NCBI RefSeq assembly: GCF_902364355.1
Contig: NZ_CABJDK010000005.1
Span: 84,239 to 148,238 of the forward strand
Reading direction: 5' to 3'
Length of the DNA stretch: 64,000 nucleotides
Source: Collinsella aerofaciens
GTDB lineage: Bacteria; Actinomycetota; Coriobacteriia; Coriobacteriales; Coriobacteriaceae
Shown here: positions 1 through 64,000 of the stretch, in pieces
How the letters are laid out: every line of letters begins with the position of its first letter
Numbering within the stretch: position 1 is the first letter of the stretch
Position numbers and translations under genes: made by a program
Notes under the pieces: generated by a model
What the model was told of the DNA's origin: nothing
Seen by the model: the letters and a program-made list of their open reading frames with translations, nothing else
Databases searched by the model: none

Positions 1-1
1 C

Positions 2-949
2 CGCGATGAGGCCATCGATCTGATCGACAAGGCCTCTAAGATCGACACTGACAACGACGATATCCACCCGGTCAATACGACCGACAACGGCGCGGGCGCA
101 ATCGCGCAGGCCGAGAAATATGCCGTTTACCAGCTGCAGTACGACCGTGGCGACGGTAATGGCGAGGAGACGATTTCTGTCTACGGCATCTCGTCCGATT
201 CGCGCTACTGGAAGGGCCTCAACATCGGCGATGGCCGCGTCGTCTTTGGCGGCGGTCTGCTCGATAAGTTTGGCTGGAGCGAGGGCCAGAAGGTCACGCT
301 CAGCGACAAGTACGAGGGTGAGCATTATTCCTTTGAGTACGCGGGCAAGGACTGTGCCTGGGGCTCCAAGTCGGACATGAACATCTATATGAGTATCGAC
401 GACTTTAACGAGCTGTTCGACAACGACGCCGCCTACTTTAACGGCTATGTGAGCGACGAGAAGCTCGACCTCGACGCGCGCTACTTTGCCGGCGACACCA
501 CGCCCGACGACATGCGCGCCGTGGGTGACCAGTTCATCGGCATGATGAGCAAAATGATCGGCATGATGGTCGGGCTCGCGGTGTTTATCTTCCTGCTGTT
601 TATGTACCTGCTGACCAAAGCGGTGATCGACCACAGCGCCCGTTCGATCAGCTACATGAAAGTCTTTGGCTATCGCGATAGTGAGATCTCGCATCTGTAC
701 ATCCGCTCGATCACGCTGTGCGTGGCGGCGTCGCTCGTGCTGAGCCTGCCGGTCATTATTGGCTCGCTCACGGCCATCTTCCGCTCGATGCTGCTCGCCT
801 ACAACGGCAATATCGAGATCTACGTGCCCGCTTGGTCCATGGCTGCATGCGTCGGCATTGGCTTTGCGACCTACCTGGTCGTGGCGCTGCTGCACACGCG
901 CTCTATCAAGCGCGTCAGCCTAGCCGAGGCCCTCAAGGTGCAAGAGTAG
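2..949 (+). CDS. ABC transporter permease, FtsX-like, C-terminal part (5' end outside window)
   Basis: The reading frame is open from base 2 to the stop at 947-949, so the start lies upstream of the window. About 180 extracytoplasmic residues (acidic, mixed alpha/beta, including a YGISSDSRYW stretch) come first. Three hydrophobic segments follow in the last 140 residues, around 530-630, 700-780 and 840-900. The protein ends in a short basic tail with SIKRVSLAEALKVQE, the typical closing motif of MacB/FtsX-type permeases. Such proteins work with an ABC ATPase in lipoprotein, peptide or cell-wall related export. The substrate cannot be told from this fragment. Family assignment is firm, specific role unknown. 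Confidence 0.85.
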   Translation, partial: RDEAIDLIDKASKIDTDNDDIHPVNTTDNGAGAIAQAEKYAVYQLQYDRGDGNGEETISVYGISSDSRYWKGLNIGDGRVVFGGGLLDKFGWSEGQKVTLSDKYEGEHYSFEYAGKDCAWGSKSDMNIYMSIDDFNELFDNDAAYFNGYVSDEKLDLDARYFAGDTTPDDMRAVGDQFIGMMSKMIGMMVGLAVFIFLLFMYLLTKAVIDHSARSISYMKVFGYRDSEISHLYIRSITLCVAASLVLSLPVIIGSLTAIFRSMLLAYNGNIEIYVPAWSMAACVGIGFATYLVVALLHTRSIKRVSLAEALKVQE

Positions 950-1076
950 TCATCGGGGACGTTCTTAAATGACTGGTCATCGGGGACAGTCTTTGACGAT
1001 TCGCCGGCTCGCTGGCCGGGCTGGCAAGGACTGTCCCTGGCGGTACTCATTTAAGTCTGTCCCCAATGAGTGCCTA
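950..1076. repeat. Intergenic GGGGAC/TTAAATGA palindromic repeat cluster
   Basis: Two adjacent starts of the element (TCATCGGGGACGTTCTTAAATGAC, then CATCGGGGACAGTCTTTG) are followed by an inverted copy (AAGGACTGTCCC at 1026-1037, CATTTAAGTCTGTCCCCAATGAGTG at 1048-1073). The core GGGGAC plus TTAAATGA recurs at 9.44, 30.82, 30.96, 39.6, 46.3 and 55.94 kb. It looks like a REP-type non-autonomous element. No coding potential was seen. Confidence 0.7.
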
Positions 1077-1166
1077 ACGACTCGGCGTTGCGCTTGACTT
1101 CGACCCTACTTTAACGGGTACCATCCTCTATGTCTGTAACGCCATATAGACCGAGGGGATAGATCT

Positions 1167-2372
1167 ATGACCGCAACTGCACCCGCAGCACCCGCTAAGG
1201 TGTACTTCATCAACCTGCGCACGCATGCTCGCGAGAGCCAGCTCGACAAGCTCAAGCGTCTCATCCGTCGCGCCGGTATTGAGCAGATTGACTTCGAGAA
1301 CAAGTTCGTCGCTATCAAGATTCACTTTGGCGAGCTGGGCAATCTGAGCTTTTTGCGCCCCAACTACGCCCGCGCCGTCGCGGATGTCGTCAAGGAGCTG
1401 GGCGGCAAGCCCTTCCTCACCGACTGCAACACGCTTTATGTCGGCAGCCGCAAAAACGCGCTCGAGCACATCGACACCGCCTACCAGAACGGCTTTACCC
1501 CGTATGCCACGGGTTGCCAGATCATCATCGCCGACGGCCTCAAGGGTACCGACGAGGCACTCGTCCCGGTCGAGGGTGGTGAGTATGTGCGCGAGGCAAA
1601 GATCGGCCAGGCACTCATGGATGCCGACATCGTGATCAGCCTTACGCACTTTAAGGGTCATGAGCAGGCGGGCTTTGGCGGCGCCATGAAGAACCTGGGT
1701 ATGGGTGGCGGCAGCCGTGCCGGCAAGATGGAGCAGCATGCCGCCGGCAAGCCGAGCGTCGATACCACCAACTGCGTAGGTTGCCGTGCCTGCGAGAAGA
1801 TTTGCGCGCACGGCGCCATCACGTTTGACGGTACGCATGAGCGCGAGCTTGCCAACGGCAGCACCCGCACGGTTCACGTGGCTGCCATCGACCACGATCG
1901 CTGCGTGGGCTGCGGCCGCTGTATCGGCGTGTGCAACCAGGACGCCATCAAGCCCGGCTATGACGCCGCGGCCGACGTGCTCAACTGTAAGATCGCCGAG
2001 TACACCAAGGCCGTTGTCGACGGCCGCCCGAGCTTCCATATCTCGCTTGCCATGGATATCAGCCCCAATTGCGATTGCCATGCCGAGAACGACACGCCCA
2101 TCGTCAACGACATCGGCATGTTTGCGAGCTTCGACCCGGTCGCCATCGACCAGGCCTGCGCCGACGCCGTCCTGGCGTCCGAGCCGCTGCCTAACACCGA
2201 GCTTACCGACAGCGCGGCCAAGATGGAGCATAATCACGAGCATCTGGAGGGCGAGCAGGCCAAGGATCCCTTCTGCATCACGCATCCCGACACCGACTGG
2301 CGCGCGTGCATCGCGCATGCCGAGAAGATCGGCCTGGGCACGAGCAAGTACGAGCTCATCGAGGTCAAATAG
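1167..2372 (+). CDS. DUF362 domain protein with two 4Fe-4S clusters
   Basis: 401 residues. The N-terminal two thirds match the DUF362 family (KIHFGELGN, ADIVISLTHFKGHEQAGFGGAMKNLGMG). Two ferredoxin-type cluster motifs are inserted at about residues 203-265 (CVGCRACEKICAHGAI and CVGCGRCIGVCNQDAI, each CxxCxxCxxxC). The protein is probably cytoplasmic, since no signal peptide or membrane segment is visible. DUF362/4Fe-4S proteins are common in anaerobes and their substrate is not established. An electron-transfer or iron-sulfur enzyme role is inferred. It is monocistronic, with a terminator hairpin just downstream. The start is chosen at the ATG preceded by GAGGGGATAG. Confidence 0.9.
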   Translation: MTATAPAAPAKVYFINLRTHARESQLDKLKRLIRRAGIEQIDFENKFVAIKIHFGELGNLSFLRPNYARAVADVVKELGGKPFLTDCNTLYVGSRKNALEHIDTAYQNGFTPYATGCQIIIADGLKGTDEALVPVEGGEYVREAKIGQALMDADIVISLTHFKGHEQAGFGGAMKNLGMGGGSRAGKMEQHAAGKPSVDTTNCVGCRACEKICAHGAITFDGTHERELANGSTRTVHVAAIDHDRCVGCGRCIGVCNQDAIKPGYDAAADVLNCKIAEYTKAVVDGRPSFHISLAMDISPNCDCHAENDTPIVNDIGMFASFDPVAIDQACADAVLASEPLPNTELTDSAAKMEHNHEHLEGEQAKDPFCITHPDTDWRACIAHAEKIGLGTSKYELIEVK

Positions 2373-2424
2373 CGCCTAGCTATTGGACATATCAAGCGCT
2401 TTTGTAGCGCAACGTTAGTAAAAA

Positions 2425-2459
2425 CCGCCCGTGAGCACAGCGCCCACGGGCGGCTTTTT
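2425..2459. terminator. Bidirectional rho-independent terminator
   Basis: CCGCCCGTG pairs with CACGGGCGG, flanked by AAAA on the left and CTTTTTG on the right. It lies between convergent genes (DUF362 protein on plus, alpha/beta hydrolase on minus), so it can serve both strands. Confidence 0.85.
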
Positions 2460-2503
2460 GGAAGTGCTAGGGGCCAGATAGACCAGTAAACCGTACTATT
2501 TGC

Positions 2504-3469
2504 TTAAAAATTCTTGTCGAGGAAGTCGTCGACCGTGTTCCAGTAGAGCTCGGGGTCAACTTGCGCGCTCTTGGCGTGGGTGGCGCCGTGGATAGTGAGC
2601 TTCTGTTTAACCTTGCTGGCACACGCGTCGTAGTTTTGGTCGAGCATGTCGTACGGCACAAAGGTGTCCTGGTCGCCGTGGATAAACAGCATGGGAACCG
2701 TCGCGTGTTCGAGTTGGTCCACACTGCTCGCCTTATGAAAGTCGTAGCCTGCGCGCACGTTGCACACTAAGTTTGCTACATCGAGCAAGGGAAAGCTGGG
2801 CAGGCCGAACACGTCCTTGAGCTGCAGGGAAAACTCGTCCCAAACGCTTGTATAGCCGCAGTCCTCGATAATGCATTTCACATTTGCGGGCAGAGATTCC
2901 CCCGCTACGTTCATGGCAGTCGCCGCGCCCATCGACTCGCCAAAGACCAGGATGCGCGCCTTGGGATCGGCCGCAACGATCCGCCCGATCCACGCGACGA
3001 CATCGAGTCGCTCGGGCCAGCCCATGCCAATGTAGTCACCGCCGGAGCGCTCGTGGGCGCGGGCGGCAGGTGCGAGCACGTTCATGCCGCGGTCGTGGAA
3101 TCGCTTGACGTATCGGGCCATACCGATGGGCTCGTTGGTATATCCATGCAGGCAGACGGCGTAATCGTGGGTGTTCTCCGAGGCGGCAAAATACCAAGCG
3201 GAGAGCTCGGTTCCGTCATCTGCGGTGAGGCTGCTGCTCTCGCGATTCTTTTTAAACCATGCCCGTGCCTCGGTGTCCTCGGCATCCGGCTGCTCACTTT
3301 CTTTGTCGTCCTTGCCGTCCTGCATCATCTTCATGGTGTATGGCGCGCGGGGATTCAGCGCGAAGTCAAACAGAAAGTTGCCGGCAAATCCGAGCAGCAC
3401 AATGACAACCACCAGTGCAACGATGCCTGCTATCTTGAGCTTTCGATGGGGGTGTGCGTTTTGAGCCAT
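2504..3469 (-). CDS. Alpha/beta hydrolase with N-terminal membrane anchor
   Basis: 321 residues. A basic N-terminus and one strongly hydrophobic segment (residues about 11-33, IAGIVALVVVIVLLGFAG) form a signal anchor. The hydrolase domain follows: CLHGYTN, the nucleophile elbow GESMGAA, an acid region HGDQDTFVP and a catalytic His in GATHAKS. The arrangement resembles the BEM46/YqkD-type family of surface-anchored serine hydrolases. The substrate is unknown. The gene is divergent from the hemolysin III gene, sharing an intergenic region of about 185 bp. Confidence 0.88.
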   Translation of the reverse strand: MAQNAHPHRKLKIAGIVALVVVIVLLGFAGNFLFDFALNPRAPYTMKMMQDGKDDKESEQPDAEDTEARAWFKKNRESSSLTADDGTELSAWYFAASENTHDYAVCLHGYTNEPIGMARYVKRFHDRGMNVLAPAARAHERSGGDYIGMGWPERLDVVAWIGRIVAADPKARILVFGESMGAATAMNVAGESLPANVKCIIEDCGYTSVWDEFSLQLKDVFGLPSFPLLDVANLVCNVRAGYDFHKASSVDQLEHATVPMLFIHGDQDTFVPYDMLDQNYDACASKVKQKLTIHGATHAKSAQVDPELYWNTVDDFLDKNF

Positions 3470-3614
3470 GCGGTATTCTCCTATAAGATGTTAATACATC
3501 AACATTTAATGCAAGCGCATTATGGATGTTCGCCGTTGATGCGTCAACAAGCAAAGAATGGGTAAACAAAGGGTCACGTAAGGTGCAAATTTCGCACGTA
3601 CCCAGACGCTTTGA

Positions 3615-3620
3615 TATAGT
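3615..3620 (+). promoter_or_regulatory. Candidate -10 box for the hemolysin III gene
   Basis: TATAGT lies 36 bases before the ATG at 3656, with the GGAGG ribosome binding site between them. No good -35 box was seen, so this is only a candidate. Confidence 0.4.
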
Positions 3621-3655
3621 GTTGAGAACTCTTTACATTGGAGGATGTAACCGGC

Positions 3656-4339
3656 ATGTCCGATTCGAGCGACAGTTCTAAGCCGCGACCCAAGACCGCG
3701 GCCGTTCCACACTACACGGTGGGTGAGGAGATCATGAACTCCGTCACCCATGGTGTCGGCTGCCTGCTGGGTATCGCGGGCCTGGTGCTCCTGATCGTAT
3801 TCGCCGCCCTGCGCGGCGGAGGCTCGGCCCACATGGCCGCGGCAATTGTCTATGGCGTCAGCATTATTCTCGAATACCTAGCCTCCACGCTCTACCACGC
3901 GATTCAGCCCGCGCGCGCCAAGCGCGTGTTTCGCATCATCGACCACAGCTGCATCTACCTGCTCATTGCCGGCAGCTATACCCCGTTTTGCCTCATCACG
4001 CTCGCAAACGACGGCGGCCCTGCGCTGTTCTTTGCCGTATGGGCCATCGCCATTATCGGCATCGCCCTCGAGTGCTTTATGCGCGAACGTCAACCGCACT
4101 GGGTAAGTGGCCTGGTCTACTTGCTGATGGGCTGGCTCGTTGTCTTTAAGCTGCCCGTACTTGTGGCACTGCTCAACCCCGTGGCACTTGCCCTGCTCGC
4201 CGTCGGCGGCGTGTGCTACACCGCAGGCGTGCCGTTCTATATCGCCAAAAACGTGCGCTATCTGCACAGTATTTTCCACTTGTGGGTGCTCGCCGGCAGC
4301 ATCTTCCAGTTCATGGCGGTGATTCTCTTCGTAATCTAG
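3656..4339 (+). CDS. trhA: Hemolysin III family membrane protein (TrhA/YqfA, PAQR-like)
   Basis: 227 residues with about seven membrane segments. The family signature NSVTHGVG is near residue 28, SIILEYLASTLYHA and IIDHSCIYLLIAGSYTPF are in the middle, and a late histidine (LHSIFHLWVLAGS) matches the metal site of PAQR proteins. The start at 3656 is chosen over the upstream TTG at 3638 because GGAGG at 3640-3644 precedes it at normal distance. The role in bacteria is membrane-lipid or energy homeostasis rather than proven haemolysis. Confidence 0.9.
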   Translation: MSDSSDSSKPRPKTAAVPHYTVGEEIMNSVTHGVGCLLGIAGLVLLIVFAALRGGGSAHMAAAIVYGVSIILEYLASTLYHAIQPARAKRVFRIIDHSCIYLLIAGSYTPFCLITLANDGGPALFFAVWAIAIIGIALECFMRERQPHWVSGLVYLLMGWLVVFKLPVLVALLNPVALALLAVGGVCYTAGVPFYIAKNVRYLHSIFHLWVLAGSIFQFMAVILFVI

Positions 4340-4447
4340 CGACCGCGCCCATGCCCTCGCTCCCACGGGCGACCGGCGCAATTGCCCTATCCGTCACCTA
4401 CGCTTACTACCCAACGTCCCGAATCTTGGAGGTTCGAGAAACTCCCG

Positions 4448-5821
4448 ATGGACATAACCATCTCCCTTATTACCACGCTTGTCCTGACGCTTATCAACGG
4501 CTACTTCTCCATGTCCGAGATGGCTCTCACCACGGCCAAGCGCGCCGTGTTGGAGCACGATGCCGAGGAGGGCGACAAGCGCGCCGAGCGCGCCGTCCAG
4601 CTCGCCGCCGACTCCGATCAGCTGTTGGCTACCATCCAGGTCGCCATCACGCTCGTGGGCTTCGCCTCGTCCGCCGTTGCCTCGACGAGCCTGTCCGACC
4701 CGCTCGCCACGTGGCTCATGAGCTTTGGCATCGCGCCGCTCTCCGCCATCGCGCGCGGCCTGGCGCCGGTCATCATCACCGTCGCGGTCGCCTTCGTGTC
4801 CATCGTGATCGGCGAGCTCGTCCCCAAGCGCATCGGCCTGGCCAATGCCGAGGGCGTATCCAAGCAGGTCGTGGGACCGCTTTCCGTGTTCCAAAAGATC
4901 GCCCGTCCGCTCGTGTGGCTGACTGGCGCTTGCTCCGATGGCCTGGCCCGCATTCTGCGCATCAAGAGTGCCGACGACCGTCAGAACGTCTCGGAAGAAG
5001 AGATCAAGTACATGGTCTCGGAGCAGGACGACCTGCTCGACGAGGAAAAGCGTATGATCCACGAGATCTTCGACCTGGGCGACACCGTTGCCCGCGAGGT
5101 CATGGTGCCGCGCGTGGACACCACCATGTGCGAGGACGACGAGACGGTCGCCGACGTGTTGTCCACCATGCGCCAGACCGGCTTCAGCCGCATCCCCGTC
5201 TATCACGAGGACCCCGACAACGTCGCGGGCATCGCGCACATCAAGGACCTGATCCAGCCCGCGCTCGACGGCAAGGGCGACCAGCCCATCGCCGATTACC
5301 TGCGCGACGCCACCTTTGTGCCCGACACCAAGGACATCCTGCCGCTGCTGTCCGAGATGCAGACCTCGCACGACCAGATCGTGGTGGTCGTGGACGAGTA
5401 CGGCGGCACGGCCGGCATCATCACCATCGAGGATATCGTCGAGGAGATCGTCGGCGAGATCGAGGACGAGTTCGACCCCGACAACAAGTACCTCACGCGC
5501 CTTTCGCGCCGCGAGTGGCTCGTCGATGGGCGTTTTTCGTGCGATGACGCGATTGAGCTTGGTTGGCCGCTCGAGGAAAGCGATGATTATGAGACCATCG
5601 CCGGCTGGATTTTGGAGCTTTGTGACTCGGTGCCCGACATCGGAGAGGTGTTTGAGGTCGCGGGGTACAAGTTTAAAGTGCAGTCGATGCGTGGCCAGCG
5701 CATCTCGCTCATTCGCGTGATCGCTCCGGCCGAAACCGATAAGAAGGATTCCGAGTCTTCGGTAAACGAGCCGACGACGTCGGGTGCGGGTTCCGCGAAT
5801 CCGCACGACGGCGACGAGTAG
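4448..5821 (+). CDS. CNNM/CorC-type hemolysin family protein with CBS pair
   Basis: 457 residues. An N-terminal DUF21/CNNM membrane domain (residues about 1-190, NGYFSMSEMALTTAKRA at the start) is followed by two CBS domains (VMVPRVDTTMCEDD and VVVDEYGGTAGIITIEDIVEEIVGEIEDE). A C-terminal CorC_HlyC domain starts near YLTRLSRREWLVDGR. Members affect Mg or Co efflux or homeostasis. In this window that fits the presence of three Mg uptake systems, but efflux is inferred. The start at 4448 follows GGAGG at 4427. The upstream in-frame ATG at 4382 would add 22 unrelated residues. Confidence 0.9.
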   Translation: MDITISLITTLVLTLINGYFSMSEMALTTAKRAVLEHDAEEGDKRAERAVQLAADSDQLLATIQVAITLVGFASSAVASTSLSDPLATWLMSFGIAPLSAIARGLAPVIITVAVAFVSIVIGELVPKRIGLANAEGVSKQVVGPLSVFQKIARPLVWLTGACSDGLARILRIKSADDRQNVSEEEIKYMVSEQDDLLDEEKRMIHEIFDLGDTVAREVMVPRVDTTMCEDDETVADVLSTMRQTGFSRIPVYHEDPDNVAGIAHIKDLIQPALDGKGDQPIADYLRDATFVPDTKDILPLLSEMQTSHDQIVVVVDEYGGTAGIITIEDIVEEIVGEIEDEFDPDNKYLTRLSRREWLVDGRFSCDDAIELGWPLEESDDYETIAGWILELCDSVPDIGEVFEVAGYKFKVQSMRGQRISLIRVIAPAETDKKDSESSVNEPTTSGAGSANPHDGDE

Positions 5822-5845
5822 GGCAAGGAAGAGTAGGGGAGAGTT

Positions 5846-6679
5846 ATGGCAGGCCTGTTCAACATCCTTAAGGTCACCGTCAGCGAGGACAAGATCTGCG
5901 CGCATGTGCTGGTGAACCCCGGCATGCCGCTCATGACCTCGGAGGACATCGAGGCCACGGCGCGCGTGTACTACCTGGTACCGGCGATTGCCAAGCACCT
6001 GTGCCTGGGTGATTCCGGCCGCGAGTTCCAGGACTGCATGGGTCAGACCGAGCTCTGCCACCTGCTGGAGCACGTGACGGTCGAGCTCATGAACGAGACC
6101 GGTCTTGCCGGTAGCATCTCGTGCGGCCGCACGCGCGTAAGCGAGCATGACGAGCGTGTCTTTGAGGTCGAGCTTTCGTGCCCCGACGACGCACTGGCCA
6201 TCGGTGCGCTGTCGTCGGCCACCTTTATGATGGACTGGGCGTACCTGCACGCCGACCAGCCTGCCCCCGACGTGGAAGGCACGGTCGCGGGCCTGCGCAA
6301 CCTGGTGCTGGGCATGCGCGCCGAGGCCGAGGGCAAGGATCCTCACGAGGCCGTCGCCGCTGCGAACGGCGAAGATGCTGCCGAGGACGAGGGCGCTGAC
6401 GAGGGCGATGTGCCGGTCGACGCCGAGCCCGTTGCCGATGCGACCGCCGAGCCCGTTCCCACCGAGCCCCAGGGCGTCCCCAACTTTGACGACGAGCCCC
6501 AGGTGGCGATTGATACCGAGGGCGCGGTTGCCGAGAGCCACGAGGCCTCCGCTGCCGTCTTTGGCGGTGCGGCGACGGTTCCGGCAGGACCTGCGCATGA
6601 GGGCGGCCTGCCGCTCGTGGACGGCGCCGGCGAGGACCCGGGTGCCACGGTGGCCATGCCGGCTATGCCTCAGGAGTAG
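5846..6679 (+). CDS. Stand-alone protein resembling the cyanophycin synthetase N-terminal domain, with acidic tail
   Basis: 277 residues in two parts. Residues 1-165 form a compact domain whose centre, CHLLEHVTVELM...CGRTRV...VFEVEL, lines up with the GHIVEHVALELQ...GFGRTRE...YQVVIEY block at the N-terminus of CphA-type cyanophycin synthetases. From about residue 170 the protein becomes low-complexity, rich in Glu, Asp, Ala and Pro. The ATP-grasp and Mur-ligase domains of CphA are absent here and next door, so it cannot make cyanophycin alone. It sits 24 bases after the CNNM gene and may be cotranscribed. The similarity is from motif reading only; function unknown. Confidence 0.65.
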   Translation: MAGLFNILKVTVSEDKICAHVLVNPGMPLMTSEDIEATARVYYLVPAIAKHLCLGDSGREFQDCMGQTELCHLLEHVTVELMNETGLAGSISCGRTRVSEHDERVFEVELSCPDDALAIGALSSATFMMDWAYLHADQPAPDVEGTVAGLRNLVLGMRAEAEGKDPHEAVAAANGEDAAEDEGADEGDVPVDAEPVADATAEPVPTEPQGVPNFDDEPQVAIDTEGAVAESHEASAAVFGGAATVPAGPAHEGGLPLVDGAGEDPGATVAMPAMPQE

Positions 6680-6758
6680 GCCTACGCGTTTATCACCATC
6701 ACGTACCTGCACCTTTGCCGTACGCAGATGAGCGGAGCGGCAAGTGATGCGCTGCGGG

Positions 6759-6764
6759 TATAAT
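6759..6764 (+). promoter_or_regulatory. -10 box TATAAT for the YtxH/PRC-barrel operon
   Basis: A consensus TATAAT in GCGGGTATAATGG lies 52 bases before the ATG at 6816. No clear -35 hexamer is seen at the right spacing. Confidence 0.55.
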
Positions 6765-6815
6765 GGACAGCATTCAAACGGTGGGCACCGACGTGCCCGC
6801 AGGAGAGGAATGATC

Positions 6816-7205
6816 ATGGGTAAGACTTTCAGCTTTGTCTCCGGCGCACTTTTTGGTGCTGCTGCCGGCGCTATTATCGGTGTTGCTCTGGCTCCGCGCT
6901 CGGGCGCCGAGACCCGCGCCATGGCTGCCGATATCGCCAACGACGCCTGGGACAATATGCGCGACACCTACGAGCACAGCGCCGAGGAGGCCCGTGCTGC
7001 GGTGAATGACTTTGGCCCGATGGTCGACGCCAAGACCGACGACCTGCGCGCCAAGGTCGACCTGGCCCGCGAGCGCATGGACCAGCTGCGTGAGCAGCTC
7101 AACGACGCCATTTCGGGTGGCAACGTGACGCCTGCCGCCGACGTCGTGGTCGAGAACGCCGTCGAGGCTGATACCGAGGCTGCGGAGCCCTCGACCGAGG
7201 CATAA
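6816..7205 (+). CDS. YtxH domain general-stress-like membrane protein
   Basis: 129 residues. A short glycine/alanine-rich N-terminal membrane segment (FVSGALFGAAAGAIIGVALAP) is followed by SGAETR, the classic YtxH start, then a charged helical region likely to form a coiled coil and an acidic tail. The start at 6816 (MGKTFS) is preferred because AGGAGAGG at 6801-6808 is spaced seven bases from it. The stop codon overlaps the next ATG by one base (TAATG), indicating translational coupling to the PRC-barrel protein. Confidence 0.85.
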   Translation: MGKTFSFVSGALFGAAAGAIIGVALAPRSGAETRAMAADIANDAWDNMRDTYEHSAEEARAAVNDFGPMVDAKTDDLRAKVDLARERMDQLREQLNDAISGGNVTPAADVVVENAVEADTEAAEPSTEA

Positions 7206-7960
7206 TGCGCGCCGGGGATTTTGTCGGCGCCAAGATTTATCGCAAGCCTACCGAGGACAAGCGCACCAAAAAGGACGGCACGCCGCGCAGCCCTAAAAAG
7301 CTCGGAAAGATTCACTTTCCGGTCTTTACCCCGGGCGGTACGCGCGTGGTCGGCTTTATGGTCCGCCAGTCCGATATCGCGGGCATGATCGAGCGCCCCG
7401 ACCGATTCGTAGCGCTCGACGCCATTGGTGTCTACGAGGGCGCCATTGCGGTCGATGACGTCAAGGACACGTACGATGCTGCCGCCGCCAAGCGCCTCGA
7501 CATCAACCTGGACGATTGCATCATCTGGGTTGGTATGGACGTGCGCACGGAATCGGGCGATGTCGTGGGCTACTGCTCGGACGTTGAGTTCAAGCCACGC
7601 TCGGGCATCGTACAGGCATTCTATGTGACCGCCGGTGCCGCTTCGAGCGTGCTGGTGGGCGACACGCAGGTGCCGCCGACGATGCTGCGCGGCTACGAGA
7701 ACGGCGCGATGGTCGTCTCGGACGAGGTCAAGTCGCTCGGGTATTCGGGCGGTGCGGCTGCCAAGGCCGCCGAGGCCAGCGTCGTGGTGGGCGATAAGGT
7801 CAAAAAGGGCGCCAAGGTGCTCGACGACAAGGGGTCGGTTGCCGTGGACAAGGGCAGTCGCGCACTGGGCAAGCAGCTCGGCAAGACGCGCGGCATGTTC
7901 AAGGCCTTTAAGGACGAATACCAAAAGGCGAGCGGAGGCTCGTCAAAAGCTACAAAATAG
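7205..7960 (+). CDS. PRC-barrel domain protein
   Basis: 251 residues. The N-terminal half reads as two PRC-barrel-like beta units (GKIHFPVFTPGGTRVVGFMVRQSDIAG and DVVGYCSDVEFKPRSGIVQAFYV). The C-terminal 80 residues are Lys/Ala/Gly-rich and probably disordered or helical. No membrane segment is visible. PRC-barrel proteins act as adaptor or RNA/membrane-associated modules; the partner here is probably the coupled YtxH protein. It starts within the TAATG overlap with the upstream gene. Confidence 0.8.
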   Translation: MRAGDFVGAKIYRKPTEDKRTKKDGTPRSPKKLGKIHFPVFTPGGTRVVGFMVRQSDIAGMIERPDRFVALDAIGVYEGAIAVDDVKDTYDAAAAKRLDINLDDCIIWVGMDVRTESGDVVGYCSDVEFKPRSGIVQAFYVTAGAASSVLVGDTQVPPTMLRGYENGAMVVSDEVKSLGYSGGAAAKAAEASVVVGDKVKKGAKVLDDKGSVAVDKGSRALGKQLGKTRGMFKAFKDEYQKASGGSSKATK

Positions 7961-7981
7961 CGACGTACCAAATGATGGGAG

Positions 7982-8011
7982 GCAAGCCGGAGACCTGTTG
8001 CTCCGGCTTGC
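7982..8011. terminator. 11-bp perfect hairpin after the PRC-barrel gene
   Basis: GCAAGCCGGAG and CTCCGGCTTGC form a perfect stem with an 8-base loop, followed by TGTGTTTATG. The weak T-run means it may terminate only partly. The next gene starts 21 bases later. Confidence 0.6.
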
Positions 8012-8032
8012 TGTGTTTATGGGGGAGGGCAT

Positions 8033-9439
8033 ATGCGCCAAAACGGATCCAACTTAAACGGGCGTTCGGGTACGCGTCCGACGGCGCGCCGCGATCTGGG
8101 GCAGCTGCCCAGCGGTCAGCGCAAGCGTCACCGTAAGCCCGGCGCGATGTACCTCAACCATAGCCGCGGCTTTAGCGATCGCAGCGCGCGCATCGGCAAC
8201 AGCCGTACGCCCCGTCGTTCGTCTCGCCTGCCCTATGCGCTCATCGCCGTGGGTTGCGCACTCGTGCTGTTTATCGCTGCCGTCGTGGGCTACGTCAACC
8301 GCAGCGTTGACGTGGAACTCAACGGCCAGAAGACCGCGGTGCGTGTGGGCTCTACGCTGCAGAATCTCATCGACGACCAGGAGTTGACTGACACCTACGA
8401 CGCAGGCGACCTGCTGGCCGTCGATGACAGCGTGCTGACCCGCCATGGCGGCGAAAAGCTGTCGGTTAAGGTGGACGGCAAGCGCATAAAACAGGGTAAG
8501 TGGAAAAGCCGCGAACTTGAGGGCGGCGAGAAGGTGACGGTCAAGGATGGCCGTAACACCTACGAGAAGCATGAGGTTCAGGCTACGGTTATCGAGCCCA
8601 GGCTCAAGGTCGAGGGCACGGGCGCTATCGAGTATGTGCAGACGTGGGGTGTCCAGGGCCGCTCCGAGGTGTGGGTTGGTGAGCAGTCGGGCAAGACGCA
8701 GGACCGCGGCGAGGTTGTGCCCGCCACCGATTGCGTCGTTGCGTGCGCCAGCGTGGCGCCCAAGGGCAACAAAAAGTACGTGGCGCTGACGTTTGACGAG
8801 GGTCCGAGCGGCGCCACCAAACAGATCTTGCAGGTGCTCAAGGAAAAGGGCGCTACCGCGACGTTCTTCCTTTCGGGCGATGCGGCCGAGGCCTCGCCTG
8901 CCACGGCCAAGGCGATTGTCGATGCCGGGTGCGAGATCGGATCCAACAGCTACAGCGACGATTCGCTCAAGGGTCAGGACCGTGAGACGGTACGCGAACA
9001 GATCACGAAAGGCACCGATGCGATTAAGTCGGCGACCGGCGTGAAGACGATGCTGCTGCGTGCTCCCTACGCTGCCTTTGACGAGCAAAACTGGATTGAT
9101 GCGATGGACCTGGTCTCCGCCGTGGTCTCGTGGAATATCGACTCGGGCGACTGGCTGCTCAACGGTGCCGACGAGCAGGTCTCAACGGTGCTCGATTCGG
9201 TGACGCCGGGCAATATCGTGCTGTTCACCGATAGAGACGAATGCGCCGAGCAGACGCTCGAGGCGCTGCCGCAGATTATCGACGGCCTCATTGCCGACGG
9301 CTACAAGATCGTGACGCTCAGCGACCTGGTTAAGACGGACACGTCGCTGAGCAAAAAGCTCACCTCGCTGACGAAGGTCACCATGCCCAAGGACGCCGTG
9401 TTCCCCCAACTTGCCGAGGACGATGACACCACAGAGTAG
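8033..9439 (+). CDS. Membrane-anchored NodB-fold (polysaccharide deacetylase-like) protein lacking metal histidines
   Basis: 468 residues: a basic cytoplasmic N-terminus (about 65 residues), one membrane segment (LPYALIAVGCALVLFIAAVV), a ubiquitin-like DUF348-type region (VELNGQKTAVRVGSTLQNLI), then a NodB domain from about residue 245. The NodB motifs are altered. Motif 1 is TFDEGP rather than TFDDGP. Motif 2, normally H[ST]xxH, is SNSYSDDS with no histidine. Motif 3 RAPY is close to RPPY, and the last histidine motif LLHD is replaced by LFTD. The fold and surface location are well supported. Zn-dependent deacetylation looks unlikely, so a binding or scaffolding role in the cell wall is inferred. 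Confidence 0.8.
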   Translation: MRQNGSNLNGRSGTRPTARRDLGQLPSGQRKRHRKPGAMYLNHSRGFSDRSARIGNSRTPRRSSRLPYALIAVGCALVLFIAAVVGYVNRSVDVELNGQKTAVRVGSTLQNLIDDQELTDTYDAGDLLAVDDSVLTRHGGEKLSVKVDGKRIKQGKWKSRELEGGEKVTVKDGRNTYEKHEVQATVIEPRLKVEGTGAIEYVQTWGVQGRSEVWVGEQSGKTQDRGEVVPATDCVVACASVAPKGNKKYVALTFDEGPSGATKQILQVLKEKGATATFFLSGDAAEASPATAKAIVDAGCEIGSNSYSDDSLKGQDRETVREQITKGTDAIKSATGVKTMLLRAPYAAFDEQNWIDAMDLVSAVVSWNIDSGDWLLNGADEQVSTVLDSVTPGNIVLFTDRDECAEQTLEALPQIIDGLIADGYKIVTLSDLVKTDTSLSKKLTSLTKVTMPKDAVFPQLAEDDDTTE

Positions 9440-9473
9440 TCATTGGGTAGTCGTTTAAGAACGTCCCCAATGG
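9439..9473. repeat. GGGGAC/TTAAGAACG palindromic repeat
   Basis: GTCATTGGG is separated from CCCCAATGGC by TAGTCGTTTAAGAACGT, a compact inverted copy of the same repeat family as at 950-1076. It lies just after the NodB-fold gene. Confidence 0.6.
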
Positions 9474-9599
9474 CTATGTCACGGATGCGTCAGCGTTTGG
9501 TATGCCTGCAATGTGCAGCGCATAAATTCGATGCCGCAGGGCGATGCTGATGCTATAGTTACTGCGGTTAATGAGGGTCAAGAGAAAGGTTACAGGTGA

Positions 9600-9767
9600 A
9601 ATCCAAACCTCGACCATACAGTCGATGACCCCATGCAGGTGCTTTTTGCGCATGCACGGGGTGTAAGCGTCGAGCGGCGTGCCGCCCGCGCATGCGTATA
9701 CATATCCAGAAGCCCCCGGACGCCGCGCGCGCGGCCGCGTCCGGGGGAATAATGATGGGGAGCACCA
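9600..9767 (+). promoter_or_regulatory. Structured 5' leader of mgtE (candidate regulatory RNA)
   Basis: Three successive hairpins precede mgtE: TCGAC/GTCGA at 9610-9625, a 10-bp stem with one mismatch at 9628-9662 (ACCCCATGCA with TGCACGGGGT), and a very GC-rich stem at 9713-9747 (CCCCCGGACGC with GCGTCCGGGGG). The last ends 10 bases before the ribosome binding site. No M-box consensus could be recognised by eye. Regulation of an Mg transporter through this leader is an inference from structure and position. Confidence 0.45.
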
Positions 9768-11612
9768 TTGAATTATCTGAGTGAGATGCTCAAATTGCCG
9801 GTCTTGGACGTCGACGGCGAAAAGCTCGGCGTGGTCAACGATTTTGGTATTGCTACCGGCGAAGTTTTTCCGCACGTGACGTCGCTCGCGTTCCGCGGTC
9901 CCGGCAAGACGCCGTTTATGATCAGCTGGCGCAAATGGGTCGACCGTATCGACGAGACGGGTGTACACCTTAAGACGTCGGCCACCGAAATCCGTTTTTC
10001 GTACCTGCAGCCGACCGAACTCCTGCTTGCCCGCGACGTGCTCAACAAGCAGATTGTCGACACGCAGGGCATGAAGGTCGTGCGCGTCAACGACATCAAG
10101 TTTTCCATGTCGGGCGAAAACCAGCTGCGCCTGCTGGGCGCCGAGGTCGGTGCTCGCGGTCTGCTACGCGCCATCAGCCCCGCGCTCGAGCATATCGTCG
10201 AAGGCTTTATGAAGCACCTGGGCAAGCCGCTCAGTGAGGACATCATCGCTTGGTCCTACATGGACCTGCTCGACCGCTCGACCAAGAACATTCAACTCTC
10301 GGTGTCGCACAAGACGCTCGGCGAGCTGCATCCTGCCGACATCGCCGACATTATCGAGCAGCTCGACCCGCGCCTACGCGCGCAGGTGTTTGCGCAGCTC
10401 GATACCGCACAGGCTGCCGAGGCCATCTCGGAGTTCGATGACGACGAGCTCATGACCGAGATGCTCGAGGGCCTGTCCGACACGGACGCATCGTCGATGC
10501 TGGCCATGATGGACCCGGACGATGCAGCCGACCTGATCGACGAGCTCGATTACGAGAAGGCCGAGAAGCTCCTGCGCCTGATGGGCGTCAAGGAGGAGAA
10601 GGCGATTCGTAACCTGCTAGGGTATGAAGACAACACCGCCGGCCGCATCATGACCTCGGAGTTTGTCTCCCTGCCCGCCACGGCAACGGTCGGTGACGCC
10701 ATCGAGGCGATTCGCGAGCTCGACGAGGACTTCGAGAGCGTCTACTACGTCTATACCGAGGATCCGAGCGGCATGCTGACCGGCGTGCTTTCGCTGCGCA
10801 CGCTGATCGTAGCCGACCGCGACGCCACGCTGGGTCAGCTGGCCTATCGCGACCTGGTCTATGTGTCGCCCGACGAGGACCAGGAAGACGTAACGGACGA
10901 GATGACCAAGTACGACCTGGTTGCCATCCCTGTCTGCGACGAGAACCGTCATATCCTGGGTATCGTAACCTTCGACGACGCCATGGACGTTATTGCCGAG
11001 GAGCATCAGGAGGACCTGCAGATCGCCGGTGTCGGCTCGGGCGATAGCGCGTCGGACGACTCGACGAACGTGCTCAGCTGGTTCGTGCATCGCCAGTACT
11101 GGGTTGTTGTATGGGGCATCGCGTCGTGCATCATGGCGACCGTGCTGGGAACGGCGCTCGGCTCCGCGCATCTGGTGGTGTTCCCCATGTGCGCCATGCC
11201 GCTCGTGCTGCTGGCGGCCTCGCGCATGGTGTCGTTCGTCAAGAACTACTTCCTGGAGTATGACGGTCACGACGATGAGCCCAAGCCGTATCTGGGGTTC
11301 TTCTTCCAGAGCACGGGCATGGGCCTGATTCTGTCACTCGTGACCTACCTGTGCGCCCAGCTGGTGCGCACCGCTGCGTTCCCCGATGCGTCCATGTTTG
11401 AGGAGCAACTCTTTACCGGGTGCTTTAACATCGCGGCCATCGTCTGTCTGATTGGCAACATGAGCGCCGTGATTTACCTGATGGTGCTGTTCTGGCGTGA
11501 CGAGCATGACCTCAACACGTCGGGCACCGCCATGAACGTTATTGCCGTCATGATCTCGTGCGTAGCGTACTGCGTCGCTGCGGTGCTGCTCACCATGTCG
11601 GTCATGGGTTAG
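9768..11612 (+). CDS. mgtE: Magnesium transporter MgtE
   Basis: 614 residues. A PRC-barrel-like N-terminal part (about 150 residues) precedes the MgtE_N superhelix (LHPADIADIIEQLDPRLRAQVFAQLD, DPDDAADLIDEL), two CBS domains (TAGRIMTSEFVSLP, EDVTDEMTKYDLVAIPV) and five membrane helices from about residue 445. MgtE is a gated Mg channel whose cytoplasmic domain senses intracellular Mg. Translation starts at a TTG (9768), placed correctly behind GGGGAG at 9757-9762. The next gene, an NRAMP-related carrier, starts nine bases after the stop, so the two form an operon. Confidence 0.95.
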   Translation: MNYLSEMLKLPVLDVDGEKLGVVNDFGIATGEVFPHVTSLAFRGPGKTPFMISWRKWVDRIDETGVHLKTSATEIRFSYLQPTELLLARDVLNKQIVDTQGMKVVRVNDIKFSMSGENQLRLLGAEVGARGLLRAISPALEHIVEGFMKHLGKPLSEDIIAWSYMDLLDRSTKNIQLSVSHKTLGELHPADIADIIEQLDPRLRAQVFAQLDTAQAAEAISEFDDDELMTEMLEGLSDTDASSMLAMMDPDDAADLIDELDYEKAEKLLRLMGVKEEKAIRNLLGYEDNTAGRIMTSEFVSLPATATVGDAIEAIRELDEDFESVYYVYTEDPSGMLTGVLSLRTLIVADRDATLGQLAYRDLVYVSPDEDQEDVTDEMTKYDLVAIPVCDENRHILGIVTFDDAMDVIAEEHQEDLQIAGVGSGDSASDDSTNVLSWFVHRQYWVVVWGIASCIMATVLGTALGSAHLVVFPMCAMPLVLLAASRMVSFVKNYFLEYDGHDDEPKPYLGFFFQSTGMGLILSLVTYLCAQLVRTAAFPDASMFEEQLFTGCFNIAAIVCLIGNMSAVIYLMVLFWRDEHDLNTSGTAMNVIAVMISCVAYCVAAVLLTMSVMG

Positions 11613-11620
11613 GTGGTCGC

Positions 11621-12883
11621 GTGCAAAATACCAAGCAAAAGTCGGGCACCAAGCAAAAGTTGACCATCGCGGCCATCTTTGGCGCTATGGGTCCCGGTCT
11701 GCTGGCGGCGCTTTCGGGCAATGACGCCGGCGGCATTGCAACGTATTCCAGCGCGGGCGCCAGCTATGGCTATAAGATGCTCTGGATGCTTCCCGTCATG
11801 ACTGTGCTGCTCATCGTGACGCAGGAGACCGCGGCGCGCTGCGGCTGCGTCACGGGCAAGGGCCTGGCATCGCTCATTCGCGAGCGCTTTGGCGTGCGCA
11901 AGAGTGTACTTGCTATGGCGGCGCTGTTGATCGCCAACACGGCTGTGACCATTTCGGAGTTTGCGGGCATCGCCAGCGGCCTTGCTCTCTTTGGCGTGCC
12001 GGCGAGCATCTCGGTGCCGTTGGTGGCGCTGCTGGTGTGGATGCTTACCATGTCGGGTAGTTTCCAGCGCATCGAGAAGATCCTGCTGCTGGTAAGCTGC
12101 GTCTTCGTGACCTATATTGTCGCTGCGTTTATGGCTGGCCCCAACTGGGGTGAGGTCGCGGTCGACCTGGTCGTGCCTAACATTCAAAATGACCCCAGCT
12201 ACGTGTCGCTCGTGGTCGCAACGATCGGTACCACCATCGCGCCGTGGATGATTTTCTTGGCGCAGAATAACGTGGTCGATAAGAATGCGGGTGAGGACGA
12301 TATCGTGCTGCAGCGCATCGATACCGTGAGCGGCTCGCTTGCCGCTGATGTCATTGCCGGCTTTATTATCATTACGACCGGTACGGTGCTGTTCCCGGCG
12401 GGTATTCAGATTAGCGATGCTGCCGATGCTGCCCGCGCGCTGGAGCCTATTGCGGGTCAGTGGTCTACGGTACTGTTTGCCTCGGGCCTGGTCGCGGCGA
12501 GTTTCTTGGCTGCCTGCGTGCTGCCGGGCGTTACGTCGAGCGCTATCTGCGAGGCATTTGGCTGGGAGCGCGGTGCCGATCGCAGCTGGGACGAGGCCCC
12601 GGTCTATCGCGGCATCATTACGGCCATCATCGGCATCTCTGCCGTGCTGGTGCTTATGCCCGGCGTCGATCTGTTCCAGATTATGATGACCTCGCAGGTC
12701 ATCAATGGCGTGCTGCTGCCCGTGGTTCTGGTGTTCCAGGTGGTTATTGCCGCTGACCGTCACATTATGGGCACTAACCGCAACGGCCGCGTGTGGAATG
12801 TGCTCACTTGGGCGACTATCGGTGTGATTACGGTGCTGACGGTCGTCATGTTTGTTCTGCAGGCGATGGGTTACAGCGCTTAG
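11621..12883 (+). CDS. NRAMP-related divalent metal (probably Mg) transporter
   Basis: 420 residues with about eleven membrane helices and NRAMP/SLC11 architecture. The two canonical ion-binding motifs are changed. Helix 1 reads LSGNDAGGIATYS instead of the DPGN type, and helix 6 reads TIAPWMIFLAQNN instead of the MPH type, so the soft-metal-selecting methionine is missing. Changes of this kind mark the NRAMP-related Mg transporters, a branch described from Coriobacteriia relatives such as Eggerthella. Cotranscription with mgtE supports Mg as substrate. The start is the GTG at 11621, nine bases after the mgtE stop; the upstream in-frame ATG lies inside mgtE. Confidence 0.8.
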   Translation: MQNTKQKSGTKQKLTIAAIFGAMGPGLLAALSGNDAGGIATYSSAGASYGYKMLWMLPVMTVLLIVTQETAARCGCVTGKGLASLIRERFGVRKSVLAMAALLIANTAVTISEFAGIASGLALFGVPASISVPLVALLVWMLTMSGSFQRIEKILLLVSCVFVTYIVAAFMAGPNWGEVAVDLVVPNIQNDPSYVSLVVATIGTTIAPWMIFLAQNNVVDKNAGEDDIVLQRIDTVSGSLAADVIAGFIIITTGTVLFPAGIQISDAADAARALEPIAGQWSTVLFASGLVAASFLAACVLPGVTSSAICEAFGWERGADRSWDEAPVYRGIITAIIGISAVLVLMPGVDLFQIMMTSQVINGVLLPVVLVFQVVIAADRHIMGTNRNGRVWNVLTWATIGVITVLTVVMFVLQAMGYSA

Positions 12884-12904
12884 CGCCTCTTTTGGGTTTC
12901 GAGC

Positions 12905-12936
12905 GGCCGCTGCCATGGGCCGCGGCCTCTTTTTTG
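12905..12936 (+). terminator. Terminator of the mgtE operon
   Basis: GGCCGC and GCGGCC form the stem around an 11-base loop, followed by TCTTTTTTG. Confidence 0.8.
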
Positions 12937-12965
12937 CCCGCTATAGGGGGTTAGTTATATGGCAG

Positions 12966-13193
12966 TGGACAAAAAATGCCAAATATGAGTACTGTTGCTA
13001 AGTGAATAGCATTTACATCCAAGAAGATAATGGACATAGCCGATAGTATGTTCATTAAAATTGGCTCCAATATGTCTTAAACCAGTCAGGTTGGCTGCTT
13101 TAGGGGGTTGTAGGGGTCGCTCGGACGTCATTTTGGGTGGTTTTGCCTGCTACTAAAATGGTAACAGTACTCATATTTGCCCCTTTTTGTCCA
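12966..13193. mobile_element. MITE-like element with 35-bp terminal inverted repeats
   Basis: The left end (12966-13000, beginning TGGACAAAAA, core CAAATATGAGTACTGTT) and the right end (13159-13193, reverse complement) match at 30 of 35 positions. The 158 bases between them are AT-rich, non-coding and unlike the GC-rich surroundings. Together they look like a non-autonomous transposable element of about 228 bp. No transposase is present in the window. The rest of the interval up to 13367 holds no gene that can be supported. Confidence 0.65.
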
Positions 13194-13367
13194 TGACCTC
13201 TTGGAGTCGGCTCGAAAAGAGTGATTTTGGGTTGTTTGCTGCGGGTGTGGGCTTGGAAACAACGTTCGGGGTGGCGAGGCGCCTAGAATTTGGTCGCAAG
13301 GAGGGCGTTCCTCGGCTGTGTCAGGAGTGTCCCTGGGTGCCGGCATATAAGGAACGTCCCTAACTGT

Positions 13368-13402
13368 CGGAGGGGGTGCCTGCCGTGGCGGGCACCCCTC
13401 CG
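13368..13402 (-). terminator. Hairpin downstream of the acyltransferase gene
   Basis: CGGAGGGGGTGCC pairs with GGCACCCCTCCG across TGCCGTGGCG, with one bulged base. There is no T-run on either side, so termination is likely but not certain. Confidence 0.5.
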
Positions 13403-13426
13403 GATGTGGGAAGTTTGCGCTGCAGG

Positions 13427-15643
13427 TTACTTGTCGGTGCCCAGCTTGTGCGGCTTGAGAGCGAGCGCATTGACGAGCGCGTCGGTGGCAGACTTGACGG
13501 CCGCCGGCTGCGGATCGTTGACGTGATCCTCGGGATGCACGGGCAGGTCCTTCTTGACTGCATCGTGGATCAAGTTGAGGTACTCAGTCACGCCAGTGGT
13601 CGACAGGTGCGTGCCATCGCCATCGAACAGGTCGTTGCGATTGGCACTGTATCCGTACCAGTCGATAACGCGCACGTTCTTGTAGCGCGTAGCAGCGTTG
13701 GCGATGGCCTGGTTGGTAGAGCCAACCCACGGCTGCGGGCTGCGCGTGTTCACAAACACCACAATACGCTTATCTCCCGCATCGGCCATGATGGCGTCGA
13801 TCTGGTCGTCGGTTACCAAGCCGTTGGTGCCCAGTGCAAAGACCACGATCTTGCCGGCAAGGTTCTGTTGGAGATAGCCCTCAAATGTCGCGCGGCCCGC
13901 ATCGAACTGGCGGCCCTTTTCGGCATCGATGTGACTGTGGGGGAACACGCCGTCGAAGGAATCGACGGCGCGCAGCGACACGGAGTCACCGATCATCAGC
14001 AGGTCGTAGGATCCGTCGGGGAAGCCGTCGTTGTCCTTGTCGGTGTCGTCGGCCGCCTGCTGGTCGGTGGGCGCGGTGTTTTTGGCTTCCTTGTTGAGGA
14101 CTTCGGCGCCCTCACCGCTCAGTGCGGAGGTCTCCGGCACAAAGATCAGGCCGCCCAGTGCAACGACCAACACGACAGCGCAGGCTGCGCAGACAGGGAC
14201 GTGCGCGCGTACCCAGTTGGCGGGCGTGGTGGCGCCGTCGCGAAACTCGGATACGGTGCGCCCAAAGGCGCCCTTTCTAAACGGCGTCTCGATAAAGCGA
14301 TATGAACATTCGGCTGCGGCGACCACCAACAACACCTGCAAAATGTACTGCCACCACGGCGTATCGTTGATGTTGGCGACCGGGTTCATGAGCAACAGTA
14401 GCGGATAGTGCCACAGGTAGATGCTGTACGAGCGCTTGCCAACCCATACGAGCGGCTCGGCGGACAGTGCGCGGGCAACCATTCCCTGGGGCTGCACGCA
14501 GGCCGCGATGACCATGAGCGTGAGGATGGAGCATAGCAGCGTGCCGCCGCGATACTGGAACGCGGTGTAGCCGTTGGTGAGCGCGACCATGGCGGCAAGG
14601 CCAACCAGACCCACGACGCCCAACACATCGATGGATGCGGGCGAGGACCAAAAGCGCACGAGGGCGCTCGGCTGTGCCGGGACGGTCTCGGCTGCGTTGT
14701 CGGCCTTCTCGCCAGGCTTGCCCTCGGCGTTCTTGCCGTGCTTGGCGGCGCCAGCCAGGCGATTGAGCCCCAAACGATGAGCGAGACGCACCGGCGCCAG
14801 GTCGCGATCGGGGATAAAGGCCATCCAGGCGCCCAGCAGCAGCGAGAAGACGCGGGTGTCGGTGCCGTAGTACACGCGGCTGGGGTCGGCGGCGGGGTTA
14901 TAGAGCACCATCATGGCGATGGCGGAGACAGCAGCCAGGCCCAGAACCATGCGGCGCGTGTTGGGCTTGCTCATGTGCATGGATACCATAGCGAGCAGCA
15001 GCGGGGGCCAAACCAGGTAGAACTGTTCCTCGATGGCGAGCGACCAAAAGTGCGTAAGCGGCGAGGGGTCGCCCAGGGCGTTGAAGTACGAGACGTCCTG
15101 CATAATCTGCCACCAGTTGTTAAAGAACAGCAGCGACGGCAGAATGTCGGGACGCATCTTGGTGAGCATCACGTGGTTAAAGATGGTGCACAGCGCGCAG
15201 GTCACGAACACTACCGTTACCACGGCGGGGACCAGGCGACGGATGCGGCGAATCCAGAAGCTCTTAAGGTCGATACGGCCGGTCTTAGCGACTTCGTTGA
15301 GCAGCAAGCGCGTGATCAGATAGCCCGAAAGCACAAAGAAGATCGTGACGCCAAGCAGGCCGCCCTGAGCCCACGTGAGGTTGAGGTGATAGAGCACCAC
15401 CGCGACGACGGCAAGCGTGCGCAGGCCGTCAAGGGCAGGGATGTAGCGGGACTTGGGGCGAGCAGGCGTCTGCTCCGCGGCGGGAGTGTTGGCGCGGCCC
15501 GCGTTGTTGGCAGAAGCGCGATGGGGGCTCGCGGTGCGTCGCGGCTCGTTGGCACGGCGCTCGCCCTTCACGCGTTCGTGCGGCGCCGGCTCGTTGCCCG
15601 TGCGGCGTCGACCGCGCGAGCCCGATTGCGAGAATTGTTCCAT
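13427..15643 (-). CDS. OatA-type membrane acyltransferase with SGNH domain
   Basis: 738 residues. A basic, probably disordered N-terminus (about 65 residues) leads to an acyltransferase-3 domain with ten or more helices (SRYIPALDGLRTLAVVAV, GVTIFFVLSGYLITRLLL, FWSLAIEEQFYLVWP). A further membrane segment and a linker connect to an extracellular SGNH hydrolase-like domain holding GDSVSLRA, ALGTNG and DGTHLS, which supply the catalytic Ser, Asn and Asp-His. This fusion is the architecture of peptidoglycan or polysaccharide O-acetyltransferases (OatA/YrhL), which move acetyl groups to the outer face. The acceptor is unknown; peptidoglycan is most likely. Confidence 0.88.
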   Translation of the reverse strand: MEQFSQSGSRGRRRTGNEPAPHERVKGERRANEPRRTASPHRASANNAGRANTPAAEQTPARPKSRYIPALDGLRTLAVVAVVLYHLNLTWAQGGLLGVTIFFVLSGYLITRLLLNEVAKTGRIDLKSFWIRRIRRLVPAVVTVVFVTCALCTIFNHVMLTKMRPDILPSLLFFNNWWQIMQDVSYFNALGDPSPLTHFWSLAIEEQFYLVWPPLLLAMVSMHMSKPNTRRMVLGLAAVSAIAMMVLYNPAADPSRVYYGTDTRVFSLLLGAWMAFIPDRDLAPVRLAHRLGLNRLAGAAKHGKNAEGKPGEKADNAAETVPAQPSALVRFWSSPASIDVLGVVGLVGLAAMVALTNGYTAFQYRGGTLLCSILTLMVIAACVQPQGMVARALSAEPLVWVGKRSYSIYLWHYPLLLLMNPVANINDTPWWQYILQVLLVVAAAECSYRFIETPFRKGAFGRTVSEFRDGATTPANWVRAHVPVCAACAVVLVVALGGLIFVPETSALSGEGAEVLNKEAKNTAPTDQQAADDTDKDNDGFPDGSYDLLMIGDSVSLRAVDSFDGVFPHSHIDAEKGRQFDAGRATFEGYLQQNLAGKIVVFALGTNGLVTDDQIDAIMADAGDKRIVVFVNTRSPQPWVGSTNQAIANAATRYKNVRVIDWYGYSANRNDLFDGDGTHLSTTGVTEYLNLIHDAVKKDLPVHPEDHVNDPQPAAVKSATDALVNALALKPHKLGTDK

Positions 15644-15830
15644 AAAACATCATCCAATGACGAGAATAATCAGCACGTATTCATTGTAGCTGCCTGCCCC
15701 TGTGAATGCTTGCTGCTGGCGTAAGCTCAAGCGCGCGTCCACATCAAAGTGGACTAAAGTTATAGGGGGTGCGAGAGTGCACAATCGTTGGTCGACGGTG
15801 GGCGCAAAGCCTGAAGACGAGGAGGTTTCC

Positions 15831-16793
15831 ATGGCGGATCACAGCATCGTTGCGGTGTTCGGCAGCATGAACATGGACCTTTCGGTGGCGTGCGAGCGCA
15901 TGCCGCGTGCGGGCGAGACAGTCGGTGGCAGCGGTTTTATCACCAACGCCGGTGGCAAGGGCGCTAACCAGGCCGTCGCTGCTGCGCGCATGGGTGCGCG
16001 CACGTGCATGATTGGCGCTGTTGGGCGCGATACCTTTGGCGATGCGCTTGTGGCAGGGCTCCAGGATGCCGGCGTGGGCGTTGAGTTTGTGGCGCGTCGC
16101 GATGACGTGGAGACCGGTACCGCGACTATCATTCGCTGCGAGAGCGACAACCGCATCGTGCTGTCGCCGGGCGCCAACCATGCGCTTGCGGGCGAGGACG
16201 TTGCCCGCGCACTGAGGCGCTTGGTGGCCGACGAGCTCGACGGCGATGCCAGCGAGTTTGCCCCGGCTGCCGGAAGCGTCTTTATCGCCCAGGGCGAATG
16301 TGACCTTGCAGCGACGGCCGAGGCGCTTGCTTGCGCTCACGAGCTGGGGTTCTATACGGTCTTTAACCCTGCGCCCGCCTGCGATTTGCCGGCAGGAGCG
16401 TGGCCTGCGGTCGACTTGGTCTGCCCCAACGAGACCGAGTGCCAGATGCTGACGGGCATTCTGCCCACAGATGATGCGAGTTGCGTCGCCGCGCTCAATG
16501 CGCTGCTCGACAAGGGCGCCGGCGCCGCGGTCATCACGCTGGGCGGCGCCGGCTCGGTTACGCTCGGCGATGGCGGTGAGCCGCTGCGCATGCCGGCGCT
16601 TTCGAGCGCGGTGGTCGATACGACGGCCGCGGGCGATACGTTTATTGGTGCGCTTGCTGCAGCTCGTCTGGAGGGTCTGCCGCTCTTTGAGTGCATGGCC
16701 GCGGGTGCTCGCGCCTCGGCGGTGACGGTGTCGCGCCTGGGCGCTCAGCAATCGATTCCCACGCGCGCCGAAGTTGAACATTGGTTTGGTTAA
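15831..16793 (+). CDS. rbsK: Ribokinase (PfkB family)
   Basis: 320 residues. PfkB signatures are present: [10 protein letters not shown] at the N-terminus, [17 protein letters not shown] in the substrate-binding region and the ATP/anion-hole motif [16 protein letters not shown] near residue 262. It phosphorylates ribose to ribose-5-phosphate. The start at 15831 is preceded by GAGGAGG; the upstream ATG at 15702 would add 43 unrelated residues. The nucleoside hydrolase gene follows 30 bases later, so ribose released from nucleosides is the likely substrate. Confidence 0.88.
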
Positions 16794-16823
16794 ACGATAA
16801 AGACGGAGAAGCGGAGTAGAACA

Positions 16824-17798
16824 ATGGCAATCAAGAAGCTGATCCTTGATCTGGATATGGGTGTGGACGATGCGATGGCGCTGGCCTATGCCATCGCGAG
16901 CCCCGAGGTGGAGCTCGTGGGCATCACCACGTGCTTTGGCAACGTGCGCGTCGAGCAGTCGGCGCACAACTGCCTGGCGGTGCTCGATCTGCTGGGTCGC
17001 CCCGAGGTTCCGGTGTACCTGGGTGCCGACCGTCCTCTGCAGGCGACTGAGCCCTATACGCCGCCGGCGTCCACCGCGCTCATTCACGGCAAGAACGGCA
17101 TCGGCGGCGCGAGCGTGCCCGCGTCGCCCTACGAGCCGGTGGGAGCGACCTCGGCCGGCGGCAACGCTGCGGTCGATTATTTGATCGATGCCGCGCGCAC
17201 TTATGGTCCCGATCTGGTCTACGTAGCGACTGGCCCGCTCTCCAATCTGGCGCTCGCCCTGGAGCGCGATGCGGCGGCGATGATGTCCATCGGCCGCGTG
17301 GTCGTGATGGGCGGCGCCCTTACCGTGCCCGGCAACGTGAGCGCGGGCGCCGAGGCCAATATGGCGAGCGACCCCGAGGCGGCCGATGCCGTGCTGCGCT
17401 CGGGCCGTAAGCTCACCATGGTGGGTCTGGACGTGACACATCGCGCGGTGCTCACACGCCGCGACATTGCCGGCTGGACGGGCTCGGGCACTATGGCCGG
17501 CTGCGCATTTGCGAGCATGGTCGAGCACTACATTGGTTCGTACGAGATGAACGCGCCCTACCTGGGCGGCTGCGCGCTGCACGATCCGCTGGCGGTTGCC
17601 GTGGCGATTGATCCAACGCTCGTGGGTGCGCTCGGCTGTAACCTGCGTGTTGACTTGCTGGGTGAGTATCGCGGCCGCACCATCTGCGACGAGCACCGTC
17701 TGTCCGATCCAGATAAGAGCGCGCTCGTGGCGCTCACCGTGGACGCCCCACGTTTCCTCGCGGAGTTTAAGGCACGCATGGCTCGCATCCTTGGCTAA
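16824..17798 (+). CDS. Inosine-uridine-preferring nucleoside hydrolase
   Basis: 324 residues of the IunH/Rih family. The N-terminal metal site reads DLDMGVDDAMAL, close to the usual DTDPGxDDAxA: the first Asp and the Asp pair are kept, while the second residue is Leu. GPLSNLALAL and the late HDPLAVA motif are also present. It cleaves ribonucleosides to base and ribose in the cytoplasm. Together with the ribokinase just upstream it makes a nucleoside salvage operon. No nucleoside transporter is next to it. Confidence 0.88.
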   Translation: MAIKKLILDLDMGVDDAMALAYAIASPEVELVGITTCFGNVRVEQSAHNCLAVLDLLGRPEVPVYLGADRPLQATEPYTPPASTALIHGKNGIGGASVPASPYEPVGATSAGGNAAVDYLIDAARTYGPDLVYVATGPLSNLALALERDAAAMMSIGRVVVMGGALTVPGNVSAGAEANMASDPEAADAVLRSGRKLTMVGLDVTHRAVLTRRDIAGWTGSGTMAGCAFASMVEHYIGSYEMNAPYLGGCALHDPLAVAVAIDPTLVGALGCNLRVDLLGEYRGRTICDEHRLSDPDKSALVALTVDAPRFLAEFKARMARILG

Positions 17799-17872
17799 AC
17801 GGTTTCTGTGCCCCGTTCCAGATTAGCTACCGAGTAAATACGCCCGTTGGGGGAATAGTCGCGTCGCTTCGC

Positions 17873-17920
17873 TTGACAACAGGCTAAACTAGCTATTAAA
17901 CATTTACTATTCTGTTTAGA
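17873..17920 (+). promoter_or_regulatory. Promoter and operator-like sites of the LacI gene
   Basis: TTGACA at 17873-17878 is followed at about 15-17 bases by TATTAA/TTAAAC. Several TAAAC/GTTTA half-sites overlap it: TAAAC at 17885 and 17897, TAAACATTTA at 17897-17906, TGTTTA at 17913-17918. Overlap of promoter and operator suggests autoregulation by the LacI protein. Confidence 0.55.
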
Positions 17921-18001
17921 TTGAATTTGCGGTCGTTTAGTTGTCGAGTCACGGGGCGGTCAGGCCACGATGCTCGACCGCGACCGTTACTAGGGGGAAC
18001 A

Positions 18002-19012
18002 ATGGCCAAAGCAAGTGTTCGCGAGATCAGCCGCATCACCGGTTTTTCGCCTGCGACCGTGTCCAACGCGCTCAACCGCAAGCGCAGCGTGAGCGAGGAG
18101 ACCGCCAAAGTCATCCTGGAGTGCGCGCAGTCGCTCGGCTATCAGCAGTCGACGCAGCTCGAGAGCATCCAGTTTGTGCTCGCGCGCAAGACGGGCGCCA
18201 TCCTGGACGAGAGCACCTTCCACCCCGCGGTCATCGAGGGCGTGGAGCGCCAGGCGCGTCGCCACGGCATGAGCACGAGCTTTGTCTCGCTCGACTTTAG
18301 CGACCTAGACGCCGTGCGTCCGCAGGTCGAGGGCCTGATCGCCGACCCGTCTGCCGCCATCGTGCTGATGGGCACCGAGTTGGGCGAGGAGGACTACGCC
18401 CTGTTCGCTAACGCCGCCGCCCACCTGATCGTGCTCGATGGCTGGAGCGACCGCCAGTACTTCGATGCCGTGGTCATTGCCAATACCGATTCGGTGCTGC
18501 GTGCCGTGGACTACCTTATCGAGAAAGGTCACAAGCAAATCGGCTATCTGGCGGGCGACCTTCGTATCCGCAACTTTAAGGACCGCGAGCGCGGCTATCG
18601 CCAAGCGCTTGAGGATGCGGACCTCGAGGCCAATCCGGCATGGCGCGTCACGCTGGGCACCACGCTCGAGGGCGCTTATCGCGACATGGGCGCGTGGCTC
18701 GACAATGCCTCGCACGACGACCTGCCGACGGCTTTCTTTGCCGAGAACGACGTGCTCGCCGTGGGTGCCATGCGCGCGTTCAACGAGCACGGCATTCGCG
18801 TGCCCGAGGATGTCTCGATCATCGGCTTTGACGACCTATCTCTGGGCGCTTTTTCCAACCCGCCGCTCACCACGGTGCATGTTCCCAAGCACGAGGTGGG
18901 TGAGATCGCGGTGCGCCGCCTGGTGGGCAACATCCGCAATCCCAAGAGCTACACCTGCAAAACGGCTGTGTCGACCTATTTTGTCGAGCGCCAGAGCGTG
19001 CGCGAAATCTAG
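18002..19012 (+). CDS. LacI family transcriptional regulator
   Basis: 336 residues. An N-terminal LacI helix-turn-helix (VREISRITGFSPATVSNALN, residues 4-23) precedes a periplasmic-binding-protein-like ligand domain (FVLARKTGAILDES, DVSIIGFDDLSLGAFSNPPLTTVHVP). It should bind a sugar or sugar phosphate and repress neighbouring genes. Palindromic TAAAC/GTTTA sites lie before its own gene, before the isomerase/transketolase operon and near 42.8-43.15 kb; such sites suit LacI-family proteins. The start at 18002 follows a GGGGGAAC ribosome binding site. Ligand unknown; apulose, apiose or their phosphates are proposed from context. Confidence 0.9.
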   Translation: MAKASVREISRITGFSPATVSNALNRKRSVSEETAKVILECAQSLGYQQSTQLESIQFVLARKTGAILDESTFHPAVIEGVERQARRHGMSTSFVSLDFSDLDAVRPQVEGLIADPSAAIVLMGTELGEEDYALFANAAAHLIVLDGWSDRQYFDAVVIANTDSVLRAVDYLIEKGHKQIGYLAGDLRIRNFKDRERGYRQALEDADLEANPAWRVTLGTTLEGAYRDMGAWLDNASHDDLPTAFFAENDVLAVGAMRAFNEHGIRVPEDVSIIGFDDLSLGAFSNPPLTTVHVPKHEVGEIAVRRLVGNIRNPKSYTCKTAVSTYFVERQSVREI

Positions 19013-19078
19013 GCGGAGACGGCATCGCCTGCAGCGTGCCAAAGCTCGCTAGGGCAGTAAACATAGCGCTATTCAAAA

Positions 19079-19104
19079 GAGGGTCCTTCGGGGCCCTCTT
19101 TTTG
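19079..19104 (+). terminator. Terminator of the LacI gene
   Basis: GAGGGTCC, loop TTCG, GGGCCCTC, then TTTTTG. The stem has one G-U pair. Confidence 0.85.
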
Positions 19105-19120
19105 TTGCCCTTGTATGTTC

Positions 19121-19246
19121 AGATTGTTTACATACCGTTTAGGCTGATTTCTCTACCGTTTACGAGACCTTCGCGCTAAACTTTTAAACAAAAGAGTAAA
19201 ACATTTAGTAAACAGAACAAAACGAAACATGCGTCTGTTTACTGAA
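19121..19246 (+). promoter_or_regulatory. Operator-rich control region of the isomerase/transketolase operon
   Basis: GTTTA/TAAAC half-sites are repeated through the region: GTTTACATACCGTTTAG at 19126-19142, CCGTTTACG near 19157, TAAACTTTTAAAC near 19177. An inverted pair, TTTAGTAAACAGA at 19204-19216 and TCTGTTTACTGAA at 19234-19246, matches at 12 of 13 positions. Direct control by the adjacent LacI protein is inferred. Confidence 0.6.
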
Positions 19247-19269
19247 CATGTGACTAGGGGAGGACGTAC

Positions 19270-20670
19270 ATGGACAAGATCAAGCTCGGCTTTGTGCCCA
19301 CGCGCCGCAGTATCTTTAGCGCGCCGGACGCGATCAAGTATCGCGGTCTGACGGCTGATCGCCTGCGCGAGATCGGCGTCGAGATTGTGGATATCGACGA
19401 CATCAACGACGAGGGCCTGCTGTTCGACGACAGCCATATCGCGCCTATCGTCGAGGAGTTCCGCGCCGAGGGCGTCGACGGCATCATGCTCTGCCACGCC
19501 AACTTTGGTACCGAGTATGTCTGCGCCCGCCTTGCCCGCGAGCTCGGCTTGCCCGTGCTGCTGTGGGGTCCGCGCGACGAGCGCCCCGAGCCCGACGGCA
19601 CCCGTCTGCGCGATAGCCAGTGCGGCCTGTTCGCCACCGGCAAGGTCCTGCGTCGCTTCCAGGTTCCCTTCACCTACATGACCAACTGCCGTCTGACCGA
19701 TCCCGAGTTCGAGCGCGGTGTCTGGGACTTTTTGGCCGTGTGCAACGTGGTCAAGACTTTCAAGCACACCCGCATCCTGCAGATGGCCACCCGTCCGTTC
19801 GATTTCTGGTCGACCATGTGCAACGAGGGCGAGCTGCTCGAGAAGTTCAACATCCAGCTTTCGCCCATCCCCATGACCGAGCTTGTCCAGGCCGTGCGCG
19901 ACGCCCAGGCTGACGAGCAGGCCATGGCAACCATGCTCGCCCACATTGGTGACAGCTTTGAGATCTGCATCCCCGAGGACAAGGTTCCTGCGGTCGCAGG
20001 ACTCGCCATTGCCATGAAGCGCCTGGTCGAGAAGTACGGCTGCAACGCCGGCGCCATCCAGTGCTGGAACGCCCTGCAGGACGAGTTGGGCATTATGCCC
20101 TGCGCCGCCAACGCAATCCTCAACGAGATGGGCATCCCCATCGTCTGCGAGACCGACATCCATGGCGCTATCACCGCGCTGATGGTCGAGGCCGCCGACC
20201 TGGGCCGTCACCGCGGCATGTTCGCCGACTGGACCGTGCGTCATCCCGATAACGAGAACGGCGAGCTGCTGCAGCACTGCGGCCCCTGGCCCTGCAGCTG
20301 CGCGGCCGTCAAGCCCAAGCTCACCTATCCGCTGGCCTTCGATCACCCCGGCGCGCTGACGGCCGAGGCCAAGCACGGCGACCTCACCCTTGCCCGCTTT
20401 GACGGCGACAACGGCGAGTACTCGCTGCTGCTGGGCAACGCCCGCGGCATCGACGGCCCGGCCGGCATGGGCACCTACCTGTGGGTCGAGGTCGACAACC
20501 TCAAGCGCCTCGAGGCCAAGATCGTCGAGGGTCCCTACATCCACCATTGCGTCGCCATTCACGCCAACGTGGTGCCGGTGCTCTACGAGGCGTGCAAGTA
20601 CATCGGCATTGTCCCCGACCTGTACGACCCCATCGAAGAAGACGTCAAAGCTTACCTGCGAGGAGAGTAG
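19270..20670 (+). CDS. L-fucose/L-arabinose isomerase-like protein
   Basis: 466 residues of the FucI/AraA-like isomerase family (COG2407 type): KLGFVPTRRSIF at the start, DGIMLCHANFGTE, and NEMGIPIVCETDIHGAITALM, whose Glu and Asp match the Mn-binding ketol-isomerase site. HHCVAIHANV near the C-terminus supplies further His. It probably interconverts an aldose and ketose in the cytoplasm. It opens an operon with a two-subunit transketolase and an FGGY kinase and no transporter. That gene set matches the apiose/apulose route, in which an isomerase makes apulose, but the isomerase described for that route need not be of this family. Strong GGGGAGGA ribosome binding site. Confidence 0.8.
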   Translation: MDKIKLGFVPTRRSIFSAPDAIKYRGLTADRLREIGVEIVDIDDINDEGLLFDDSHIAPIVEEFRAEGVDGIMLCHANFGTEYVCARLARELGLPVLLWGPRDERPEPDGTRLRDSQCGLFATGKVLRRFQVPFTYMTNCRLTDPEFERGVWDFLAVCNVVKTFKHTRILQMATRPFDFWSTMCNEGELLEKFNIQLSPIPMTELVQAVRDAQADEQAMATMLAHIGDSFEICIPEDKVPAVAGLAIAMKRLVEKYGCNAGAIQCWNALQDELGIMPCAANAILNEMGIPIVCETDIHGAITALMVEAADLGRHRGMFADWTVRHPDNENGELLQHCGPWPCSCAAVKPKLTYPLAFDHPGALTAEAKHGDLTLARFDGDNGEYSLLLGNARGIDGPAGMGTYLWVEVDNLKRLEAKIVEGPYIHHCVAIHANVVPVLYEACKYIGIVPDLYDPIEEDVKAYLRGE

Positions 20671-20672
20671 AA

Positions 20673-21509
20673 ATGGCAACTATCGAAGAGCTTGAGTCCC
20701 TGCGTTGGGACCTTCGACGCGATTGCGTCGATATCATCATGGCTGGCGCCGGCGGGCACATCGGCGGCGACATGTCGGTCATCGATGCGCTGATGACCCT
20801 CTACGCCAACCACCTCAACATTTCGCCCGAGACCGTCGACAATCCCAACCGCGATCGCTTCGTGCTCTCCAAGGGCCACGCCATGGAGGCCTACTACGCG
20901 GTGCTCTGCCACGAGGGCTATCTTGACCTTGATGACGTCAAGGCCCGCTTCTCCAAGTTCGGCAGCCCCTACATCGGCCACCCCAACAACAAGCTCAAGG
21001 GCATCGAGATGAACTCGGGCTCGTTGGGTCACGGTCTGCCCGTGGCTGTGGGCATGGCACTTGCCGGCAAGATGGATGGCCGCGGCTACCGCGTCTACAC
21101 CATCATGGGCGACGGCGAGCTTGCCGAGGGCTCGGTCTGGGAGGGCGCCATGAGCGGCGGCAATTACCAGCTCGATAACCTGTGCGCGCTCGTGGACCGC
21201 AACCGCCTGCAGATCAGCGGCAGCACCGAGGACGTCATGAAGCAGGATTCGCAGGAGGAGCGCTGGGCCGCCTTCGGTTGGAACGTGCTGTCCATTCCGG
21301 GCAACGACGTCCAGGCCATCGATGCCGCGCTGACGCTGGCCGCCGAGACCAAGGGTAAGCCCACGGTCATCATCCTCAACACAGTGAAGGGCTACGGCTC
21401 GCCGGTTATGGAGGACAAGGCCGCCTGGCATCATCACCTGCCCAACGATGAGGAATATGCCCAGATCATCGCCGATTTCGCTGCCCATAAGGAGGCCATC
21501 AATGGCTAA
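20673..21509 (+). CDS. Transketolase, N-terminal (thiamine diphosphate) subunit
   Basis: 278 residues, equal to the N-terminal half of transketolase. The diphosphate/Mg motif MGDGELAEGSVWEGA continues to a conserved Asn-containing stretch (VDRNRLQI), and early histidines (GGHIGGD, SKGHAMEAYY, GHPNN, GSLGHGL) line the substrate channel. Split transketolases of this kind occur in sugar-specific pathways, including D-apulose-4-phosphate transketolase (AptA/AptB) and sulfoquinovose transketolase. The ATG at 20673 follows AGGAGAG, right after the isomerase stop. The next subunit starts inside this gene (8-base overlap). Confidence 0.9.
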   Translation: MATIEELESLRWDLRRDCVDIIMAGAGGHIGGDMSVIDALMTLYANHLNISPETVDNPNRDRFVLSKGHAMEAYYAVLCHEGYLDLDDVKARFSKFGSPYIGHPNNKLKGIEMNSGSLGHGLPVAVGMALAGKMDGRGYRVYTIMGDGELAEGSVWEGAMSGGNYQLDNLCALVDRNRLQISGSTEDVMKQDSQEERWAAFGWNVLSIPGNDVQAIDAALTLAAETKGKPTVIILNTVKGYGSPVMEDKAAWHHHLPNDEEYAQIIADFAAHKEAING

Positions 21510-22443
21510 CAAGATCGCCAACCGAAAGGCTATCTGCGACACGCTGCTCGAGGCCGCCGCAACCGATAAAGACATCGTCGTCCTGTGCTCCGACTCCCGC
21601 GGCTCTGCATCGCTCACGCCGTTCTTTGACCAGTATCCCCAGCAGTCCGTTGAGGTCGGCATTGCCGAGCAGGACCTGGTGAGCATCGCCGCCGGCATGG
21701 CCTCGTGCGGCAAGAAGGCCTGGGCCGCCTCGCCGGCGTCCTTTGTGACCACGCGCTCGTATGAGCAGTGCAAGGTCGACGTTTCGTACTCCAACACCAA
21801 CGTCAAGCTCATCGGCATCTCGGGCGGCGTGTCCTACGGCGCCTTAGGCATGAGCCATCACTCCGCGCAGGATATCGCCGCCATGAGCGCGATTCCCAAC
21901 ATGCGCGTGTATCTGCCGAGCGATCGCTTCCAGACCGCCGAGCTCGTGCGTGCCCTGGTCGCCGACAACAAGCCGGCCTACATCCGCGTGGGCCGCAACC
22001 CGGTGGAGGACGTGTACACTGAGGACGAGTGCCCGTTCCAGATGGATCGCGCCACCTGGGTGCGCCGCGGCACCGATGTGACGATTGTCGCCACCGGTGA
22101 GATGGTCCGCCATGCCGTGGACGCCGCCGATCTGCTGGCCGAGCAGGGCATCTCGGCAACGGTGCTCGATATGTACTGCGTCAAGCCGCTCGATGCCGAG
22201 GCCGTGATCGAGGCCGCCGGTGCCACGCGCGCCGTCGTGACCGTCGAGGAGCACAGCCCCTTCGGTGGCCTGGGTTCCATGGTCGCGCAGGTCGTGGGCG
22301 AGCATTGCCCGCGTCCGGTCAAGTGCCTGAGCCTGCCCGATGCGCCGGTCATCACCGGCACGAGTCCCGAGGTCTTTGCGCACTACGGCCTGACGGGTGC
22401 CGGAATCGCGCAGACCGTCGCCGAGTTCTTGCCCGCAGAGTAA
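21502..22443 (+). CDS. Transketolase, C-terminal (pyrimidine-binding) subunit
   Basis: 313 residues, equal to the central and C-terminal thirds of transketolase. The catalytic glutamate lies in VEVGIAEQDLVSIAAGMA. PAYIRVGRNP and TVEEHSPFGGLGS mark the second and third domains. It overlaps the N-terminal subunit gene by 8 bases, so equimolar translation is likely. The pair should transfer a two-carbon unit. If the substrate is apulose-4-phosphate, the products would be xylulose-5-phosphate and dihydroxyacetone phosphate. Confidence 0.9.
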   Translation: MANKIANRKAICDTLLEAAATDKDIVVLCSDSRGSASLTPFFDQYPQQSVEVGIAEQDLVSIAAGMASCGKKAWAASPASFVTTRSYEQCKVDVSYSNTNVKLIGISGGVSYGALGMSHHSAQDIAAMSAIPNMRVYLPSDRFQTAELVRALVADNKPAYIRVGRNPVEDVYTEDECPFQMDRATWVRRGTDVTIVATGEMVRHAVDAADLLAEQGISATVLDMYCVKPLDAEAVIEAAGATRAVVTVEEHSPFGGLGSMVAQVVGEHCPRPVKCLSLPDAPVITGTSPEVFAHYGLTGAGIAQTVAEFLPAE

Positions 22444-22447
22444 CTGG

Positions 22448-22480
22448 AATGTGACAAAGGGACCGCCCCTTTGTCACATT
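22448..22480. repeat. 13-bp perfect inverted repeat (AATGTGACAAAGG type)
   Basis: AATGTGACAAAGG, loop GACCGCC, CCTTTGTCACATT. It sits inside the operon between transketolase and kinase. It could slow or partly terminate transcription, or be a REP-type element. Confidence 0.65.
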
Positions 22481-22499
22481 CGTTTTGAAAGGGGTGGCC

Positions 22500-23990
22500 A
22501 TGGGCCGCTACATCATCGGAATCGATCAATCCACGCAGGGCACCAAGGCGCTGCTGGTGGACGAGGGCGGCCATTTGATTCATCGTGCCGATCGCCCGCA
22601 TCGCCAGATTGTCAACGAGGCCGGCTGGGTGAGCCATGATCCGACCGAGATTGCCGCCAACGTGCTGGCCGTGGCGCGTGCCGTGGTGGAGGAGACCGGG
22701 GTCGATCCAGCAGATATCGCCGGCATTGGCATCTCCAACCAGCGCGAGACCACCGTTGCCTGGAGTCGCACGACGGGCGAGCCGCTGTGCGACGCCGTGG
22801 TGTGGCAGTGCGCCCGCGCCCGCGAGCTGTGCGACGAGCTTGCTGCGCGCGAAGGCGTGGCCGAGCTGGTGCGTGACACGACGGGTCTGGTGCTCTCGCC
22901 CTACTATCCGGCGGGCAAGATGGCTTGGATCCTCGCGAACGTTCCGGCGGCTGCCGAGGCTGCGGCGGCAGGCGAGCTGTGTCTGGGCACCATCGACGCC
23001 TGGGTGGTCTGGACGCTCACGGGCGGTGCGGAGTTCCGCTGCGACTGGTCCAATGCCAGCCGCACGCAGCTCTTCGACCTGCGCCGTGGCTGTTGGAGCG
23101 AGCCGGTGTGCGAGGCTTTTGGCATCGATCCGGCCTGCCTGCCGCAGGTGACCGACTCCGACGGTCTCTTTGGCACAACGGACCTGGGCGGCTTTTTGCC
23201 GGCGCCCGTGCCCATTCACGGCGTGCTGGGCGACAGCCATGCGGCCCTGTTTGCGCAGGGTTGCCACAGCCGCGGCATGGCCAAAGCGACCTATGGCACC
23301 GGCAGCTCGGTCATGATGAATGTCGGCAACGAGTTTGTCGCCAGCTCGCACGGGCTTTCGAGCTCGCTTGCGTGGCGTATGCATGGCGTGACCGAGTATG
23401 TGCTCGAGGGCAACGTGAGCTACGCCGGCGCCGTCAAGACCTGGCTGCGCGACGATCTGGAGCTCATCAACAACCCCGAGGAGGTCACCGACCTGTGCTA
23501 CGCCGCCAATCCGGCGAGCCGCGTCTACTTTGTGCCGGCGTTTACCGGTCTGGGTGCGCCGCACTGGGCGAGCGATGCCGAGGGTTGCGTCTTTGGCATG
23601 ACGCGCACCACGGGCCGCGCGGAGTTCGTGAAGGCCGCCGATGAGTCGATCGCCTATCAGATCTTCGACGTCATCGATGCGATGGTCGAGGATTCGGGCG
23701 CGGCGCTGGCCGAGCTTCGTGTTGACGGCGGTCCCACGCGCGACGCGTACCTGATGCAGTTTGAGAGCGACCTGGTCGGCTCGCCCATCCGCATTGCGAG
23801 CAACGACGAGATGAGCGGTCTGGGCGCGGCTTGGGCCTGCGGCATTGCGCTGGGCATGTACGCGCGCGATGTCGTCGACGTCTATGGCGCCCGCGGCATC
23901 GTGGAGCCTGCCATGCCTGCCGACGAGCGAGCCAAAAAGATCGCCGGCTGGCGTCACGCCGTCGACGCGACCATCGCTTACACTGCCTAG
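22500..23990 (+). CDS. FGGY family carbohydrate kinase (candidate D-apulose kinase)
   Basis: 496 residues. Typical FGGY kinase features are the phosphate motif GIDQSTQGTKALLVD at the N-terminus, GISNQRETTVAW, the second phosphate motif ATYGTGSSVMMNVG and the adenosine motif RVDGGPTRDAYLMQ. It is closer by eye to glycerol kinase and xylulokinase than to rhamnulokinase. In this operon it probably phosphorylates the ketose made by the upstream isomerase, giving the substrate for the split transketolase. The start at 22500 follows AAAGGGGTGG. Substrate not proven; xylulose or glycerol are alternatives. Confidence 0.85.
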   Translation: MGRYIIGIDQSTQGTKALLVDEGGHLIHRADRPHRQIVNEAGWVSHDPTEIAANVLAVARAVVEETGVDPADIAGIGISNQRETTVAWSRTTGEPLCDAVVWQCARARELCDELAAREGVAELVRDTTGLVLSPYYPAGKMAWILANVPAAAEAAAAGELCLGTIDAWVVWTLTGGAEFRCDWSNASRTQLFDLRRGCWSEPVCEAFGIDPACLPQVTDSDGLFGTTDLGGFLPAPVPIHGVLGDSHAALFAQGCHSRGMAKATYGTGSSVMMNVGNEFVASSHGLSSSLAWRMHGVTEYVLEGNVSYAGAVKTWLRDDLELINNPEEVTDLCYAANPASRVYFVPAFTGLGAPHWASDAEGCVFGMTRTTGRAEFVKAADESIAYQIFDVIDAMVEDSGAALAELRVDGGPTRDAYLMQFESDLVGSPIRIASNDEMSGLGAAWACGIALGMYARDVVDVYGARGIVEPAMPADERAKKIAGWRHAVDATIAYTA

Positions 23991-24029
23991 GCGGCTGCGC
24001 GGCGCCCGCAGGCTATTCCCGGGCAGCTC

Positions 24030-24104
24030 ATTTGGGACGGGGCTTTTTTGACTGGTATGATTGGTGCGACCATTCGAACCAGCTAAAAGAGCCCCGTCCC
24101 AAAT
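24030..24104. repeat. Long inverted repeat (GGGACGGGGCT type)
   Basis: Arms 24030-24056 and 24078-24104 match over 27 positions with a few differences in the AT part. The loop contains a second small stem (TGGT/ACCA). The element starts 39 bases after the kinase stop and ends 21 bases before luxS, so it may terminate the operon. On the minus strand the arms carry the reverse motif. Confidence 0.7.
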
Positions 24105-24125
24105 TGACTACCGAGAGGAACTGCC

Positions 24126-24614
24126 ATGGAGCGTATCGCAAGTTTTTCCGTTGACCATCTGCTGCTCGAGCCCGGCGTGTATGTGAGCCGCATCGACCGC
24201 GATCCGGCGACCGGCGCCGCCGTCACCACCTTTGATCTGCGCCTGACCACGCCCAACAAGGAGCCGGTCATGAACACGGCCGAGTGCCACACGATTGAGC
24301 ATTTGGGCGCGACGTTCCTTCGCAATCATGCCGAGTGGTCGAGCCGCATTGTCTACTTTGGTCCCATGGGCTGCCGCACGGGCTTTTACCTGGTTGTCTT
24401 TGGTGAGCTGACGAGCGAGGAAATCTTGCCGCTTGTGCGTGAGCTGTTCGAGTTTGTTGCTGGCTTTGAGGGCGATATCCCCGGCGCTGCTCCCGAGGAG
24501 TGCGGCAACTACCTGGACCAGAACCTCCCCATGGCCAACTGGCTTGCGCGTCGTTATCTCGACCGCGACCTGGCCGATATCGACGAGAAGCACCTGCACT
24601 ATCAGCAGGCATAG
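24126..24614 (+). CDS. luxS: S-ribosylhomocysteine lyase LuxS
   Basis: 162 residues, normal LuxS length. The zinc site HTIEH (about residue 57) and the partner Cys in GNYLDQNLP...ECGNY are present, with MGCRTGFYL in the active-site loop. It cleaves S-ribosylhomocysteine to homocysteine and the autoinducer-2 precursor DPD in the activated methyl cycle. The gene stands alone behind a long hairpin. Start chosen at the ATG with GAGAGGAA upstream. Confidence 0.95.
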   Translation: MERIASFSVDHLLLEPGVYVSRIDRDPATGAAVTTFDLRLTTPNKEPVMNTAECHTIEHLGATFLRNHAEWSSRIVYFGPMGCRTGFYLVVFGELTSEEILPLVRELFEFVAGFEGDIPGAAPEECGNYLDQNLPMANWLARRYLDRDLADIDEKHLHYQQA

Positions 24615-24657
24615 GGCCGCCCTCTGCCTCCAAACCGTTCACACGGAGATATCGACC

Positions 24658-24711
24658 GTTTAACTGTTTAGAAGTGTTTATTCGAGGTCATTAGCACTAG
24701 CTCGCTTAAAC
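24658..24711 (+). promoter_or_regulatory. GTTTA/TAAAC half-site cluster upstream of the BglG leader
   Basis: GTTTA occurs at 24658, 24666 and 24676 and TTAAAC at 24706, like the LacI-type sites elsewhere, but here mostly as direct repeats. A regulatory role is possible, not shown. Confidence 0.35.
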
Positions 24712-24718
24712 TAGTCCT

Positions 24719-24802
24719 CAGAGTGATATTCAGGCAAGGCTCCTGAAGCAGCATCTGTCGACATTGATTGTCGGATTCTGCTTCGGGAGCCTTGTTCTGT
24801 TT
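24719..24802 (+). promoter_or_regulatory. BglG-type antiterminator target and leader terminator
   Basis: A 17-bp stem with one mismatch joins 24735-24751 (CAAGGCTCC...) to 24778-24794 (...GGAGCCTTG) and is followed by TTCTGTTT, a terminator. The sequence AGAGTGATATTCAGGCAAGG overlaps the left arm and resembles a ribonucleic antiterminator target of LicT/BglG proteins. The adjacent antiterminator gene therefore probably controls its own operon. Confidence 0.75.
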
Positions 24803-24814
24803 AGGGGGGGACAC

Positions 24815-25654
24815 ATGGAAATTGTTAAACGAATTAATACCAGCGCTGTCCTCTGCGTCGATGGAAATGGCAGACAGTTGGTTGCATTCGGCCGTGGTCT
24901 GGGGTTTAAGAATGTCGGAGACGAGGTCCCTCTTTCGGAGATTCAACGAACGTTTTATAACGTTAGCTCTCGCTACATCGCTCTCGTTGACGAGGTCCCC
25001 GACGAGCTTCTCGAGCTTACCTCGGATGTTATTGATATGTCGACAGGTTTGCTGTCTTATGAGGTGAGCCCTAATTTGCCGTTTATCCTTGCGGACCATA
25101 TCGCGTATGCGGTTAAGCGTAAAGAGCAAAATATCGTTGTCCGCATGCCTTTATCGTTTGATGTCCGCCAACAATATCCCGTCGAATTTAGAATCGGCGA
25201 GTATGCACTTAAGATAATCAGGAAACGTCTTAACGTTAGGCTTCCAGCTCATGAGGCAGTTGGAATTGCCATGGCGTTTATCAATAACATGGCCGATTCG
25301 GACTCATGCGAAGTAGTTAAAGAGTTTAGCGCGGATATCTACGATCGTGTTCTGGAGGAGTCAACCGTTGCTGTTGAAAATCGGCTTGGCATTCAAGTTG
25401 ATCGGGAAGGTTTCGATTACGCAAGGTTCGCAACCCATCTTCAGTACTTATTCAATAGGTTGAACTCTGGCGAAAGCATCGTGAGCGACAACCGCAAGAT
25501 GTACCTCTCGCTCAAAAAAGAATATCCGGTGGCATCAATGTGCGCCGATGATATTGCTTCTGTTCTCAGCCGACTGACGGGGCGGGAACTTATAGACGAA
25601 GAAAGACTCTACCTCATGATGCACATCAATCGAATTGCATCGAAAACAAGGTAA
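24815..25654 (+). CDS. BglG/LicT family PTS-regulated transcriptional antiterminator
   Basis: 279 residues. An N-terminal RNA-binding CAT domain (MEIVKRINTSAVLCVDGNG, residues 1-55) is followed by two PRD domains. Their phosphorylatable histidines are visible in ILADHIAYAV, LPAHEAVGIAM, ATHLQYLFN and LMMHINRIAS. In the absence of sugar EIIB phosphorylates PRD1 and blocks the protein; with sugar it opens the leader terminator just upstream. The start is MEIVKR behind GGGGGG; the earlier ATG at 24764 lies within the terminator. Codon use is clearly AT-richer than in neighbouring genes. Confidence 0.92.
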   Translation: MEIVKRINTSAVLCVDGNGRQLVAFGRGLGFKNVGDEVPLSEIQRTFYNVSSRYIALVDEVPDELLELTSDVIDMSTGLLSYEVSPNLPFILADHIAYAVKRKEQNIVVRMPLSFDVRQQYPVEFRIGEYALKIIRKRLNVRLPAHEAVGIAMAFINNMADSDSCEVVKEFSADIYDRVLEESTVAVENRLGIQVDREGFDYARFATHLQYLFNRLNSGESIVSDNRKMYLSLKKEYPVASMCADDIASVLSRLTGRELIDEERLYLMMHINRIASKTR

Positions 25655-25722
25655 TTAGTTGGCAAAGGCGCGCGCTTTGCTGATGGTTACATATAAAACT
25701 CAACATGGGAGAAATGGTATTT

Positions 25723-27093
25723 ATGGCAGATACAACCAAGCTCGCTGCCGAGATTCTCGAGATGGTGGGCGGCGCAGACAACGTTACATTTGTAGCTCAC
25801 TGCATGACTCGTTTAAGGTTCAACCTTAAGGACGAAAGCATCGTAGACGATGCAAAAGTCAAGGCGATTGATGGCGTGATCGACATTCGCCATTCCGCGG
25901 GGCAATATCAGGCGATTGTGGGACCTAAGGTCGATAAGGTCTATGAAATCGTTGCCAAGGAAACCGGGATTGATGCCGGAGATTCCGAGGCAAGCGAAGG
26001 AGAGACTAAGGGCTTTCTGGGAAAGCTAATGAAGCTCATCAGCGGCATCATGATGCCCGTTCTTCCTGCCTTGATCGCATGCGGAATGATAAACGCCGTC
26101 CTTAGTATTCTGACGACGGCGGGTGCTGTTTCCGCCGAGAGCGGAATATACACTCTGCTGTACGGCATGGGAAATGCCTGCATGTATTTTCTGCCCGTTC
26201 TTGTCGGATCATCTGCTGCTCAGTTCTTTGGAACCGATCGATATATCGGTGCGGTACTCGGTGCAATCCTGATTTATCCGACTTTCGTTGCTGCGGCCGG
26301 AGCGGGCGATGCGCTGGATTTGCTCGGCATGAAGTTCACAATGGTGAGCTATTCCTCCACGGTGTTTCCTGCTATCGTGGCGGCTTGGTTCGCATCCGTT
26401 CTTAATAAGTGGCTGCGGGCGGTTCTTCCCGATGTTGTGGCATTTGCGCTCGTCCCGTTCCTGACGGTTGCTGTTGCCGCCCCCGTCTCGCTCCTTGTGA
26501 TCGGCCCCGTTATTCAGCAGGCGAGCTCTTTGCTTGCGACTGCAGTGCTGGCGGTCTATCAGTTCAGCCCCGTCCTTTGCGGCGTTATTCTCGGGCCGAT
26601 ATTCGGTCTCGTTATGATCCCCCTTGGACTCCATTGGGCCCTGATCGTGCTTTCCATCAACAATATTATGACCGTCGGCTCCGATCCTATCCTTGGACTT
26701 CTCTGCTGCAGCATGGGTGTTGTCGGCGCTTGTTTGGCGTTTGCCCTCCGCTCGAAGGACCCGAGTGAAAAGAGTCTTGGGTTCAGCTGTGCCATTACGG
26801 GCTTTTTCGGGATTACGGAACCGGCGCTGTACGGCATCATCTTGGAGCACAAGAAGATCATTATCGCTTCCATGGTCGCCGGAGCAATCAGTGCTGTTAT
26901 CCCGGCGATTTTCAACACCTGTACGTTCGTTATGACGTCGAGCGGCATTTTTAGCTTCCCCGGTTATATGGATCCTTCTGGTGATATGAGCAGCCTCATC
27001 GGCGCAATTCTTTGCAATGTCGTCGGTTTAATTCTTAACTTCGTTCTCGTTTACATCCTGTATCGCCCTGATGAAGAGGCGGTAGTGGAGTAG
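25723..27093 (+). CDS. PTS beta-glucoside-type EIIBC component
   Basis: 456 residues: an EIIB domain with phosphorylation-site Cys in AHCMTRLRF (about residue 28), then an EIIC domain with about ten helices and the family motif GFFGITEPALYGI. No EIIA domain is fused, so phosphate must come from a separate EIIA such as the EIIA(Glc)-like protein at 63.4 kb. Beta-glucosides or related aryl-glycosides are likely substrates, shown by family and by the BglG partner. Start MADTTKL at 25723 is preferred because GGGAG upstream is better spaced than for the ATG at 25705. Confidence 0.9.
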   Translation: MADTTKLAAEILEMVGGADNVTFVAHCMTRLRFNLKDESIVDDAKVKAIDGVIDIRHSAGQYQAIVGPKVDKVYEIVAKETGIDAGDSEASEGETKGFLGKLMKLISGIMMPVLPALIACGMINAVLSILTTAGAVSAESGIYTLLYGMGNACMYFLPVLVGSSAAQFFGTDRYIGAVLGAILIYPTFVAAAGAGDALDLLGMKFTMVSYSSTVFPAIVAAWFASVLNKWLRAVLPDVVAFALVPFLTVAVAAPVSLLVIGPVIQQASSLLATAVLAVYQFSPVLCGVILGPIFGLVMIPLGLHWALIVLSINNIMTVGSDPILGLLCCSMGVVGACLAFALRSKDPSEKSLGFSCAITGFFGITEPALYGIILEHKKIIIASMVAGAISAVIPAIFNTCTFVMTSSGIFSFPGYMDPSGDMSSLIGAILCNVVGLILNFVLVYILYRPDEEAVVE

Positions 27094-27198
27094 ACAATTA
27101 TTCGGGATGTAAGCTGCCGAAAACCCCGCGGCAGATTGCATGTGGTGGGCTTGCCGTTGATTCACGCGAGCCCACCCTCATTTTTGGAGTGACTAGCT

Positions 27199-28179
27199 AT
27201 GACAATTACTGCCGATATGACGTTTGGCGAAATCGCGCTCCTTCCTGAGTTCGCTGGCTTTGGCGAGCACCTTATGCTTTGCCGGCCTTCAACTTGGGAG
27301 CGCATGTGGAATAAACCCATTGTGTCTCATATGAATTCTGATGCTAATCCATATGAAACTGCTCGCGTTTTGCGTGGATTGAATCGAATTGTCGAGCTCG
27401 TGGATGACGGGAGGCAGGTTGCCTACGATATTTGGGATGAAGCCGACTGCATCCGTGATCCGACTCGGCGCAATACGAAACTGTTCTTCTTTCCCGGGAG
27501 ACCTAGGGCTCCCTTTATCATTGCGGTTTCGGGCGGAGGTTATCAGAGCGTTTGTCATCAAGTGGAAGGCTTTCCCGTTGCCCCCGAGCTCAACGATGCG
27601 GGCTATAACGTGTTCGTGCTGTCATACAGGGTGAGGGTCGAGCCTTTGATGCCGCGCCCAATCGACGATTTAAATCGAGCCGTCCGTTTTGTCCTGGAGA
27701 ATTCAGCGAAATTTAATGTCGCAAAAAGTTATGCAGTTATCGGCTTTTCTGCTGGTGCGCATTTAACTGCCGAGTGGGGGACGGACAACAAGGGATTTGC
27801 GTCCTACGGATGCGAGGCGCCAAAAGCCTTGGCCCTGTGTTATGCACCGATTGATCTTCATGGCTTTGAGAACGCATCAGACAATAGATTTCTTGATTCG
27901 GTGTGCGGCGGGGCTGGTCGCGACTCGCTCGATGATTTCTGTATTAATCAGCATGTGTGGGAGCAGTATCCTCCGACATATCTTTGGCAATGCGCTGACG
28001 ATGATATTGTATCGCCCGACAATTATGAAAAGATGGTCGATGCTCTGGATGCAGCTGGAGTACACCATGAGGGAGTCATGTATTCAGAAGGGGGGCACGC
28101 ATTGATGAAGCCCCATGCGCCGGAGACCGACTACTGGTGTATGAGCGTTATTGAGTTTCTTAAAGATTATCTCGACTAG
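27199..28179 (+). CDS. Alpha/beta hydrolase (esterase/lipase) in the PTS operon
   Basis: 326 residues, no signal peptide. An oxyanion-hole type SGGGYQ replaces the usual HGGG. The nucleophile lies in GFSAGAH (about residue 184), the acid in CADDDIVSPDN and the His in SEGGHALM. Location 105 bases after the PTS gene suggests it removes an acyl group from an imported phosphorylated glycoside, for example an acetylated or aromatic ester. The gene shares the AT-rich composition of the two genes before it, so the three probably arrived together. Confidence 0.82.
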   Translation: MTITADMTFGEIALLPEFAGFGEHLMLCRPSTWERMWNKPIVSHMNSDANPYETARVLRGLNRIVELVDDGRQVAYDIWDEADCIRDPTRRNTKLFFFPGRPRAPFIIAVSGGGYQSVCHQVEGFPVAPELNDAGYNVFVLSYRVRVEPLMPRPIDDLNRAVRFVLENSAKFNVAKSYAVIGFSAGAHLTAEWGTDNKGFASYGCEAPKALALCYAPIDLHGFENASDNRFLDSVCGGAGRDSLDDFCINQHVWEQYPPTYLWQCADDDIVSPDNYEKMVDALDAAGVHHEGVMYSEGGHALMKPHAPETDYWCMSVIEFLKDYLD

Positions 28180-28302
28180 GAAACTGCATGTCGCTTTTTG
28201 AGCGGGTGATTTCGTCATGCAATGTTTTCGGTATTGATCGTGGTCGTGGATGAATGATGTTCTAGAATGTTCGTACTGTCACATAAACGAACAGGAGCGA
28301 AC

Positions 28303-28947
28303 ATGCATATCTACTCTGTATCAGATCACGAGTTCAAATCTTATGGCTGCGTGTGGAACGACGTTCCGTCCAACCTGACCGCTCCGCTCATCGAGGCGCT
28401 CGCGGCTACGCCCATCCCCGAGGGCAGCAAGTACGTAGCAAGCGCGCCGGAGCTCGAGGGCGTCAAGGATGCCGATAAGCTGGGCTTTCTCATGTACGGC
28501 GGCCGCTCCTTCCAGCTCGGCTGGTGCAACGGGCACAACACACGCCTCAACTGCCTGGAGTATCACCGCGCCAGCGAGTTTAACCTGGGCGCCCGCGACT
28601 TTATCCTGCTCGTGGCGCATCGCTGGGAGATCGAGGACGGCAAGCTCGACACCGCGTGCGTCAAGGCGTTCCGCGTACCGGCGGGCAAGGTCGTTGAGGT
28701 CTTCAACACCACGCTCCACTACACGCCCTGCATGGTCGACGACGGCGGCTTCCAGGTGATGGTGGCGCTGCCGGCGGGCACCAATGGCCCGCGCCCCGAG
28801 GCTGCAGCCGACATGCCTGCCGCCGGTGACAGCTACTGCTACTGGAAGGCCGACAAGTGGGTCCTCTGCCACGCCGACAGCCCCAAGGCAGCCGAAGGCG
28901 GCTACGTGGGCCTCGTCGGCAAGAACCTCGACATCACCTGCGACTAG
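28303..28947 (+). CDS. DUF4867 family protein
   Basis: 214 residues, cytoplasmic, rich in beta strands and probably cupin-like. It carries YGGRSFQLGWCNGHNTRLNCLEYHRASEFN and a later GTNGPRPE loop with several His, Glu and Cys residues that could bind metal. DUF4867 proteins are found in sugar-utilisation loci of Firmicutes and Actinobacteria, and their reaction is unknown to me. It stands alone between the PTS operon and a GH1 gene. Start at MHIYSV behind CAGGAGCG, rather than the ATG at 28267. Confidence 0.7.
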   Translation: MHIYSVSDHEFKSYGCVWNDVPSNLTAPLIEALAATPIPEGSKYVASAPELEGVKDADKLGFLMYGGRSFQLGWCNGHNTRLNCLEYHRASEFNLGARDFILLVAHRWEIEDGKLDTACVKAFRVPAGKVVEVFNTTLHYTPCMVDDGGFQVMVALPAGTNGPRPEAAADMPAAGDSYCYWKADKWVLCHADSPKAAEGGYVGLVGKNLDITCD

Positions 28948-28956
28948 GGGCTTCCT

Positions 28957-29101
28957 GTTTGTCTCGATCTGTAACATCTAGCGGGCTAAATCGTCTCTAC
29001 CTGTTACAGATCGAGACAAACTGCAGGGACAGACCGAACAATCTCAATCTGTAACGCCAAGCCCGGTTTTGGCGGTCTACCTGTTACAGATCGAGACAAA
29101 C
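28957..29101. repeat. Tandem inverted repeats of the GTTACAGATCGAGACAAAC type
   Basis: Copy 1 has perfect 19-base arms at 28957-28975 and 29003-29021. Copy 2 has an identical right arm at 29083-29101 and a degenerate left arm ending at 29055 (ATCTCAATCTGTAAC). Each loop holds its own short stem (TAGCGGGCTA; GCCAAGCCCGGTTTTGGC). Confidence 0.8.
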
Positions 29102-29110
29102 CGGGCCCAA

Positions 29111-29149
29111 GCCGCCACAAAGGTGCCTGTCCCCTTTGTGGTGGTTTGG
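29111..29149. repeat. CCACCACAAAGG/CCTTTGTGGTGG hairpin element
   Basis: GCCGCCACAAAGG, loop with TGCCTGTCC, CCTTTGTGGTGGTTT. Other copies lie at 48.09, 51.81 (half) and 54.73 kb. This copy is in the orientation CAAAGGTGCCTGTCCCCTTTG. Confidence 0.75.
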
Positions 29150-29178
29150 GGCGGCGGTATCAGAAAGTGTCAGACGGG

Positions 29179-29217
29179 GGCGGCTGCCGGGCCGCCGTGT
29201 GCGAAAAGAAGTGTCGG
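29179..29217 (+). promoter_or_regulatory. Hairpin plus conserved 18-base motif before the first GH1 gene
   Basis: The hairpin GGCGGC/GCCGCC (29179-29196) is followed by TGCGAAAAGAAGTGTCGG (29200-29217). The same 18 bases, again after a small GC hairpin, occur before the second GH1 gene at 61685. They are probably a shared control element in promoter or 5' leader. Confidence 0.6.
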
Positions 29218-29294
29218 CCTGCGTCGCTGTCGTTGAGCGAGGCCCCATTTGCGGGGATACTGAAACCACGACAAGCGGCGTATGAAAGGATTGA

Positions 29295-30728
<1,434 letters not shown>

Positions 30729-30756
30729 GGCTTCCCAACAACCATAGCCTCCTAAC

Positions 30757-30797
30757 CAAAACGCCCGGCGAGCAGTTAATGCCCGCCAGGCGTTTTG
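30757..30797 (+). terminator. Terminator of the first GH1 gene
   Basis: AAAACGCCCGGCG and CGCCAGGCGTTTT form the stem with one mismatch; the T-run is part of the right arm (GTTTTG). Confidence 0.75.
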
Positions 30798-30815
30798 TTA
30801 AAAGAAGTGAAAGCA

Positions 30816-30843
30816 CTCATTGGGGACGTACTTAAATGAGTGC
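30816..30843. repeat. GGGGACGTACTTAAATGAGT repeat
   Basis: ACTCATTGGGGACGTACTTAAATGAGT has self-complementary ends ACTCATT/AATGAGT. An identical core lies at 46.32 kb. Confidence 0.65.
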
Positions 30844-30852
30844 CCGCAGAAT

Positions 30853-30950
30853 GAGAGTGGATAATCTCCCGTTTTTAGCCTGTTTGTGGGCTCAAAGTGG
30901 GAGATTATCCACTCTCGCCATTTGGGCGTCCAAAAATCCTCGCTCGTTTT
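30853..30950. repeat. Palindromic element, GTGGATAATCTCCC type, copy 1
   Basis: Arms of 18 bases at 30853-30870 and 30899-30916 are perfectly complementary, with a nested GCC/GGC stem in the loop. A tail with GCGTCCAAAAATCCTCGCTCG follows. Copy 2 is at 56800-56898. Confidence 0.8.
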
Positions 30951-30956
30951 GTCTTA

Positions 30957-31009
30957 GTCATTGGGGGCGTTCTTAAACGACTAGTCGCTGGCGACGTCCC
31001 TCGCCGTCG
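30957..31009. repeat. GGGGGCGTTCTTAAACGACT repeat
   Basis: AGTCATTGGGGGCGTTCTTAAACGACTAGTCGCTGGCGACGTCCC is a diverged member of the GGGGAC family. The 60 bases after it carry a GGGACATGTGGCCC motif and the probable promoter of the 7TM gene. Confidence 0.55.
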
Positions 31010-31069
31010 GCGAATTTTGGGACATGTGGCCCGATTTTTGGGCCCATCTGTCGGTACACTAAAAGCACT

Positions 31070-32953
31070 ATGGGTACCCGCGAGCGACATATCGGCCACG
31101 CGGCCGCCCGATCCGCGCCCGTGGCGGATCTTAGGGGCGGCAGGCTCGTTGCCATGCCGCGATTCCTTGTCGGCATATCGCATCGTGTATACCGCCGCCG
31201 CGTCTTCGCTGTCGCCAGCGCCATTACCGCGCTGTTCCTTATGCTTTTGGCAGTCTTGCCGGCACTGTTTGCCTCCGACCCCAAGCTTTCCAACACCGTG
31301 CCCGCCTATAGCGAGGTGTCCGAAGAGGTCGTGGATGCGCTCGTCCACTCGAGCTCTCTCCCGCTGCTTGTCGCCGCAATTGCATTTTCAATCTGGGGTG
31401 TGTTGGCGTACCTACGCTGCTTGGACTACGTCTTGCGCCGCCGCCTTGTTGCCATCGCCGCCATTTGTGCCCTGTGGATGATCGAGGTCATCCTCAAATA
31501 TAAGTCGTTCACGCCGTTCTATGCCACCGTGCTGTGGTACCTGTACTACGTGCCCATGACGCTCATTCCGCTGATCTACCAGCTGTGCGGTCTGCGCCTC
31601 GCGGGTTTGGAACAGCATCGTGTGGGGCGTCGGTACCGCACCGTTTTGTGGGTCATGGCTGTCCTGCTTATCGGCTTTGTGCTTACTAACGATGTTCATC
31701 AGCAGGTCTTCCATTTCGATCGATCGAGTGGAACCTGGAGCAACGATTACACATATGGTTGGGGCTACGGTACCGTTCTGGTATGGACAGCCTTTAACTT
31801 CGTTGCCTTTTTTATCTTGGTAGGACGGTCCTCGTCTTTTCGTATTCAGCGTTTCTCGGGCACGGCCGCGCTTGTCCTATTGGGCGGCGCGTTCTTTGCC
31901 ATTTCATATGCGCTGCGTGTGCCCTGGGCATGGAGGCTTAATTTTTCACTTGTCTACTGCGTCCTGTGCGTGGTGGCGATGGAAATCTGTCTCGATTGCG
32001 GTGTCATCCCGTCGTACCACGATATCGCCGGTATTTTCGGCACCTTGCCGCTTGACCTCAAAGTTCTAACGCGTGACCTGCAGGAAGTCTATGTCACGCC
32101 GGTGTCAAAGCCAATGCCGGTAGGCGTGCGTGAGGAGTTGCGGGTCCAAGAGCACGGGCACGCTCACGCCTTTGCCGTGGCGTCCGATCCCGATGTAATG
32201 TATCGCGCCTTTCCGCTGCTGGGCGGATCGGCTCTCCTTGCTCAGGACGTCTCGGAGCTCAACGAACTCAATCGCGAACTGGCGCATCGTCGCATGGAGC
32301 TGCAACGCCAAAATGAGCTGCTTGCCGCCGACTACGACCTTAAGACACATTTGGCAGACCAAGAGGCCGAGACCTTGCTAGTCCAAGACGTGGACCAGGC
32401 GCTTGCCCGCGCGTTCGAAGAGATGTACGACCTGCTGAGCTCGCTGCCACCGTTGACCGACGAGGCGTCTTCACACGAGCGTTACCGCATGCTGCAGCGC
32501 GCCAAGATGCTCGTCGCCTATTGCAAGCGCAAAGGGTCGCTCACGTTGGCGCAGCACGGGGAGAGCGGTTTTGATCGCGACCGCATTCAACTCATTGCCA
32601 ATGAGCTCGCAAGCGACCTGCGCACCATCGATATCGATTGCGCCTCGATTATCGCCATACGGCGCCCGATGCACGCCAGTACGGTAAGCGCCCTGTACGA
32701 CTGCGTGTATGACTTTGCGTTTTTTGCCTACACCACCGACCATCCGGCGCTTATGTATCACTTGGGCGACCATGACCGGTGCAGTGTTGAGCTGCGCGCC
32801 ACGCTTTTTTCCAACGATGATGAAGATCTTTCGCAGACGCCCGCTGCGCAAGAGCTCGAAAGCGCTCTGCAAGGGCGCAACGTGGCATACCGCCTTGAGG
32901 GCGAGCCCGGCCAGCTGCGCATGATCGTCTTGATGCCGAGGGCGGGTGAGTGA
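31070..32953 (+). CDS. 7TM sensor protein (histidine-kinase N-terminal 7TM type) without kinase motifs
   Basis: 627 residues. About eight hydrophobic segments lie between residues 44 and 300 (first FAVASAITALFLMLLAVLPAL). The sequence YYVPMTLIPLIYQLCGLRL and the NDVHQQVFHF region fit the 7TM histidine-kinase sensor family. After a helix of likely coiled coil (LNELNRELAHRRMELQRQ) the C-terminal 200 residues show no recognisable H, N or G boxes. It seems to be a sensor or degenerate kinase partner of the true kinase gene that follows (overlap GTGA). Upstream is only a weak ribosome binding site; ATG at 31154 is an alternative start. Confidence 0.72.
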   Translation: MGTRERHIGHAAARSAPVADLRGGRLVAMPRFLVGISHRVYRRRVFAVASAITALFLMLLAVLPALFASDPKLSNTVPAYSEVSEEVVDALVHSSSLPLLVAAIAFSIWGVLAYLRCLDYVLRRRLVAIAAICALWMIEVILKYKSFTPFYATVLWYLYYVPMTLIPLIYQLCGLRLAGLEQHRVGRRYRTVLWVMAVLLIGFVLTNDVHQQVFHFDRSSGTWSNDYTYGWGYGTVLVWTAFNFVAFFILVGRSSSFRIQRFSGTAALVLLGGAFFAISYALRVPWAWRLNFSLVYCVLCVVAMEICLDCGVIPSYHDIAGIFGTLPLDLKVLTRDLQEVYVTPVSKPMPVGVREELRVQEHGHAHAFAVASDPDVMYRAFPLLGGSALLAQDVSELNELNRELAHRRMELQRQNELLAADYDLKTHLADQEAETLLVQDVDQALARAFEEMYDLLSSLPPLTDEASSHERYRMLQRAKMLVAYCKRKGSLTLAQHGESGFDRDRIQLIANELASDLRTIDIDCASIIAIRRPMHASTVSALYDCVYDFAFFAYTTDHPALMYHLGDHDRCSVELRATLFSNDDEDLSQTPAAQELESALQGRNVAYRLEGEPGQLRMIVLMPRAGE

Positions 32954-32955
32954 CG

Positions 32956-34449
32956 ATGCAGATTTCGTTCATCCTTCCCCAAATCGTTGCGCTCGATGTT
33001 GTCTTTGCCCTGGCTGCGTGTCTGCAGATGATCCACGTCCCGCTCATCGCATCGCGCCGCTCGTCCTATAACTGTAAGGTGATTTGCGCCTACGAGACGA
33101 GCCTTGTGCTTCACCTGATGATTTCGGCGCTCATCTTATTCGCGTCGTCTGGCTCGTATCTGGTGGCGCCGCTTGACGTTTGCGCCAGGGCAATGGGCGG
33201 AGTGCTGTGGCTCAATGCCGCGATCTTTGCCTATGGCGTGGTCCTCATGGTGCACTATCGTCGCCCTGTCATGCTGGCCGAGCTGCTGCTTGTTGGCGCC
33301 GTGACACCGCCGGTGGTTTTTGCCATGGGCTCGGTGTGGGCCGTTGTCCTTATCGCAGAGGGAGCGTTCTTCCTGTTCCGTTCCGTCGCGGCGCTCTTGA
33401 TGGACGTCCGTAACCGCCAGGAGGATATCACCGCGTTCTCGACGATCGAAACCATCAACGTGATTCCCGTGGGCATCCTGTATCTGGACTCGAGGGGCCG
33501 TCCACTGCTCATGAACCGCTGCATGCGCAAAAACCTGGTGGAGCTTCATATGCCCACCGACCTAGGCGATATGAGCGGTACATGGAACGACCTGCGCAAG
33601 CTCAGCATGCAAATGCCCGAAAGCAGCCAGAGCTGCGTGCGCATCAATTTGGACCGCTTTGGTGAGGCGCGCGTTGTGGTCGAGGTTTCTCCCGCCGAGA
33701 TTCGCCTGTTTGTGTGCGATGACGTTATGGTCTCGGGCCGTTCGTTCGAGCGCATAATCGGTCTGGACGTGACAGAGTACGCGCATGCTCACGATCGTTT
33801 GGCGCAAGCCAACCACCTGCTTGAGCTCGCGGGTCAAGAGCTCCAGGCCCAGATCGAGGAAGTCAAAAAAGTTGCCGACAATGCGGCCTATCTGCGTATG
33901 CGCGCTCGCGTGCACGACGTGATCGGGCAGCGCCTGTCCATCCTCCATCGCTATCTGGAGGAGGGGCGCCTGGATGACGAGTCACTCGAGCAGATCGACC
34001 CGCTGCTGCGCTCAATCGCTGCCGATCTGCGCAGCGGGGGCGACACCGAACCGGCAGAGCAACTGGGCGATATCGTCCATGCCTTTGGCCTGGTGAGCGT
34101 GCAGATCGATGTGGAGGGCGAGCTGCCAAGCGACGTGCGTGTCGCGGCAGCCTTTTTGCAGATTATCCGCGAAGCCTCGACCAATGCCACCAAGCATGCG
34201 CAGGCGCATCGGGTCCATGTGCGCTTGTGGCAGGAGGGGACGGATGCTGACGCCGTCGCGCACATGACGATTTCTAACGACGGGTCCCCGGCCCCCGTAT
34301 CGTATCGCGAGGGAACGGGTATCCCAGGTATGAGGCATGTCGCGCAAGATCTGGGTGGCAGCCTAGAGGTCCACGCCACCCCGCCCTTTACGCTTACGGT
34401 ATCCATTCCGCTTAACGCCAACGACACGTCCCAAAGGAGAAACTCATGA
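32956..34449 (+). CDS. Sensor histidine kinase (NarL-partner type)
   Basis: 497 residues. About five membrane segments fill the first 150 residues, then a PAS-like stretch, a coiled coil (RLAQANHLLELAGQELQAQIEEV) and the dimerisation helix with phospho-acceptor His in RARVHDVIGQRLSIL (about residue 319). The HATPase domain has EASTNATKHAQA (N box) and GTGIPGMRHVAQDLGG (G box). Start 32956 (MQISF) is chosen; a GTG at 32950 overlapping the previous stop is possible. The downstream regulator overlaps by 4 bases (ATGA). Confidence 0.88.
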   Translation: MQISFILPQIVALDVVFALAACLQMIHVPLIASRRSSYNCKVICAYETSLVLHLMISALILFASSGSYLVAPLDVCARAMGGVLWLNAAIFAYGVVLMVHYRRPVMLAELLLVGAVTPPVVFAMGSVWAVVLIAEGAFFLFRSVAALLMDVRNRQEDITAFSTIETINVIPVGILYLDSRGRPLLMNRCMRKNLVELHMPTDLGDMSGTWNDLRKLSMQMPESSQSCVRINLDRFGEARVVVEVSPAEIRLFVCDDVMVSGRSFERIIGLDVTEYAHAHDRLAQANHLLELAGQELQAQIEEVKKVADNAAYLRMRARVHDVIGQRLSILHRYLEEGRLDDESLEQIDPLLRSIAADLRSGGDTEPAEQLGDIVHAFGLVSVQIDVEGELPSDVRVAAAFLQIIREASTNATKHAQAHRVHVRLWQEGTDADAVAHMTISNDGSPAPVSYREGTGIPGMRHVAQDLGGSLEVHATPPFTLTVSIPLNANDTSQRRNS

Positions 34450-35066
34450 TCCGCGTGTTAATTGTCGAAGATCAGGCCATCCTGCGCGAGAGCCTGGCGC
34501 GCTCCGTTGGCGACCAGCCCGATATGACCGTCGTTGCCGCGATCGCCGATGCCTCCGAGGCCTTGGGTGTCGCGCTCAAGGAGCGCCCGGACATGATACT
34601 GATGGACGTGTGCACCGAACACGATTCAAACGGCATCGTGGCGGCGGCACGCATCAAGGAGCAGCTGCCCGAGTGTCGCATCATTATCATGACAGGCATG
34701 CCCGAGATCACCTTTGTCGATCAGGCCCGCGAGGCGGGCGTCGATAGCTTTGTGTACAAGAACGTCGGTATCGACGAGCTGTTCGCCGTGATGCGCTCCA
34801 CGCTGGCGGGTTACTGCACGTTTCCCAAGCCGCCCGAGAGCATCTTCTCGGGCACGGCGGCCCTCGACGATGTCGAGCTGTCGATCTTGCGCCTTGCCTG
34901 CGAGGGTAAAAGCCGCCGCGAGATTGCGGCCGAGCTGTTTATGAGCGAGGGCACCATCAAGCGCCGCATCTCGGAGATCCTGAGCAAGACCGGCTACGAC
35001 AACATCATGCGTCTGGCCGTACATGCGGTGACCGAGGGCAGCATCGTTCCCAACATAGAGCGCTAG
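34446..35066 (+). CDS. Response regulator, NarL/LuxR type
   Basis: 206 residues. The receiver domain has the acidic pair in IVEDQ, the phospho-acceptor Asp in ILMDVCTEHDSNG (Asp 54 region), Thr/Ser in IIMTG and the conserved Lys in FVYKNVG. A LuxR helix-turn-helix follows (GKSRREIAAELFMSEGTIKRRISEIL). It forms a three-gene signal operon with the 7TM protein and the kinase. Targets unknown. Confidence 0.93.
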   Translation: MIRVLIVEDQAILRESLARSVGDQPDMTVVAAIADASEALGVALKERPDMILMDVCTEHDSNGIVAAARIKEQLPECRIIIMTGMPEITFVDQAREAGVDSFVYKNVGIDELFAVMRSTLAGYCTFPKPPESIFSGTAALDDVELSILRLACEGKSRREIAAELFMSEGTIKRRISEILSKTGYDNIMRLAVHAVTEGSIVPNIER

Positions 35067-35092
35067 CGCTCGTTGCGCATCGGCATAAAAGC

Positions 35093-35127
35093 GACGGGGC
35101 CGCAGGATCATCTCCTGCGGCCCCGTC
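35093..35127. terminator. Perfect 15-bp hairpin between convergent genes
   Basis: GACGGGGCCGCAGGA, loop TCATC, TCCTGCGGCCCCGTC. There is no T-run on plus; AAAA precedes on the left, so the minus strand has a T-run. It probably serves the lipoprotein gene on the minus strand and the response regulator. Confidence 0.65.
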
Positions 35128-35175
35128 TGGTGTGCGCGGATGTGTCCGCCAATCCGCGGCTGTCGTGGTCTATCG

Positions 35176-36018
35176 CTACGCGATGGTTGCGCTGTAGGAG
35201 GCGACGTCCTCGTAGGAATCGGTCAGGTAGGCGTCGATGCCGATGGTCGTGTTGACCAGGTCGTCAAGGCTATCGAGCGTGCCGTTCGAGAACGTGAATT
35301 CCTCAGTGGCGTTGGTGCCGGGCATCAGGTGAGCCGAGAACCAGGGTTCCTTCATGGTGCCGTTGACGTTGGTCTTGCCGCTGGGGGCGTAGAAGGTCAG
35401 GTCCTTGTCGCTCTTGTTGGTGATGTTGACGACAAAACCGATGTCGCCCCACTCGTCCTTGAACTTCTCGGTGATGGTAATGGTGCACAGGTCGTCATCG
35501 GCAACGGTGACGGCGGGGGAGATTTCAATCTTCTGGACGTCGTCGTCTTCGACGGCCTCGTCGATCTCTTCTTCCTTCTCGGCCGCCTCGCGATCCTTCT
35601 TCACCGTGCCGGACAGGTCCTTGTCGGACTTGGTAAAGACAAGATTGCCGTCATCCTCTTCGAGGATGAGCTTGCCGTCCTTGAGCTTCATGTCATGCGA
35701 CTCGTCTTCGGCGGTGATGGTTACGGTGGTGGCGTCCTTTGCCTCCCATTTAAGGTCGACGACTTCAAGGAACAGGTCGAGGGCACCTGTACCGTCCTCA
35801 TCGAGAATCAGGACGCAGTGCACACCCCAATCCTCGAGCATCTTCATGTACTCATCGGTCAGCTCTTCGCCCTCCATGGTTCCACCCGAGAGTTCCCAGC
35901 TGCCGACGAAGTTGGCCTTGGGGTCTTTGCCGCCGCCGCTGCAGCCCGTCAGGGCAAAGGCGAGCGCAAGGACGCATGTCAGAAATGCGAGTACGGACTT
36001 TTTGAACGTTGTCTTCAT
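35176..36018 (-). CDS. Lipoprotein of unknown function
   Basis: 280 residues. The signal peptide MKTTFKKSVLAFLTCVLALAF ends in the lipobox LTGC (Cys about residue 26). The mature protein starts with a FVGSWELSGGTMEG strand, has an acidic mid-region (KEEEIDEAVEDDD) and a C-terminal beta domain with an NKSDKDLTFYAPSG loop. It is anchored outside the membrane. The longer upstream frame is rejected, because GGAGGACACC precedes the ATG at 36018. It is the last gene of the minus-strand zinc-ribbon/SPFH group, 80 bases after the SPFH gene. Confidence 0.8.
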   Translation of the reverse strand: MKTTFKKSVLAFLTCVLALAFALTGCSGGGKDPKANFVGSWELSGGTMEGEELTDEYMKMLEDWGVHCVLILDEDGTGALDLFLEVVDLKWEAKDATTVTITAEDESHDMKLKDGKLILEEDDGNLVFTKSDKDLSGTVKKDREAAEKEEEIDEAVEDDDVQKIEISPAVTVADDDLCTITITEKFKDEWGDIGFVVNITNKSDKDLTFYAPSGKTNVNGTMKEPWFSAHLMPGTNATEEFTFSNGTLDSLDDLVNTTIGIDAYLTDSYEDVASYSATIA

Positions 36019-36098
36019 GGTGTCCTCCTTTATCGAACGAAACCCATAGAAGCAAATGCGGGGGTGGCGGATCCCCCGCCAATTACCAGATAGAGGGG

Positions 36099-37340
36099 CT
36101 AGGGCCTGGGCGTTCCGCAGTTGCTGCAGAACTTGCCGCCGTTTTCGCTGCCGCAGTTGGGGCGGAACCACTTGGCCGGTGCCGGGGCGGGTGCGGGACT
36201 GCCACACTCGGAGCAGAACTTGCCGGTGTTGGTGGCGCCGCAGCTGCAGGTCCATGTGCCGGCCGCGGGAGCAGCGGCAGGAGCCGGTGCGGGAGCGGGT
36301 GCCGGAGCCGGCTGCGGGACGGCCTGCTGCTGTGCCTGGCCGGCGGCGAACAGCTGGCTGGCGTTCATGCCGCCCATGCCACCTGCCATGCCCATGCCCA
36401 TAAAGCCTGCCATCGCGCCGTTGGGATTGGCGGCTGCCGCGCGCATTGCGTCGCTCTGGGCGCTGGCAATGTTGGCTGCCGCCATAGTGGGATCGCGCAT
36501 GACGGCGGCTTTCTGCAGGTCCTTGATCATCTGCTCGTCTTCTTGCGAGGCTGCGATGGAGTTGACGCCAAAGCTCACGATCTCGACACCACGCAGGTCG
36601 CGCCAGTCGGCAGAGAGGACCTCGTTGAGCGCGCGGGCGAGCTCGGTGGTGTGACCGGGGATGGCGCTGTAGCGAATGCCCATCTCCGAGATCTTGGCAA
36701 AGGCGGGCTGCAGGGCGGTGAGCAGCTCGGACTTAAGCTGGCTGTCGATCTTGTCGCGCGTGTAGCTATCGGTCACGTTGCCGCACACGTTGGTGTAGAA
36801 CAGCAGCGGGTTGGTGATGCGGTACGAGTACTCGCCGTTGCAGCGCACGGAGATGTCAACGTCCAGGCCAATGTTGTTATCGACCACGCGGAAGGGCACG
36901 GGCGAGGCGGTGCCGTACTTGTTGCCGATGATCTCCTTGGTGTTGATGAAGTAGACGCGCTGGTCCTTGCCCGCGTCGCCGCCAAAGGTAAAGCGGCTGC
37001 CGATATTGGCGAAGGTCTCCTTGATGGAATCGCCCAGGTTGCCGCTAAAGACGCTCGGCTCGCTGCCGGTATCGAAGACGAACTCACCGGGCTCCAGTGC
37101 GACTTCGATGATCTTGCCGTTTTGCACCACGAGCATGCCCTGGCCGTCGTTGACGGCGATGACCGAGCCGTTGGAGATGACGTTGTCCTCGCCGCGCGTG
37201 TTGGAGCTGCGGCCACCGGTGCGTTTGCTGCCCTTGCAGGCCAAGACGTCAGCAGGCATCGATTCGCAGTAGATAAATTCCTTCCACTGGTCGGCCATGA
37301 CGCCGCCGGCAGCTCCCAATCCAGCTTTCAAGAGTCCCAT
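36099..37340 (-). CDS. SPFH domain protein with C-terminal zinc ribbons (YdjI-like)
   Basis: 413 residues. The SPFH/virion-core-like domain covers residues about 15-265 (WKEFIYCESMPADVLA; RDLRGVEIVSFGVNSIAAS), then a Met/Gly-rich stretch, a Pro-Ala repeat linker and two C-terminal zinc ribbons. The first ribbon is complete (WTCSCGATNTGKFCSECG). The second reads WFRPNCGSENGGKFCSNCG and lacks its first Cys (Arg, codon CGC). The architecture resembles B. subtilis YdjI, a membrane-stress protein recruited by YdjG/YdjH. It is the third gene of a four-gene minus-strand run. Confidence 0.82.
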   Translation of the reverse strand: MGLLKAGLGAAGGVMADQWKEFIYCESMPADVLACKGSKRTGGRSSNTRGEDNVISNGSVIAVNDGQGMLVVQNGKIIEVALEPGEFVFDTGSEPSVFSGNLGDSIKETFANIGSRFTFGGDAGKDQRVYFINTKEIIGNKYGTASPVPFRVVDNNIGLDVDISVRCNGEYSYRITNPLLFYTNVCGNVTDSYTRDKIDSQLKSELLTALQPAFAKISEMGIRYSAIPGHTTELARALNEVLSADWRDLRGVEIVSFGVNSIAASQEDEQMIKDLQKAAVMRDPTMAAANIASAQSDAMRAAAANPNGAMAGFMGMGMAGGMGGMNASQLFAAGQAQQQAVPQPAPAPAPAPAPAAAPAAGTWTCSCGATNTGKFCSECGSPAPAPAPAKWFRPNCGSENGGKFCSNCGTPRP

Positions 37341-37388
37341 GGTGATCTTCCTTTCTCGTCAAAGGCCGGGTGGTATTGGTCGGATTGC

Positions 37389-38711
37389 TTAGTCGTCCTT
37401 GTCGTCTTTCATGACAACGGTGGTCTCGGTGTGGTTGAAGGTGTCGTGCTTCTCGGTCAGGTCGAGCTCGCCGCAGTACTCGTCGGCGTGGGTGGCCTCG
37501 TTGGCCGTCTTGAGCTGGCCTACCAGTAGCACGTCTCCGATAATCACGATGATCAGCGGCGCGACGATGTTGATGAGGATGCCCTCGATATCAAAGGCGA
37601 GGTAATCCGGATCGAAGGCGTTCTCACCCATAAAGAGAATCTGGGAGAGGATAAATCCGATCACAAAGAACAGCACCGAGGCAATAGCGAGCTTGGGCTT
37701 GGAGCAGGGGAGCTCGCCGACCAAGAGGCCGGTCTGGCCGTTCATGGCAAACAGGTAGCTCTTGCCGTTCCACGAGGTGGAGAGCATCCAGACGGGGAAC
37801 AGGGCGTAGTCGCTGTCTTCCCAGGTGTAGTCGAGCTGCTTGCTTTCGACCGTGGCATCGTCGTATTCGTCGACGACAGTCTCGCGCAGGGCCGAGATCG
37901 TGCTTTCTTCCATACGGCGCTCGGCGCGCGCCTTGCAGGTCTCGCAGTCCTCGTCGTAACGGTTGGCGATGTAGCCGGGCATATATGCGACCGAGAACGG
38001 ACGCAGCGCGTCGTAGTCAAACGGCTCGATGGCGTCCATGTGGCCGTCGGGCATCTTGGACGATCCGTCGACGGGCACGCGCTTAAACGAGATATTGCCC
38101 TTGCGATAGGCATCGTAGTGGTCGGTGGTCGTGACGGTGCGGTCGGATTCCTCGGTCACGGTCTCGTTGGTCGCGTCAAAGTACACTTCGCCGTCCACGC
38201 GGGCGCCGTAGAGCCAAAACGGCACGTAGACACCTTGGACCTCGTCGATGTGGTTGCCGGTGACAAAGCTCTTGGGCAGCAAGATCTTGCCCTTGTAGTG
38301 TTCCTTGAGTGCGGCCGTGACGTCGTCGCGCCCGAGCTTAAACGGAATCACCAGGTCGGGCGAGAAGTCGCCAGAGAGCTGGCCGGGCGCCACGGCGGAG
38401 TTGCCGCAGTACGGGCAGGTGGTGACGGCGACGGTGCCGTCGGACACGAGCTCGGCGCCGCACGACGAGCAGATGTAGCCGGCGTTTTGGGCGAGCTCCT
38501 GCACGGCATCGTCGGCAGCAGGTTTGGGAGCTGCGGCTGCGGCATCGGCTTTGGCATCTGCCTTGTCCTGGCGCTCGCGATAGAGGGCCTCGACTTCTTC
38601 GACTTCAAAGCGTGAGTCACAGTAGTCGCAGACAAGCTTTTGCTCGGCGCTGGCAAAATGCAGGGGACCACCGCAGGCAGGGCACTGATAGTTGACGCTC
38701 TCGAAGGCCAT
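37389..38711 (-). CDS. Zinc-ribbon membrane protein (YdjG-like)
   Basis: 440 residues. Two N-terminal zinc ribbons are visible (YQCPACGGPLHF...LVCDYCDSRF and YICSSCGAELVSDG...TTCPYCGN), then a long soluble part with GVYVPFWLYGARVDG, and two membrane helices near residues 335-400 (VLFFVIGFILSQILFMG; LINIVAPLIIVIIGDVLLVG). The C-terminus is acidic. The family includes proteins formerly annotated as TFIIB-like or replication restart zinc-finger proteins. Context with SPFH and DUF4428 genes points to membrane-stress function. Confidence 0.78.
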   Translation of the reverse strand: MAFESVNYQCPACGGPLHFASAEQKLVCDYCDSRFEVEEVEALYRERQDKADAKADAAAAAPKPAADDAVQELAQNAGYICSSCGAELVSDGTVAVTTCPYCGNSAVAPGQLSGDFSPDLVIPFKLGRDDVTAALKEHYKGKILLPKSFVTGNHIDEVQGVYVPFWLYGARVDGEVYFDATNETVTEESDRTVTTTDHYDAYRKGNISFKRVPVDGSSKMPDGHMDAIEPFDYDALRPFSVAYMPGYIANRYDEDCETCKARAERRMEESTISALRETVVDEYDDATVESKQLDYTWEDSDYALFPVWMLSTSWNGKSYLFAMNGQTGLLVGELPCSKPKLAIASVLFFVIGFILSQILFMGENAFDPDYLAFDIEGILINIVAPLIIVIIGDVLLVGQLKTANEATHADEYCGELDLTEKHDTFNHTETTVVMKDDKDD

Positions 38712-38735
38712 GATCGGTCCTTTCCGTGCCGGAGG

Positions 38736-39473
38736 CTATGCGCCGATGGCGCCGCCGCAGTATTCGCAGCGCCCACTGGCATCGGGAATGGTGGTGGCTC
38801 CGCAGAAGGGGCAGGTCACCGCGGTCTTGGGGGCCTTGGCGGCCACGACGCTGTCGCGCGTCTCCTGGCGCAGCTGCACCAGCGCGTCGCGGACCTCGGT
38901 TGCCTGGCGCTTGGCCTCGCGGTATTCGATGGAGCCGCGCTGATCGATGGTGGAGTCGTTCACGCGCAGGTTGATCTCGGTAAAGTACGGCGTGTTGACG
39001 TGAATGGTCAGATTAAAGTCGTAATCCAGGTCGTAGCGCGGCGGATTGTAGCTCTCGCGCTCGCCGTCCTTGGTCTCGCGATAGATTTCGGTGCGATGCT
39101 CGTCGATATCCATATCGCAGCCGAGTACCTGCGAGAACTCGATGATGTCGGGATTGGCGTCGCGCCAGCGGCTCTGCGAGGTGATGATCAGCAGGCCCGC
39201 GTCCTCATCGAGCATGATGTTGGTGCGCCCGGCAGAAAGCGTGCGCGTGGGGTTGAACGACGCCAAGCGCTCGGCATTGGCCTCGCGGTAGGCGATCTGC
39301 TCGCGGATATCGTCCGCGGTGCTGGAGCGATAGCCGTGAAAGTAGGGGGAGAGCTTGCCGGCGCACTCTTTGCACAGGTAGCCTTCATTGATTTTTGTCT
39401 TACCTAGAAGTCCCAGCTCGGTACCGCAAATCGCGCACTCTTTCTTCTCGAACATCTTGTCAAAGAAGCCCAT
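38736..39473 (-). CDS. DUF4428 domain protein with terminal zinc ribbon
   Basis: 245 residues. The N-terminal DUF4428 metal motif CAICGTELGLLGKTKI...YLCKECAGKL is followed by a DNIMLDEDAGLLII-like beta domain and a C-terminal ribbon CPFCGATTIPD...CEYCGGA. No membrane segment. It opens the four-gene minus-strand run, 24 bases before the YdjG-like gene. In B. subtilis the corresponding first gene is a PspA homologue, absent here. Confidence 0.78.
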   Translation of the reverse strand: MGFFDKMFEKKECAICGTELGLLGKTKINEGYLCKECAGKLSPYFHGYRSSTADDIREQIAYREANAERLASFNPTRTLSAGRTNIMLDEDAGLLIITSQSRWRDANPDIIEFSQVLGCDMDIDEHRTEIYRETKDGERESYNPPRYDLDYDFNLTIHVNTPYFTEINLRVNDSTIDQRGSIEYREAKRQATEVRDALVQLRQETRDSVVAAKAPKTAVTCPFCGATTIPDASGRCEYCGGAIGA

Positions 39474-39594
39474 GGCTGCCTCCCATCAACTGGTAGCGTG
39501 TGTCACTTTTGATGATGGGGGAGTGCGCAGCCTTTCACGATACCCAGACGGCTCAACGAGTCTCCACAACTGGGACACATGGCCCATTTTTCCT

Positions 39595-39616
39595 ACTCAT
39601 TGGGGACACTCTTTGT
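39595..39616. repeat. GGGGAC repeat remnant
   Basis: ACTCATTGGGGACACTCTTTGT. Upstream of it lies GGGACACATGGCCCATTTTT, similar to GGGACATGTGGCCCGATTTTT near 31.02 kb. Confidence 0.45.
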
Positions 39617-39653
39617 CGAATGCGGCGGCTGCCGAATGTGGGCGCCGTTCTTG

Positions 39654-41165
39654 CTATGCCACGGTCACGGCGATCTGGGCGTAGCGGGTGCAGGGGCGCT
39701 CGGCGCGCGTCTGCACGGTAAGCGTGAGTACGAAGCGGTCACCGGGCTGCGCGTCGGCGGGCACGATGAAAGCGGTGTCCACCGTGCATTCTTGCCACAT
39801 CGACAGATCCTGGACGCCTGCATAGCTCGATGGGTCTACGGCCACATCCCAATGTGCATCGAAGCCCTTGTCGTCGGGGTCGACGATGGTTGCCGCAAGG
39901 GCGACGCGCTCGCCGGCTGCGGCGCTGCGGTCGGCCGTGACCTCGACAACATGTGCCGGATGCGAGCAGATGGCCGGATCATGGGCGCACCATTGCGCGC
40001 GGGCGGCAAAGTTTTCCTGATAGGCACGCAGATAGGGATTGAGATTGTCGTCTGCGGGCGTGCCGATGGAGGCAAAACCGGCGGGCGCGCTCGCATCGGG
40101 GTGTCCATCAAGAAACATGCGGCCCAGCAGCGTATCGAAGTCGCGGTCGTCGATGCCGCGCAGGCCAAACGGCAGCAGTGGAATATAGGTCATGCTGTCG
40201 CCTTCGGCCATAAAGTCGCCGCGCTCAAACTGCATCGCGGTCATGCCTTCCAGGCCCCAATCCAGGCGGGCATGCTTGCCAAACTGAAAGCGCTCAGGCT
40301 CGTTTTCGTAGACCTTACCATCGCCATAGAGCATATAGCGTGCCATGAGGGGGCCGTTGCCCTGCGTGAGATTCTGCTCGGGCCAGGGAGCCTTAAACAG
40401 CGGCAGCGTATCGGGCTGAGCTGTTTTGGCGTCGAAATAGTTGCCATACATATAGGGCGTACGCCAAAAGATGAGCTCGGGAAAGAGCTCGCGCCCATGG
40501 TCGAGCCACGAGTTGTCCTGTCCCACGCCATCGGCAACGCCCATCACGCGCACCTTCTGATAGACCTGCTGCTGCACGGCGGGCCACTCGGGCGTGGCGC
40601 GATAGCGCTCGGCAATACTCATGAGGGCGCGAACGATCGTATTCATACCACCCCAGCTGAGCAACCATAACGTACGCGGATCATCATCCAGAATCGCCTG
40701 CGCAATTACGCGAGACCCCTCAGTTTCCTCAGTCACATCACCCTCAAAGGCAACATTTCCCACAAAGGTGCGCTCGATCATCTGGGCGGGCGTGGGAAAC
40801 GGCGGCTCACCGGCAGCGGCCGCATTTGCCTGCAACTGCGGCCAAGCCTGGGCATATTCATTACTCCAGAGACTCTCAATCCAATGCTCGGGAAACGGCC
40901 GATACTCACGAAGCTCGCCGGCTAGCGGATCGGGCTCATGAGGCACAACAGCCCACTCATAAGAGCGCCGCCCTTTGGTCCGCCAATGCGAATTCACCTC
41001 GCCGAGCGTATGAACCCCATCCCCAAGAAAGTGATACTGCGAAGCCGTATACACCACAGCCTGAACATCAAGCAAGTTGAGATACAGAGCCAAATGAACA
41101 AGCGAGTTCATATCGTCGACTTCCATATCGGTAGTAACAATCACCCGAGTCAACTTCTGGGACAT
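39654..41165 (-). CDS. DUF1593 (nucleoside-hydrolase-like) protein
   Basis: 503 residues, no signal peptide. The N-terminus VIVTTDMEVDDMNSLVHLALY has the Asp-rich start of the DUF1593 family, which is related in fold to nucleoside hydrolases. LLSWGGMNTIVRAL and the GVADGVGQDNSWLDH region follow, and the C-terminal 90 residues form an immunoglobulin-like beta domain. Family members lie in plant-polysaccharide loci; the reaction is not established. The start at 41165 is chosen because GGAGCTGTT precedes it; ATG at 41189 would add eight residues. The large palindrome at 41294 separates it from the next gene. Confidence 0.8.
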   Translation of the reverse strand: MSQKLTRVIVTTDMEVDDMNSLVHLALYLNLLDVQAVVYTASQYHFLGDGVHTLGEVNSHWRTKGRRSYEWAVVPHEPDPLAGELREYRPFPEHWIESLWSNEYAQAWPQLQANAAAAGEPPFPTPAQMIERTFVGNVAFEGDVTEETEGSRVIAQAILDDDPRTLWLLSWGGMNTIVRALMSIAERYRATPEWPAVQQQVYQKVRVMGVADGVGQDNSWLDHGRELFPELIFWRTPYMYGNYFDAKTAQPDTLPLFKAPWPEQNLTQGNGPLMARYMLYGDGKVYENEPERFQFGKHARLDWGLEGMTAMQFERGDFMAEGDSMTYIPLLPFGLRGIDDRDFDTLLGRMFLDGHPDASAPAGFASIGTPADDNLNPYLRAYQENFAARAQWCAHDPAICSHPAHVVEVTADRSAAAGERVALAATIVDPDDKGFDAHWDVAVDPSSYAGVQDLSMWQECTVDTAFIVPADAQPGDRFVLTLTVQTRAERPCTRYAQIAVTVA

Positions 41166-41293
41166 AGGAACAGCTCCAATCAAAATCAATTCAGCCAGTT
41201 ACGCGCAAGGCAAGACGGGACCCATGCCCCCATCGCCACCGACCCGGCGGCCCGCTAGAAGCGGCCGGCCAGGGTCACGGCAACGTCAACGCA

Positions 41294-41416
41294 GCGGGGA
41301 CCGGGGTTTAGTCTTGCAAACATTCCGCAGGGGGCATGGGCAGGCGCAGCGCGAAGCGCAAAGCGCCAGCCCATGCATGCCCGAGGACGTTTGCAAGACT
41401 AAACCCCGGTCCCCGC
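41294..41416. repeat. Giant palindrome with perfect 28-bp arms
   Basis: Arms 41294-41321 and 41389-41416 are fully complementary (left arm starts GCGGGGACCGGGGTTTAG). The 67-base loop has inner pairs CATGGGC/GCCCATG and GCGC/GCGC, so the whole can fold into one long cruciform. It lies between two genes that both read leftward. No coding capacity. Confidence 0.85.
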
Positions 41417-41427
41417 GATGGGAGGGC

Positions 41428-42765
41428 TTAGCGGTCGACCCTGGCCGACCACTCCCAGCAGCCCACCGGCTCGCCGTCGATGAGTACGTTGCCCCCGTCG
41501 AAGTCTTGATAACACAGGTCGTTGAATTGGTGGATCCACACGCCGTGGTTGAACGTCTTCTTGGCCGAGCCGTCGGCCTCGCGATACACGCCGGTCAGGT
41601 CCTCGACATGGCTAAAGTAGGTGAGATGCACGTTGGCGCCGGCACCGCGCAGGCGCGCGAACAGCGGCAGCACGGTCTGTTGCGGTGACACAAGCTCGTC
41701 GCCCTTGGAGTGCGTAAACCACAGCGGCGTCTTGGCGAGCGCGGCCACGTCCTCGTCCGTGGCGTTGTACCACGGGGCGCAGCAGGGAAGGCCCGCGGCG
41801 AAGAAATCGGGGTAGTCGGCGCACAGGCGCAGGGTCATAAAGCCGCCGTTGGAAAGACCGGCGACCACGATGCGGTCGGTGTCGATGCGGTCGGCATGCT
41901 CGGCGACAAACTCGTCGATAAGCGCCTTGAGCACGGAGGAGTAGATGCTCTGGTTGGAGCGACCGAGTTGTTCGACGCCGTTGTCCATCCAAAACGTGGG
42001 CGACTGCGGCACGAGCACCCAGGCAAAGCCGCCAAAGTAGCGCTGGATCTGCGCCTGGCTAATGGCCGTCACGCGGTTGCCGATATAGGCGCGCGTAGCG
42101 CCTTCGCCCTGCGTGGCGCCCTTGCCCTCGCCGGCGCCGTGCAGATACACCACGAGCGGTGCCTTTTGGGGCACGGCCGTGGCCTCGGGCGCAAAGGGGT
42201 TGAAGCATGCCGAGTCCTCGGCCTTAAAGCTGGGCTCAAAGAAGCCGTATTCGAGCGCGATACCGTCGACGGCGGTCTTTTGCGTGTCGTTGCTCCAGCC
42301 TTTGAGCGCAGGGCAGATATCGCCACGGCAGGTGTCGAAGACCAGGCCGCAGGTGGGATCGTCGCCGTCGTTGCCGGGAAGAGCCGCGAGCTGCGTGATG
42401 TGCAACTGGTCATCGAGCATGCGCGAGCCCATGACGCCGCCTTCGATCTTTTTGGTCAGGCGCTGCTCGGCGACCTCGAGCGCCACATGGGTGCCCACGG
42501 CGAGCTTACGTCCGTTCTCGTCGCACGGATATGCGGCGAGAATGTCGATGTAACCCACGGAGGGCGCGGCATGGTCGGCGCCGCGTTCCTTGCGCATCAG
42601 AACATCGCCCGAGCGCTCGTGACGCTCTACATATATATGGAAGGTGTTCGCGTCGATGTCGTTGGCGCGCACGGTGCAGGGCAGGTCGAGTACGACCTTG
42701 CTGATCCAGGGGCCAAAGTCGCCCAAGGTGGTGACGGTTGCGTAGGTACACAATTTGAGTTCCAT
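41428..42765 (-). CDS. Prolyl-oligopeptidase-like esterase
   Basis: 445 residues, cytoplasmic by sequence. The N-terminal 190 residues form a beta-rich accessory domain. The hydrolase domain has LVVYLHGAGEG, the nucleophile elbow AGLSNGGFMTLRL (about residue 303), an acid in HSKGDELV and a late His in KKTFNHGVWIHQF. It resembles PHB-depolymerase-like or acyl-esterase proteins of glycan loci. A perfect operator-like palindrome lies 49 bases upstream, suggesting coregulation with the PTS/apiosidase genes. The start MELKLC is preceded by GGGAGGCAGC. Confidence 0.8.
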   Translation of the reverse strand: MELKLCTYATVTTLGDFGPWISKVVLDLPCTVRANDIDANTFHIYVERHERSGDVLMRKERGADHAAPSVGYIDILAAYPCDENGRKLAVGTHVALEVAEQRLTKKIEGGVMGSRMLDDQLHITQLAALPGNDGDDPTCGLVFDTCRGDICPALKGWSNDTQKTAVDGIALEYGFFEPSFKAEDSACFNPFAPEATAVPQKAPLVVYLHGAGEGKGATQGEGATRAYIGNRVTAISQAQIQRYFGGFAWVLVPQSPTFWMDNGVEQLGRSNQSIYSSVLKALIDEFVAEHADRIDTDRIVVAGLSNGGFMTLRLCADYPDFFAAGLPCCAPWYNATDEDVAALAKTPLWFTHSKGDELVSPQQTVLPLFARLRGAGANVHLTYFSHVEDLTGVYREADGSAKKTFNHGVWIHQFNDLCYQDFDGGNVLIDGEPVGCWEWSARVDR

Positions 42766-42813
42766 GAGCTGCCTCCCTTGCGCCGCGAATGCCTGGCATC
42801 TGCGGCAATACAA

Positions 42814-42829
42814 ACTAAACATGTTTAGT
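42814..42829. promoter_or_regulatory. Perfect 16-bp LacI-type operator palindrome
   Basis: ACTAAACATGTTTAGT is identical to its reverse complement. It lies upstream of the esterase gene (minus) and, further away, the PTS gene (plus). Confidence 0.7.
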
Positions 42830-42894
42830 GTAATCTAGAATTGAAGAATAACCAGATGAACTCGGTAAACGGCAAAATTGAACACGTCGTGAAC

Positions 42895-42914
42895 TACTAA
42901 ACGTATGTTTACTA
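42895..42914. promoter_or_regulatory. Second operator-like palindrome
   Basis: TACTAAACGTATGTTTACTA has the same half-sites as the palindrome 80 bases away, but with a four-base centre. Confidence 0.6.
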
Positions 42915-43106
42915 GCTTCTAGCAGGGATTCTGTTGATGAGTTAACAGATCAGTGAGGTGTTCATCAAAATAAAATCCCACGTAAATGGCTATATATCAA
43001 TAGAGGGTCAAAGAGACCATCTCCCGCCATTCAAATACGTTCACCCCCGATTTCCTACCGTTCACCGGACTGTAGACGGCAAAATTGCCATAAATTCGGC
43101 GCTCCG

Positions 43107-43149
43107 TGTAAACTAAAGCCCGTAAACGTTCAGTAAACACCTTGTTTAC
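43107..43149 (+). promoter_or_regulatory. Operator-like sites before the PTS EIIBC gene
   Basis: GTGTAAACTAAAG, CCGTAAACG and GTAAAC-ACCTT-GTTTAC (43133-43149) lie 107-150 bases before the EIIBC start. The rest of the 42830-43106 interval is AT-rich without a supported gene. Confidence 0.6.
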
Positions 43150-43206
43150 AAAAGCGTATCCAAGGGTCCGGCAACCGTAAGGGGTTATAGTCGCCGGGCC
43201 AAAGGC

Positions 43207-43232
43207 GTGCCTAAGCCCAAAGGGGCTGGCAC
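43207..43232 (+). promoter_or_regulatory. Leader hairpin before the PTS EIIBC gene
   Basis: GTGCC-AGCCC and GGGCT-GGCAC pair around AAAG with a small bulge, 23 bases before the ATG. No T-run follows, so it is not a plain terminator. Confidence 0.4.
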
Positions 43233-43255
43233 ACGAAGATATGGGGAGGGGTCCC

Positions 43256-44683
43256 ATGGCAGTAGATAACAAGCAGATTGCCACCGATGTCCTCGAGCTC
43301 GTGGGCGGTGCGGAGAATGTTTCCGTTGCCACCAACTGCATGACGCGCCTGCGTCTGACGCTCAAGGATAACAGCAAGGCCGACGTGGAGAAGATCAAGA
43401 AGGTCAAGGGTGTTCTGGGTTGCCAGTTTGCCGGCAGCCAGCTCCAGGTCATCATCGGCCAGAACGTGCCCAAGGTGCTCGCCGAGTTCGTCGCCATCTC
43501 CGGTGTCAAGCAGGGTGAGGCCGTCAACGAGAACCTCGATGCTCCCAAGGAGAAGTTCGAGCTCAAGAACCTGCCCAATATCATCCTCGACTATCTGTCG
43601 GGCTCCATGACCCAGCTCATCCCGCTGCTCATGGCCGGCGGTCTGTTCCGTACCATCGCGGCCGTCCTCGGCCCCACCATGCTCGGTGTGCTCTCGGCCG
43701 ACGACCCGACCTATACGTTCCTCTACACCACGCTGTACGAGGCCACGTTCACCTTTATCCCCATCTACCTGGGTTATGCCGCGGCTAAGAAGCTCGGCGC
43801 CAGCCCGGTGCTCGGCATGCTGCTCGGTGGCGCCCTCATGGCTCCTTCCGTGGTGAGCGTCGCCACCCAGGAGGGCGGCGGCATCATCTCCGTCTACGGC
43901 ATCCAGATCGCTGCTGCCAACTATCAGCAGTCCGTCCTGCCGATCATCCTTTCGGTGCCTGTCCTCTACTTCGTCGAGAAGTTCTTTAAGAAGGTCATGC
44001 CCGACGTGCTCTCCACGGTCTTCACGCCGTTCTGCACCATGATCGTCACGATCCCCATTGCCTTCATCGTCCTCGCTCCGATCGGCAACGAGATCGGTAC
44101 GCTGATCGCCAACGCCCTCTTCGGCCTTGCTGACCTTGGCGGCATCGGCATCCTGATCGTCATGGCCGTCCTCGGCGCCTTCTGGCAGCTCTTCGTGGTC
44201 TGCGGCATGCACATGCCCGTCATCCTGCTCGCCCAGGTTCAGATCATCGCTGCCGGTTACGATCCCTTCGTCTTCGTTTCCACCAACTGCGCTATGGCCG
44301 CTGTCTGGGGCTGCGCCTTCGGTGCCTTCCTCAAGATGAAGAACCCCGACGAGAAGTCTCTCGCCATCGGTTACGTCATCTCCGCCATCGCCGGCGGCGT
44401 CACCGAGCCCGCGCTCTTCGGCATCCTCATGCGCTTCCGTCGCACCATGTTTGGCATGTTCATCGGCGGTGCCATCGGCGCTGTGTTCTCCGGCCTCATG
44501 GGGGTTACCTACTACCTCGCAGGCGGTGCCTCCAACTTCCTGGTCTTCACCAACTACCTGCAGGGTGGCCAGATGAACACCGTCTGGGCTATCGTTGGTA
44601 TGGCAATCTCCTTTGTCATCGCCGCTGCCGTCGTCTTTGTCTCCGGCTTCTCCAAGGAGGAGCTCGCCGAGATGGAGGCCTAA
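43256..44683 (+). CDS. PTS EIIBC component, beta-glucoside family
   Basis: 475 residues. EIIB with Cys in TNCMTRLRL (about residue 28), then EIIC with about ten helices and the GGVTEPALFGI motif. As with the other PTS in this window, EIIA is not fused. The next gene encodes a cytoplasmic DUF4038 glycosidase, so a phosphorylated glycoside, possibly an apiosylglucoside, would be delivered to it. LacI-type operator sites precede it. Start MAVDNK behind GGGGAGGGG; ATG at 43241 rejected as it lies in the ribosome binding site. Confidence 0.92.
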   Translation: MAVDNKQIATDVLELVGGAENVSVATNCMTRLRLTLKDNSKADVEKIKKVKGVLGCQFAGSQLQVIIGQNVPKVLAEFVAISGVKQGEAVNENLDAPKEKFELKNLPNIILDYLSGSMTQLIPLLMAGGLFRTIAAVLGPTMLGVLSADDPTYTFLYTTLYEATFTFIPIYLGYAAAKKLGASPVLGMLLGGALMAPSVVSVATQEGGGIISVYGIQIAAANYQQSVLPIILSVPVLYFVEKFFKKVMPDVLSTVFTPFCTMIVTIPIAFIVLAPIGNEIGTLIANALFGLADLGGIGILIVMAVLGAFWQLFVVCGMHMPVILLAQVQIIAAGYDPFVFVSTNCAMAAVWGCAFGAFLKMKNPDEKSLAIGYVISAIAGGVTEPALFGILMRFRRTMFGMFIGGAIGAVFSGLMGVTYYLAGGASNFLVFTNYLQGGQMNTVWAIVGMAISFVIAAAVVFVSGFSKEELAEMEA

Positions 44684-44724
44684 GGCCAAACCGTTCGGTC
44701 GCATAAGACCTCACCTACACGACA

Positions 44725-44761
44725 GGGCCCCGTCAGGCGTAAGCCCGGCGGGGCCCTTCTT
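44725..44761 (+). terminator. Terminator after the PTS EIIBC gene
   Basis: GGGCCCCG pairs with CGGGGCCC around TCAGGCGTAAGCCCGG, where GGC/GCC extends the stem. TTCTTG follows, so some read-through into the next gene is possible. Confidence 0.7.
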
Positions 44762-44804
44762 GCAAGGTAGACTGATGGAGGCGGGTGAGATTCGCCCGCG
44801 AGGG

Positions 44805-44865
44805 TTTGCCAAGCGCCGGGGGCTTTCGCGCGGGGTTATCGCGAAAGCCCCCGGCGCTTGGCAAA
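44805..44865 (+). repeat. Perfect 26-bp hairpin just before the DUF4038 gene
   Basis: Arms 44805-44830 (starting TTTGCCAAGCGCC) and 44840-44865 are fully complementary with a nine-base loop CGGGGTTAT. It ends 27 bases before the ATG. It could block or time translation, or be a REP-like insertion. Confidence 0.8.
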
Positions 44866-44892
44866 TCCTTTATCAAACGAAAGGACATGCAG

Positions 44893-46206
44893 ATGAGTTT
44901 GGGAAAGCTGACCGCCAACGGTCGCCAGGACGGCTTTTTGTGCGAGGGCAAACCGTTCTTCTGGTTTGCCGATACGTGCTGGAGCGCATTTACGAGCATC
45001 GCCGAGAACGACTGGGATTACTACCTGACCCGCCGTGCCGAGCAGGGCATGAACGTGCTGCAGATCAACACGTTGCCGCAGTGGGATCGCTGCTGTCCCG
45101 ACCTGGGCATTTGGCCCTATGCCAGCGAGGACGGCGTGCACTTTGATTGGTCCTGCCCCAACCAGGCGTATTGGGATCGTGCCGCCGCCATGTGCCGCGC
45201 GGCCGTCGAGCACGGCATTCGTCCGGCGCTCGTGCTCATGTGGTGCAACTACGTGCCCGGTACCTGGGGTGCCAAGATCGCCGAGCGTTGCGGTGCCGAG
45301 ATTATGCCGCGTGAGGAGGTTCGCGCCCACGTTGCCCGCGTCGTCGAGAACCTGGGCGAGTTCGACCCCGTCTACGTGGTGGCGGGCGATACCGACTTTG
45401 CCGGCGACGAGGCGATCGCCTATTACGAGGACGCCCTCGACGAGGTCGTCAAGCGCGCGCCCGAGGCACTGCGCACCATGCATATCAACCGCGGTAACCG
45501 CACCATTCCGGCGCAGTATCTGGACCGTCTGGACTTTTATATGTTCCAGCCCGGCCACAACTACGAGGGCCAGCCCGAGGCATGGCGTCTGCCGCAGGAC
45601 TTTATCGCCAACTATCCCAAAAAGCCGATGGTCAACTCCGAGCCTTGCTACGAGCAGATGGGTGCGTCGCGCAACGTCTACTGGCGTTTTACCGCGCAGG
45701 ATTGCCGCGCGAGCGTATGGTCGTCGATTCTTGCCGGCGCCAGTGCCGGCGTGACCTATGGCGCACACGGCGTGTGGAACTGGCAAACATCGCGCAGCCA
45801 GGGTTCGGTCCTGGGCGAGGGCTTTGACATGCCCTTCCGCTGGCAAGAGTGCCTGCAGTTTGCGGGTGTGTGGGACTTTGGCGCGATCGAGCACGTGCTT
45901 GCCGCCCTAGGCGCTACGGCTGCCGACGATGCACTTGCCGTGGTTCCGGCGCAGGAGCTCCTCGACGACGCGCGCGAGTCCATCCGTGTGGCGCGCGTTG
46001 GCGATCGCATCGTCGCGTACCTGCCGCGTACCACGGCGCTCAAGTTTAAGCTCGACGGCGCGCGTGGCTGGACGGCGACGGTCCTCGACATGGAGGACAA
46101 GCGCATCGCAAAGCTGCCCGTCCGTGACAACGGTGACGGCACCGTGCGCGTGGCGCAGCATCCCTTTGAGCACGACGCGCTGGTGATCCTGGCCCCCGGG
46201 CGCTAA
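44893..46206 (+). CDS. DUF4038 glycoside hydrolase (GH140 apiosidase-like)
   Basis: 437 residues, no signal peptide, so intracellular. DUF4038 TIM-barrel features are GKPFFWFADTCWSAF near the N-terminus, VLQINTLPQWD, ALVLMWCNYVPGTWG, YVVAGDTDF and PMVNSEPCYEQMG, followed by a short C-terminal beta domain (DRIVAYLPRTTALKF). GH140, whose characterised member removes apiose from rhamnogalacturonan II, belongs to this fold. Other DUF4038 enzymes with other activities exist, so apiosidase is likely but unproven. Start MSLGKL is chosen because GAAAGGA is eight bases upstream; MQMSLG at 44887 is the alternative. Confidence 0.78.
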   Translation: MSLGKLTANGRQDGFLCEGKPFFWFADTCWSAFTSIAENDWDYYLTRRAEQGMNVLQINTLPQWDRCCPDLGIWPYASEDGVHFDWSCPNQAYWDRAAAMCRAAVEHGIRPALVLMWCNYVPGTWGAKIAERCGAEIMPREEVRAHVARVVENLGEFDPVYVVAGDTDFAGDEAIAYYEDALDEVVKRAPEALRTMHINRGNRTIPAQYLDRLDFYMFQPGHNYEGQPEAWRLPQDFIANYPKKPMVNSEPCYEQMGASRNVYWRFTAQDCRASVWSSILAGASAGVTYGAHGVWNWQTSRSQGSVLGEGFDMPFRWQECLQFAGVWDFGAIEHVLAALGATAADDALAVVPAQELLDDARESIRVARVGDRIVAYLPRTTALKFKLDGARGWTATVLDMEDKRIAKLPVRDNGDGTVRVAQHPFEHDALVILAPGR

Positions 46207-46249
46207 CGGCTCTTCTCCAACATTTACAACCCAGTCCCTTTCATTAGGC

Positions 46250-46309
46250 TGCGACGGAATGGTTCCTGCATGACGGCTTTAAGCTGCCAAGGGGAGCCAT
46301 TCCGTCGCA
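46250..46309. repeat. TGCGACGGAATGG inverted repeat
   Basis: TGCGACGGAATGGTTCC and GGAGCCATTCCGTCGCA form the arms, loop with GGC/GCC inner pair. It lies 44 bases after the DUF4038 stop. Confidence 0.7.
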
Positions 46310-46317
46310 CTCTTTGT

Positions 46318-46380
46318 TTACTCATTGGGGACGTACTTAAATGAGTGCTTAAATGAGTGGCAGTTGGAGGGCACTCCTTG
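46318..46380. repeat. GGGGACGTACTTAAATGAGT repeat with partial duplication
   Basis: ACTCATTGGGGACGTACTTAAATGAGT is followed directly by GCTTAAATGAGTGG, a partial second copy, then GGAGGGCACTCCTTGTCGAG. The remaining bases to 46545 hold no gene apart from the ribosome binding site of the LuxR gene. Confidence 0.65.
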
Positions 46381-46545
46381 TCGAGCTGCAAGCCGCGCGC
46401 GCCCCTTCTGGGTCATGCGGCTCAAAATCGCGGCGTCATGCGGACGGCTGGGGTCGAATTTGCAACATTTCGAACTTGGCTTCGATATTGAGATTGGTTC
46501 TTTATTAAAATGGTGTTCCGGACAACAAAGCGGGTGGGGGTTACC

Positions 46546-48089
46546 ATGAGGGACCTGGGAGACACAACCGCATATTTGCGCCGGGGCATGCGGGAGATTC
46601 TGTGCCTAGCGCTGTTCTTCTTCACGTTTTTGGCGTGCGAGTATTTCTTTGATGCGCGCATGGCCGAGTTCGTGCCATCGAGTGAGGTCGTCATCTACGA
46701 GAGCATCGTTGTCGGCGCGAGCGTGATTGGCTTTTTCGTGCGCCCATTTCTGTACTATCGCCGTCCCAGACGATCGATGCGACGAGCGATATTACGGGCG
46801 TGCTGTTGGTATCGGCGTTGCTGCTGATGATTATGGCAATGCGGTTTGAGGTAGTAATTGCCGGCGGCCTGGTGGCGTGCTGCGCCCTGGGCTATTGCGG
46901 ATCGACCGCCCATGCCAATCTTGCGCGGCGTTTTGCGCAGACGCCCTGCCTGGCGCGCACCGTGGCGGTTTCCTATGCTGTGGGCATTTTGGTGCAGGTG
47001 CTCAACCATATGGTGATGCCTGCGGGCATTCCCCAGCAGTCTGTTCTCATTGCCTGTGCGATTGCGCTGGTGGGGCTGCTTCACGGTGTCCGCCGCGCTA
47101 AATTGCGTGATGAGCCTGCGCCCGAGTTCGAGGTCGAGATTGCCGAGCTATCGGTCGATGCGTCGGAGCGTGGCGCCAGGTGGCACGATGACCCCGAGGC
47201 AAAGGCGGCCTTTCAGGGTGCCGTGGTGCGTCTGACGGTGGCGACCGCTTGCCTCACCGGCGTGTTCGCGGCCCTCAATGCCGGCCTTACGACCTCGCAT
47301 GCCGCTGGCGCTATCGATCTGGGCGACTGGCCGCGCTTGCTGCTGGTTGTGAGCGCCCTTGCCGCCGGCGTCCTGTATGACCTGCGTGGGCGTTCGTATA
47401 TGAATATCATCATGACGTGCGCCGCCATGCTGTCCACGCTCTCGTTCTTTGTACTTATCACCGATGGCAACGGTGGCAACACGCTTGCCGCCACGATTAT
47501 CTTTTACCTTGGCACGGGCTTTTTCGTGGTGTTCTTCACCGCGAAGTTCGCCGCGATTTCGATGTATGCCCGCTGGGCGTATCTGTGGCCGTGCATGGGC
47601 CGTGTTATCAACAACGTTTGCTCGATGCTCGTGACGGCTCCGGCAGTGGCGATTATCTCGAGTCAAAACGTGCTGGCGGCAGTGAGCGTCGTGCTCGTGC
47701 TGTTTGTCGGCATCGCGATTTCGCTGTTAGGGCAGTTTAGACAAGACGGTGAGGGCGAGGCGACGCGCGGCAGGCTGGCGCTTGCCACCGACGATCTTGG
47801 CGTGAGCTGTGAGCCCGGCCAGGCCGACACGGTGCCCCTGGAGGCGCCGGAGCTTTCGTTTGACGATCGGCTCGATGGCTTCGTTGCCGCCTTTGGGCTC
47901 ACCAAGCGCGAGCGCGATGTTTTGGAGGCACTGGTCGTTTCGGACGACAGCGTGCAGGACGTGGCGGCGGCACTCTTCCTTTCGCGTTCCACGCTCTATC
48001 GCCACATCGCTTCGATTAACAAAAAGACAGGTGCCTCCTCGCGCGTAGCCCTCATCAACTTCTTCTGGTCCTGGACACCCCAAGACTAG
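46546..48089 (+). pseudogene. LuxR family regulator with multi-helix membrane domain, frameshifted
   Basis: Two overlapping frames together make one protein of about 514 residues. The first starts at 46546 (MRDLGDTT, GGTGGGGG upstream) and carries the first two helices (REILCLALFFFTFLACEYFF). The second covers about ten more helices and a LuxR helix-turn-helix (LTKRERDVLEALVVSDDSVQ, FLSRSTLYRHIASINKKTG). The shift lies near 46760-46768 in CGCCGTCCCAGACG: one C missing from the CCC run would restore FLYYRRP joined to QTIDATSDITGVLL. Such 12-helix LuxR proteins are typical of Coriobacteriia. It may be a true pseudogene or a sequencing error. Confidence 0.82.
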
Positions 48090-48091
48090 CT

Positions 48092-48131
48092 AACCACCAC
48101 AAAGGGGACAGGCACCTTTGTGGTGGTTTTT
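48092..48131 (+). terminator. CCACCACAAAGG hairpin acting as terminator
   Basis: AACCACCACAAAGG, loop GGACAGGCA, CCTTTGTGGTGGTT then TTTT. It is a member of the repeat family at 29.11 kb, here with a good T-run right after the LuxR gene. Confidence 0.7.
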
Positions 48132-48234
48132 TACCTGCAAAAATATGAATATGAGACATTTGTCACCTGCCGTTTTGGTGCTCAAAGGCATATGAATGTG
48201 ATGCTGAGCAGAGCAGAACGGAGGGGGTGCACCT

Positions 48235-48684
48235 ATGGCGTCTCGGGGTTGCGCGTCTAATAAAATTGCGGGCGCGCTTATCGCCGTGGTGGTCTTTGCC
48301 GCGGCGGTGACACTCATGCGAGTTTACGTTGCCGGCGACCATGGCGCTCAGGGAAAGACTGCCGCGCAAGTGTCGCTCAACGATTGCGCTGCCGTTCCGG
48401 TGGCGGTCAAGCTTATCGAGGACGGGGAGGCGCGGACGGCCTATGAGACCGACGATGCCGAACTGGTCGCATCGACTTTTGCCGCGCTCGATGGCTGCAC
48501 CGTGGGGGATGCGGTGGATGAGCGGACGAGCGATGCCGGCCGAACGCTCGTCTTTGTCTATACGGATGGCTCGGAGCAATCGGTAGAACTTGAGGGCAAA
48601 AACATCGTGCTCGATAAGACGGCGTATCGACTTAACGGTGCCGATGAGTTATGGCGGCAGCTTGCCGCAATCAAAAACAGCTAA
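48235..48684 (+). CDS. Small membrane-anchored protein of unknown function
   Basis: 149 residues. One N-terminal membrane segment (KIAGALIAVVVFAAAVTLMRVYVA) is followed by about 110 extracellular residues with an alternating beta pattern and two Cys (LNDCAAVP, DGCTVGD) that could form a disulfide. No known family recognised. Good GGAGGGGG ribosome binding site. It may form a group with the zinc-ribbon protein that follows 21 bases later. Confidence 0.7.
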   Translation: MASRGCASNKIAGALIAVVVFAAAVTLMRVYVAGDHGAQGKTAAQVSLNDCAAVPVAVKLIEDGEARTAYETDDAELVASTFAALDGCTVGDAVDERTSDAGRTLVFVYTDGSEQSVELEGKNIVLDKTAYRLNGADELWRQLAAIKNS

Positions 48685-48704
48685 CGAAATTAGGGATGTA
48701 CGGG

Positions 48705-50264
48705 ATGAGTGACTTGAGATTCTGCCCGGCGTGCGGGGCGCAGCTGCCTCGGGTCGCCGGCGTGCCGGTGCGATTTTGCCCGGGGTGCGGCGTCCGACTT
48801 GAGGGCGTTGTGGGCTACTCGGGCGCCGTGGGGGCTACAGATGGGGCGACTGCCGATGACGATGCGGACGAAGGCGGCGACCCGAGTGTGGACGCGCCGG
48901 CCGATGCGCCGGTGGAGACTGCCGGCGTCGCGTCGTCTCGTGACGCAGCCACGACGGATGCGCCTCACATCGGTGACCTTGAGCTTCATGCCGCATGCGA
49001 TACCTCTGGCGGCCAGGCACTCGCGCAGGTGGCGCTGCCGCGGGGCTGGCATATCGAAGAAGCGCATCTTGAGCGCAGCGGCAGTTTCGACTGCCCGATT
49101 TCGGTTGGCGTGACGGCGGCGGGTCCGATGGGTGAGCGGATTATGTACCGCTCCGAGCTCTGCTACGTGGATGCGGGCGTCGTTGCCAAGCGTATCCCCA
49201 CGCAAACCGAACGCAAGGTGTTTGTGCACGTGGAGGCAGCTTGCGACGAGCTGGCTCAGGCCTGTGCAGCACGGCTGGGTGCGCGGGCAGAGGTTGTTGC
49301 CGAGCAACCGTACCCATCGAGCGCGGAGGTCGATATCGAGCGCGAGCGTGCCCGCGTAAAGCGCGAGGCGGCAAACGACTTTGCGATCCAGGGCTTTTCG
49401 ATGGAGCCGAGTGATGTGGTCTATGAGTGCCGCATGCGTCGATATCGGCTCACGGGCGCTCCAGTGCCCACCGAGCTCGCGGTGGCGGCCAAAGTCGAGG
49501 GCTATATGTTTTCAATCGGCGGCGTCGCGGGTTCTATGGGTAAAGGTGTTGCCGCTGGGGCCGAGGCGCTGCTGGGCGCGAGCCTTTCGAGTGGGCTGAT
49601 CGGCGGTGTTTTGGGCAAGCGCCTGCGCGAGCGCCAGGCGGCGGCAGCGGCGGGACAGGGCGTCGCGCAAGAACAGCCCACGGGTCGAGGCGGTTGCCCG
49701 GACGGAGCGTCGTTCGAGCTGGGTGCGGCCGACCTGCTGCAGTGGCGTATCAGGGACAGCTTCTGTTTGGTTGCGCCAGAAGGTCGCCTGGACGAGGCGG
49801 CCTCCACGGCGCTTGCATCAATGGCGTCGACTCTGCGGCTCAATCCGGCGATTGCACGCGAGGCGTCAGCTCAAAAGCAACAGATGGTGCTTGAGCAGCG
49901 CCAACGCACGCAGATGAACATTGCCCAGCAGCAACAGCAGTTTGTAGCCTGGCAACAGATGCATGCCTCGCAACAGGCGGCGTTCGACAGCTACCAGCAG
50001 GCGTGGTTCGATCGCAGCGACCGTCAGCACGCCGCGAATATGGCTGCCAGCGCCGCCAATTTTTCCAGCGCGGGCGTGGGGACGGGCGCCGCCTCGTATT
50101 CCGATGCCATTCGCGGGGTCAACCATTACGCCAGACCCGGCGGCACCGATGTCGAGGTCTCGGTGATGGCCGACCAGGCCTGGGTCAACGGTTCGGGCGA
50201 TGTGATCGGTACACGCGATGGTTTTGAACCCGGTTTTGGCTGGACGGAGCTGCCTCGTCAATAG
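48705..50264 (+). CDS. Zinc-ribbon protein with glycine-zipper-like and Gln-rich regions
   Basis: 519 residues. The N-terminal zinc ribbon is FCPACGAQLP...RFCPGCGVRL, then an acidic linker (about 70 residues). A beta-rich domain (residues 85-230) has no family I can name. A small hydrophobic glycine-rich stretch follows (GVAGSMGKGVAAGAEALLGASL), then a Gln-rich helix (AQQQQQFVAWQQMHASQQAAF) and a C-terminal strand region. No true signal peptide. Start at MSDLRF is chosen as the shortest with the ribbon intact; MYGMSD at 48696 is an alternative. Function unknown. Confidence 0.72.
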   Translation: MSDLRFCPACGAQLPRVAGVPVRFCPGCGVRLEGVVGYSGAVGATDGATADDDADEGGDPSVDAPADAPVETAGVASSRDAATTDAPHIGDLELHAACDTSGGQALAQVALPRGWHIEEAHLERSGSFDCPISVGVTAAGPMGERIMYRSELCYVDAGVVAKRIPTQTERKVFVHVEAACDELAQACAARLGARAEVVAEQPYPSSAEVDIERERARVKREAANDFAIQGFSMEPSDVVYECRMRRYRLTGAPVPTELAVAAKVEGYMFSIGGVAGSMGKGVAAGAEALLGASLSSGLIGGVLGKRLRERQAAAAAGQGVAQEQPTGRGGCPDGASFELGAADLLQWRIRDSFCLVAPEGRLDEAASTALASMASTLRLNPAIAREASAQKQQMVLEQRQRTQMNIAQQQQQFVAWQQMHASQQAAFDSYQQAWFDRSDRQHAANMAASAANFSSAGVGTGAASYSDAIRGVNHYARPGGTDVEVSVMADQAWVNGSGDVIGTRDGFEPGFGWTELPRQ

Positions 50265-50340
50265 CGTGAGGCGGGTTATGTGTGAATCGATGCCGGATGT
50301 GTTTCTCGGCATGGTGATAAAGAACGGGAAAGGAACAATG

Positions 50341-51078
50341 ATGAGGGAGACGGTACTTTCGCGCACGGCATTTGTCGCGGCGGCGGGAACGGCGCTGCTG
50401 ACGCTTGTGGGGTGCGGCGGACAGCGGACGCAGGATGCGACGGGTTTTAACGACGACCGCCCGGTAAAGGACAAGATGGATGCGGGTGCGACGTCGGGCG
50501 ATTCCGGCGACGCGGACAGCGGCTCGGCGGATGCGCTCGATACGTGGTCGGATGATTGCTGGGATGCGCACCGCAACATCAGCATCGCGGCGCTCCTCGA
50601 GCTTAAGGGCTGGCAGTTGCAGGAGTTTGCCTCGCAGCAGGGCTATACCTGGCAAGACGCGCTTGAGATGTACGAGGACGAGGCGGGACATGTGCTCAGC
50701 GTCTGCAATATCAGCAAGGACGGCGCGACCGAATGGCTCGGCGAGGACGAAATCGGAAAGCTCGACAAGGGCGGCACCGGAAGCACCGTGATGTTCACGC
50801 TGCAACTTTCGGGCTATTCGAGCTGCGAGGATGTTATCGCGGGCTTTTCTGTGCCGGTCGAGGACCGGGCGCAGATTGCTTCGGGCTCATGGATCGCGTG
50901 CGTATACGGTTCCAACATGGCGCGGCACGTTGCCATGGCGAGCCCGATGGAAAACGGTGACTACCGCTTGGATCTCATTACCGAGGAGGCTATCAAGACC
51001 GGTAGGTTTACCCAGGGCGGCGGTGCTCCGACGATAGACGAATTTTGGCAGGAAAAGACTGGACGCGCGCTCGGCTAG
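50341..51078 (+). CDS. Lipoprotein, paralogue of the next gene product
   Basis: 245 residues. Signal peptide with lipobox LTLVGCGG (Cys about residue 25). The mature part holds NISIAALLELKGWQLQEFASQQGYTWQ and VMFTLQLSGYSSCEDVIAGF, each matched in position by a similar block in the next protein. Two later Cys could pair. Anchored outside the membrane, function unknown. Start MRETVL behind GGGAAAGGA; the upstream ATG at 50218 lies in the previous gene. Confidence 0.75.
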   Translation: MRETVLSRTAFVAAAGTALLTLVGCGGQRTQDATGFNDDRPVKDKMDAGATSGDSGDADSGSADALDTWSDDCWDAHRNISIAALLELKGWQLQEFASQQGYTWQDALEMYEDEAGHVLSVCNISKDGATEWLGEDEIGKLDKGGTGSTVMFTLQLSGYSSCEDVIAGFSVPVEDRAQIASGSWIACVYGSNMARHVAMASPMENGDYRLDLITEEAIKTGRFTQGGGAPTIDEFWQEKTGRALG

Positions 51079-51113
51079 GTGCGACGTGGCCAATACCATA
51101 GCGAGGAACGAAC

Positions 51114-51800
51114 ATGATGAATGAAGTGACGATGAACCGTGCGGCCTTTGTGGCAGGCGCGGGTGCGCTGGCTTGTGCGCTGGCTGGCTGCTCGGGCGGA
51201 TTGGGCGGCGCGGGCGGTGCCAAGAAGGCGACCACGGCGGACGCCGCCTGTGTAGACGACAACGCTAACGTGACGGTCTATGCTGCGATCAACTTGGACG
51301 GCGCCGACCTGGTGCGCCTGCTCAAGCATCAAAACTATGAGTGGCAAGGCGAGAGCGTGGGCTACGGTGCCGCCGATGACGCGGGACTTTTCGCTTTTAC
51401 CTTTTCTAAGATTTCGGATGACGTGGACGAACTTGCGAACAGCGCGATACCGCTTTCGGAGTCCGAGTACGAGGAACTTGAGCCGGGCGGCGGAGACGAT
51501 AGCGTGGCGATTTTGCTCTCGGTGGGCGGCTATACGACGGGCAATCGTGCGCTCACCGGCGCAATCGGCGATGCGGCGATAGTGCAGGAGAAGTGCACAA
51601 TCGACGATTCCGTGTATTGGCTGGTCAAGGCGCTCGACGGCAGCCGTTACGTGATTTCGGCCTACGACACCGAAGATGATGGCGACAGCGCGCATGACAT
51701 CTATATCTATAGTGAGTCTTTTATTCACACCGGTTATCTGAGCGGCGGCGACCAAATCGATATTGACGAACTCTGGAGCCGCCTGACCAATGCCTCGTAG
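51114..51800 (+). CDS. Lipoprotein, paralogue of the previous gene product
   Basis: 228 residues. Signal peptide with lipobox ALAGCSGG (Cys about residue 26). Blocks NVTVYAAINLDGADLVRLLK...YEWQ and SVAILLSVGGYTTGNRALTGA match the neighbouring lipoprotein, so the pair is a tandem duplication that has diverged strongly. Start at 51114 behind GAGGAACG; a second ATG at 51117 cannot be excluded. Function unknown. Confidence 0.75.
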   Translation: MMNEVTMNRAAFVAGAGALACALAGCSGGLGGAGGAKKATTADAACVDDNANVTVYAAINLDGADLVRLLKHQNYEWQGESVGYGAADDAGLFAFTFSKISDDVDELANSAIPLSESEYEELEPGGGDDSVAILLSVGGYTTGNRALTGAIGDAAIVQEKCTIDDSVYWLVKALDGSRYVISAYDTEDDGDSAHDIYIYSESFIHTGYLSGGDQIDIDELWSRLTNAS

Positions 51801-51807
51801 CGCACCA

Positions 51808-51829
51808 AAACCACCACAAAGGGGACAGT
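51808..51829. repeat. Half copy of the CCACCACAAAGG element
   Basis: AAACCACCACAAAGGGGACAG is present, but the complementary CCTTTGTGGTGG arm is missing; GAGGCGGGACTTTTT follows. Confidence 0.6.
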
Positions 51830-51879
51830 GAGGCGGGACTTTTTGACCGCCTGATGGGTCGAGCGTCACAACTCGTGCG

Positions 51880-54648
51880 TTACAGCAGCTCGCCGTGGCG
51901 GGCGATGTAGCGGCGCTTGGCCAGTTGGGTGAGCGCGATGTAGGCGGCGACAATGCCGATGAGCAGCGCGAAGAAGCTCGGCGGCAGCGGCATGAGGCCC
52001 AGCGCATCGGTGATGGGGCTTGTCGGCAGCCAGGTGACGAGCACCAGGCCCAGCACGGTGAGGACGCACAGCGCGGGCGCGGCGTGGTCGCGCGGGCGTG
52101 GCAGGCGCGGGGAGCGCAGCATGTGGACCACGAGCGTCTGCGACCACATGGACTCGACAAACCAACCGCTCTGGAAGAGCGCCGTAAAGGCCGCCATGCC
52201 TGCGACGTCGCCTATAGCGGCAAGCTCTGCCCAGCTTGCGCCCACGGCGGCGGGGCACACCACAAAGAAGAGTGCGGCGAAAGTCACGATATCAAACAGT
52301 GAGCTCACGGGACCCAACTCGAGCATAAAGCCCTTAATGGACGCGGCATCCCAGGCGCGCGGACGGGCAGTCCAGGCGTCATCGACGGTGTCCCACGGCA
52401 GCGCGATGCACACGATCTCGTAGACCAGCGACAGCAGCACCAGCTGCAGGGCGCTCATGGGCAAAAACGGCAAGAACAGGCTCGCGACGGTCACGGACAG
52501 CACGTTGCCAAAGTTGGAGCTCACCGTGGTCTTGAGGTACTTGAGCAGGTTGCCGTAGGTGCGGCGGCCTTCGATGATGCCGCGCTCGAGCACGCCCAGA
52601 TCCTTCTGAAGCAAGATGATATCGGCGGATTCCTTGGCGATGTCGACGGCCGAATCGACCGAGATGCCGCAGTCGCTCGCGCGCATGGCGGCGGCGTCGT
52701 TGATGCCGTCGCCCATAAAGCCCACGGTGTGGCCGAGCAGCTCGCGCATGACGCGCACCAGGCGCGCCTTCTGCAGCGGCGAGAGCTTGGCGAACAGATG
52801 GGTTTTCTCGGCGCGCTCGGCAAGCTCGGCGTCATCGAGCGCATCGATCTCGGAACCGAGCAAGACGTTGCTCGCGTCGATACCGATCTGTTCGCAGACG
52901 GTGGCGGCAACGCGGTCGTTGTCGCCGGTCAGGACCTTGACCGCCACACCCTTGGCCTCGAGCGTGGCGACGGCGCCCGCGGCACTCGCCTTGGGCGGAT
53001 CGAGGAAGGCCAAAAAGCCCATCAACACCATGTCGCATTCGTCGGCGATGCCAAACTCGCCCACGCAGCGCGGATTGGTTTTCTGCGCCACGGCAATCAC
53101 GCGCAGGCCCTCGGCATTGAGCCCGGCGACCTGCTGGCGAATCTGGGCGAGCTTATCTTCGGTGAGCGGCTGGGCGGCACCATCGACTTCGACAAAGGAG
53201 CAGATCTCGAGCATTTCCTCGGCAGCTCCTTTGGTAACCATCTGGGTTTTACCCTGGGCGTCGGCGACAACTACGCTCAGGCGACGGCGCGAGAAATCGA
53301 AGGGCACCTCGTCGACCTTGGTATAGCGGTCGCGCAGGCTCTGGCCCAGCATGGAGCCGGGTGCTGTGGCCGAGGGCGTCACGTCGGCGCGGTCGATGAC
53401 GGCCAGGTCGATAAGGTTCTTGAGGCCGGTCTGGAAGAAGCTGTTCAAAAACGCATGGCGCAGTACGCGCACGTCCTCGTTGCCGTCGGTGTTGAGGTAG
53501 CGCTCGAGCACGATGCGGTCTTCGGTGAGGGTGCCGGTCTTGTCGCAGCACAGGACGTCCATCGCGCCGAGGTTTTGGATCGCCGGCAGTTCCTTGACGA
53601 TAACCTGGCGACGGGCGAGGTCCTTGGCGCCCTGCGACAGGCTCGTGGTCACGATGACGGGAAGCATCTGCGGCGTGATGCCCACGGCCACGCTCGTGGC
53701 GAATAGCAGCGCGTCGATGACGTTGCCCTTGGTGGCGGCGTTGATGGCAAAGACGGCCGGCGCCATAACGAGCATGAGGCGTACGAGCAGCATGGAGACG
53801 CTCGAGACGCCGCGGTCAAACGCGCTCTTCTCGCCGTGCCCGTTGAGCATCTTGGCGATGCCGCCCAGGTAGGTGTCCGAGCCGGTGGCAACGACAAGCG
53901 CCATTGCAGTGCCGTTTTGCACGGAGGTGCCGGTAAAGACGATGTTCTTGCAGGCGGGGAGTGGCAGCGCGGAGCCGTTGGCACCCTCGACGACCGCGGC
54001 GGAAGCGGTCTTCTCGACGGCGTTGCTCTCGCCGGTGAGTGCGGACTCGATCGCAAACAGATCGCGCGCGGTGATGATACGGGCGTCGGCCGGCACCATA
54101 TCGCCGGCAGAGAGGCGGATCACATCGCCGGGGACGAGCTCGTCGAAGGGGATCTCGAGGCGCTCGCCGTCGCGCAGAGCGCAGCAGGTGTTGGAGACCA
54201 GGTCCTTGAGGGCCTCGGCCGCATTGCCGCTGCGGGCTTCCTGGATAAACTTCATGCCGCCCGATACCAGCAGCATGATGCCGATGACGATGACCGTGGA
54301 GGGGTCGCGCTGCGGCTCGGGCACGGCGAGCACGTCGATATAGAGCGAGACCAGTGCGAGCGCGGCGAGGATGCCGGCGAAGGGATCGATGAATGCGTCG
54401 GCGATGCGGCGGGCGAGCGTCTTGGTCGGCGCCTCGATGGTGTTGGGGCCGACCGCGCTCAGGCGCTCGGCGGCGTGCTCGGCGGTGAGTCCGCCAGCCG
54501 TGGCGTCGAGCAGCACGAGGGCGTCCTCGGCGCTATGGGTGGCGGCGAATATGGTGTTCTTGGACAGGCCGGCGTGAGCGGCAGGGCGCGCCGTGCGGCG
54601 GCGCTTGGAGATAGCTTCGAGTACCGTGGCGGTTTTGAGCATCAGCAT
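51880..54648 (-). CDS. mgtA: Magnesium-translocating P-type ATPase MgtA
   Basis: 922 residues, normal for MgtA. P-type features: LTGES in the actuator domain, the phosphorylation site CCDKTGTLTED (about residue 378) and MGDGINDAAAMRASDCGIS, with about ten membrane helices. VAVGITPQMLPVIVTTSLSQGA in helix 4 and the C-terminal helices match the Mg importer branch rather than Ca pumps. It drives Mg into the cell when external Mg is low. Start at 54648 behind a perfect AAGGAGG. A leader of about 270 bases with its own small ORF precedes it. Confidence 0.95.
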   Translation of the reverse strand: MLMLKTATVLEAISKRRRTARPAAHAGLSKNTIFAATHSAEDALVLLDATAGGLTAEHAAERLSAVGPNTIEAPTKTLARRIADAFIDPFAGILAALALVSLYIDVLAVPEPQRDPSTVIVIGIMLLVSGGMKFIQEARSGNAAEALKDLVSNTCCALRDGERLEIPFDELVPGDVIRLSAGDMVPADARIITARDLFAIESALTGESNAVEKTASAAVVEGANGSALPLPACKNIVFTGTSVQNGTAMALVVATGSDTYLGGIAKMLNGHGEKSAFDRGVSSVSMLLVRLMLVMAPAVFAINAATKGNVIDALLFATSVAVGITPQMLPVIVTTSLSQGAKDLARRQVIVKELPAIQNLGAMDVLCCDKTGTLTEDRIVLERYLNTDGNEDVRVLRHAFLNSFFQTGLKNLIDLAVIDRADVTPSATAPGSMLGQSLRDRYTKVDEVPFDFSRRRLSVVVADAQGKTQMVTKGAAEEMLEICSFVEVDGAAQPLTEDKLAQIRQQVAGLNAEGLRVIAVAQKTNPRCVGEFGIADECDMVLMGFLAFLDPPKASAAGAVATLEAKGVAVKVLTGDNDRVAATVCEQIGIDASNVLLGSEIDALDDAELAERAEKTHLFAKLSPLQKARLVRVMRELLGHTVGFMGDGINDAAAMRASDCGISVDSAVDIAKESADIILLQKDLGVLERGIIEGRRTYGNLLKYLKTTVSSNFGNVLSVTVASLFLPFLPMSALQLVLLSLVYEIVCIALPWDTVDDAWTARPRAWDAASIKGFMLELGPVSSLFDIVTFAALFFVVCPAAVGASWAELAAIGDVAGMAAFTALFQSGWFVESMWSQTLVVHMLRSPRLPRPRDHAAPALCVLTVLGLVLVTWLPTSPITDALGLMPLPPSFFALLIGIVAAYIALTQLAKRRYIARHGELL

Positions 54649-54732
54649 AGGGTCCTCCTTGTTGAAGGGAGTTAGCGTACGTGTCGTATGTGCTTCAAAA
54701 AACCTAGATGTCGCTCACGTCATGCTCGCGAG

Positions 54733-54769
54733 CTACCACAAAGGGGACGGGCACCTTTGTGGTGGTTTT
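54733..54769. repeat. CCACCACAAAGG hairpin in the mgtA leader
   Basis: CTACCACAAAGG, loop GGACGGGCA, CCTTTGTGGTGGTTTT. The T-run is on the plus strand, so for mgtA (minus) it is a stem without a T-run. Confidence 0.7.
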
Positions 54770-54788
54770 GACGGTCGGCTGTTGGCGC

Positions 54789-54860
54789 TTATGCGTGTGC
54801 GGAATCCTCGCGGCGTGCCGAGGGCGACATGCAGGTTTTTCGACTATGACTGCCTTCCAT
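54789..54860 (-). CDS. Candidate 23-residue leader peptide upstream of mgtA
   Basis: ATG at 54860-54858 and TAA at 54791-54789. The peptide begins MEGSHSRKTCMS and is Ser/Arg-rich with two His, one Cys and one Pro. An ideal ribosome binding site, AAGGAGGTG, lies at normal distance before it. It sits between the probable mgtA promoter and mgtA, about 140 bases before the mgtA start. Leader peptides control mgtA and corA-type genes in enterobacteria, though those are Pro-rich and unrelated in sequence. Translation is not proven. Confidence 0.5.
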   Translation of the reverse strand: MEGSHSRKTCMSPSARREDSAHA

Positions 54861-54926
54861 GGCACACCTCCTTAAGGCCGGGCGCGATGCGCTTCAGGTA
54901 TCACGTACCCGTTACAATCCGCCCGT

Positions 54927-54955
54927 ATTCTTGATGAGGGGGTTTGTCGTGTCAA
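54927..54955 (-). promoter_or_regulatory. Probable mgtA promoter
   Basis: On the minus strand TTGACA (54955-54950), then 17 bases, then AAGAAT (54932-54927). A start near 54920 would give a leader of about 270 bases including the small ORF and a hairpin. Confidence 0.6.
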
Positions 54956-55084
54956 CCCCTTTGTTTGGAAAACCATTGCCCCTGACAAAGCCTTTACAGA
55001 ATGCCGAGGCCCCAAAGCGCGCCCGCAACGCGCCCTGCCTGCGCTAAACTGGAAGGCACGTACGCGATTACGAGAGGAGCCCGC

Positions 55085-55765
55085 ATGGAGGCTTACAAGC
55101 AAGAGTTCATCAAGTTCATGGTTGAGTCCGACGTTCTTAAATTCGGCAGCTTTACGCTCAAGAGCGGCCGTCAGTCCCCGTTCTTTATGAACGCCGGCGC
55201 CTATGTGACGGGCTATCAGCTCAAGAAGCTGGGCGAGTATTACGCCCAGGCCATCCACGATAACTTTGGCGACGACTTTGACGTGCTGTTTGGACCGGCC
55301 TACAAGGGTATTCCGCTGGCCGTCGTGACCGCAATTGCCTACCACGAGCTGTACGGCAAGGAGGTCAAGTACTGCTGCGATCGCAAGGAGGCCAAGGACC
55401 ACGGCGCCGACAAGGGCAACCTGCTGGGCTACGAGCCCCAGGACGGCGACCGCGTGGTCATGGTCGAGGACGTCACCACCAGCGGTAAGTCCATCGACGA
55501 GACCTATCCCAAGGTCAAGGCTGCTGCCGATGTCGAGATCAAGGGCCTCATCGTGTCCCTCAACCGCATGGAGGTCGGCAAGGGTGGCGTGACCACCGCG
55601 CAGAAGGAGATCGAGGCCAAGTACGGTTTCCCCGTCGCGAGCATCGTCTCCATGGCCGAGGTCGTCGAGACCCTCTACAACCACGAGATCGACGGCAAAG
55701 TCGTCATCGACGACGAGCTCAAGGCCGCTATCGACGCCTATTACGAGCAGTACGGAGCTCGTTAG
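55085..55765 (+). CDS. pyrE: Orotate phosphoribosyltransferase
   Basis: 226 residues. The PRPP-binding motif VVMVEDVTTSGKS is near residue 123, with FGSFTLKSGRQSPFFMNAG at the start and FGPAYKGIPLAV before it. It joins orotate to PRPP to give OMP in pyrimidine synthesis. Stand-alone, other pyr genes not in this window. Start ATG at 55085 follows GAGAGGAGCC. The stop codon abuts the first base of a perfect hairpin. Confidence 0.95.
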   Translation: MEAYKQEFIKFMVESDVLKFGSFTLKSGRQSPFFMNAGAYVTGYQLKKLGEYYAQAIHDNFGDDFDVLFGPAYKGIPLAVVTAIAYHELYGKEVKYCCDRKEAKDHGADKGNLLGYEPQDGDRVVMVEDVTTSGKSIDETYPKVKAAADVEIKGLIVSLNRMEVGKGGVTTAQKEIEAKYGFPVASIVSMAEVVETLYNHEIDGKVVIDDELKAAIDAYYEQYGAR

Positions 55766-55792
55766 TTACGGCGTTTTACCAAACGCCGTAAC
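55765..55792 (+). terminator. 12-bp perfect hairpin at the end of pyrE
   Basis: GTTACGGCGTTT, loop TACC, AAACGCCGTAAC. No T-run follows, so it may act with the larger hairpin downstream. Confidence 0.6.
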
Positions 55793-55806
55793 TGCTCGAC
55801 GCTGCA

Positions 55807-55905
55807 AACCCGCCAGAGCGGCAATCTGCCTTTCAACTTCGGCGGCATGATCGAAAGATCAATGCCGCCTCGTTTCAAGGCACCTTGCTCGCTCTGGCGG
55901 GTTTT
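55807..55905. repeat. Long nested hairpin (AACCCGCCAGAGCG arms)
   Basis: The outer arms AACCCGCCAGAGCG and CGCTCTGGCGGGTT are perfect (14 bases), with inner pairs GCCTT/AAGGC and GGCGGCAT/ATGCCGCC. TTTTC follows on the plus strand, so it can also terminate pyrE transcription. Confidence 0.7.
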
Positions 55906-55940
55906 CGCTGTCGTTGCCAAAACATCGGCGTTGCCTTGGT

Positions 55941-56036
55941 AGTCATTGGGGACAGACATAAATGAGTAGTCATTGGGGCGTTCTTAAATGACTACTCAGG
56001 ATGAGCGTCCAAAAATCCGCGCTCGTTCGATTGGCG
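55941..56036. repeat. Two GGGGAC repeats and a remnant of the GTCCAAAAATCC tail
   Basis: AGTCATTGGGGACAGACATAAATGAGT and AGTCATTGGGGCGTTCTTAAATGACT stand in tandem. GAGCGTCCAAAAATCCGCGCTCG, which is the tail of the element found at 30.9 and 56.8 kb, follows without its main stem. Confidence 0.65.
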
Positions 56037-56132
56037 CATGTCTACGCAGCGTAGGTTGTCGAGCCTGGCCTTCAAATGGATACTGACTGTCGAACCGGTT
56101 CACTCCATTTCTTCAATTTGATTGGACAGCCC

Positions 56133-56753
56133 ATGAACCAGACACGGCAAACCAATGCCTCCCATACTTTTTTGGCAGCGCATGCCATCAAGCAGCTGCG
56201 CGAAGAGCGCGGCCTCACCCAGCGCGCCCTGGCGGAAAGCCTTGGCGTGACCGATAAAGCCGTCAGCAAGTGGGAATCCGGCCGCGGCCTTCCCGACATT
56301 TCCCTCGTTGAGCCTTTGGCCCAGAGACTCGGCATAAGCGTGGCCGAGCTTTTGGCTGGTGACATTCGGGCCAACGCCAACCGTGCAGGCAATATGCTCA
56401 AAGGCGTCTTTTACGTTTGCCCTATCTGCGGAAACGTTGTGCACGCGCTCGGAGAAGGCAGCTTTAGCTGCTGTGGCTCCACGATGTTTCCCCAGGAGGC
56501 CGAAGAGCCGGACGCGGACCACGCCTTTTCCATCGAGCGCATCGAGGACGATTGGTACGTCACGCTCGATCATCCCATGACCAAGGATCACTACATTAGC
56601 TTTGTGGCATATGCGACTATGGACGGCATCTGCTTTAAGAAGCTCTATCCAGAGCAATCGGTGCAGCCGCGCTTCCATATTACCGGGCGCGGCAGGATAT
56701 ATCCTTACTGCAACCAACACGGACTCTTTACGTCGCTGACGCCTCGCAAATAA
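56133..56753 (+). CDS. XRE regulator fused to a desulfoferrodoxin-like domain
   Basis: 206 residues. An XRE helix-turn-helix (IKQLREERGLTQRALAESLG...VSKWESGRGLPDI) is followed from about residue 90 by a desulforedoxin-like site CPICGNVVHALGEGSFSCCG. A superoxide-reductase centre-II-like domain then carries LDHPMTKDHYISFVAYA and YCNQHGLF, giving the His and Cys ligands. It is likely an oxygen or redox-sensing repressor or an iron-dependent regulator. The ATG at 56133 is chosen from the protein pattern; the ribosome binding site is weak. Confidence 0.85.
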   Translation: MNQTRQTNASHTFLAAHAIKQLREERGLTQRALAESLGVTDKAVSKWESGRGLPDISLVEPLAQRLGISVAELLAGDIRANANRAGNMLKGVFYVCPICGNVVHALGEGSFSCCGSTMFPQEAEEPDADHAFSIERIEDDWYVTLDHPMTKDHYISFVAYATMDGICFKKLYPEQSVQPRFHITGRGRIYPYCNQHGLFTSLTPRK

Positions 56754-56799
56754 CGGCTGTCTATCCGCCCTCCTCATGCGTTCCCAAGGGACCCAAAAT

Positions 56800-56898
56800 G
56801 AGCGTGGATAATCTCCCGGTTTTGGCCTGTGTGCGGGCTCAAAGTGGGAGATTATCCACGCTCGTTATCTGAGTGTCCAAAAATCCACGCTCGTCGCT
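56800..56898. repeat. Palindromic element, GTGGATAATCTCCC type, copy 2
   Basis: Arms of 18 bases at 56800-56817 and 56846-56863 are perfectly complementary. Compared with copy 1 at 30853, one pair near the stem base is G-C instead of A-T, so both sides changed together. The tail GTGTCCAAAAATCCACGCTCG runs into the 3' end of the RpiR gene. Confidence 0.8.
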
Positions 56899-57751
56899 AC
56901 TTGAGTCCGGGCAGGCGGGTGTAGGGGAACGAGCGCTCTAAGAACTCGGAGCAGCGGGCGTAATCTTTGGCAAAGTAGCTGCTATAGAGCGAATCGAGTA
57001 CGTATTGCACGGCGATATGGCTGGCGAACTGCGTGATGCGGTGCGTCATGCTCTCGTGGTCGCTTACCGTGAGATAGGCGGCAAAGCCGGGGTGAATGCG
57101 GGCACAGTGCGGCGTGCCGATGACGATGACCGGGACATGTCGACTGCTAAGGATCGGCAAGATCTCCTTGAGGTTGGGGGCAAGGCCGCTGTAGGAGATG
57201 ACGATTGCCACATGGTCGGGACCCGAGGCGAGCGCCGTGCGCACCTGCGCCTCGACGCTGTCGTGGCACGTCGCGCTTTTGCCGGCGGAAAGCAGGCGAT
57301 CGCGGAACATTCCCGCTGGATACAGGTTATGCGAGCCCGTGTAGATGTCCACGGTGCCGGCGCGCATGATGAGCTTGGCGGCGTGGTCGAGCTGTGCAGG
57401 GTCGAGCAGCTCCTGCGTTTCGGCCAAGGTGGTCTGGTAGAGCCCCTCCATGCGCTCCATCACCTGCGCAGGGGTGGAGGTGGCATCGAAGGGAAAGTTG
57501 ATGTCCACGTCGCGCCGGTTGCCCGCCTCGGTCGCCTGGCGGATGAGCTCGACCTTGAGGTCTTTGAATCCCTTGAGGCCGAGCTTTTTGCAAAAGCGGT
57601 GCACGCTCGCGACCGAAACGTTGGCGCACGCGGCAAATTCCTTAATGGAAAGCCCGCGCACATCCTCGCCCATGGCGAGGGCCGTTCGCCCAAGTTGTTG
57701 CTCGGTGGGGGTGAGGCTTTTGCCCTGCGTGATCTTTCGCCTGATATCCAT
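56897..57751 (-). CDS. RpiR family transcriptional regulator (SIS domain)
   Basis: 284 residues. An N-terminal RpiR helix-turn-helix (LSIKEFAACANVSVASVHRFCKKLGLKGFKDLKVEL, residues 34-70) is followed by a SIS phosphosugar-binding domain (VDIYTGSHNLYPAGMF; IVISYSGLAPNLKEILPIL). It lies 34 bases after the annotated end of the large glycoside hydrolase gene on the same strand and probably senses a sugar phosphate from its product pathway. The ATG at 57751 is taken as start. Confidence 0.9.
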   Translation of the reverse strand: MDIRRKITQGKSLTPTEQQLGRTALAMGEDVRGLSIKEFAACANVSVASVHRFCKKLGLKGFKDLKVELIRQATEAGNRRDVDINFPFDATSTPAQVMERMEGLYQTTLAETQELLDPAQLDHAAKLIMRAGTVDIYTGSHNLYPAGMFRDRLLSAGKSATCHDSVEAQVRTALASGPDHVAIVISYSGLAPNLKEILPILSSRHVPVIVIGTPHCARIHPGFAAYLTVSDHESMTHRITQFASHIAVQYVLDSLYSSYFAKDYARCSEFLERSFPYTRLPGLK

Positions 57752-57785
57752 ATGGCTCCTATGCGTTTGCGTCGCGATAAACCAA

Positions 57786-60506
57786 TCATAGCGATAAATA
57801 AAACGTTCGGCTTGGCTGGGAGTTTTGGTCCGCCGGTCTATGAACGACGGACCGCTCGACGCTGCGCGGGCTCAACATAGGGCGTGCCCTGCCCGAGTTG
57901 TTTGCGCTCGGGCTGCTATCCGAGCACGCGTACGGCCCCAAGAGGCCGCTGGGATCGGAGGGCTCGGTCATGCCGAACATGTCGGGGACGGCGTGGTCGA
58001 GGGTGTTGATGATATCGATCGTAAGCGCGTGCTCGCCGGCTAAAAGTGCGGCGGCCTCAAAGCGGTAAGGCGGACAGATGCGGGTGCCGAGGGATTTGCC
58101 GTCGAGGGTGACGGTTGCGGTCTCAAAGACCTCGCCAAGGTCGATGACGGTGCGGGTGGCCGCTTCGCCCAGGACAAAGGAGGCCCGGTAGCGGAATGTG
58201 CCGGCCTTGCCGGGGAACTCGGCCGAGGAAAGGTCGTGCAGGTCTGCAAGCTCAACAGACTCGCCAAAGGCATCGGTGCCAGGGGCAGAGAAGGCAACCG
58301 CCCAGGGCCCGTCGACGCATGTGGCTTCGTCTTCGGCGGTTGCCACAGCAACGGAACCTGTAGCCCCAAGGACCACGATGCAGCTCTCGTAGGGAGCCAG
58401 CTCGAGCATGCCGTCAAAGGCGGCGGGCTCGGTGCCGTTGAGCAGGTCGAGGCGCGCGCCTGCAACGGGTGTGCCGTCGGCAAGCGCAATCTGAGTGGAG
58501 ATACCCTGCTTGGGATGTTCGTTGACGAGCATCAGATAGCTCTCGCCCGTCCGCTCGTAGCGCAGTGCGCGCAGCCGGGGCTGGGTCTCGGCACAAACCA
58601 CGGTCTGCATGCCGGCGCCGGCAAGTGCGTCTGCGAGCTCGGAGGTCGCCAGGAGCTTGATGTCGGCGACCGCGGCTGCATCCAGGGAGGCAAAGCCCTC
58701 GCGGCCTGCAGTGTCACCGTCGTAGCGCTTGCTCGGCAACTCATCCAGCGCGTACACGGCAACACCTGCGGCTGCGGCGCGCGCGGCAAAGTCGAGCACG
58801 GCTCCGCCGACAAACTCGGCTCCGGGCATCACCAGGCAGCGGTATGCCTGGCCGTTCACGCTAAAGCCGCTACCGTCTGCGGTAATTTCAACGGCATAGC
58901 GCCCTGCGTCCTCAAATGCCTCTGCCGGCACGATGTCAAAGTCGACCTGCGCGCGCATAAGCTCGGAGGCGGCATGCTGCATAAAGTTCGCCTCGCCTGC
59001 CCACTCGGCGTCCGCATGGTAGAGAAGCGCCACCGGGGTCGTTGCGCGCCCGCCGCTCAGCAGGCTCGCCGTACGGTTCATGTAGCTCATGAGCTGCCCA
59101 AAGTGTGCAAACTGGGGGTTTTGGCCATGCGCATAGAAATGCGGCGGGCAGTCCCAGTCGGGGAAGGCGGCCATGCTAAAGGCATGCGGCACAAACCAAT
59201 TGACGCCGCGCACCAAAAAATGATCGGCGATCCACTTCATCTCGCGTAGGCCTTCGTGCCATCCAAATGCGCCAAAGACCTCGGCCATGCAGCGCCCCTG
59301 CTTTTTGGGGTCGAGGTGTGCTGCCGAGGAGCCCAGCTTGGGCAGCACGTAGTTATAGAACTCGAGGTCCCACACGCCGCGTCCGTAGCTGTGAAGGCCG
59401 CGGTCCATGCCGGGTACCAGCTGGTTGATCACGATGTCGACGCCCGCCATGTCCTGACCGCCCACGGCGCGGAAGTAGTGCCCGGCGCCCACGCCCAGGC
59501 GCGCGTGGCAGTCCTTGTCCTCGATAACGTGGCCGATGTACTGCACGCCGCGCGCGCGGCACCAGTCGCCGAGCTGGTCGCAGAAACACTCCTTATAGAG
59601 GGTGCTTGCGATGTCCATATAGACGTGGCGTACGTGCGCGCCGGCCGGCTCGCGGTCCCACAGGTGCGGGAGCTCGGCCAGGTAGCGCTCGCCCAGTGCC
59701 GCGCGTAGGCGACGCTCAAGCTCGGCCGACCAGGGTAGGGGCGCGGTGGCCTTGCCGATGAGCGTGTCCGAGATGCCATCGGGGCCCGTGGTGCCCTTCT
59801 CGTTGGCAAATCCGGGCTCATCGGAGAAAAAGCCCAGGATCGTCTTGCCAAACTCATCGCCCAGATGCTCAAAATGCGGCTCGTAGACAGCATCGATGAG
59901 CTGCGCCACCGAGGCGCGGTCGACCATATTGATGTAGTCCTCGTTGTAGGAGGTCTTGCCGCTCGTGAATATCACGCATGCCTGCGTGAGGCCCGCGGGT
60001 GCATCGAAGACCAGGCGGCTGGGGTTGCCGTCTGCATCGTCGAATACTCGGTAAGCGACGTCGACGGGGCTGCCGTCCTGCATAAATGTCACGCCGTAGA
60101 AGCGCTCCGTTTTGTCGAGCATGTTGGCGAGCGCGATGCTCGCGGCGGACGTGGGGCCCACGATGTCGAACGTGCGGTGCGTGAGCACGATCTTGCGGAG
60201 CTCGGGCACGGCTTCCTTGGCGGCGCCGTTGGCAAAGCCCGTGGGGAAGTGCGCGTCGTCCAAGATCCAGAGCTTAAGGCCCAGCTGCTTGCACTCGTCA
60301 ATGACAAAGCGCAAGTCGCGCCACCAGCCCTCGCCGCAAAAATCGGGGTGTGGGCGGCTTTCGAGACAGACCTCGTGGATGTCGGCGCCGGCGATCTTTT
60401 CCAGATACTCGGCAATGGTCTTATGGCTCTCGCCCTTCATCCACAAAAACGGAAGCACGTGGTTGTCGTATGTGCCCTCGAGCACCTGCTGATAGTACGC
60501 GGTCAT
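57786..60506 (-). CDS. Large glycoside hydrolase (GH106-like), 3' end frameshifted
   Basis: 906 residues as read, no signal peptide. The TIM-barrel-like first half has VLPFLWMKGESHKTIAEYL, LWILDDAHFPTGFANG, ILGFFSDEPGF and EVFGAFGWHEGLREMKW; a galactose-binding-like beta domain lies near residues 780-850. It resembles large alpha-L-rhamnosidase-type (GH106-like) enzymes, but the sugar is unsure. The last 50 residues after GLLGP are low-complexity and unlike the family. One extra base there would give GLLGPVRVLG and a stop at 57916-57918. Start MTAYYQ behind AGGAGG; longer upstream frame rejected. Confidence 0.75.
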   Translation of the reverse strand: MTAYYQQVLEGTYDNHVLPFLWMKGESHKTIAEYLEKIAGADIHEVCLESRPHPDFCGEGWWRDLRFVIDECKQLGLKLWILDDAHFPTGFANGAAKEAVPELRKIVLTHRTFDIVGPTSAASIALANMLDKTERFYGVTFMQDGSPVDVAYRVFDDADGNPSRLVFDAPAGLTQACVIFTSGKTSYNEDYINMVDRASVAQLIDAVYEPHFEHLGDEFGKTILGFFSDEPGFANEKGTTGPDGISDTLIGKATAPLPWSAELERRLRAALGERYLAELPHLWDREPAGAHVRHVYMDIASTLYKECFCDQLGDWCRARGVQYIGHVIEDKDCHARLGVGAGHYFRAVGGQDMAGVDIVINQLVPGMDRGLHSYGRGVWDLEFYNYVLPKLGSSAAHLDPKKQGRCMAEVFGAFGWHEGLREMKWIADHFLVRGVNWFVPHAFSMAAFPDWDCPPHFYAHGQNPQFAHFGQLMSYMNRTASLLSGGRATTPVALLYHADAEWAGEANFMQHAASELMRAQVDFDIVPAEAFEDAGRYAVEITADGSGFSVNGQAYRCLVMPGAEFVGGAVLDFAARAAAAGVAVYALDELPSKRYDGDTAGREGFASLDAAAVADIKLLATSELADALAGAGMQTVVCAETQPRLRALRYERTGESYLMLVNEHPKQGISTQIALADGTPVAGARLDLLNGTEPAAFDGMLELAPYESCIVVLGATGSVAVATAEDEATCVDGPWAVAFSAPGTDAFGESVELADLHDLSSAEFPGKAGTFRYRASFVLGEAATRTVIDLGEVFETATVTLDGKSLGTRICPPYRFEAAALLAGEHALTIDIINTLDHAVPDMFGMTEPSDPSGLLGPYACSDSSPSANNSGRARPMLSPRSVERSVVHRPADQNSQPSRTFYLSL

Positions 60507-60620
60507 GGATCCTCCTTGGCTCGATCGATCTGCTGCATAGCACAGATTATGGACGCGTCGGCGCGTTCTGCTAATATCTGAATCACGACGAACTATGACC
60601 AAATCAACGATTGGCAAGCC

Positions 60621-63229
<2,609 letters not shown>

Positions 63230-63314
63230 TCGACAATATGAGTGCCACCGGGGAAAAGCGTTGGGATGGGCTCGCGATTCGAGTCCCCACCTTAGCATTT
63301 GAACCATTTGGCAC

Positions 63315-63320
63315 TATAAT
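63315..63320 (+). promoter_or_regulatory. -10 box TATAAT of the EIIA gene
   Basis: TATAAT in GGCACTATAATCACC lies 50 bases before the ATG. It indicates a promoter separate from the GH1 gene. Confidence 0.5.
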
Positions 63321-63369
63321 CACCATAGGCATGCGCACAACGTTGCGCTTAATCAAGAGGAGAAAACGT

Positions 63370-63906
63370 ATGGGTCTGTTTGACATGTTCAAGAAGAAGG
63401 CTGAGCCCGCGACTGCCGCTGCTCCGTCCTCCATCTCTGCTTCTGCCGGCGCCGACGTGCTGTGCTCGCCCGTCAAGGGCAAGGTCATCAAGATGGCCGA
63501 CGTGCCCGATCCCGTCTTTGGCGGCGAGGTCCTGGGCAAGGGCTGCGCCGTGTGGCCCGAGGGCGATCTGGTCTACGCTCCCTGCGACGGCAAGGTGACC
63601 GTCACCATGGGCCACGCCGTGGGTCTGCAGTCCGATAGCGGCATCGAGGTTCTGGTGCATGTTGGCGTCGATACCGTCAACATGAACGGCGATGGCTTCG
63701 AGGGCTTCGTCAAGGCCGACGACGTCGTAAAGGCTGGCCAGCCCATGCTCAAGATCGACCGCGCCAAGATCGCCGCTGCCGGCTACAAGGACTGCGTCGT
63801 CGTTGCTGTGTCCAACACCGCCGAGTTTGCCGATGTCGAACTCGCCGTCGAGGCCGACTCCGCTGTCGCCGCCGGTGACGCCATCGTTAAGGTCGTCCGC
63901 AAGTAA
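63370..63906 (+). CDS. crr: PTS EIIA(Glc)-type phosphocarrier
   Basis: 178 residues. EIIA-glucose family: CSPVKGKVIKMADVPDPVFGGEVLGKGCAV, the inner His in GKVTVTMGHAVGL and the phosphorylated His in IEVLVHVGVDTVNM. It takes phosphate from HPr and passes it to EIIB domains. Both EIIBC proteins of this window lack an EIIA domain, so this may be their phosphate donor and also a regulator. Start MGLFDM behind AAGAGGAG. Terminator downstream. Confidence 0.92.
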   Translation: MGLFDMFKKKAEPATAAAPSSISASAGADVLCSPVKGKVIKMADVPDPVFGGEVLGKGCAVWPEGDLVYAPCDGKVTVTMGHAVGLQSDSGIEVLVHVGVDTVNMNGDGFEGFVKADDVVKAGQPMLKIDRAKIAAAGYKDCVVVAVSNTAEFADVELAVEADSAVAAGDAIVKVVRK

Positions 63907-63932
63907 ACTGCGGCATCCAAAGGATGTGCAAG

Positions 63933-63965
63933 GGTGGTCGGGTTTTCCGGCCACCTTTTTTATTT
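63933..63965 (+). terminator. Terminator of the EIIA gene
   Basis: GGTGGTCGG, loop GTTTT, CCGGCCACC, then TTTTTTATTTTT. Confidence 0.85.
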
Positions 63966-64000
63966 TTCAAGACTTTAGTCTGCTGGCCGCGCAGCGGCCA

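Follow-up and report, generated by a model that had tools for sequence, protein, structure and literature searches.

Two distant gene groups in the window, the 64,000-nucleotide stretch of Collinsella aerofaciens DNA analysed here, probably constitute a PTS-fed regulon for apioside degradation. Apiose is a constituent of the pectin RG-II and of numerous plant glycosides in the diet, apiin among them. Other bacteria are already known to have the apiose transketolase pathway; the use of PTS import together with a cytoplasmic GH140 enzyme looks new, as does the divergent isomerase. In the open-licence PMC literature, apiose together with "phosphotransferase system" appeared only in plant work, none of the apiosidase or GH140 papers dealt with PTS-coupled apioside use, "apulose" gave no match, and apiose use by Collinsella was not found in titles and abstract starts.

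Gene groups and proposed route

The first-pass annotation had described an operon at 19270-23990 that encodes a fucose-isomerase-like protein, a two-subunit transketolase, and an FGGY kinase. The open reading frames were confirmed at these positions within the window, Pfam analysis confirmed the composition, and no transporter gene was found inside the operon.

19270..20670, + strand: candidate D-apiose isomerase (apiose to apulose) from the L-fucose/L-arabinose isomerase family; weak PF02952 match
20673..21509, + strand: transketolase N-terminal subunit, AptA-like; PF00456 and tree
21502..22443, + strand: transketolase C-terminal subunit, AptB-like; PF02779, PF02780, and tree
22500..23990, + strand: candidate apulose kinase, an FGGY kinase from the glycerol kinase/apulose kinase group; PF00370, PF02782, and pocket residues

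Genes were called by codon usage in place of longest-ORF calling, which is unsuited to this high-GC DNA; codon-usage calling misses the block 24764-28179 of the window and places some starts too late. The distant part had been described as an EIIBC gene and a DUF4038 gene without signal peptide at 43256-46206, which Pfam and the N-terminus bore out; the adjoining esterase and Sde182-like genes (39654-42765) had been left out.

39654..41189, - strand: Sde182 nucleoside-hydrolase-like protein, cassette member; PF07632
41428..42765, - strand: EstA/PHB-depolymerase-like esterase, cassette member; orthologues in relatives
42766..43255: promoter region of divergent genes; its 9 half-sites include a perfect palindrome, ACTAAACATGTTTAGT (42814-42829)
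43256..44683, + strand: PTS EIIBC of beta-glucoside/sucrose type without IIA, candidate apiosyl glucoside importer; PF02378, PF00367
44887..46206, + strand: GH140-family (PF13204) enzyme, candidate cytoplasmic apiosidase; conserved Glu252

The GH140-family protein matches PF13204 "Apiosidase" with 245.4 bits (cut-off 26.5). A longer in-frame start is possible at 44785; no recognisable signal peptide was found, and the N-terminus has no strong hydrophobic stretch. In DUF4038 structures, the counterpart of Glu252 is the Glu of DGEPIYE (the EPxYE motif), while the alignment of the Asp region GDTDFAGD (167-174) differs between matches; both are candidate catalytic positions. By eye, two hairpins resembling terminators can be seen in the gap that separates EIIBC from GH140.

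Elsewhere in the window lies a gene for a 6-phospho-beta-glucosidase, within a BglG/PTS/esterase/GH1 block at 24764-30728 that was absent from the first-pass annotation.

24764-25654: BglG-type antiterminator, preceding the second EIIBC
25705..27093, + strand: second EIIBC, beta-glucoside type
27199..28179, + strand: BD-FAE-type alpha/beta hydrolase (esterase); PF20434
29298..30728, + strand: GH1 6-phospho-beta-glucosidase; NF007158, 884 bits (cut-off 639)

In the proposed route, the EIIBC at 43256 would import an apiosyl beta-glucoside and phosphorylate O6 of its glucose, and apiose should therefore sit elsewhere, for example at O2, as in apiin. The cytoplasmic GH140 enzyme would free D-apiose, and the product of the 29298 gene, or another 6-phospho-beta-glucosidase, would yield glucose 6-phosphate. 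By homology, the isomerase would convert D-apiose to D-apulose, the kinase would form apulose 4-phosphate, and the two-subunit transketolase would move a two-carbon unit to glyceraldehyde 3-phosphate, with dihydroxyacetone phosphate and xylulose 5-phosphate as the products. The second EIIBC (25705) may transport this glucoside or a different one, and the GH1 and second PTS block may serve other glucosides. A further joint reading is tentative and rather doubtful: the GH140 substrate would be the PTS-made 6-phospho-apiosyl-glucoside, making the GH140 branch a phospho-glycoside-dependent apiosidase, and the Sde182-like (39654-41189) nucleoside-hydrolase-fold proteins would represent a second, metal-dependent type of apiofuranoside-cleaving enzyme, in which the cis-diol of apiose would play the part that ribose plays in nucleoside hydrolases.

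Regulation and transporters in related loci

The proposal that the two distant parts belong to one system gained support from operator-like half-sites common to both. Neither these half-sites nor the LacI gene at 18002 had been noted before.

18002..19012, + strand: candidate regulon repressor of the LacI family; PF00356, PF13377
19013..19269: isomerase operon promoter region with 7 STAAAC/GTTTAS half-sites (19057-19243)

Half-sites are also present in the gap 17799-18001, upstream of the LacI gene. In the window, the motif, which was picked from these same promoters, occurs 21 times in 1.4 kb of island gaps versus 6 times in 9.8 kb of other gaps, and it is nearly absent from the GH1/second PTS block (one, in 24615-24763); the counts in 10 related loci were 46 in 6.4 kb versus 7 in 18.2 kb. 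Upstream of the isomerase, a scan for palindromes returned weak sites only, and the exact 16-mer palindrome pattern was reached by 12 of 100 shuffles and hence is not significant alone, whereas the half-site density is. The concentration of half-sites upstream of both distant parts suggests one regulon, which the LacI protein (18002) probably represses through these common sites. In 54 of the 80 related loci, the isomerase is preceded by a member of the LacI cluster at a distance of no more than two genes.

Comparison with these loci also bears on the missing operon transporter, which had been explained by the PTS and GH140. An ABC importer accompanies the operon in 18 of the 80 loci and a GH140-family gene in 26, and the two occur together in none (0/80, one-sided p 2.7e-4), in line with that explanation. 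Among 22 genomes hand-picked from the 80, PF13204 was found in 0/8 with ABC loci versus 13/14 of the others. Across 43 Collinsella genomes, GH140 (PF13204) is present in 11/12 with the isomerase and 0/31 without it (Fisher 2e-9), and the isomerase and PF13204 are likewise associated in the G051 family, taken to be Lachnospiraceae (odds ratio 24, p 3e-21). PF13204 is absent from 21 of the 59 isomerase-bearing genomes of that family; the two such genomes inspected (G048, G053) both carry the ABC importer.

The separation of the two parts, as first described, holds in the window but not in relatives, where PTS, GH140, and operon form a single gene run in L033 and L004 and are adjacent in L005, L058, and L071; these five loci come from Coriobacteriia and Clostridia. 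The neighbour of GH140 is an EIIBC orthologue in L004, L005, and L058. Sde182-like orthologues adjoin the operon in L005, L057, and L058, and EstA-like esterase orthologues occur in L004, L005, L057, and L058.

This PTS-GH140 adjacency in five loci, its recurrence in L002 and L003 with a lactose-family PTS different from the EIIBC, and the half-sites common to the operon and PTS promoters argue against a version in which the operon still degrades apiose but the PTS at 43256 serves some unrelated glucoside, apiosides entering otherwise or as free apiose; we regard that version as unlikely. Consistent with such a division, the specificity of the EIIBC is unreadable from models (its EIIB and EIIC domains both exceed the Pfam cut-offs, and the sugar-specific cut-offs are missed), free sugar is seemingly taken up by the ABC importer in the 18 loci carrying it, and 19 of the 26 GH140-family loci have no PTS of either kind within the available stretch, some of them with other membrane transporters, judged by eye.

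Sugar specificity of the operon

Pairwise identity assigned neither the kinase nor the transketolase, so trees and pocket residues were used. The transketolase, for which comparison with AptA/AptB had been proposed, groups with AptAB of E. coli, Klebsiella, and Sodalis and with Shinella, away from housekeeping enzymes (support 98/98). The contrast set of this tree consists of E. coli TktA and the housekeeping transketolases of Collinsella, without SqwGH; the tree has a long outgroup branch, and the program warned of joined long branches.

The relatives' ABC importer also favours the overall apiose reading, being nearer the E. coli SE15 apiose cluster than K-12 RbsABC: the median identity of its binding protein is 42.5% versus 27.9% to K-12 RbsB, and that of its permease is 50.6% versus 36.7% to K-12 Rbs. 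Both groupings weigh against the operon degrading an aldose other than apiose (ribose, say, or some other pentose of branched or deoxy type) freed by a non-apiosidase PF13204 enzyme, and ribose is normally handled by ribokinase, with no dedicated isomerase and transketolase. We consider this alternative quite improbable, even though PF13204 is a wide family, many ABC-type loci come with genes for ribokinase and RbsD, and 4ry0, a relative of the binding protein with a solved structure, is titled a ribose transporter protein. Structure searches of the binding protein (Foldseek, VIA) had 4ry0 among the matches listed and 5ibq not. PDB 5ibq was presumably solved with apiose. It is the best sequence match (362 bits) of one relative's ABC binding protein and is named "probable ribose ABC transporter" in the sequence search and in the accessible part of PMC8112048; we set it aside as apiose-ligand evidence, the ligand being stated in no search result and not in that part of the paper.

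The kinase is 40% identical to GlpK and 39% to AplK. A tree placed it beside GlpK with AplK outside (98%), and is unreliable because of the very long XylB outgroup branch. As in AplK, Ser replaces Phe270 of E. coli GlpK and Lys replaces Arg17 (8/8 of the operon kinases displayed). In addition, GDQ has become GDS (5/5 displayed). Tyr135 of GlpK is kept, where AplK has Leu. The GlpK equivalog TIGR01311 scored 533.6 bits, short of its cut-off of 590.35, and the broader GlpK subfamily model NF000756 scored 538 bits, above its cut-off of 498. Judged by these comparisons, the kinase is glycerol-kinase-like, as AplK is, with some AplK pocket changes, and is not XylB-like; the expected kinship with AplK is seen at the level of the group, and in the tree the kinase fell outside the AplK clade. 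Apulose minus two carbons is dihydroxyacetone, and in a reversed order the transketolase would act on unphosphorylated apulose to give dihydroxyacetone, which the glycerol-kinase-like enzyme would phosphorylate. The subfamily score and the retained Tyr135 fit this order, the AplK-like Ser at Phe270 argues against it, and we give it little credence.

The isomerase matches PF02952 weakly (21.9 bits, below the cut-off of 29.3) and has a fold match to arabinose isomerases. It shares one family across its full length with the Klebsiella/Sodalis cluster isomerase at just 25% identity, a divergence not noticed before, and by sequence it is a clade apart. To our knowledge, sulfoquinovose transketolase pathways require no FGGY kinase. 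Such pathways exist, according to the accessible part of PMC11659671, and the isomerase matches the SftI model NF048012, but with 89.6 bits against an equivalog cut-off of 700 and with its association with GH140, a sulfoquinovose role for the operon is extremely improbable.

Significance and relation to known systems

If the apioside regulon is real, gut Actinobacteria and Clostridia would import whole apiosides and free apiose and aglycone intracellularly, so that no sugar would be shared with neighbours and a specific and recognisable set of genes would release the aglycone. Strains that deglycosylate apiosides would then be predictable from genomes, and a function would be gained for the widespread isomerase family that currently bears the label "L-fucose/L-arabinose isomerase family protein".

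The accessible part of PMC13001218 describes the D-apiose cluster of E. coli SE15, with AplK as the kinase, and growth of its Escherichia carriers on D-apiose. D-apiose degradation I (AplK, AptA/AptB; E. coli ST131/ST14, Klebsiella, Sodalis, Pectobacterium) resembles the window operon in its two-subunit transketolase and GlpK-like FGGY kinase and, in Sodalis and Klebsiella, in a FucI/AraA-family isomerase, albeit a distant one. Its DUF2291/RbsB-type ABC importer occurs in some relatives of the window operon but not in the operon itself; the window instead has PTS and GH140, and a LacI protein rather than a sugar-binding regulator. GH140 apiosidases and DUF4038 structures (PDB 3kzs/5msy, 4qfu, 8t9w) align over ~280-310 residues with the conserved Glu, but at 54-77 bits, and the window protein differs from them in having no recognisable signal peptide and in lying beside PTS and 6-phospho-beta-glucosidase genes. 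Like bgl/cellobiose-type PTS and 6-phospho-beta-glucosidase systems, the window has a beta-glucoside-group EIIBC and a GH1 enzyme above the NF007158 cut-off; unlike them, it combines the PTS with a furanosidase-family enzyme and with a pathway for a pentose.

Gene content of the window and gene runs in relatives

An ORF and domain check found both the candidate D-apiose operon and the EIIBC-GH140 pair where the first-pass annotation had placed them, among the following genes of the window:

15831–17798, ribokinase and nucleoside hydrolase genes, immediately upstream of the LacI gene
18002, LacI regulator
19270–23990, operon of isomerase, two-subunit transketolase (N and C) and FGGY kinase
24126, LuxS, with an orthologue identified in related locus L001
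24764–27093, BglG antiterminator and second EIIBC
29298, GH1 6-phospho-beta-glucosidase (NF007158, 884 bits; cut-off 639)
39654–41189, Sde182 nucleoside-hydrolase-like gene
43256–44683, PTS EIIBC
44887–46206, GH140-family (PF13204) gene
between and around the operon and the pair, two esterase-type hydrolases
61775–63229, second GH1-like ORF close to the window end, judged from its N-terminal sequence

The window belongs to a Collinsella near C. aerofaciens: the isomerase is 97–98% identical to that of C. aerofaciens loci, and the nearest genome compared (G001) has 60% of sampled words in common with it. Ribokinase is also found repeatedly at the operons of relatives.

Comparison with related loci revealed that parts distant in the window adjoin in relatives. 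In an Eubacteriales MAG (L033), PTS IIABC, GH140, GH1, isomerase, transketolase subunits and kinase follow on a single strand, with a complete GH140 ORF of 429 aa starting 10 bases past the PTS gene. A Coriobacteriia MAG (L004) carries isomerase, transketolase, kinase, EIIBC, GH140, esterase and ribokinase on a single strand. In L005 and L058 the operon is followed by a cassette matching window 39654–46206 (Sde182-like, esterase, EIIBC, GH140), with EIIBC reversed in L058, while in L071 the operon is divergent from GH140, GH1 and PTS genes. Directly upstream of the isomerase in L002 and L003 (C. aerofaciens) lie an esterase, a DUF5060-PF13204 protein and lactose-family PTS IIC, IIB and IIA.

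Five gaps flanking these genes, 1.4 kb in all, contain 21 copies of the half-site STAAAC/GTTTAS (LacI 3, isomerase 7, Sde182-like 2, esterase/EIIBC 9, GH140 0), whereas the remaining 32 gaps contain 6 in 9.8 kb; Markov shuffles gave a mean of 1.9 and a maximum of 8 in 3000. Because the motif was picked from the isomerase and EIIBC gaps, the LacI gap, the Sde182 gap and related loci are the fairer tests. Ten related loci, including the near-duplicates L009/L010 and L057/L058, hold 46 half-sites in 6.4 kb of corresponding gaps versus 7 in 18.2 kb, with none in L033 and one in L071. These putative half-sites tie window 18–19 kb to 41–43 kb. Just one such site lies in the block with GH1 and the second PTS.

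Sugar supply to the operon

Gene calling and clustering covered the best 80 of 547 confirmed loci from named genomes (isomerase identity at least 73%), 5 further Collinsella loci and the window. Isomerase and transketolase N and C are consecutive in 74 of these best 80 loci; the kinase is immediately next in 58 of the 74 and farther downstream in 9, and no downstream kinase was called in the remaining 7, two of which (L031, L075) have it upstream instead; many contigs stop early. An RbsB/RbsA-type ABC importer is present in 18 of the 80, mostly accompanied by DUF2291, RbsC, RbsD and RbsK. A profile built from the window protein, one relative's protein and their hits detected a PF13204-family gene in 26 of the 80, three of which (L002, L009, L018) Pfam confirms. 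The two never occur together in these 80 loci (one-sided p 2.7e-4). Among 22 whole genomes hand-picked from those behind the 80 loci, PF13204 was found anywhere in 0/8 with the ABC type versus 13/14 others (p 2.8e-5). This mutual exclusion fits two supply modes, in which free sugar would enter through the ABC importer, or a glycoside would be imported and then cleaved.

Co-occurrence was also evident across genomes, with p-values that overstate independence because the genomes are related. Isomerase is present in 12 of 43 Collinsella genomes (one a fragment), excluding three weak 22–23% hits (G003, G013, G021), of which only G021 is without another copy. PF13204 occurs in 11/12 genomes with isomerase versus 0/31 without (p 2e-9), on one contig with it in 10/12, 2.7–31 kb apart. 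Genome G051 is a Mediterraneibacter, so its family is taken as Lachnospiraceae; in 348 genomes of that family, PF13204 exceeds the cut-off in 38/59 with an isomerase orthologue (at least 59% identity, or fragments at at least 62%) versus 20/289 without (odds ratio 24, p 3e-21). Pairs within 10 kb number 16, against about 0.38 expected for 3-Mb genomes.

Site of glycoside cleavage

No strongly hydrophobic N-terminus was found in the window GH140 or 26 other family ORFs of the best 80 of 547 loci: the highest 13-residue Kyte-Doolittle mean in the first 50 residues ranges from -0.22 to 1.57 (window 0.82), some starts called inside the gene (e.g., L029, L033) giving no test of a signal. The full-length L033 protein begins MENVIMGRLKIGNNKSGF, without a signal. 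Together with the PTS and 6-phospho-beta-glucosidase neighbours, this points to GH140 cleavage after import, in the cytoplasm; the EIIBC substrate is inferred from neighbour genes.

Acylated glycosides may be what the esterases act on, one example being malonylapiin, a compound named in a reference title in PMC10602602. A 6-O-acyl group on the glucose of such a glycoside would block PTS phosphorylation at that position.

GH78 alpha-L-rhamnosidase-like and PF13204-family genes occur together at the operon in L007, L009, L010, L025, L042 and L061, which suggests glycosides bearing rhamnose and apiose. Nucleoside-hydrolase-fold genes (IU_nuc_hydro or Sde182-like), identified by score, lie near the operon in 14 of the best 80 of 547 loci (L005, L013, L021, L024, L029, L036, L038, L042, L044, L057, L058, L064 and the doubtful L043 and L049), and at window 39654–41189; these proteins could be furanosidases for apiosides.

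Other isomerase clusters and known pathways

In L130 (7491–10467; family of G051), an isomerase 46% identical to that of the Klebsiella apiose cluster has as neighbours an FGGY kinase, a gene of DUF5060-PF13204-like type and one that looks aldolase-like by eye. No transketolase of the two-subunit kind could be recognised within 17 kb; this cluster is perhaps another apiose route. Paralogues in L132 (7244–8719, 58% identity), L133 (7762–13471, 28%) and L134 (8483–9940, 42%) have different partners, among them kinases of other kinds, a transketolase-like protein in a single chain and further enzymes, and given these differences the isomerase family probably spans several sugars. A small plasmid record (L129, Klebsiella pneumoniae CP110761, 11.6 kb, linear) consists of an apiose-type cluster and one nuclease/transposase-like gene, and may be an assembly fragment; its cluster includes the isomerase, and E. 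coli SE15 is without it.

Apiose degradation has been shown for gut Bacteroides and Clostridia (PMC13001218), and the pathway itself is already known; what would be new is PTS-fed cytoplasmic release together with a divergent isomerase clade.
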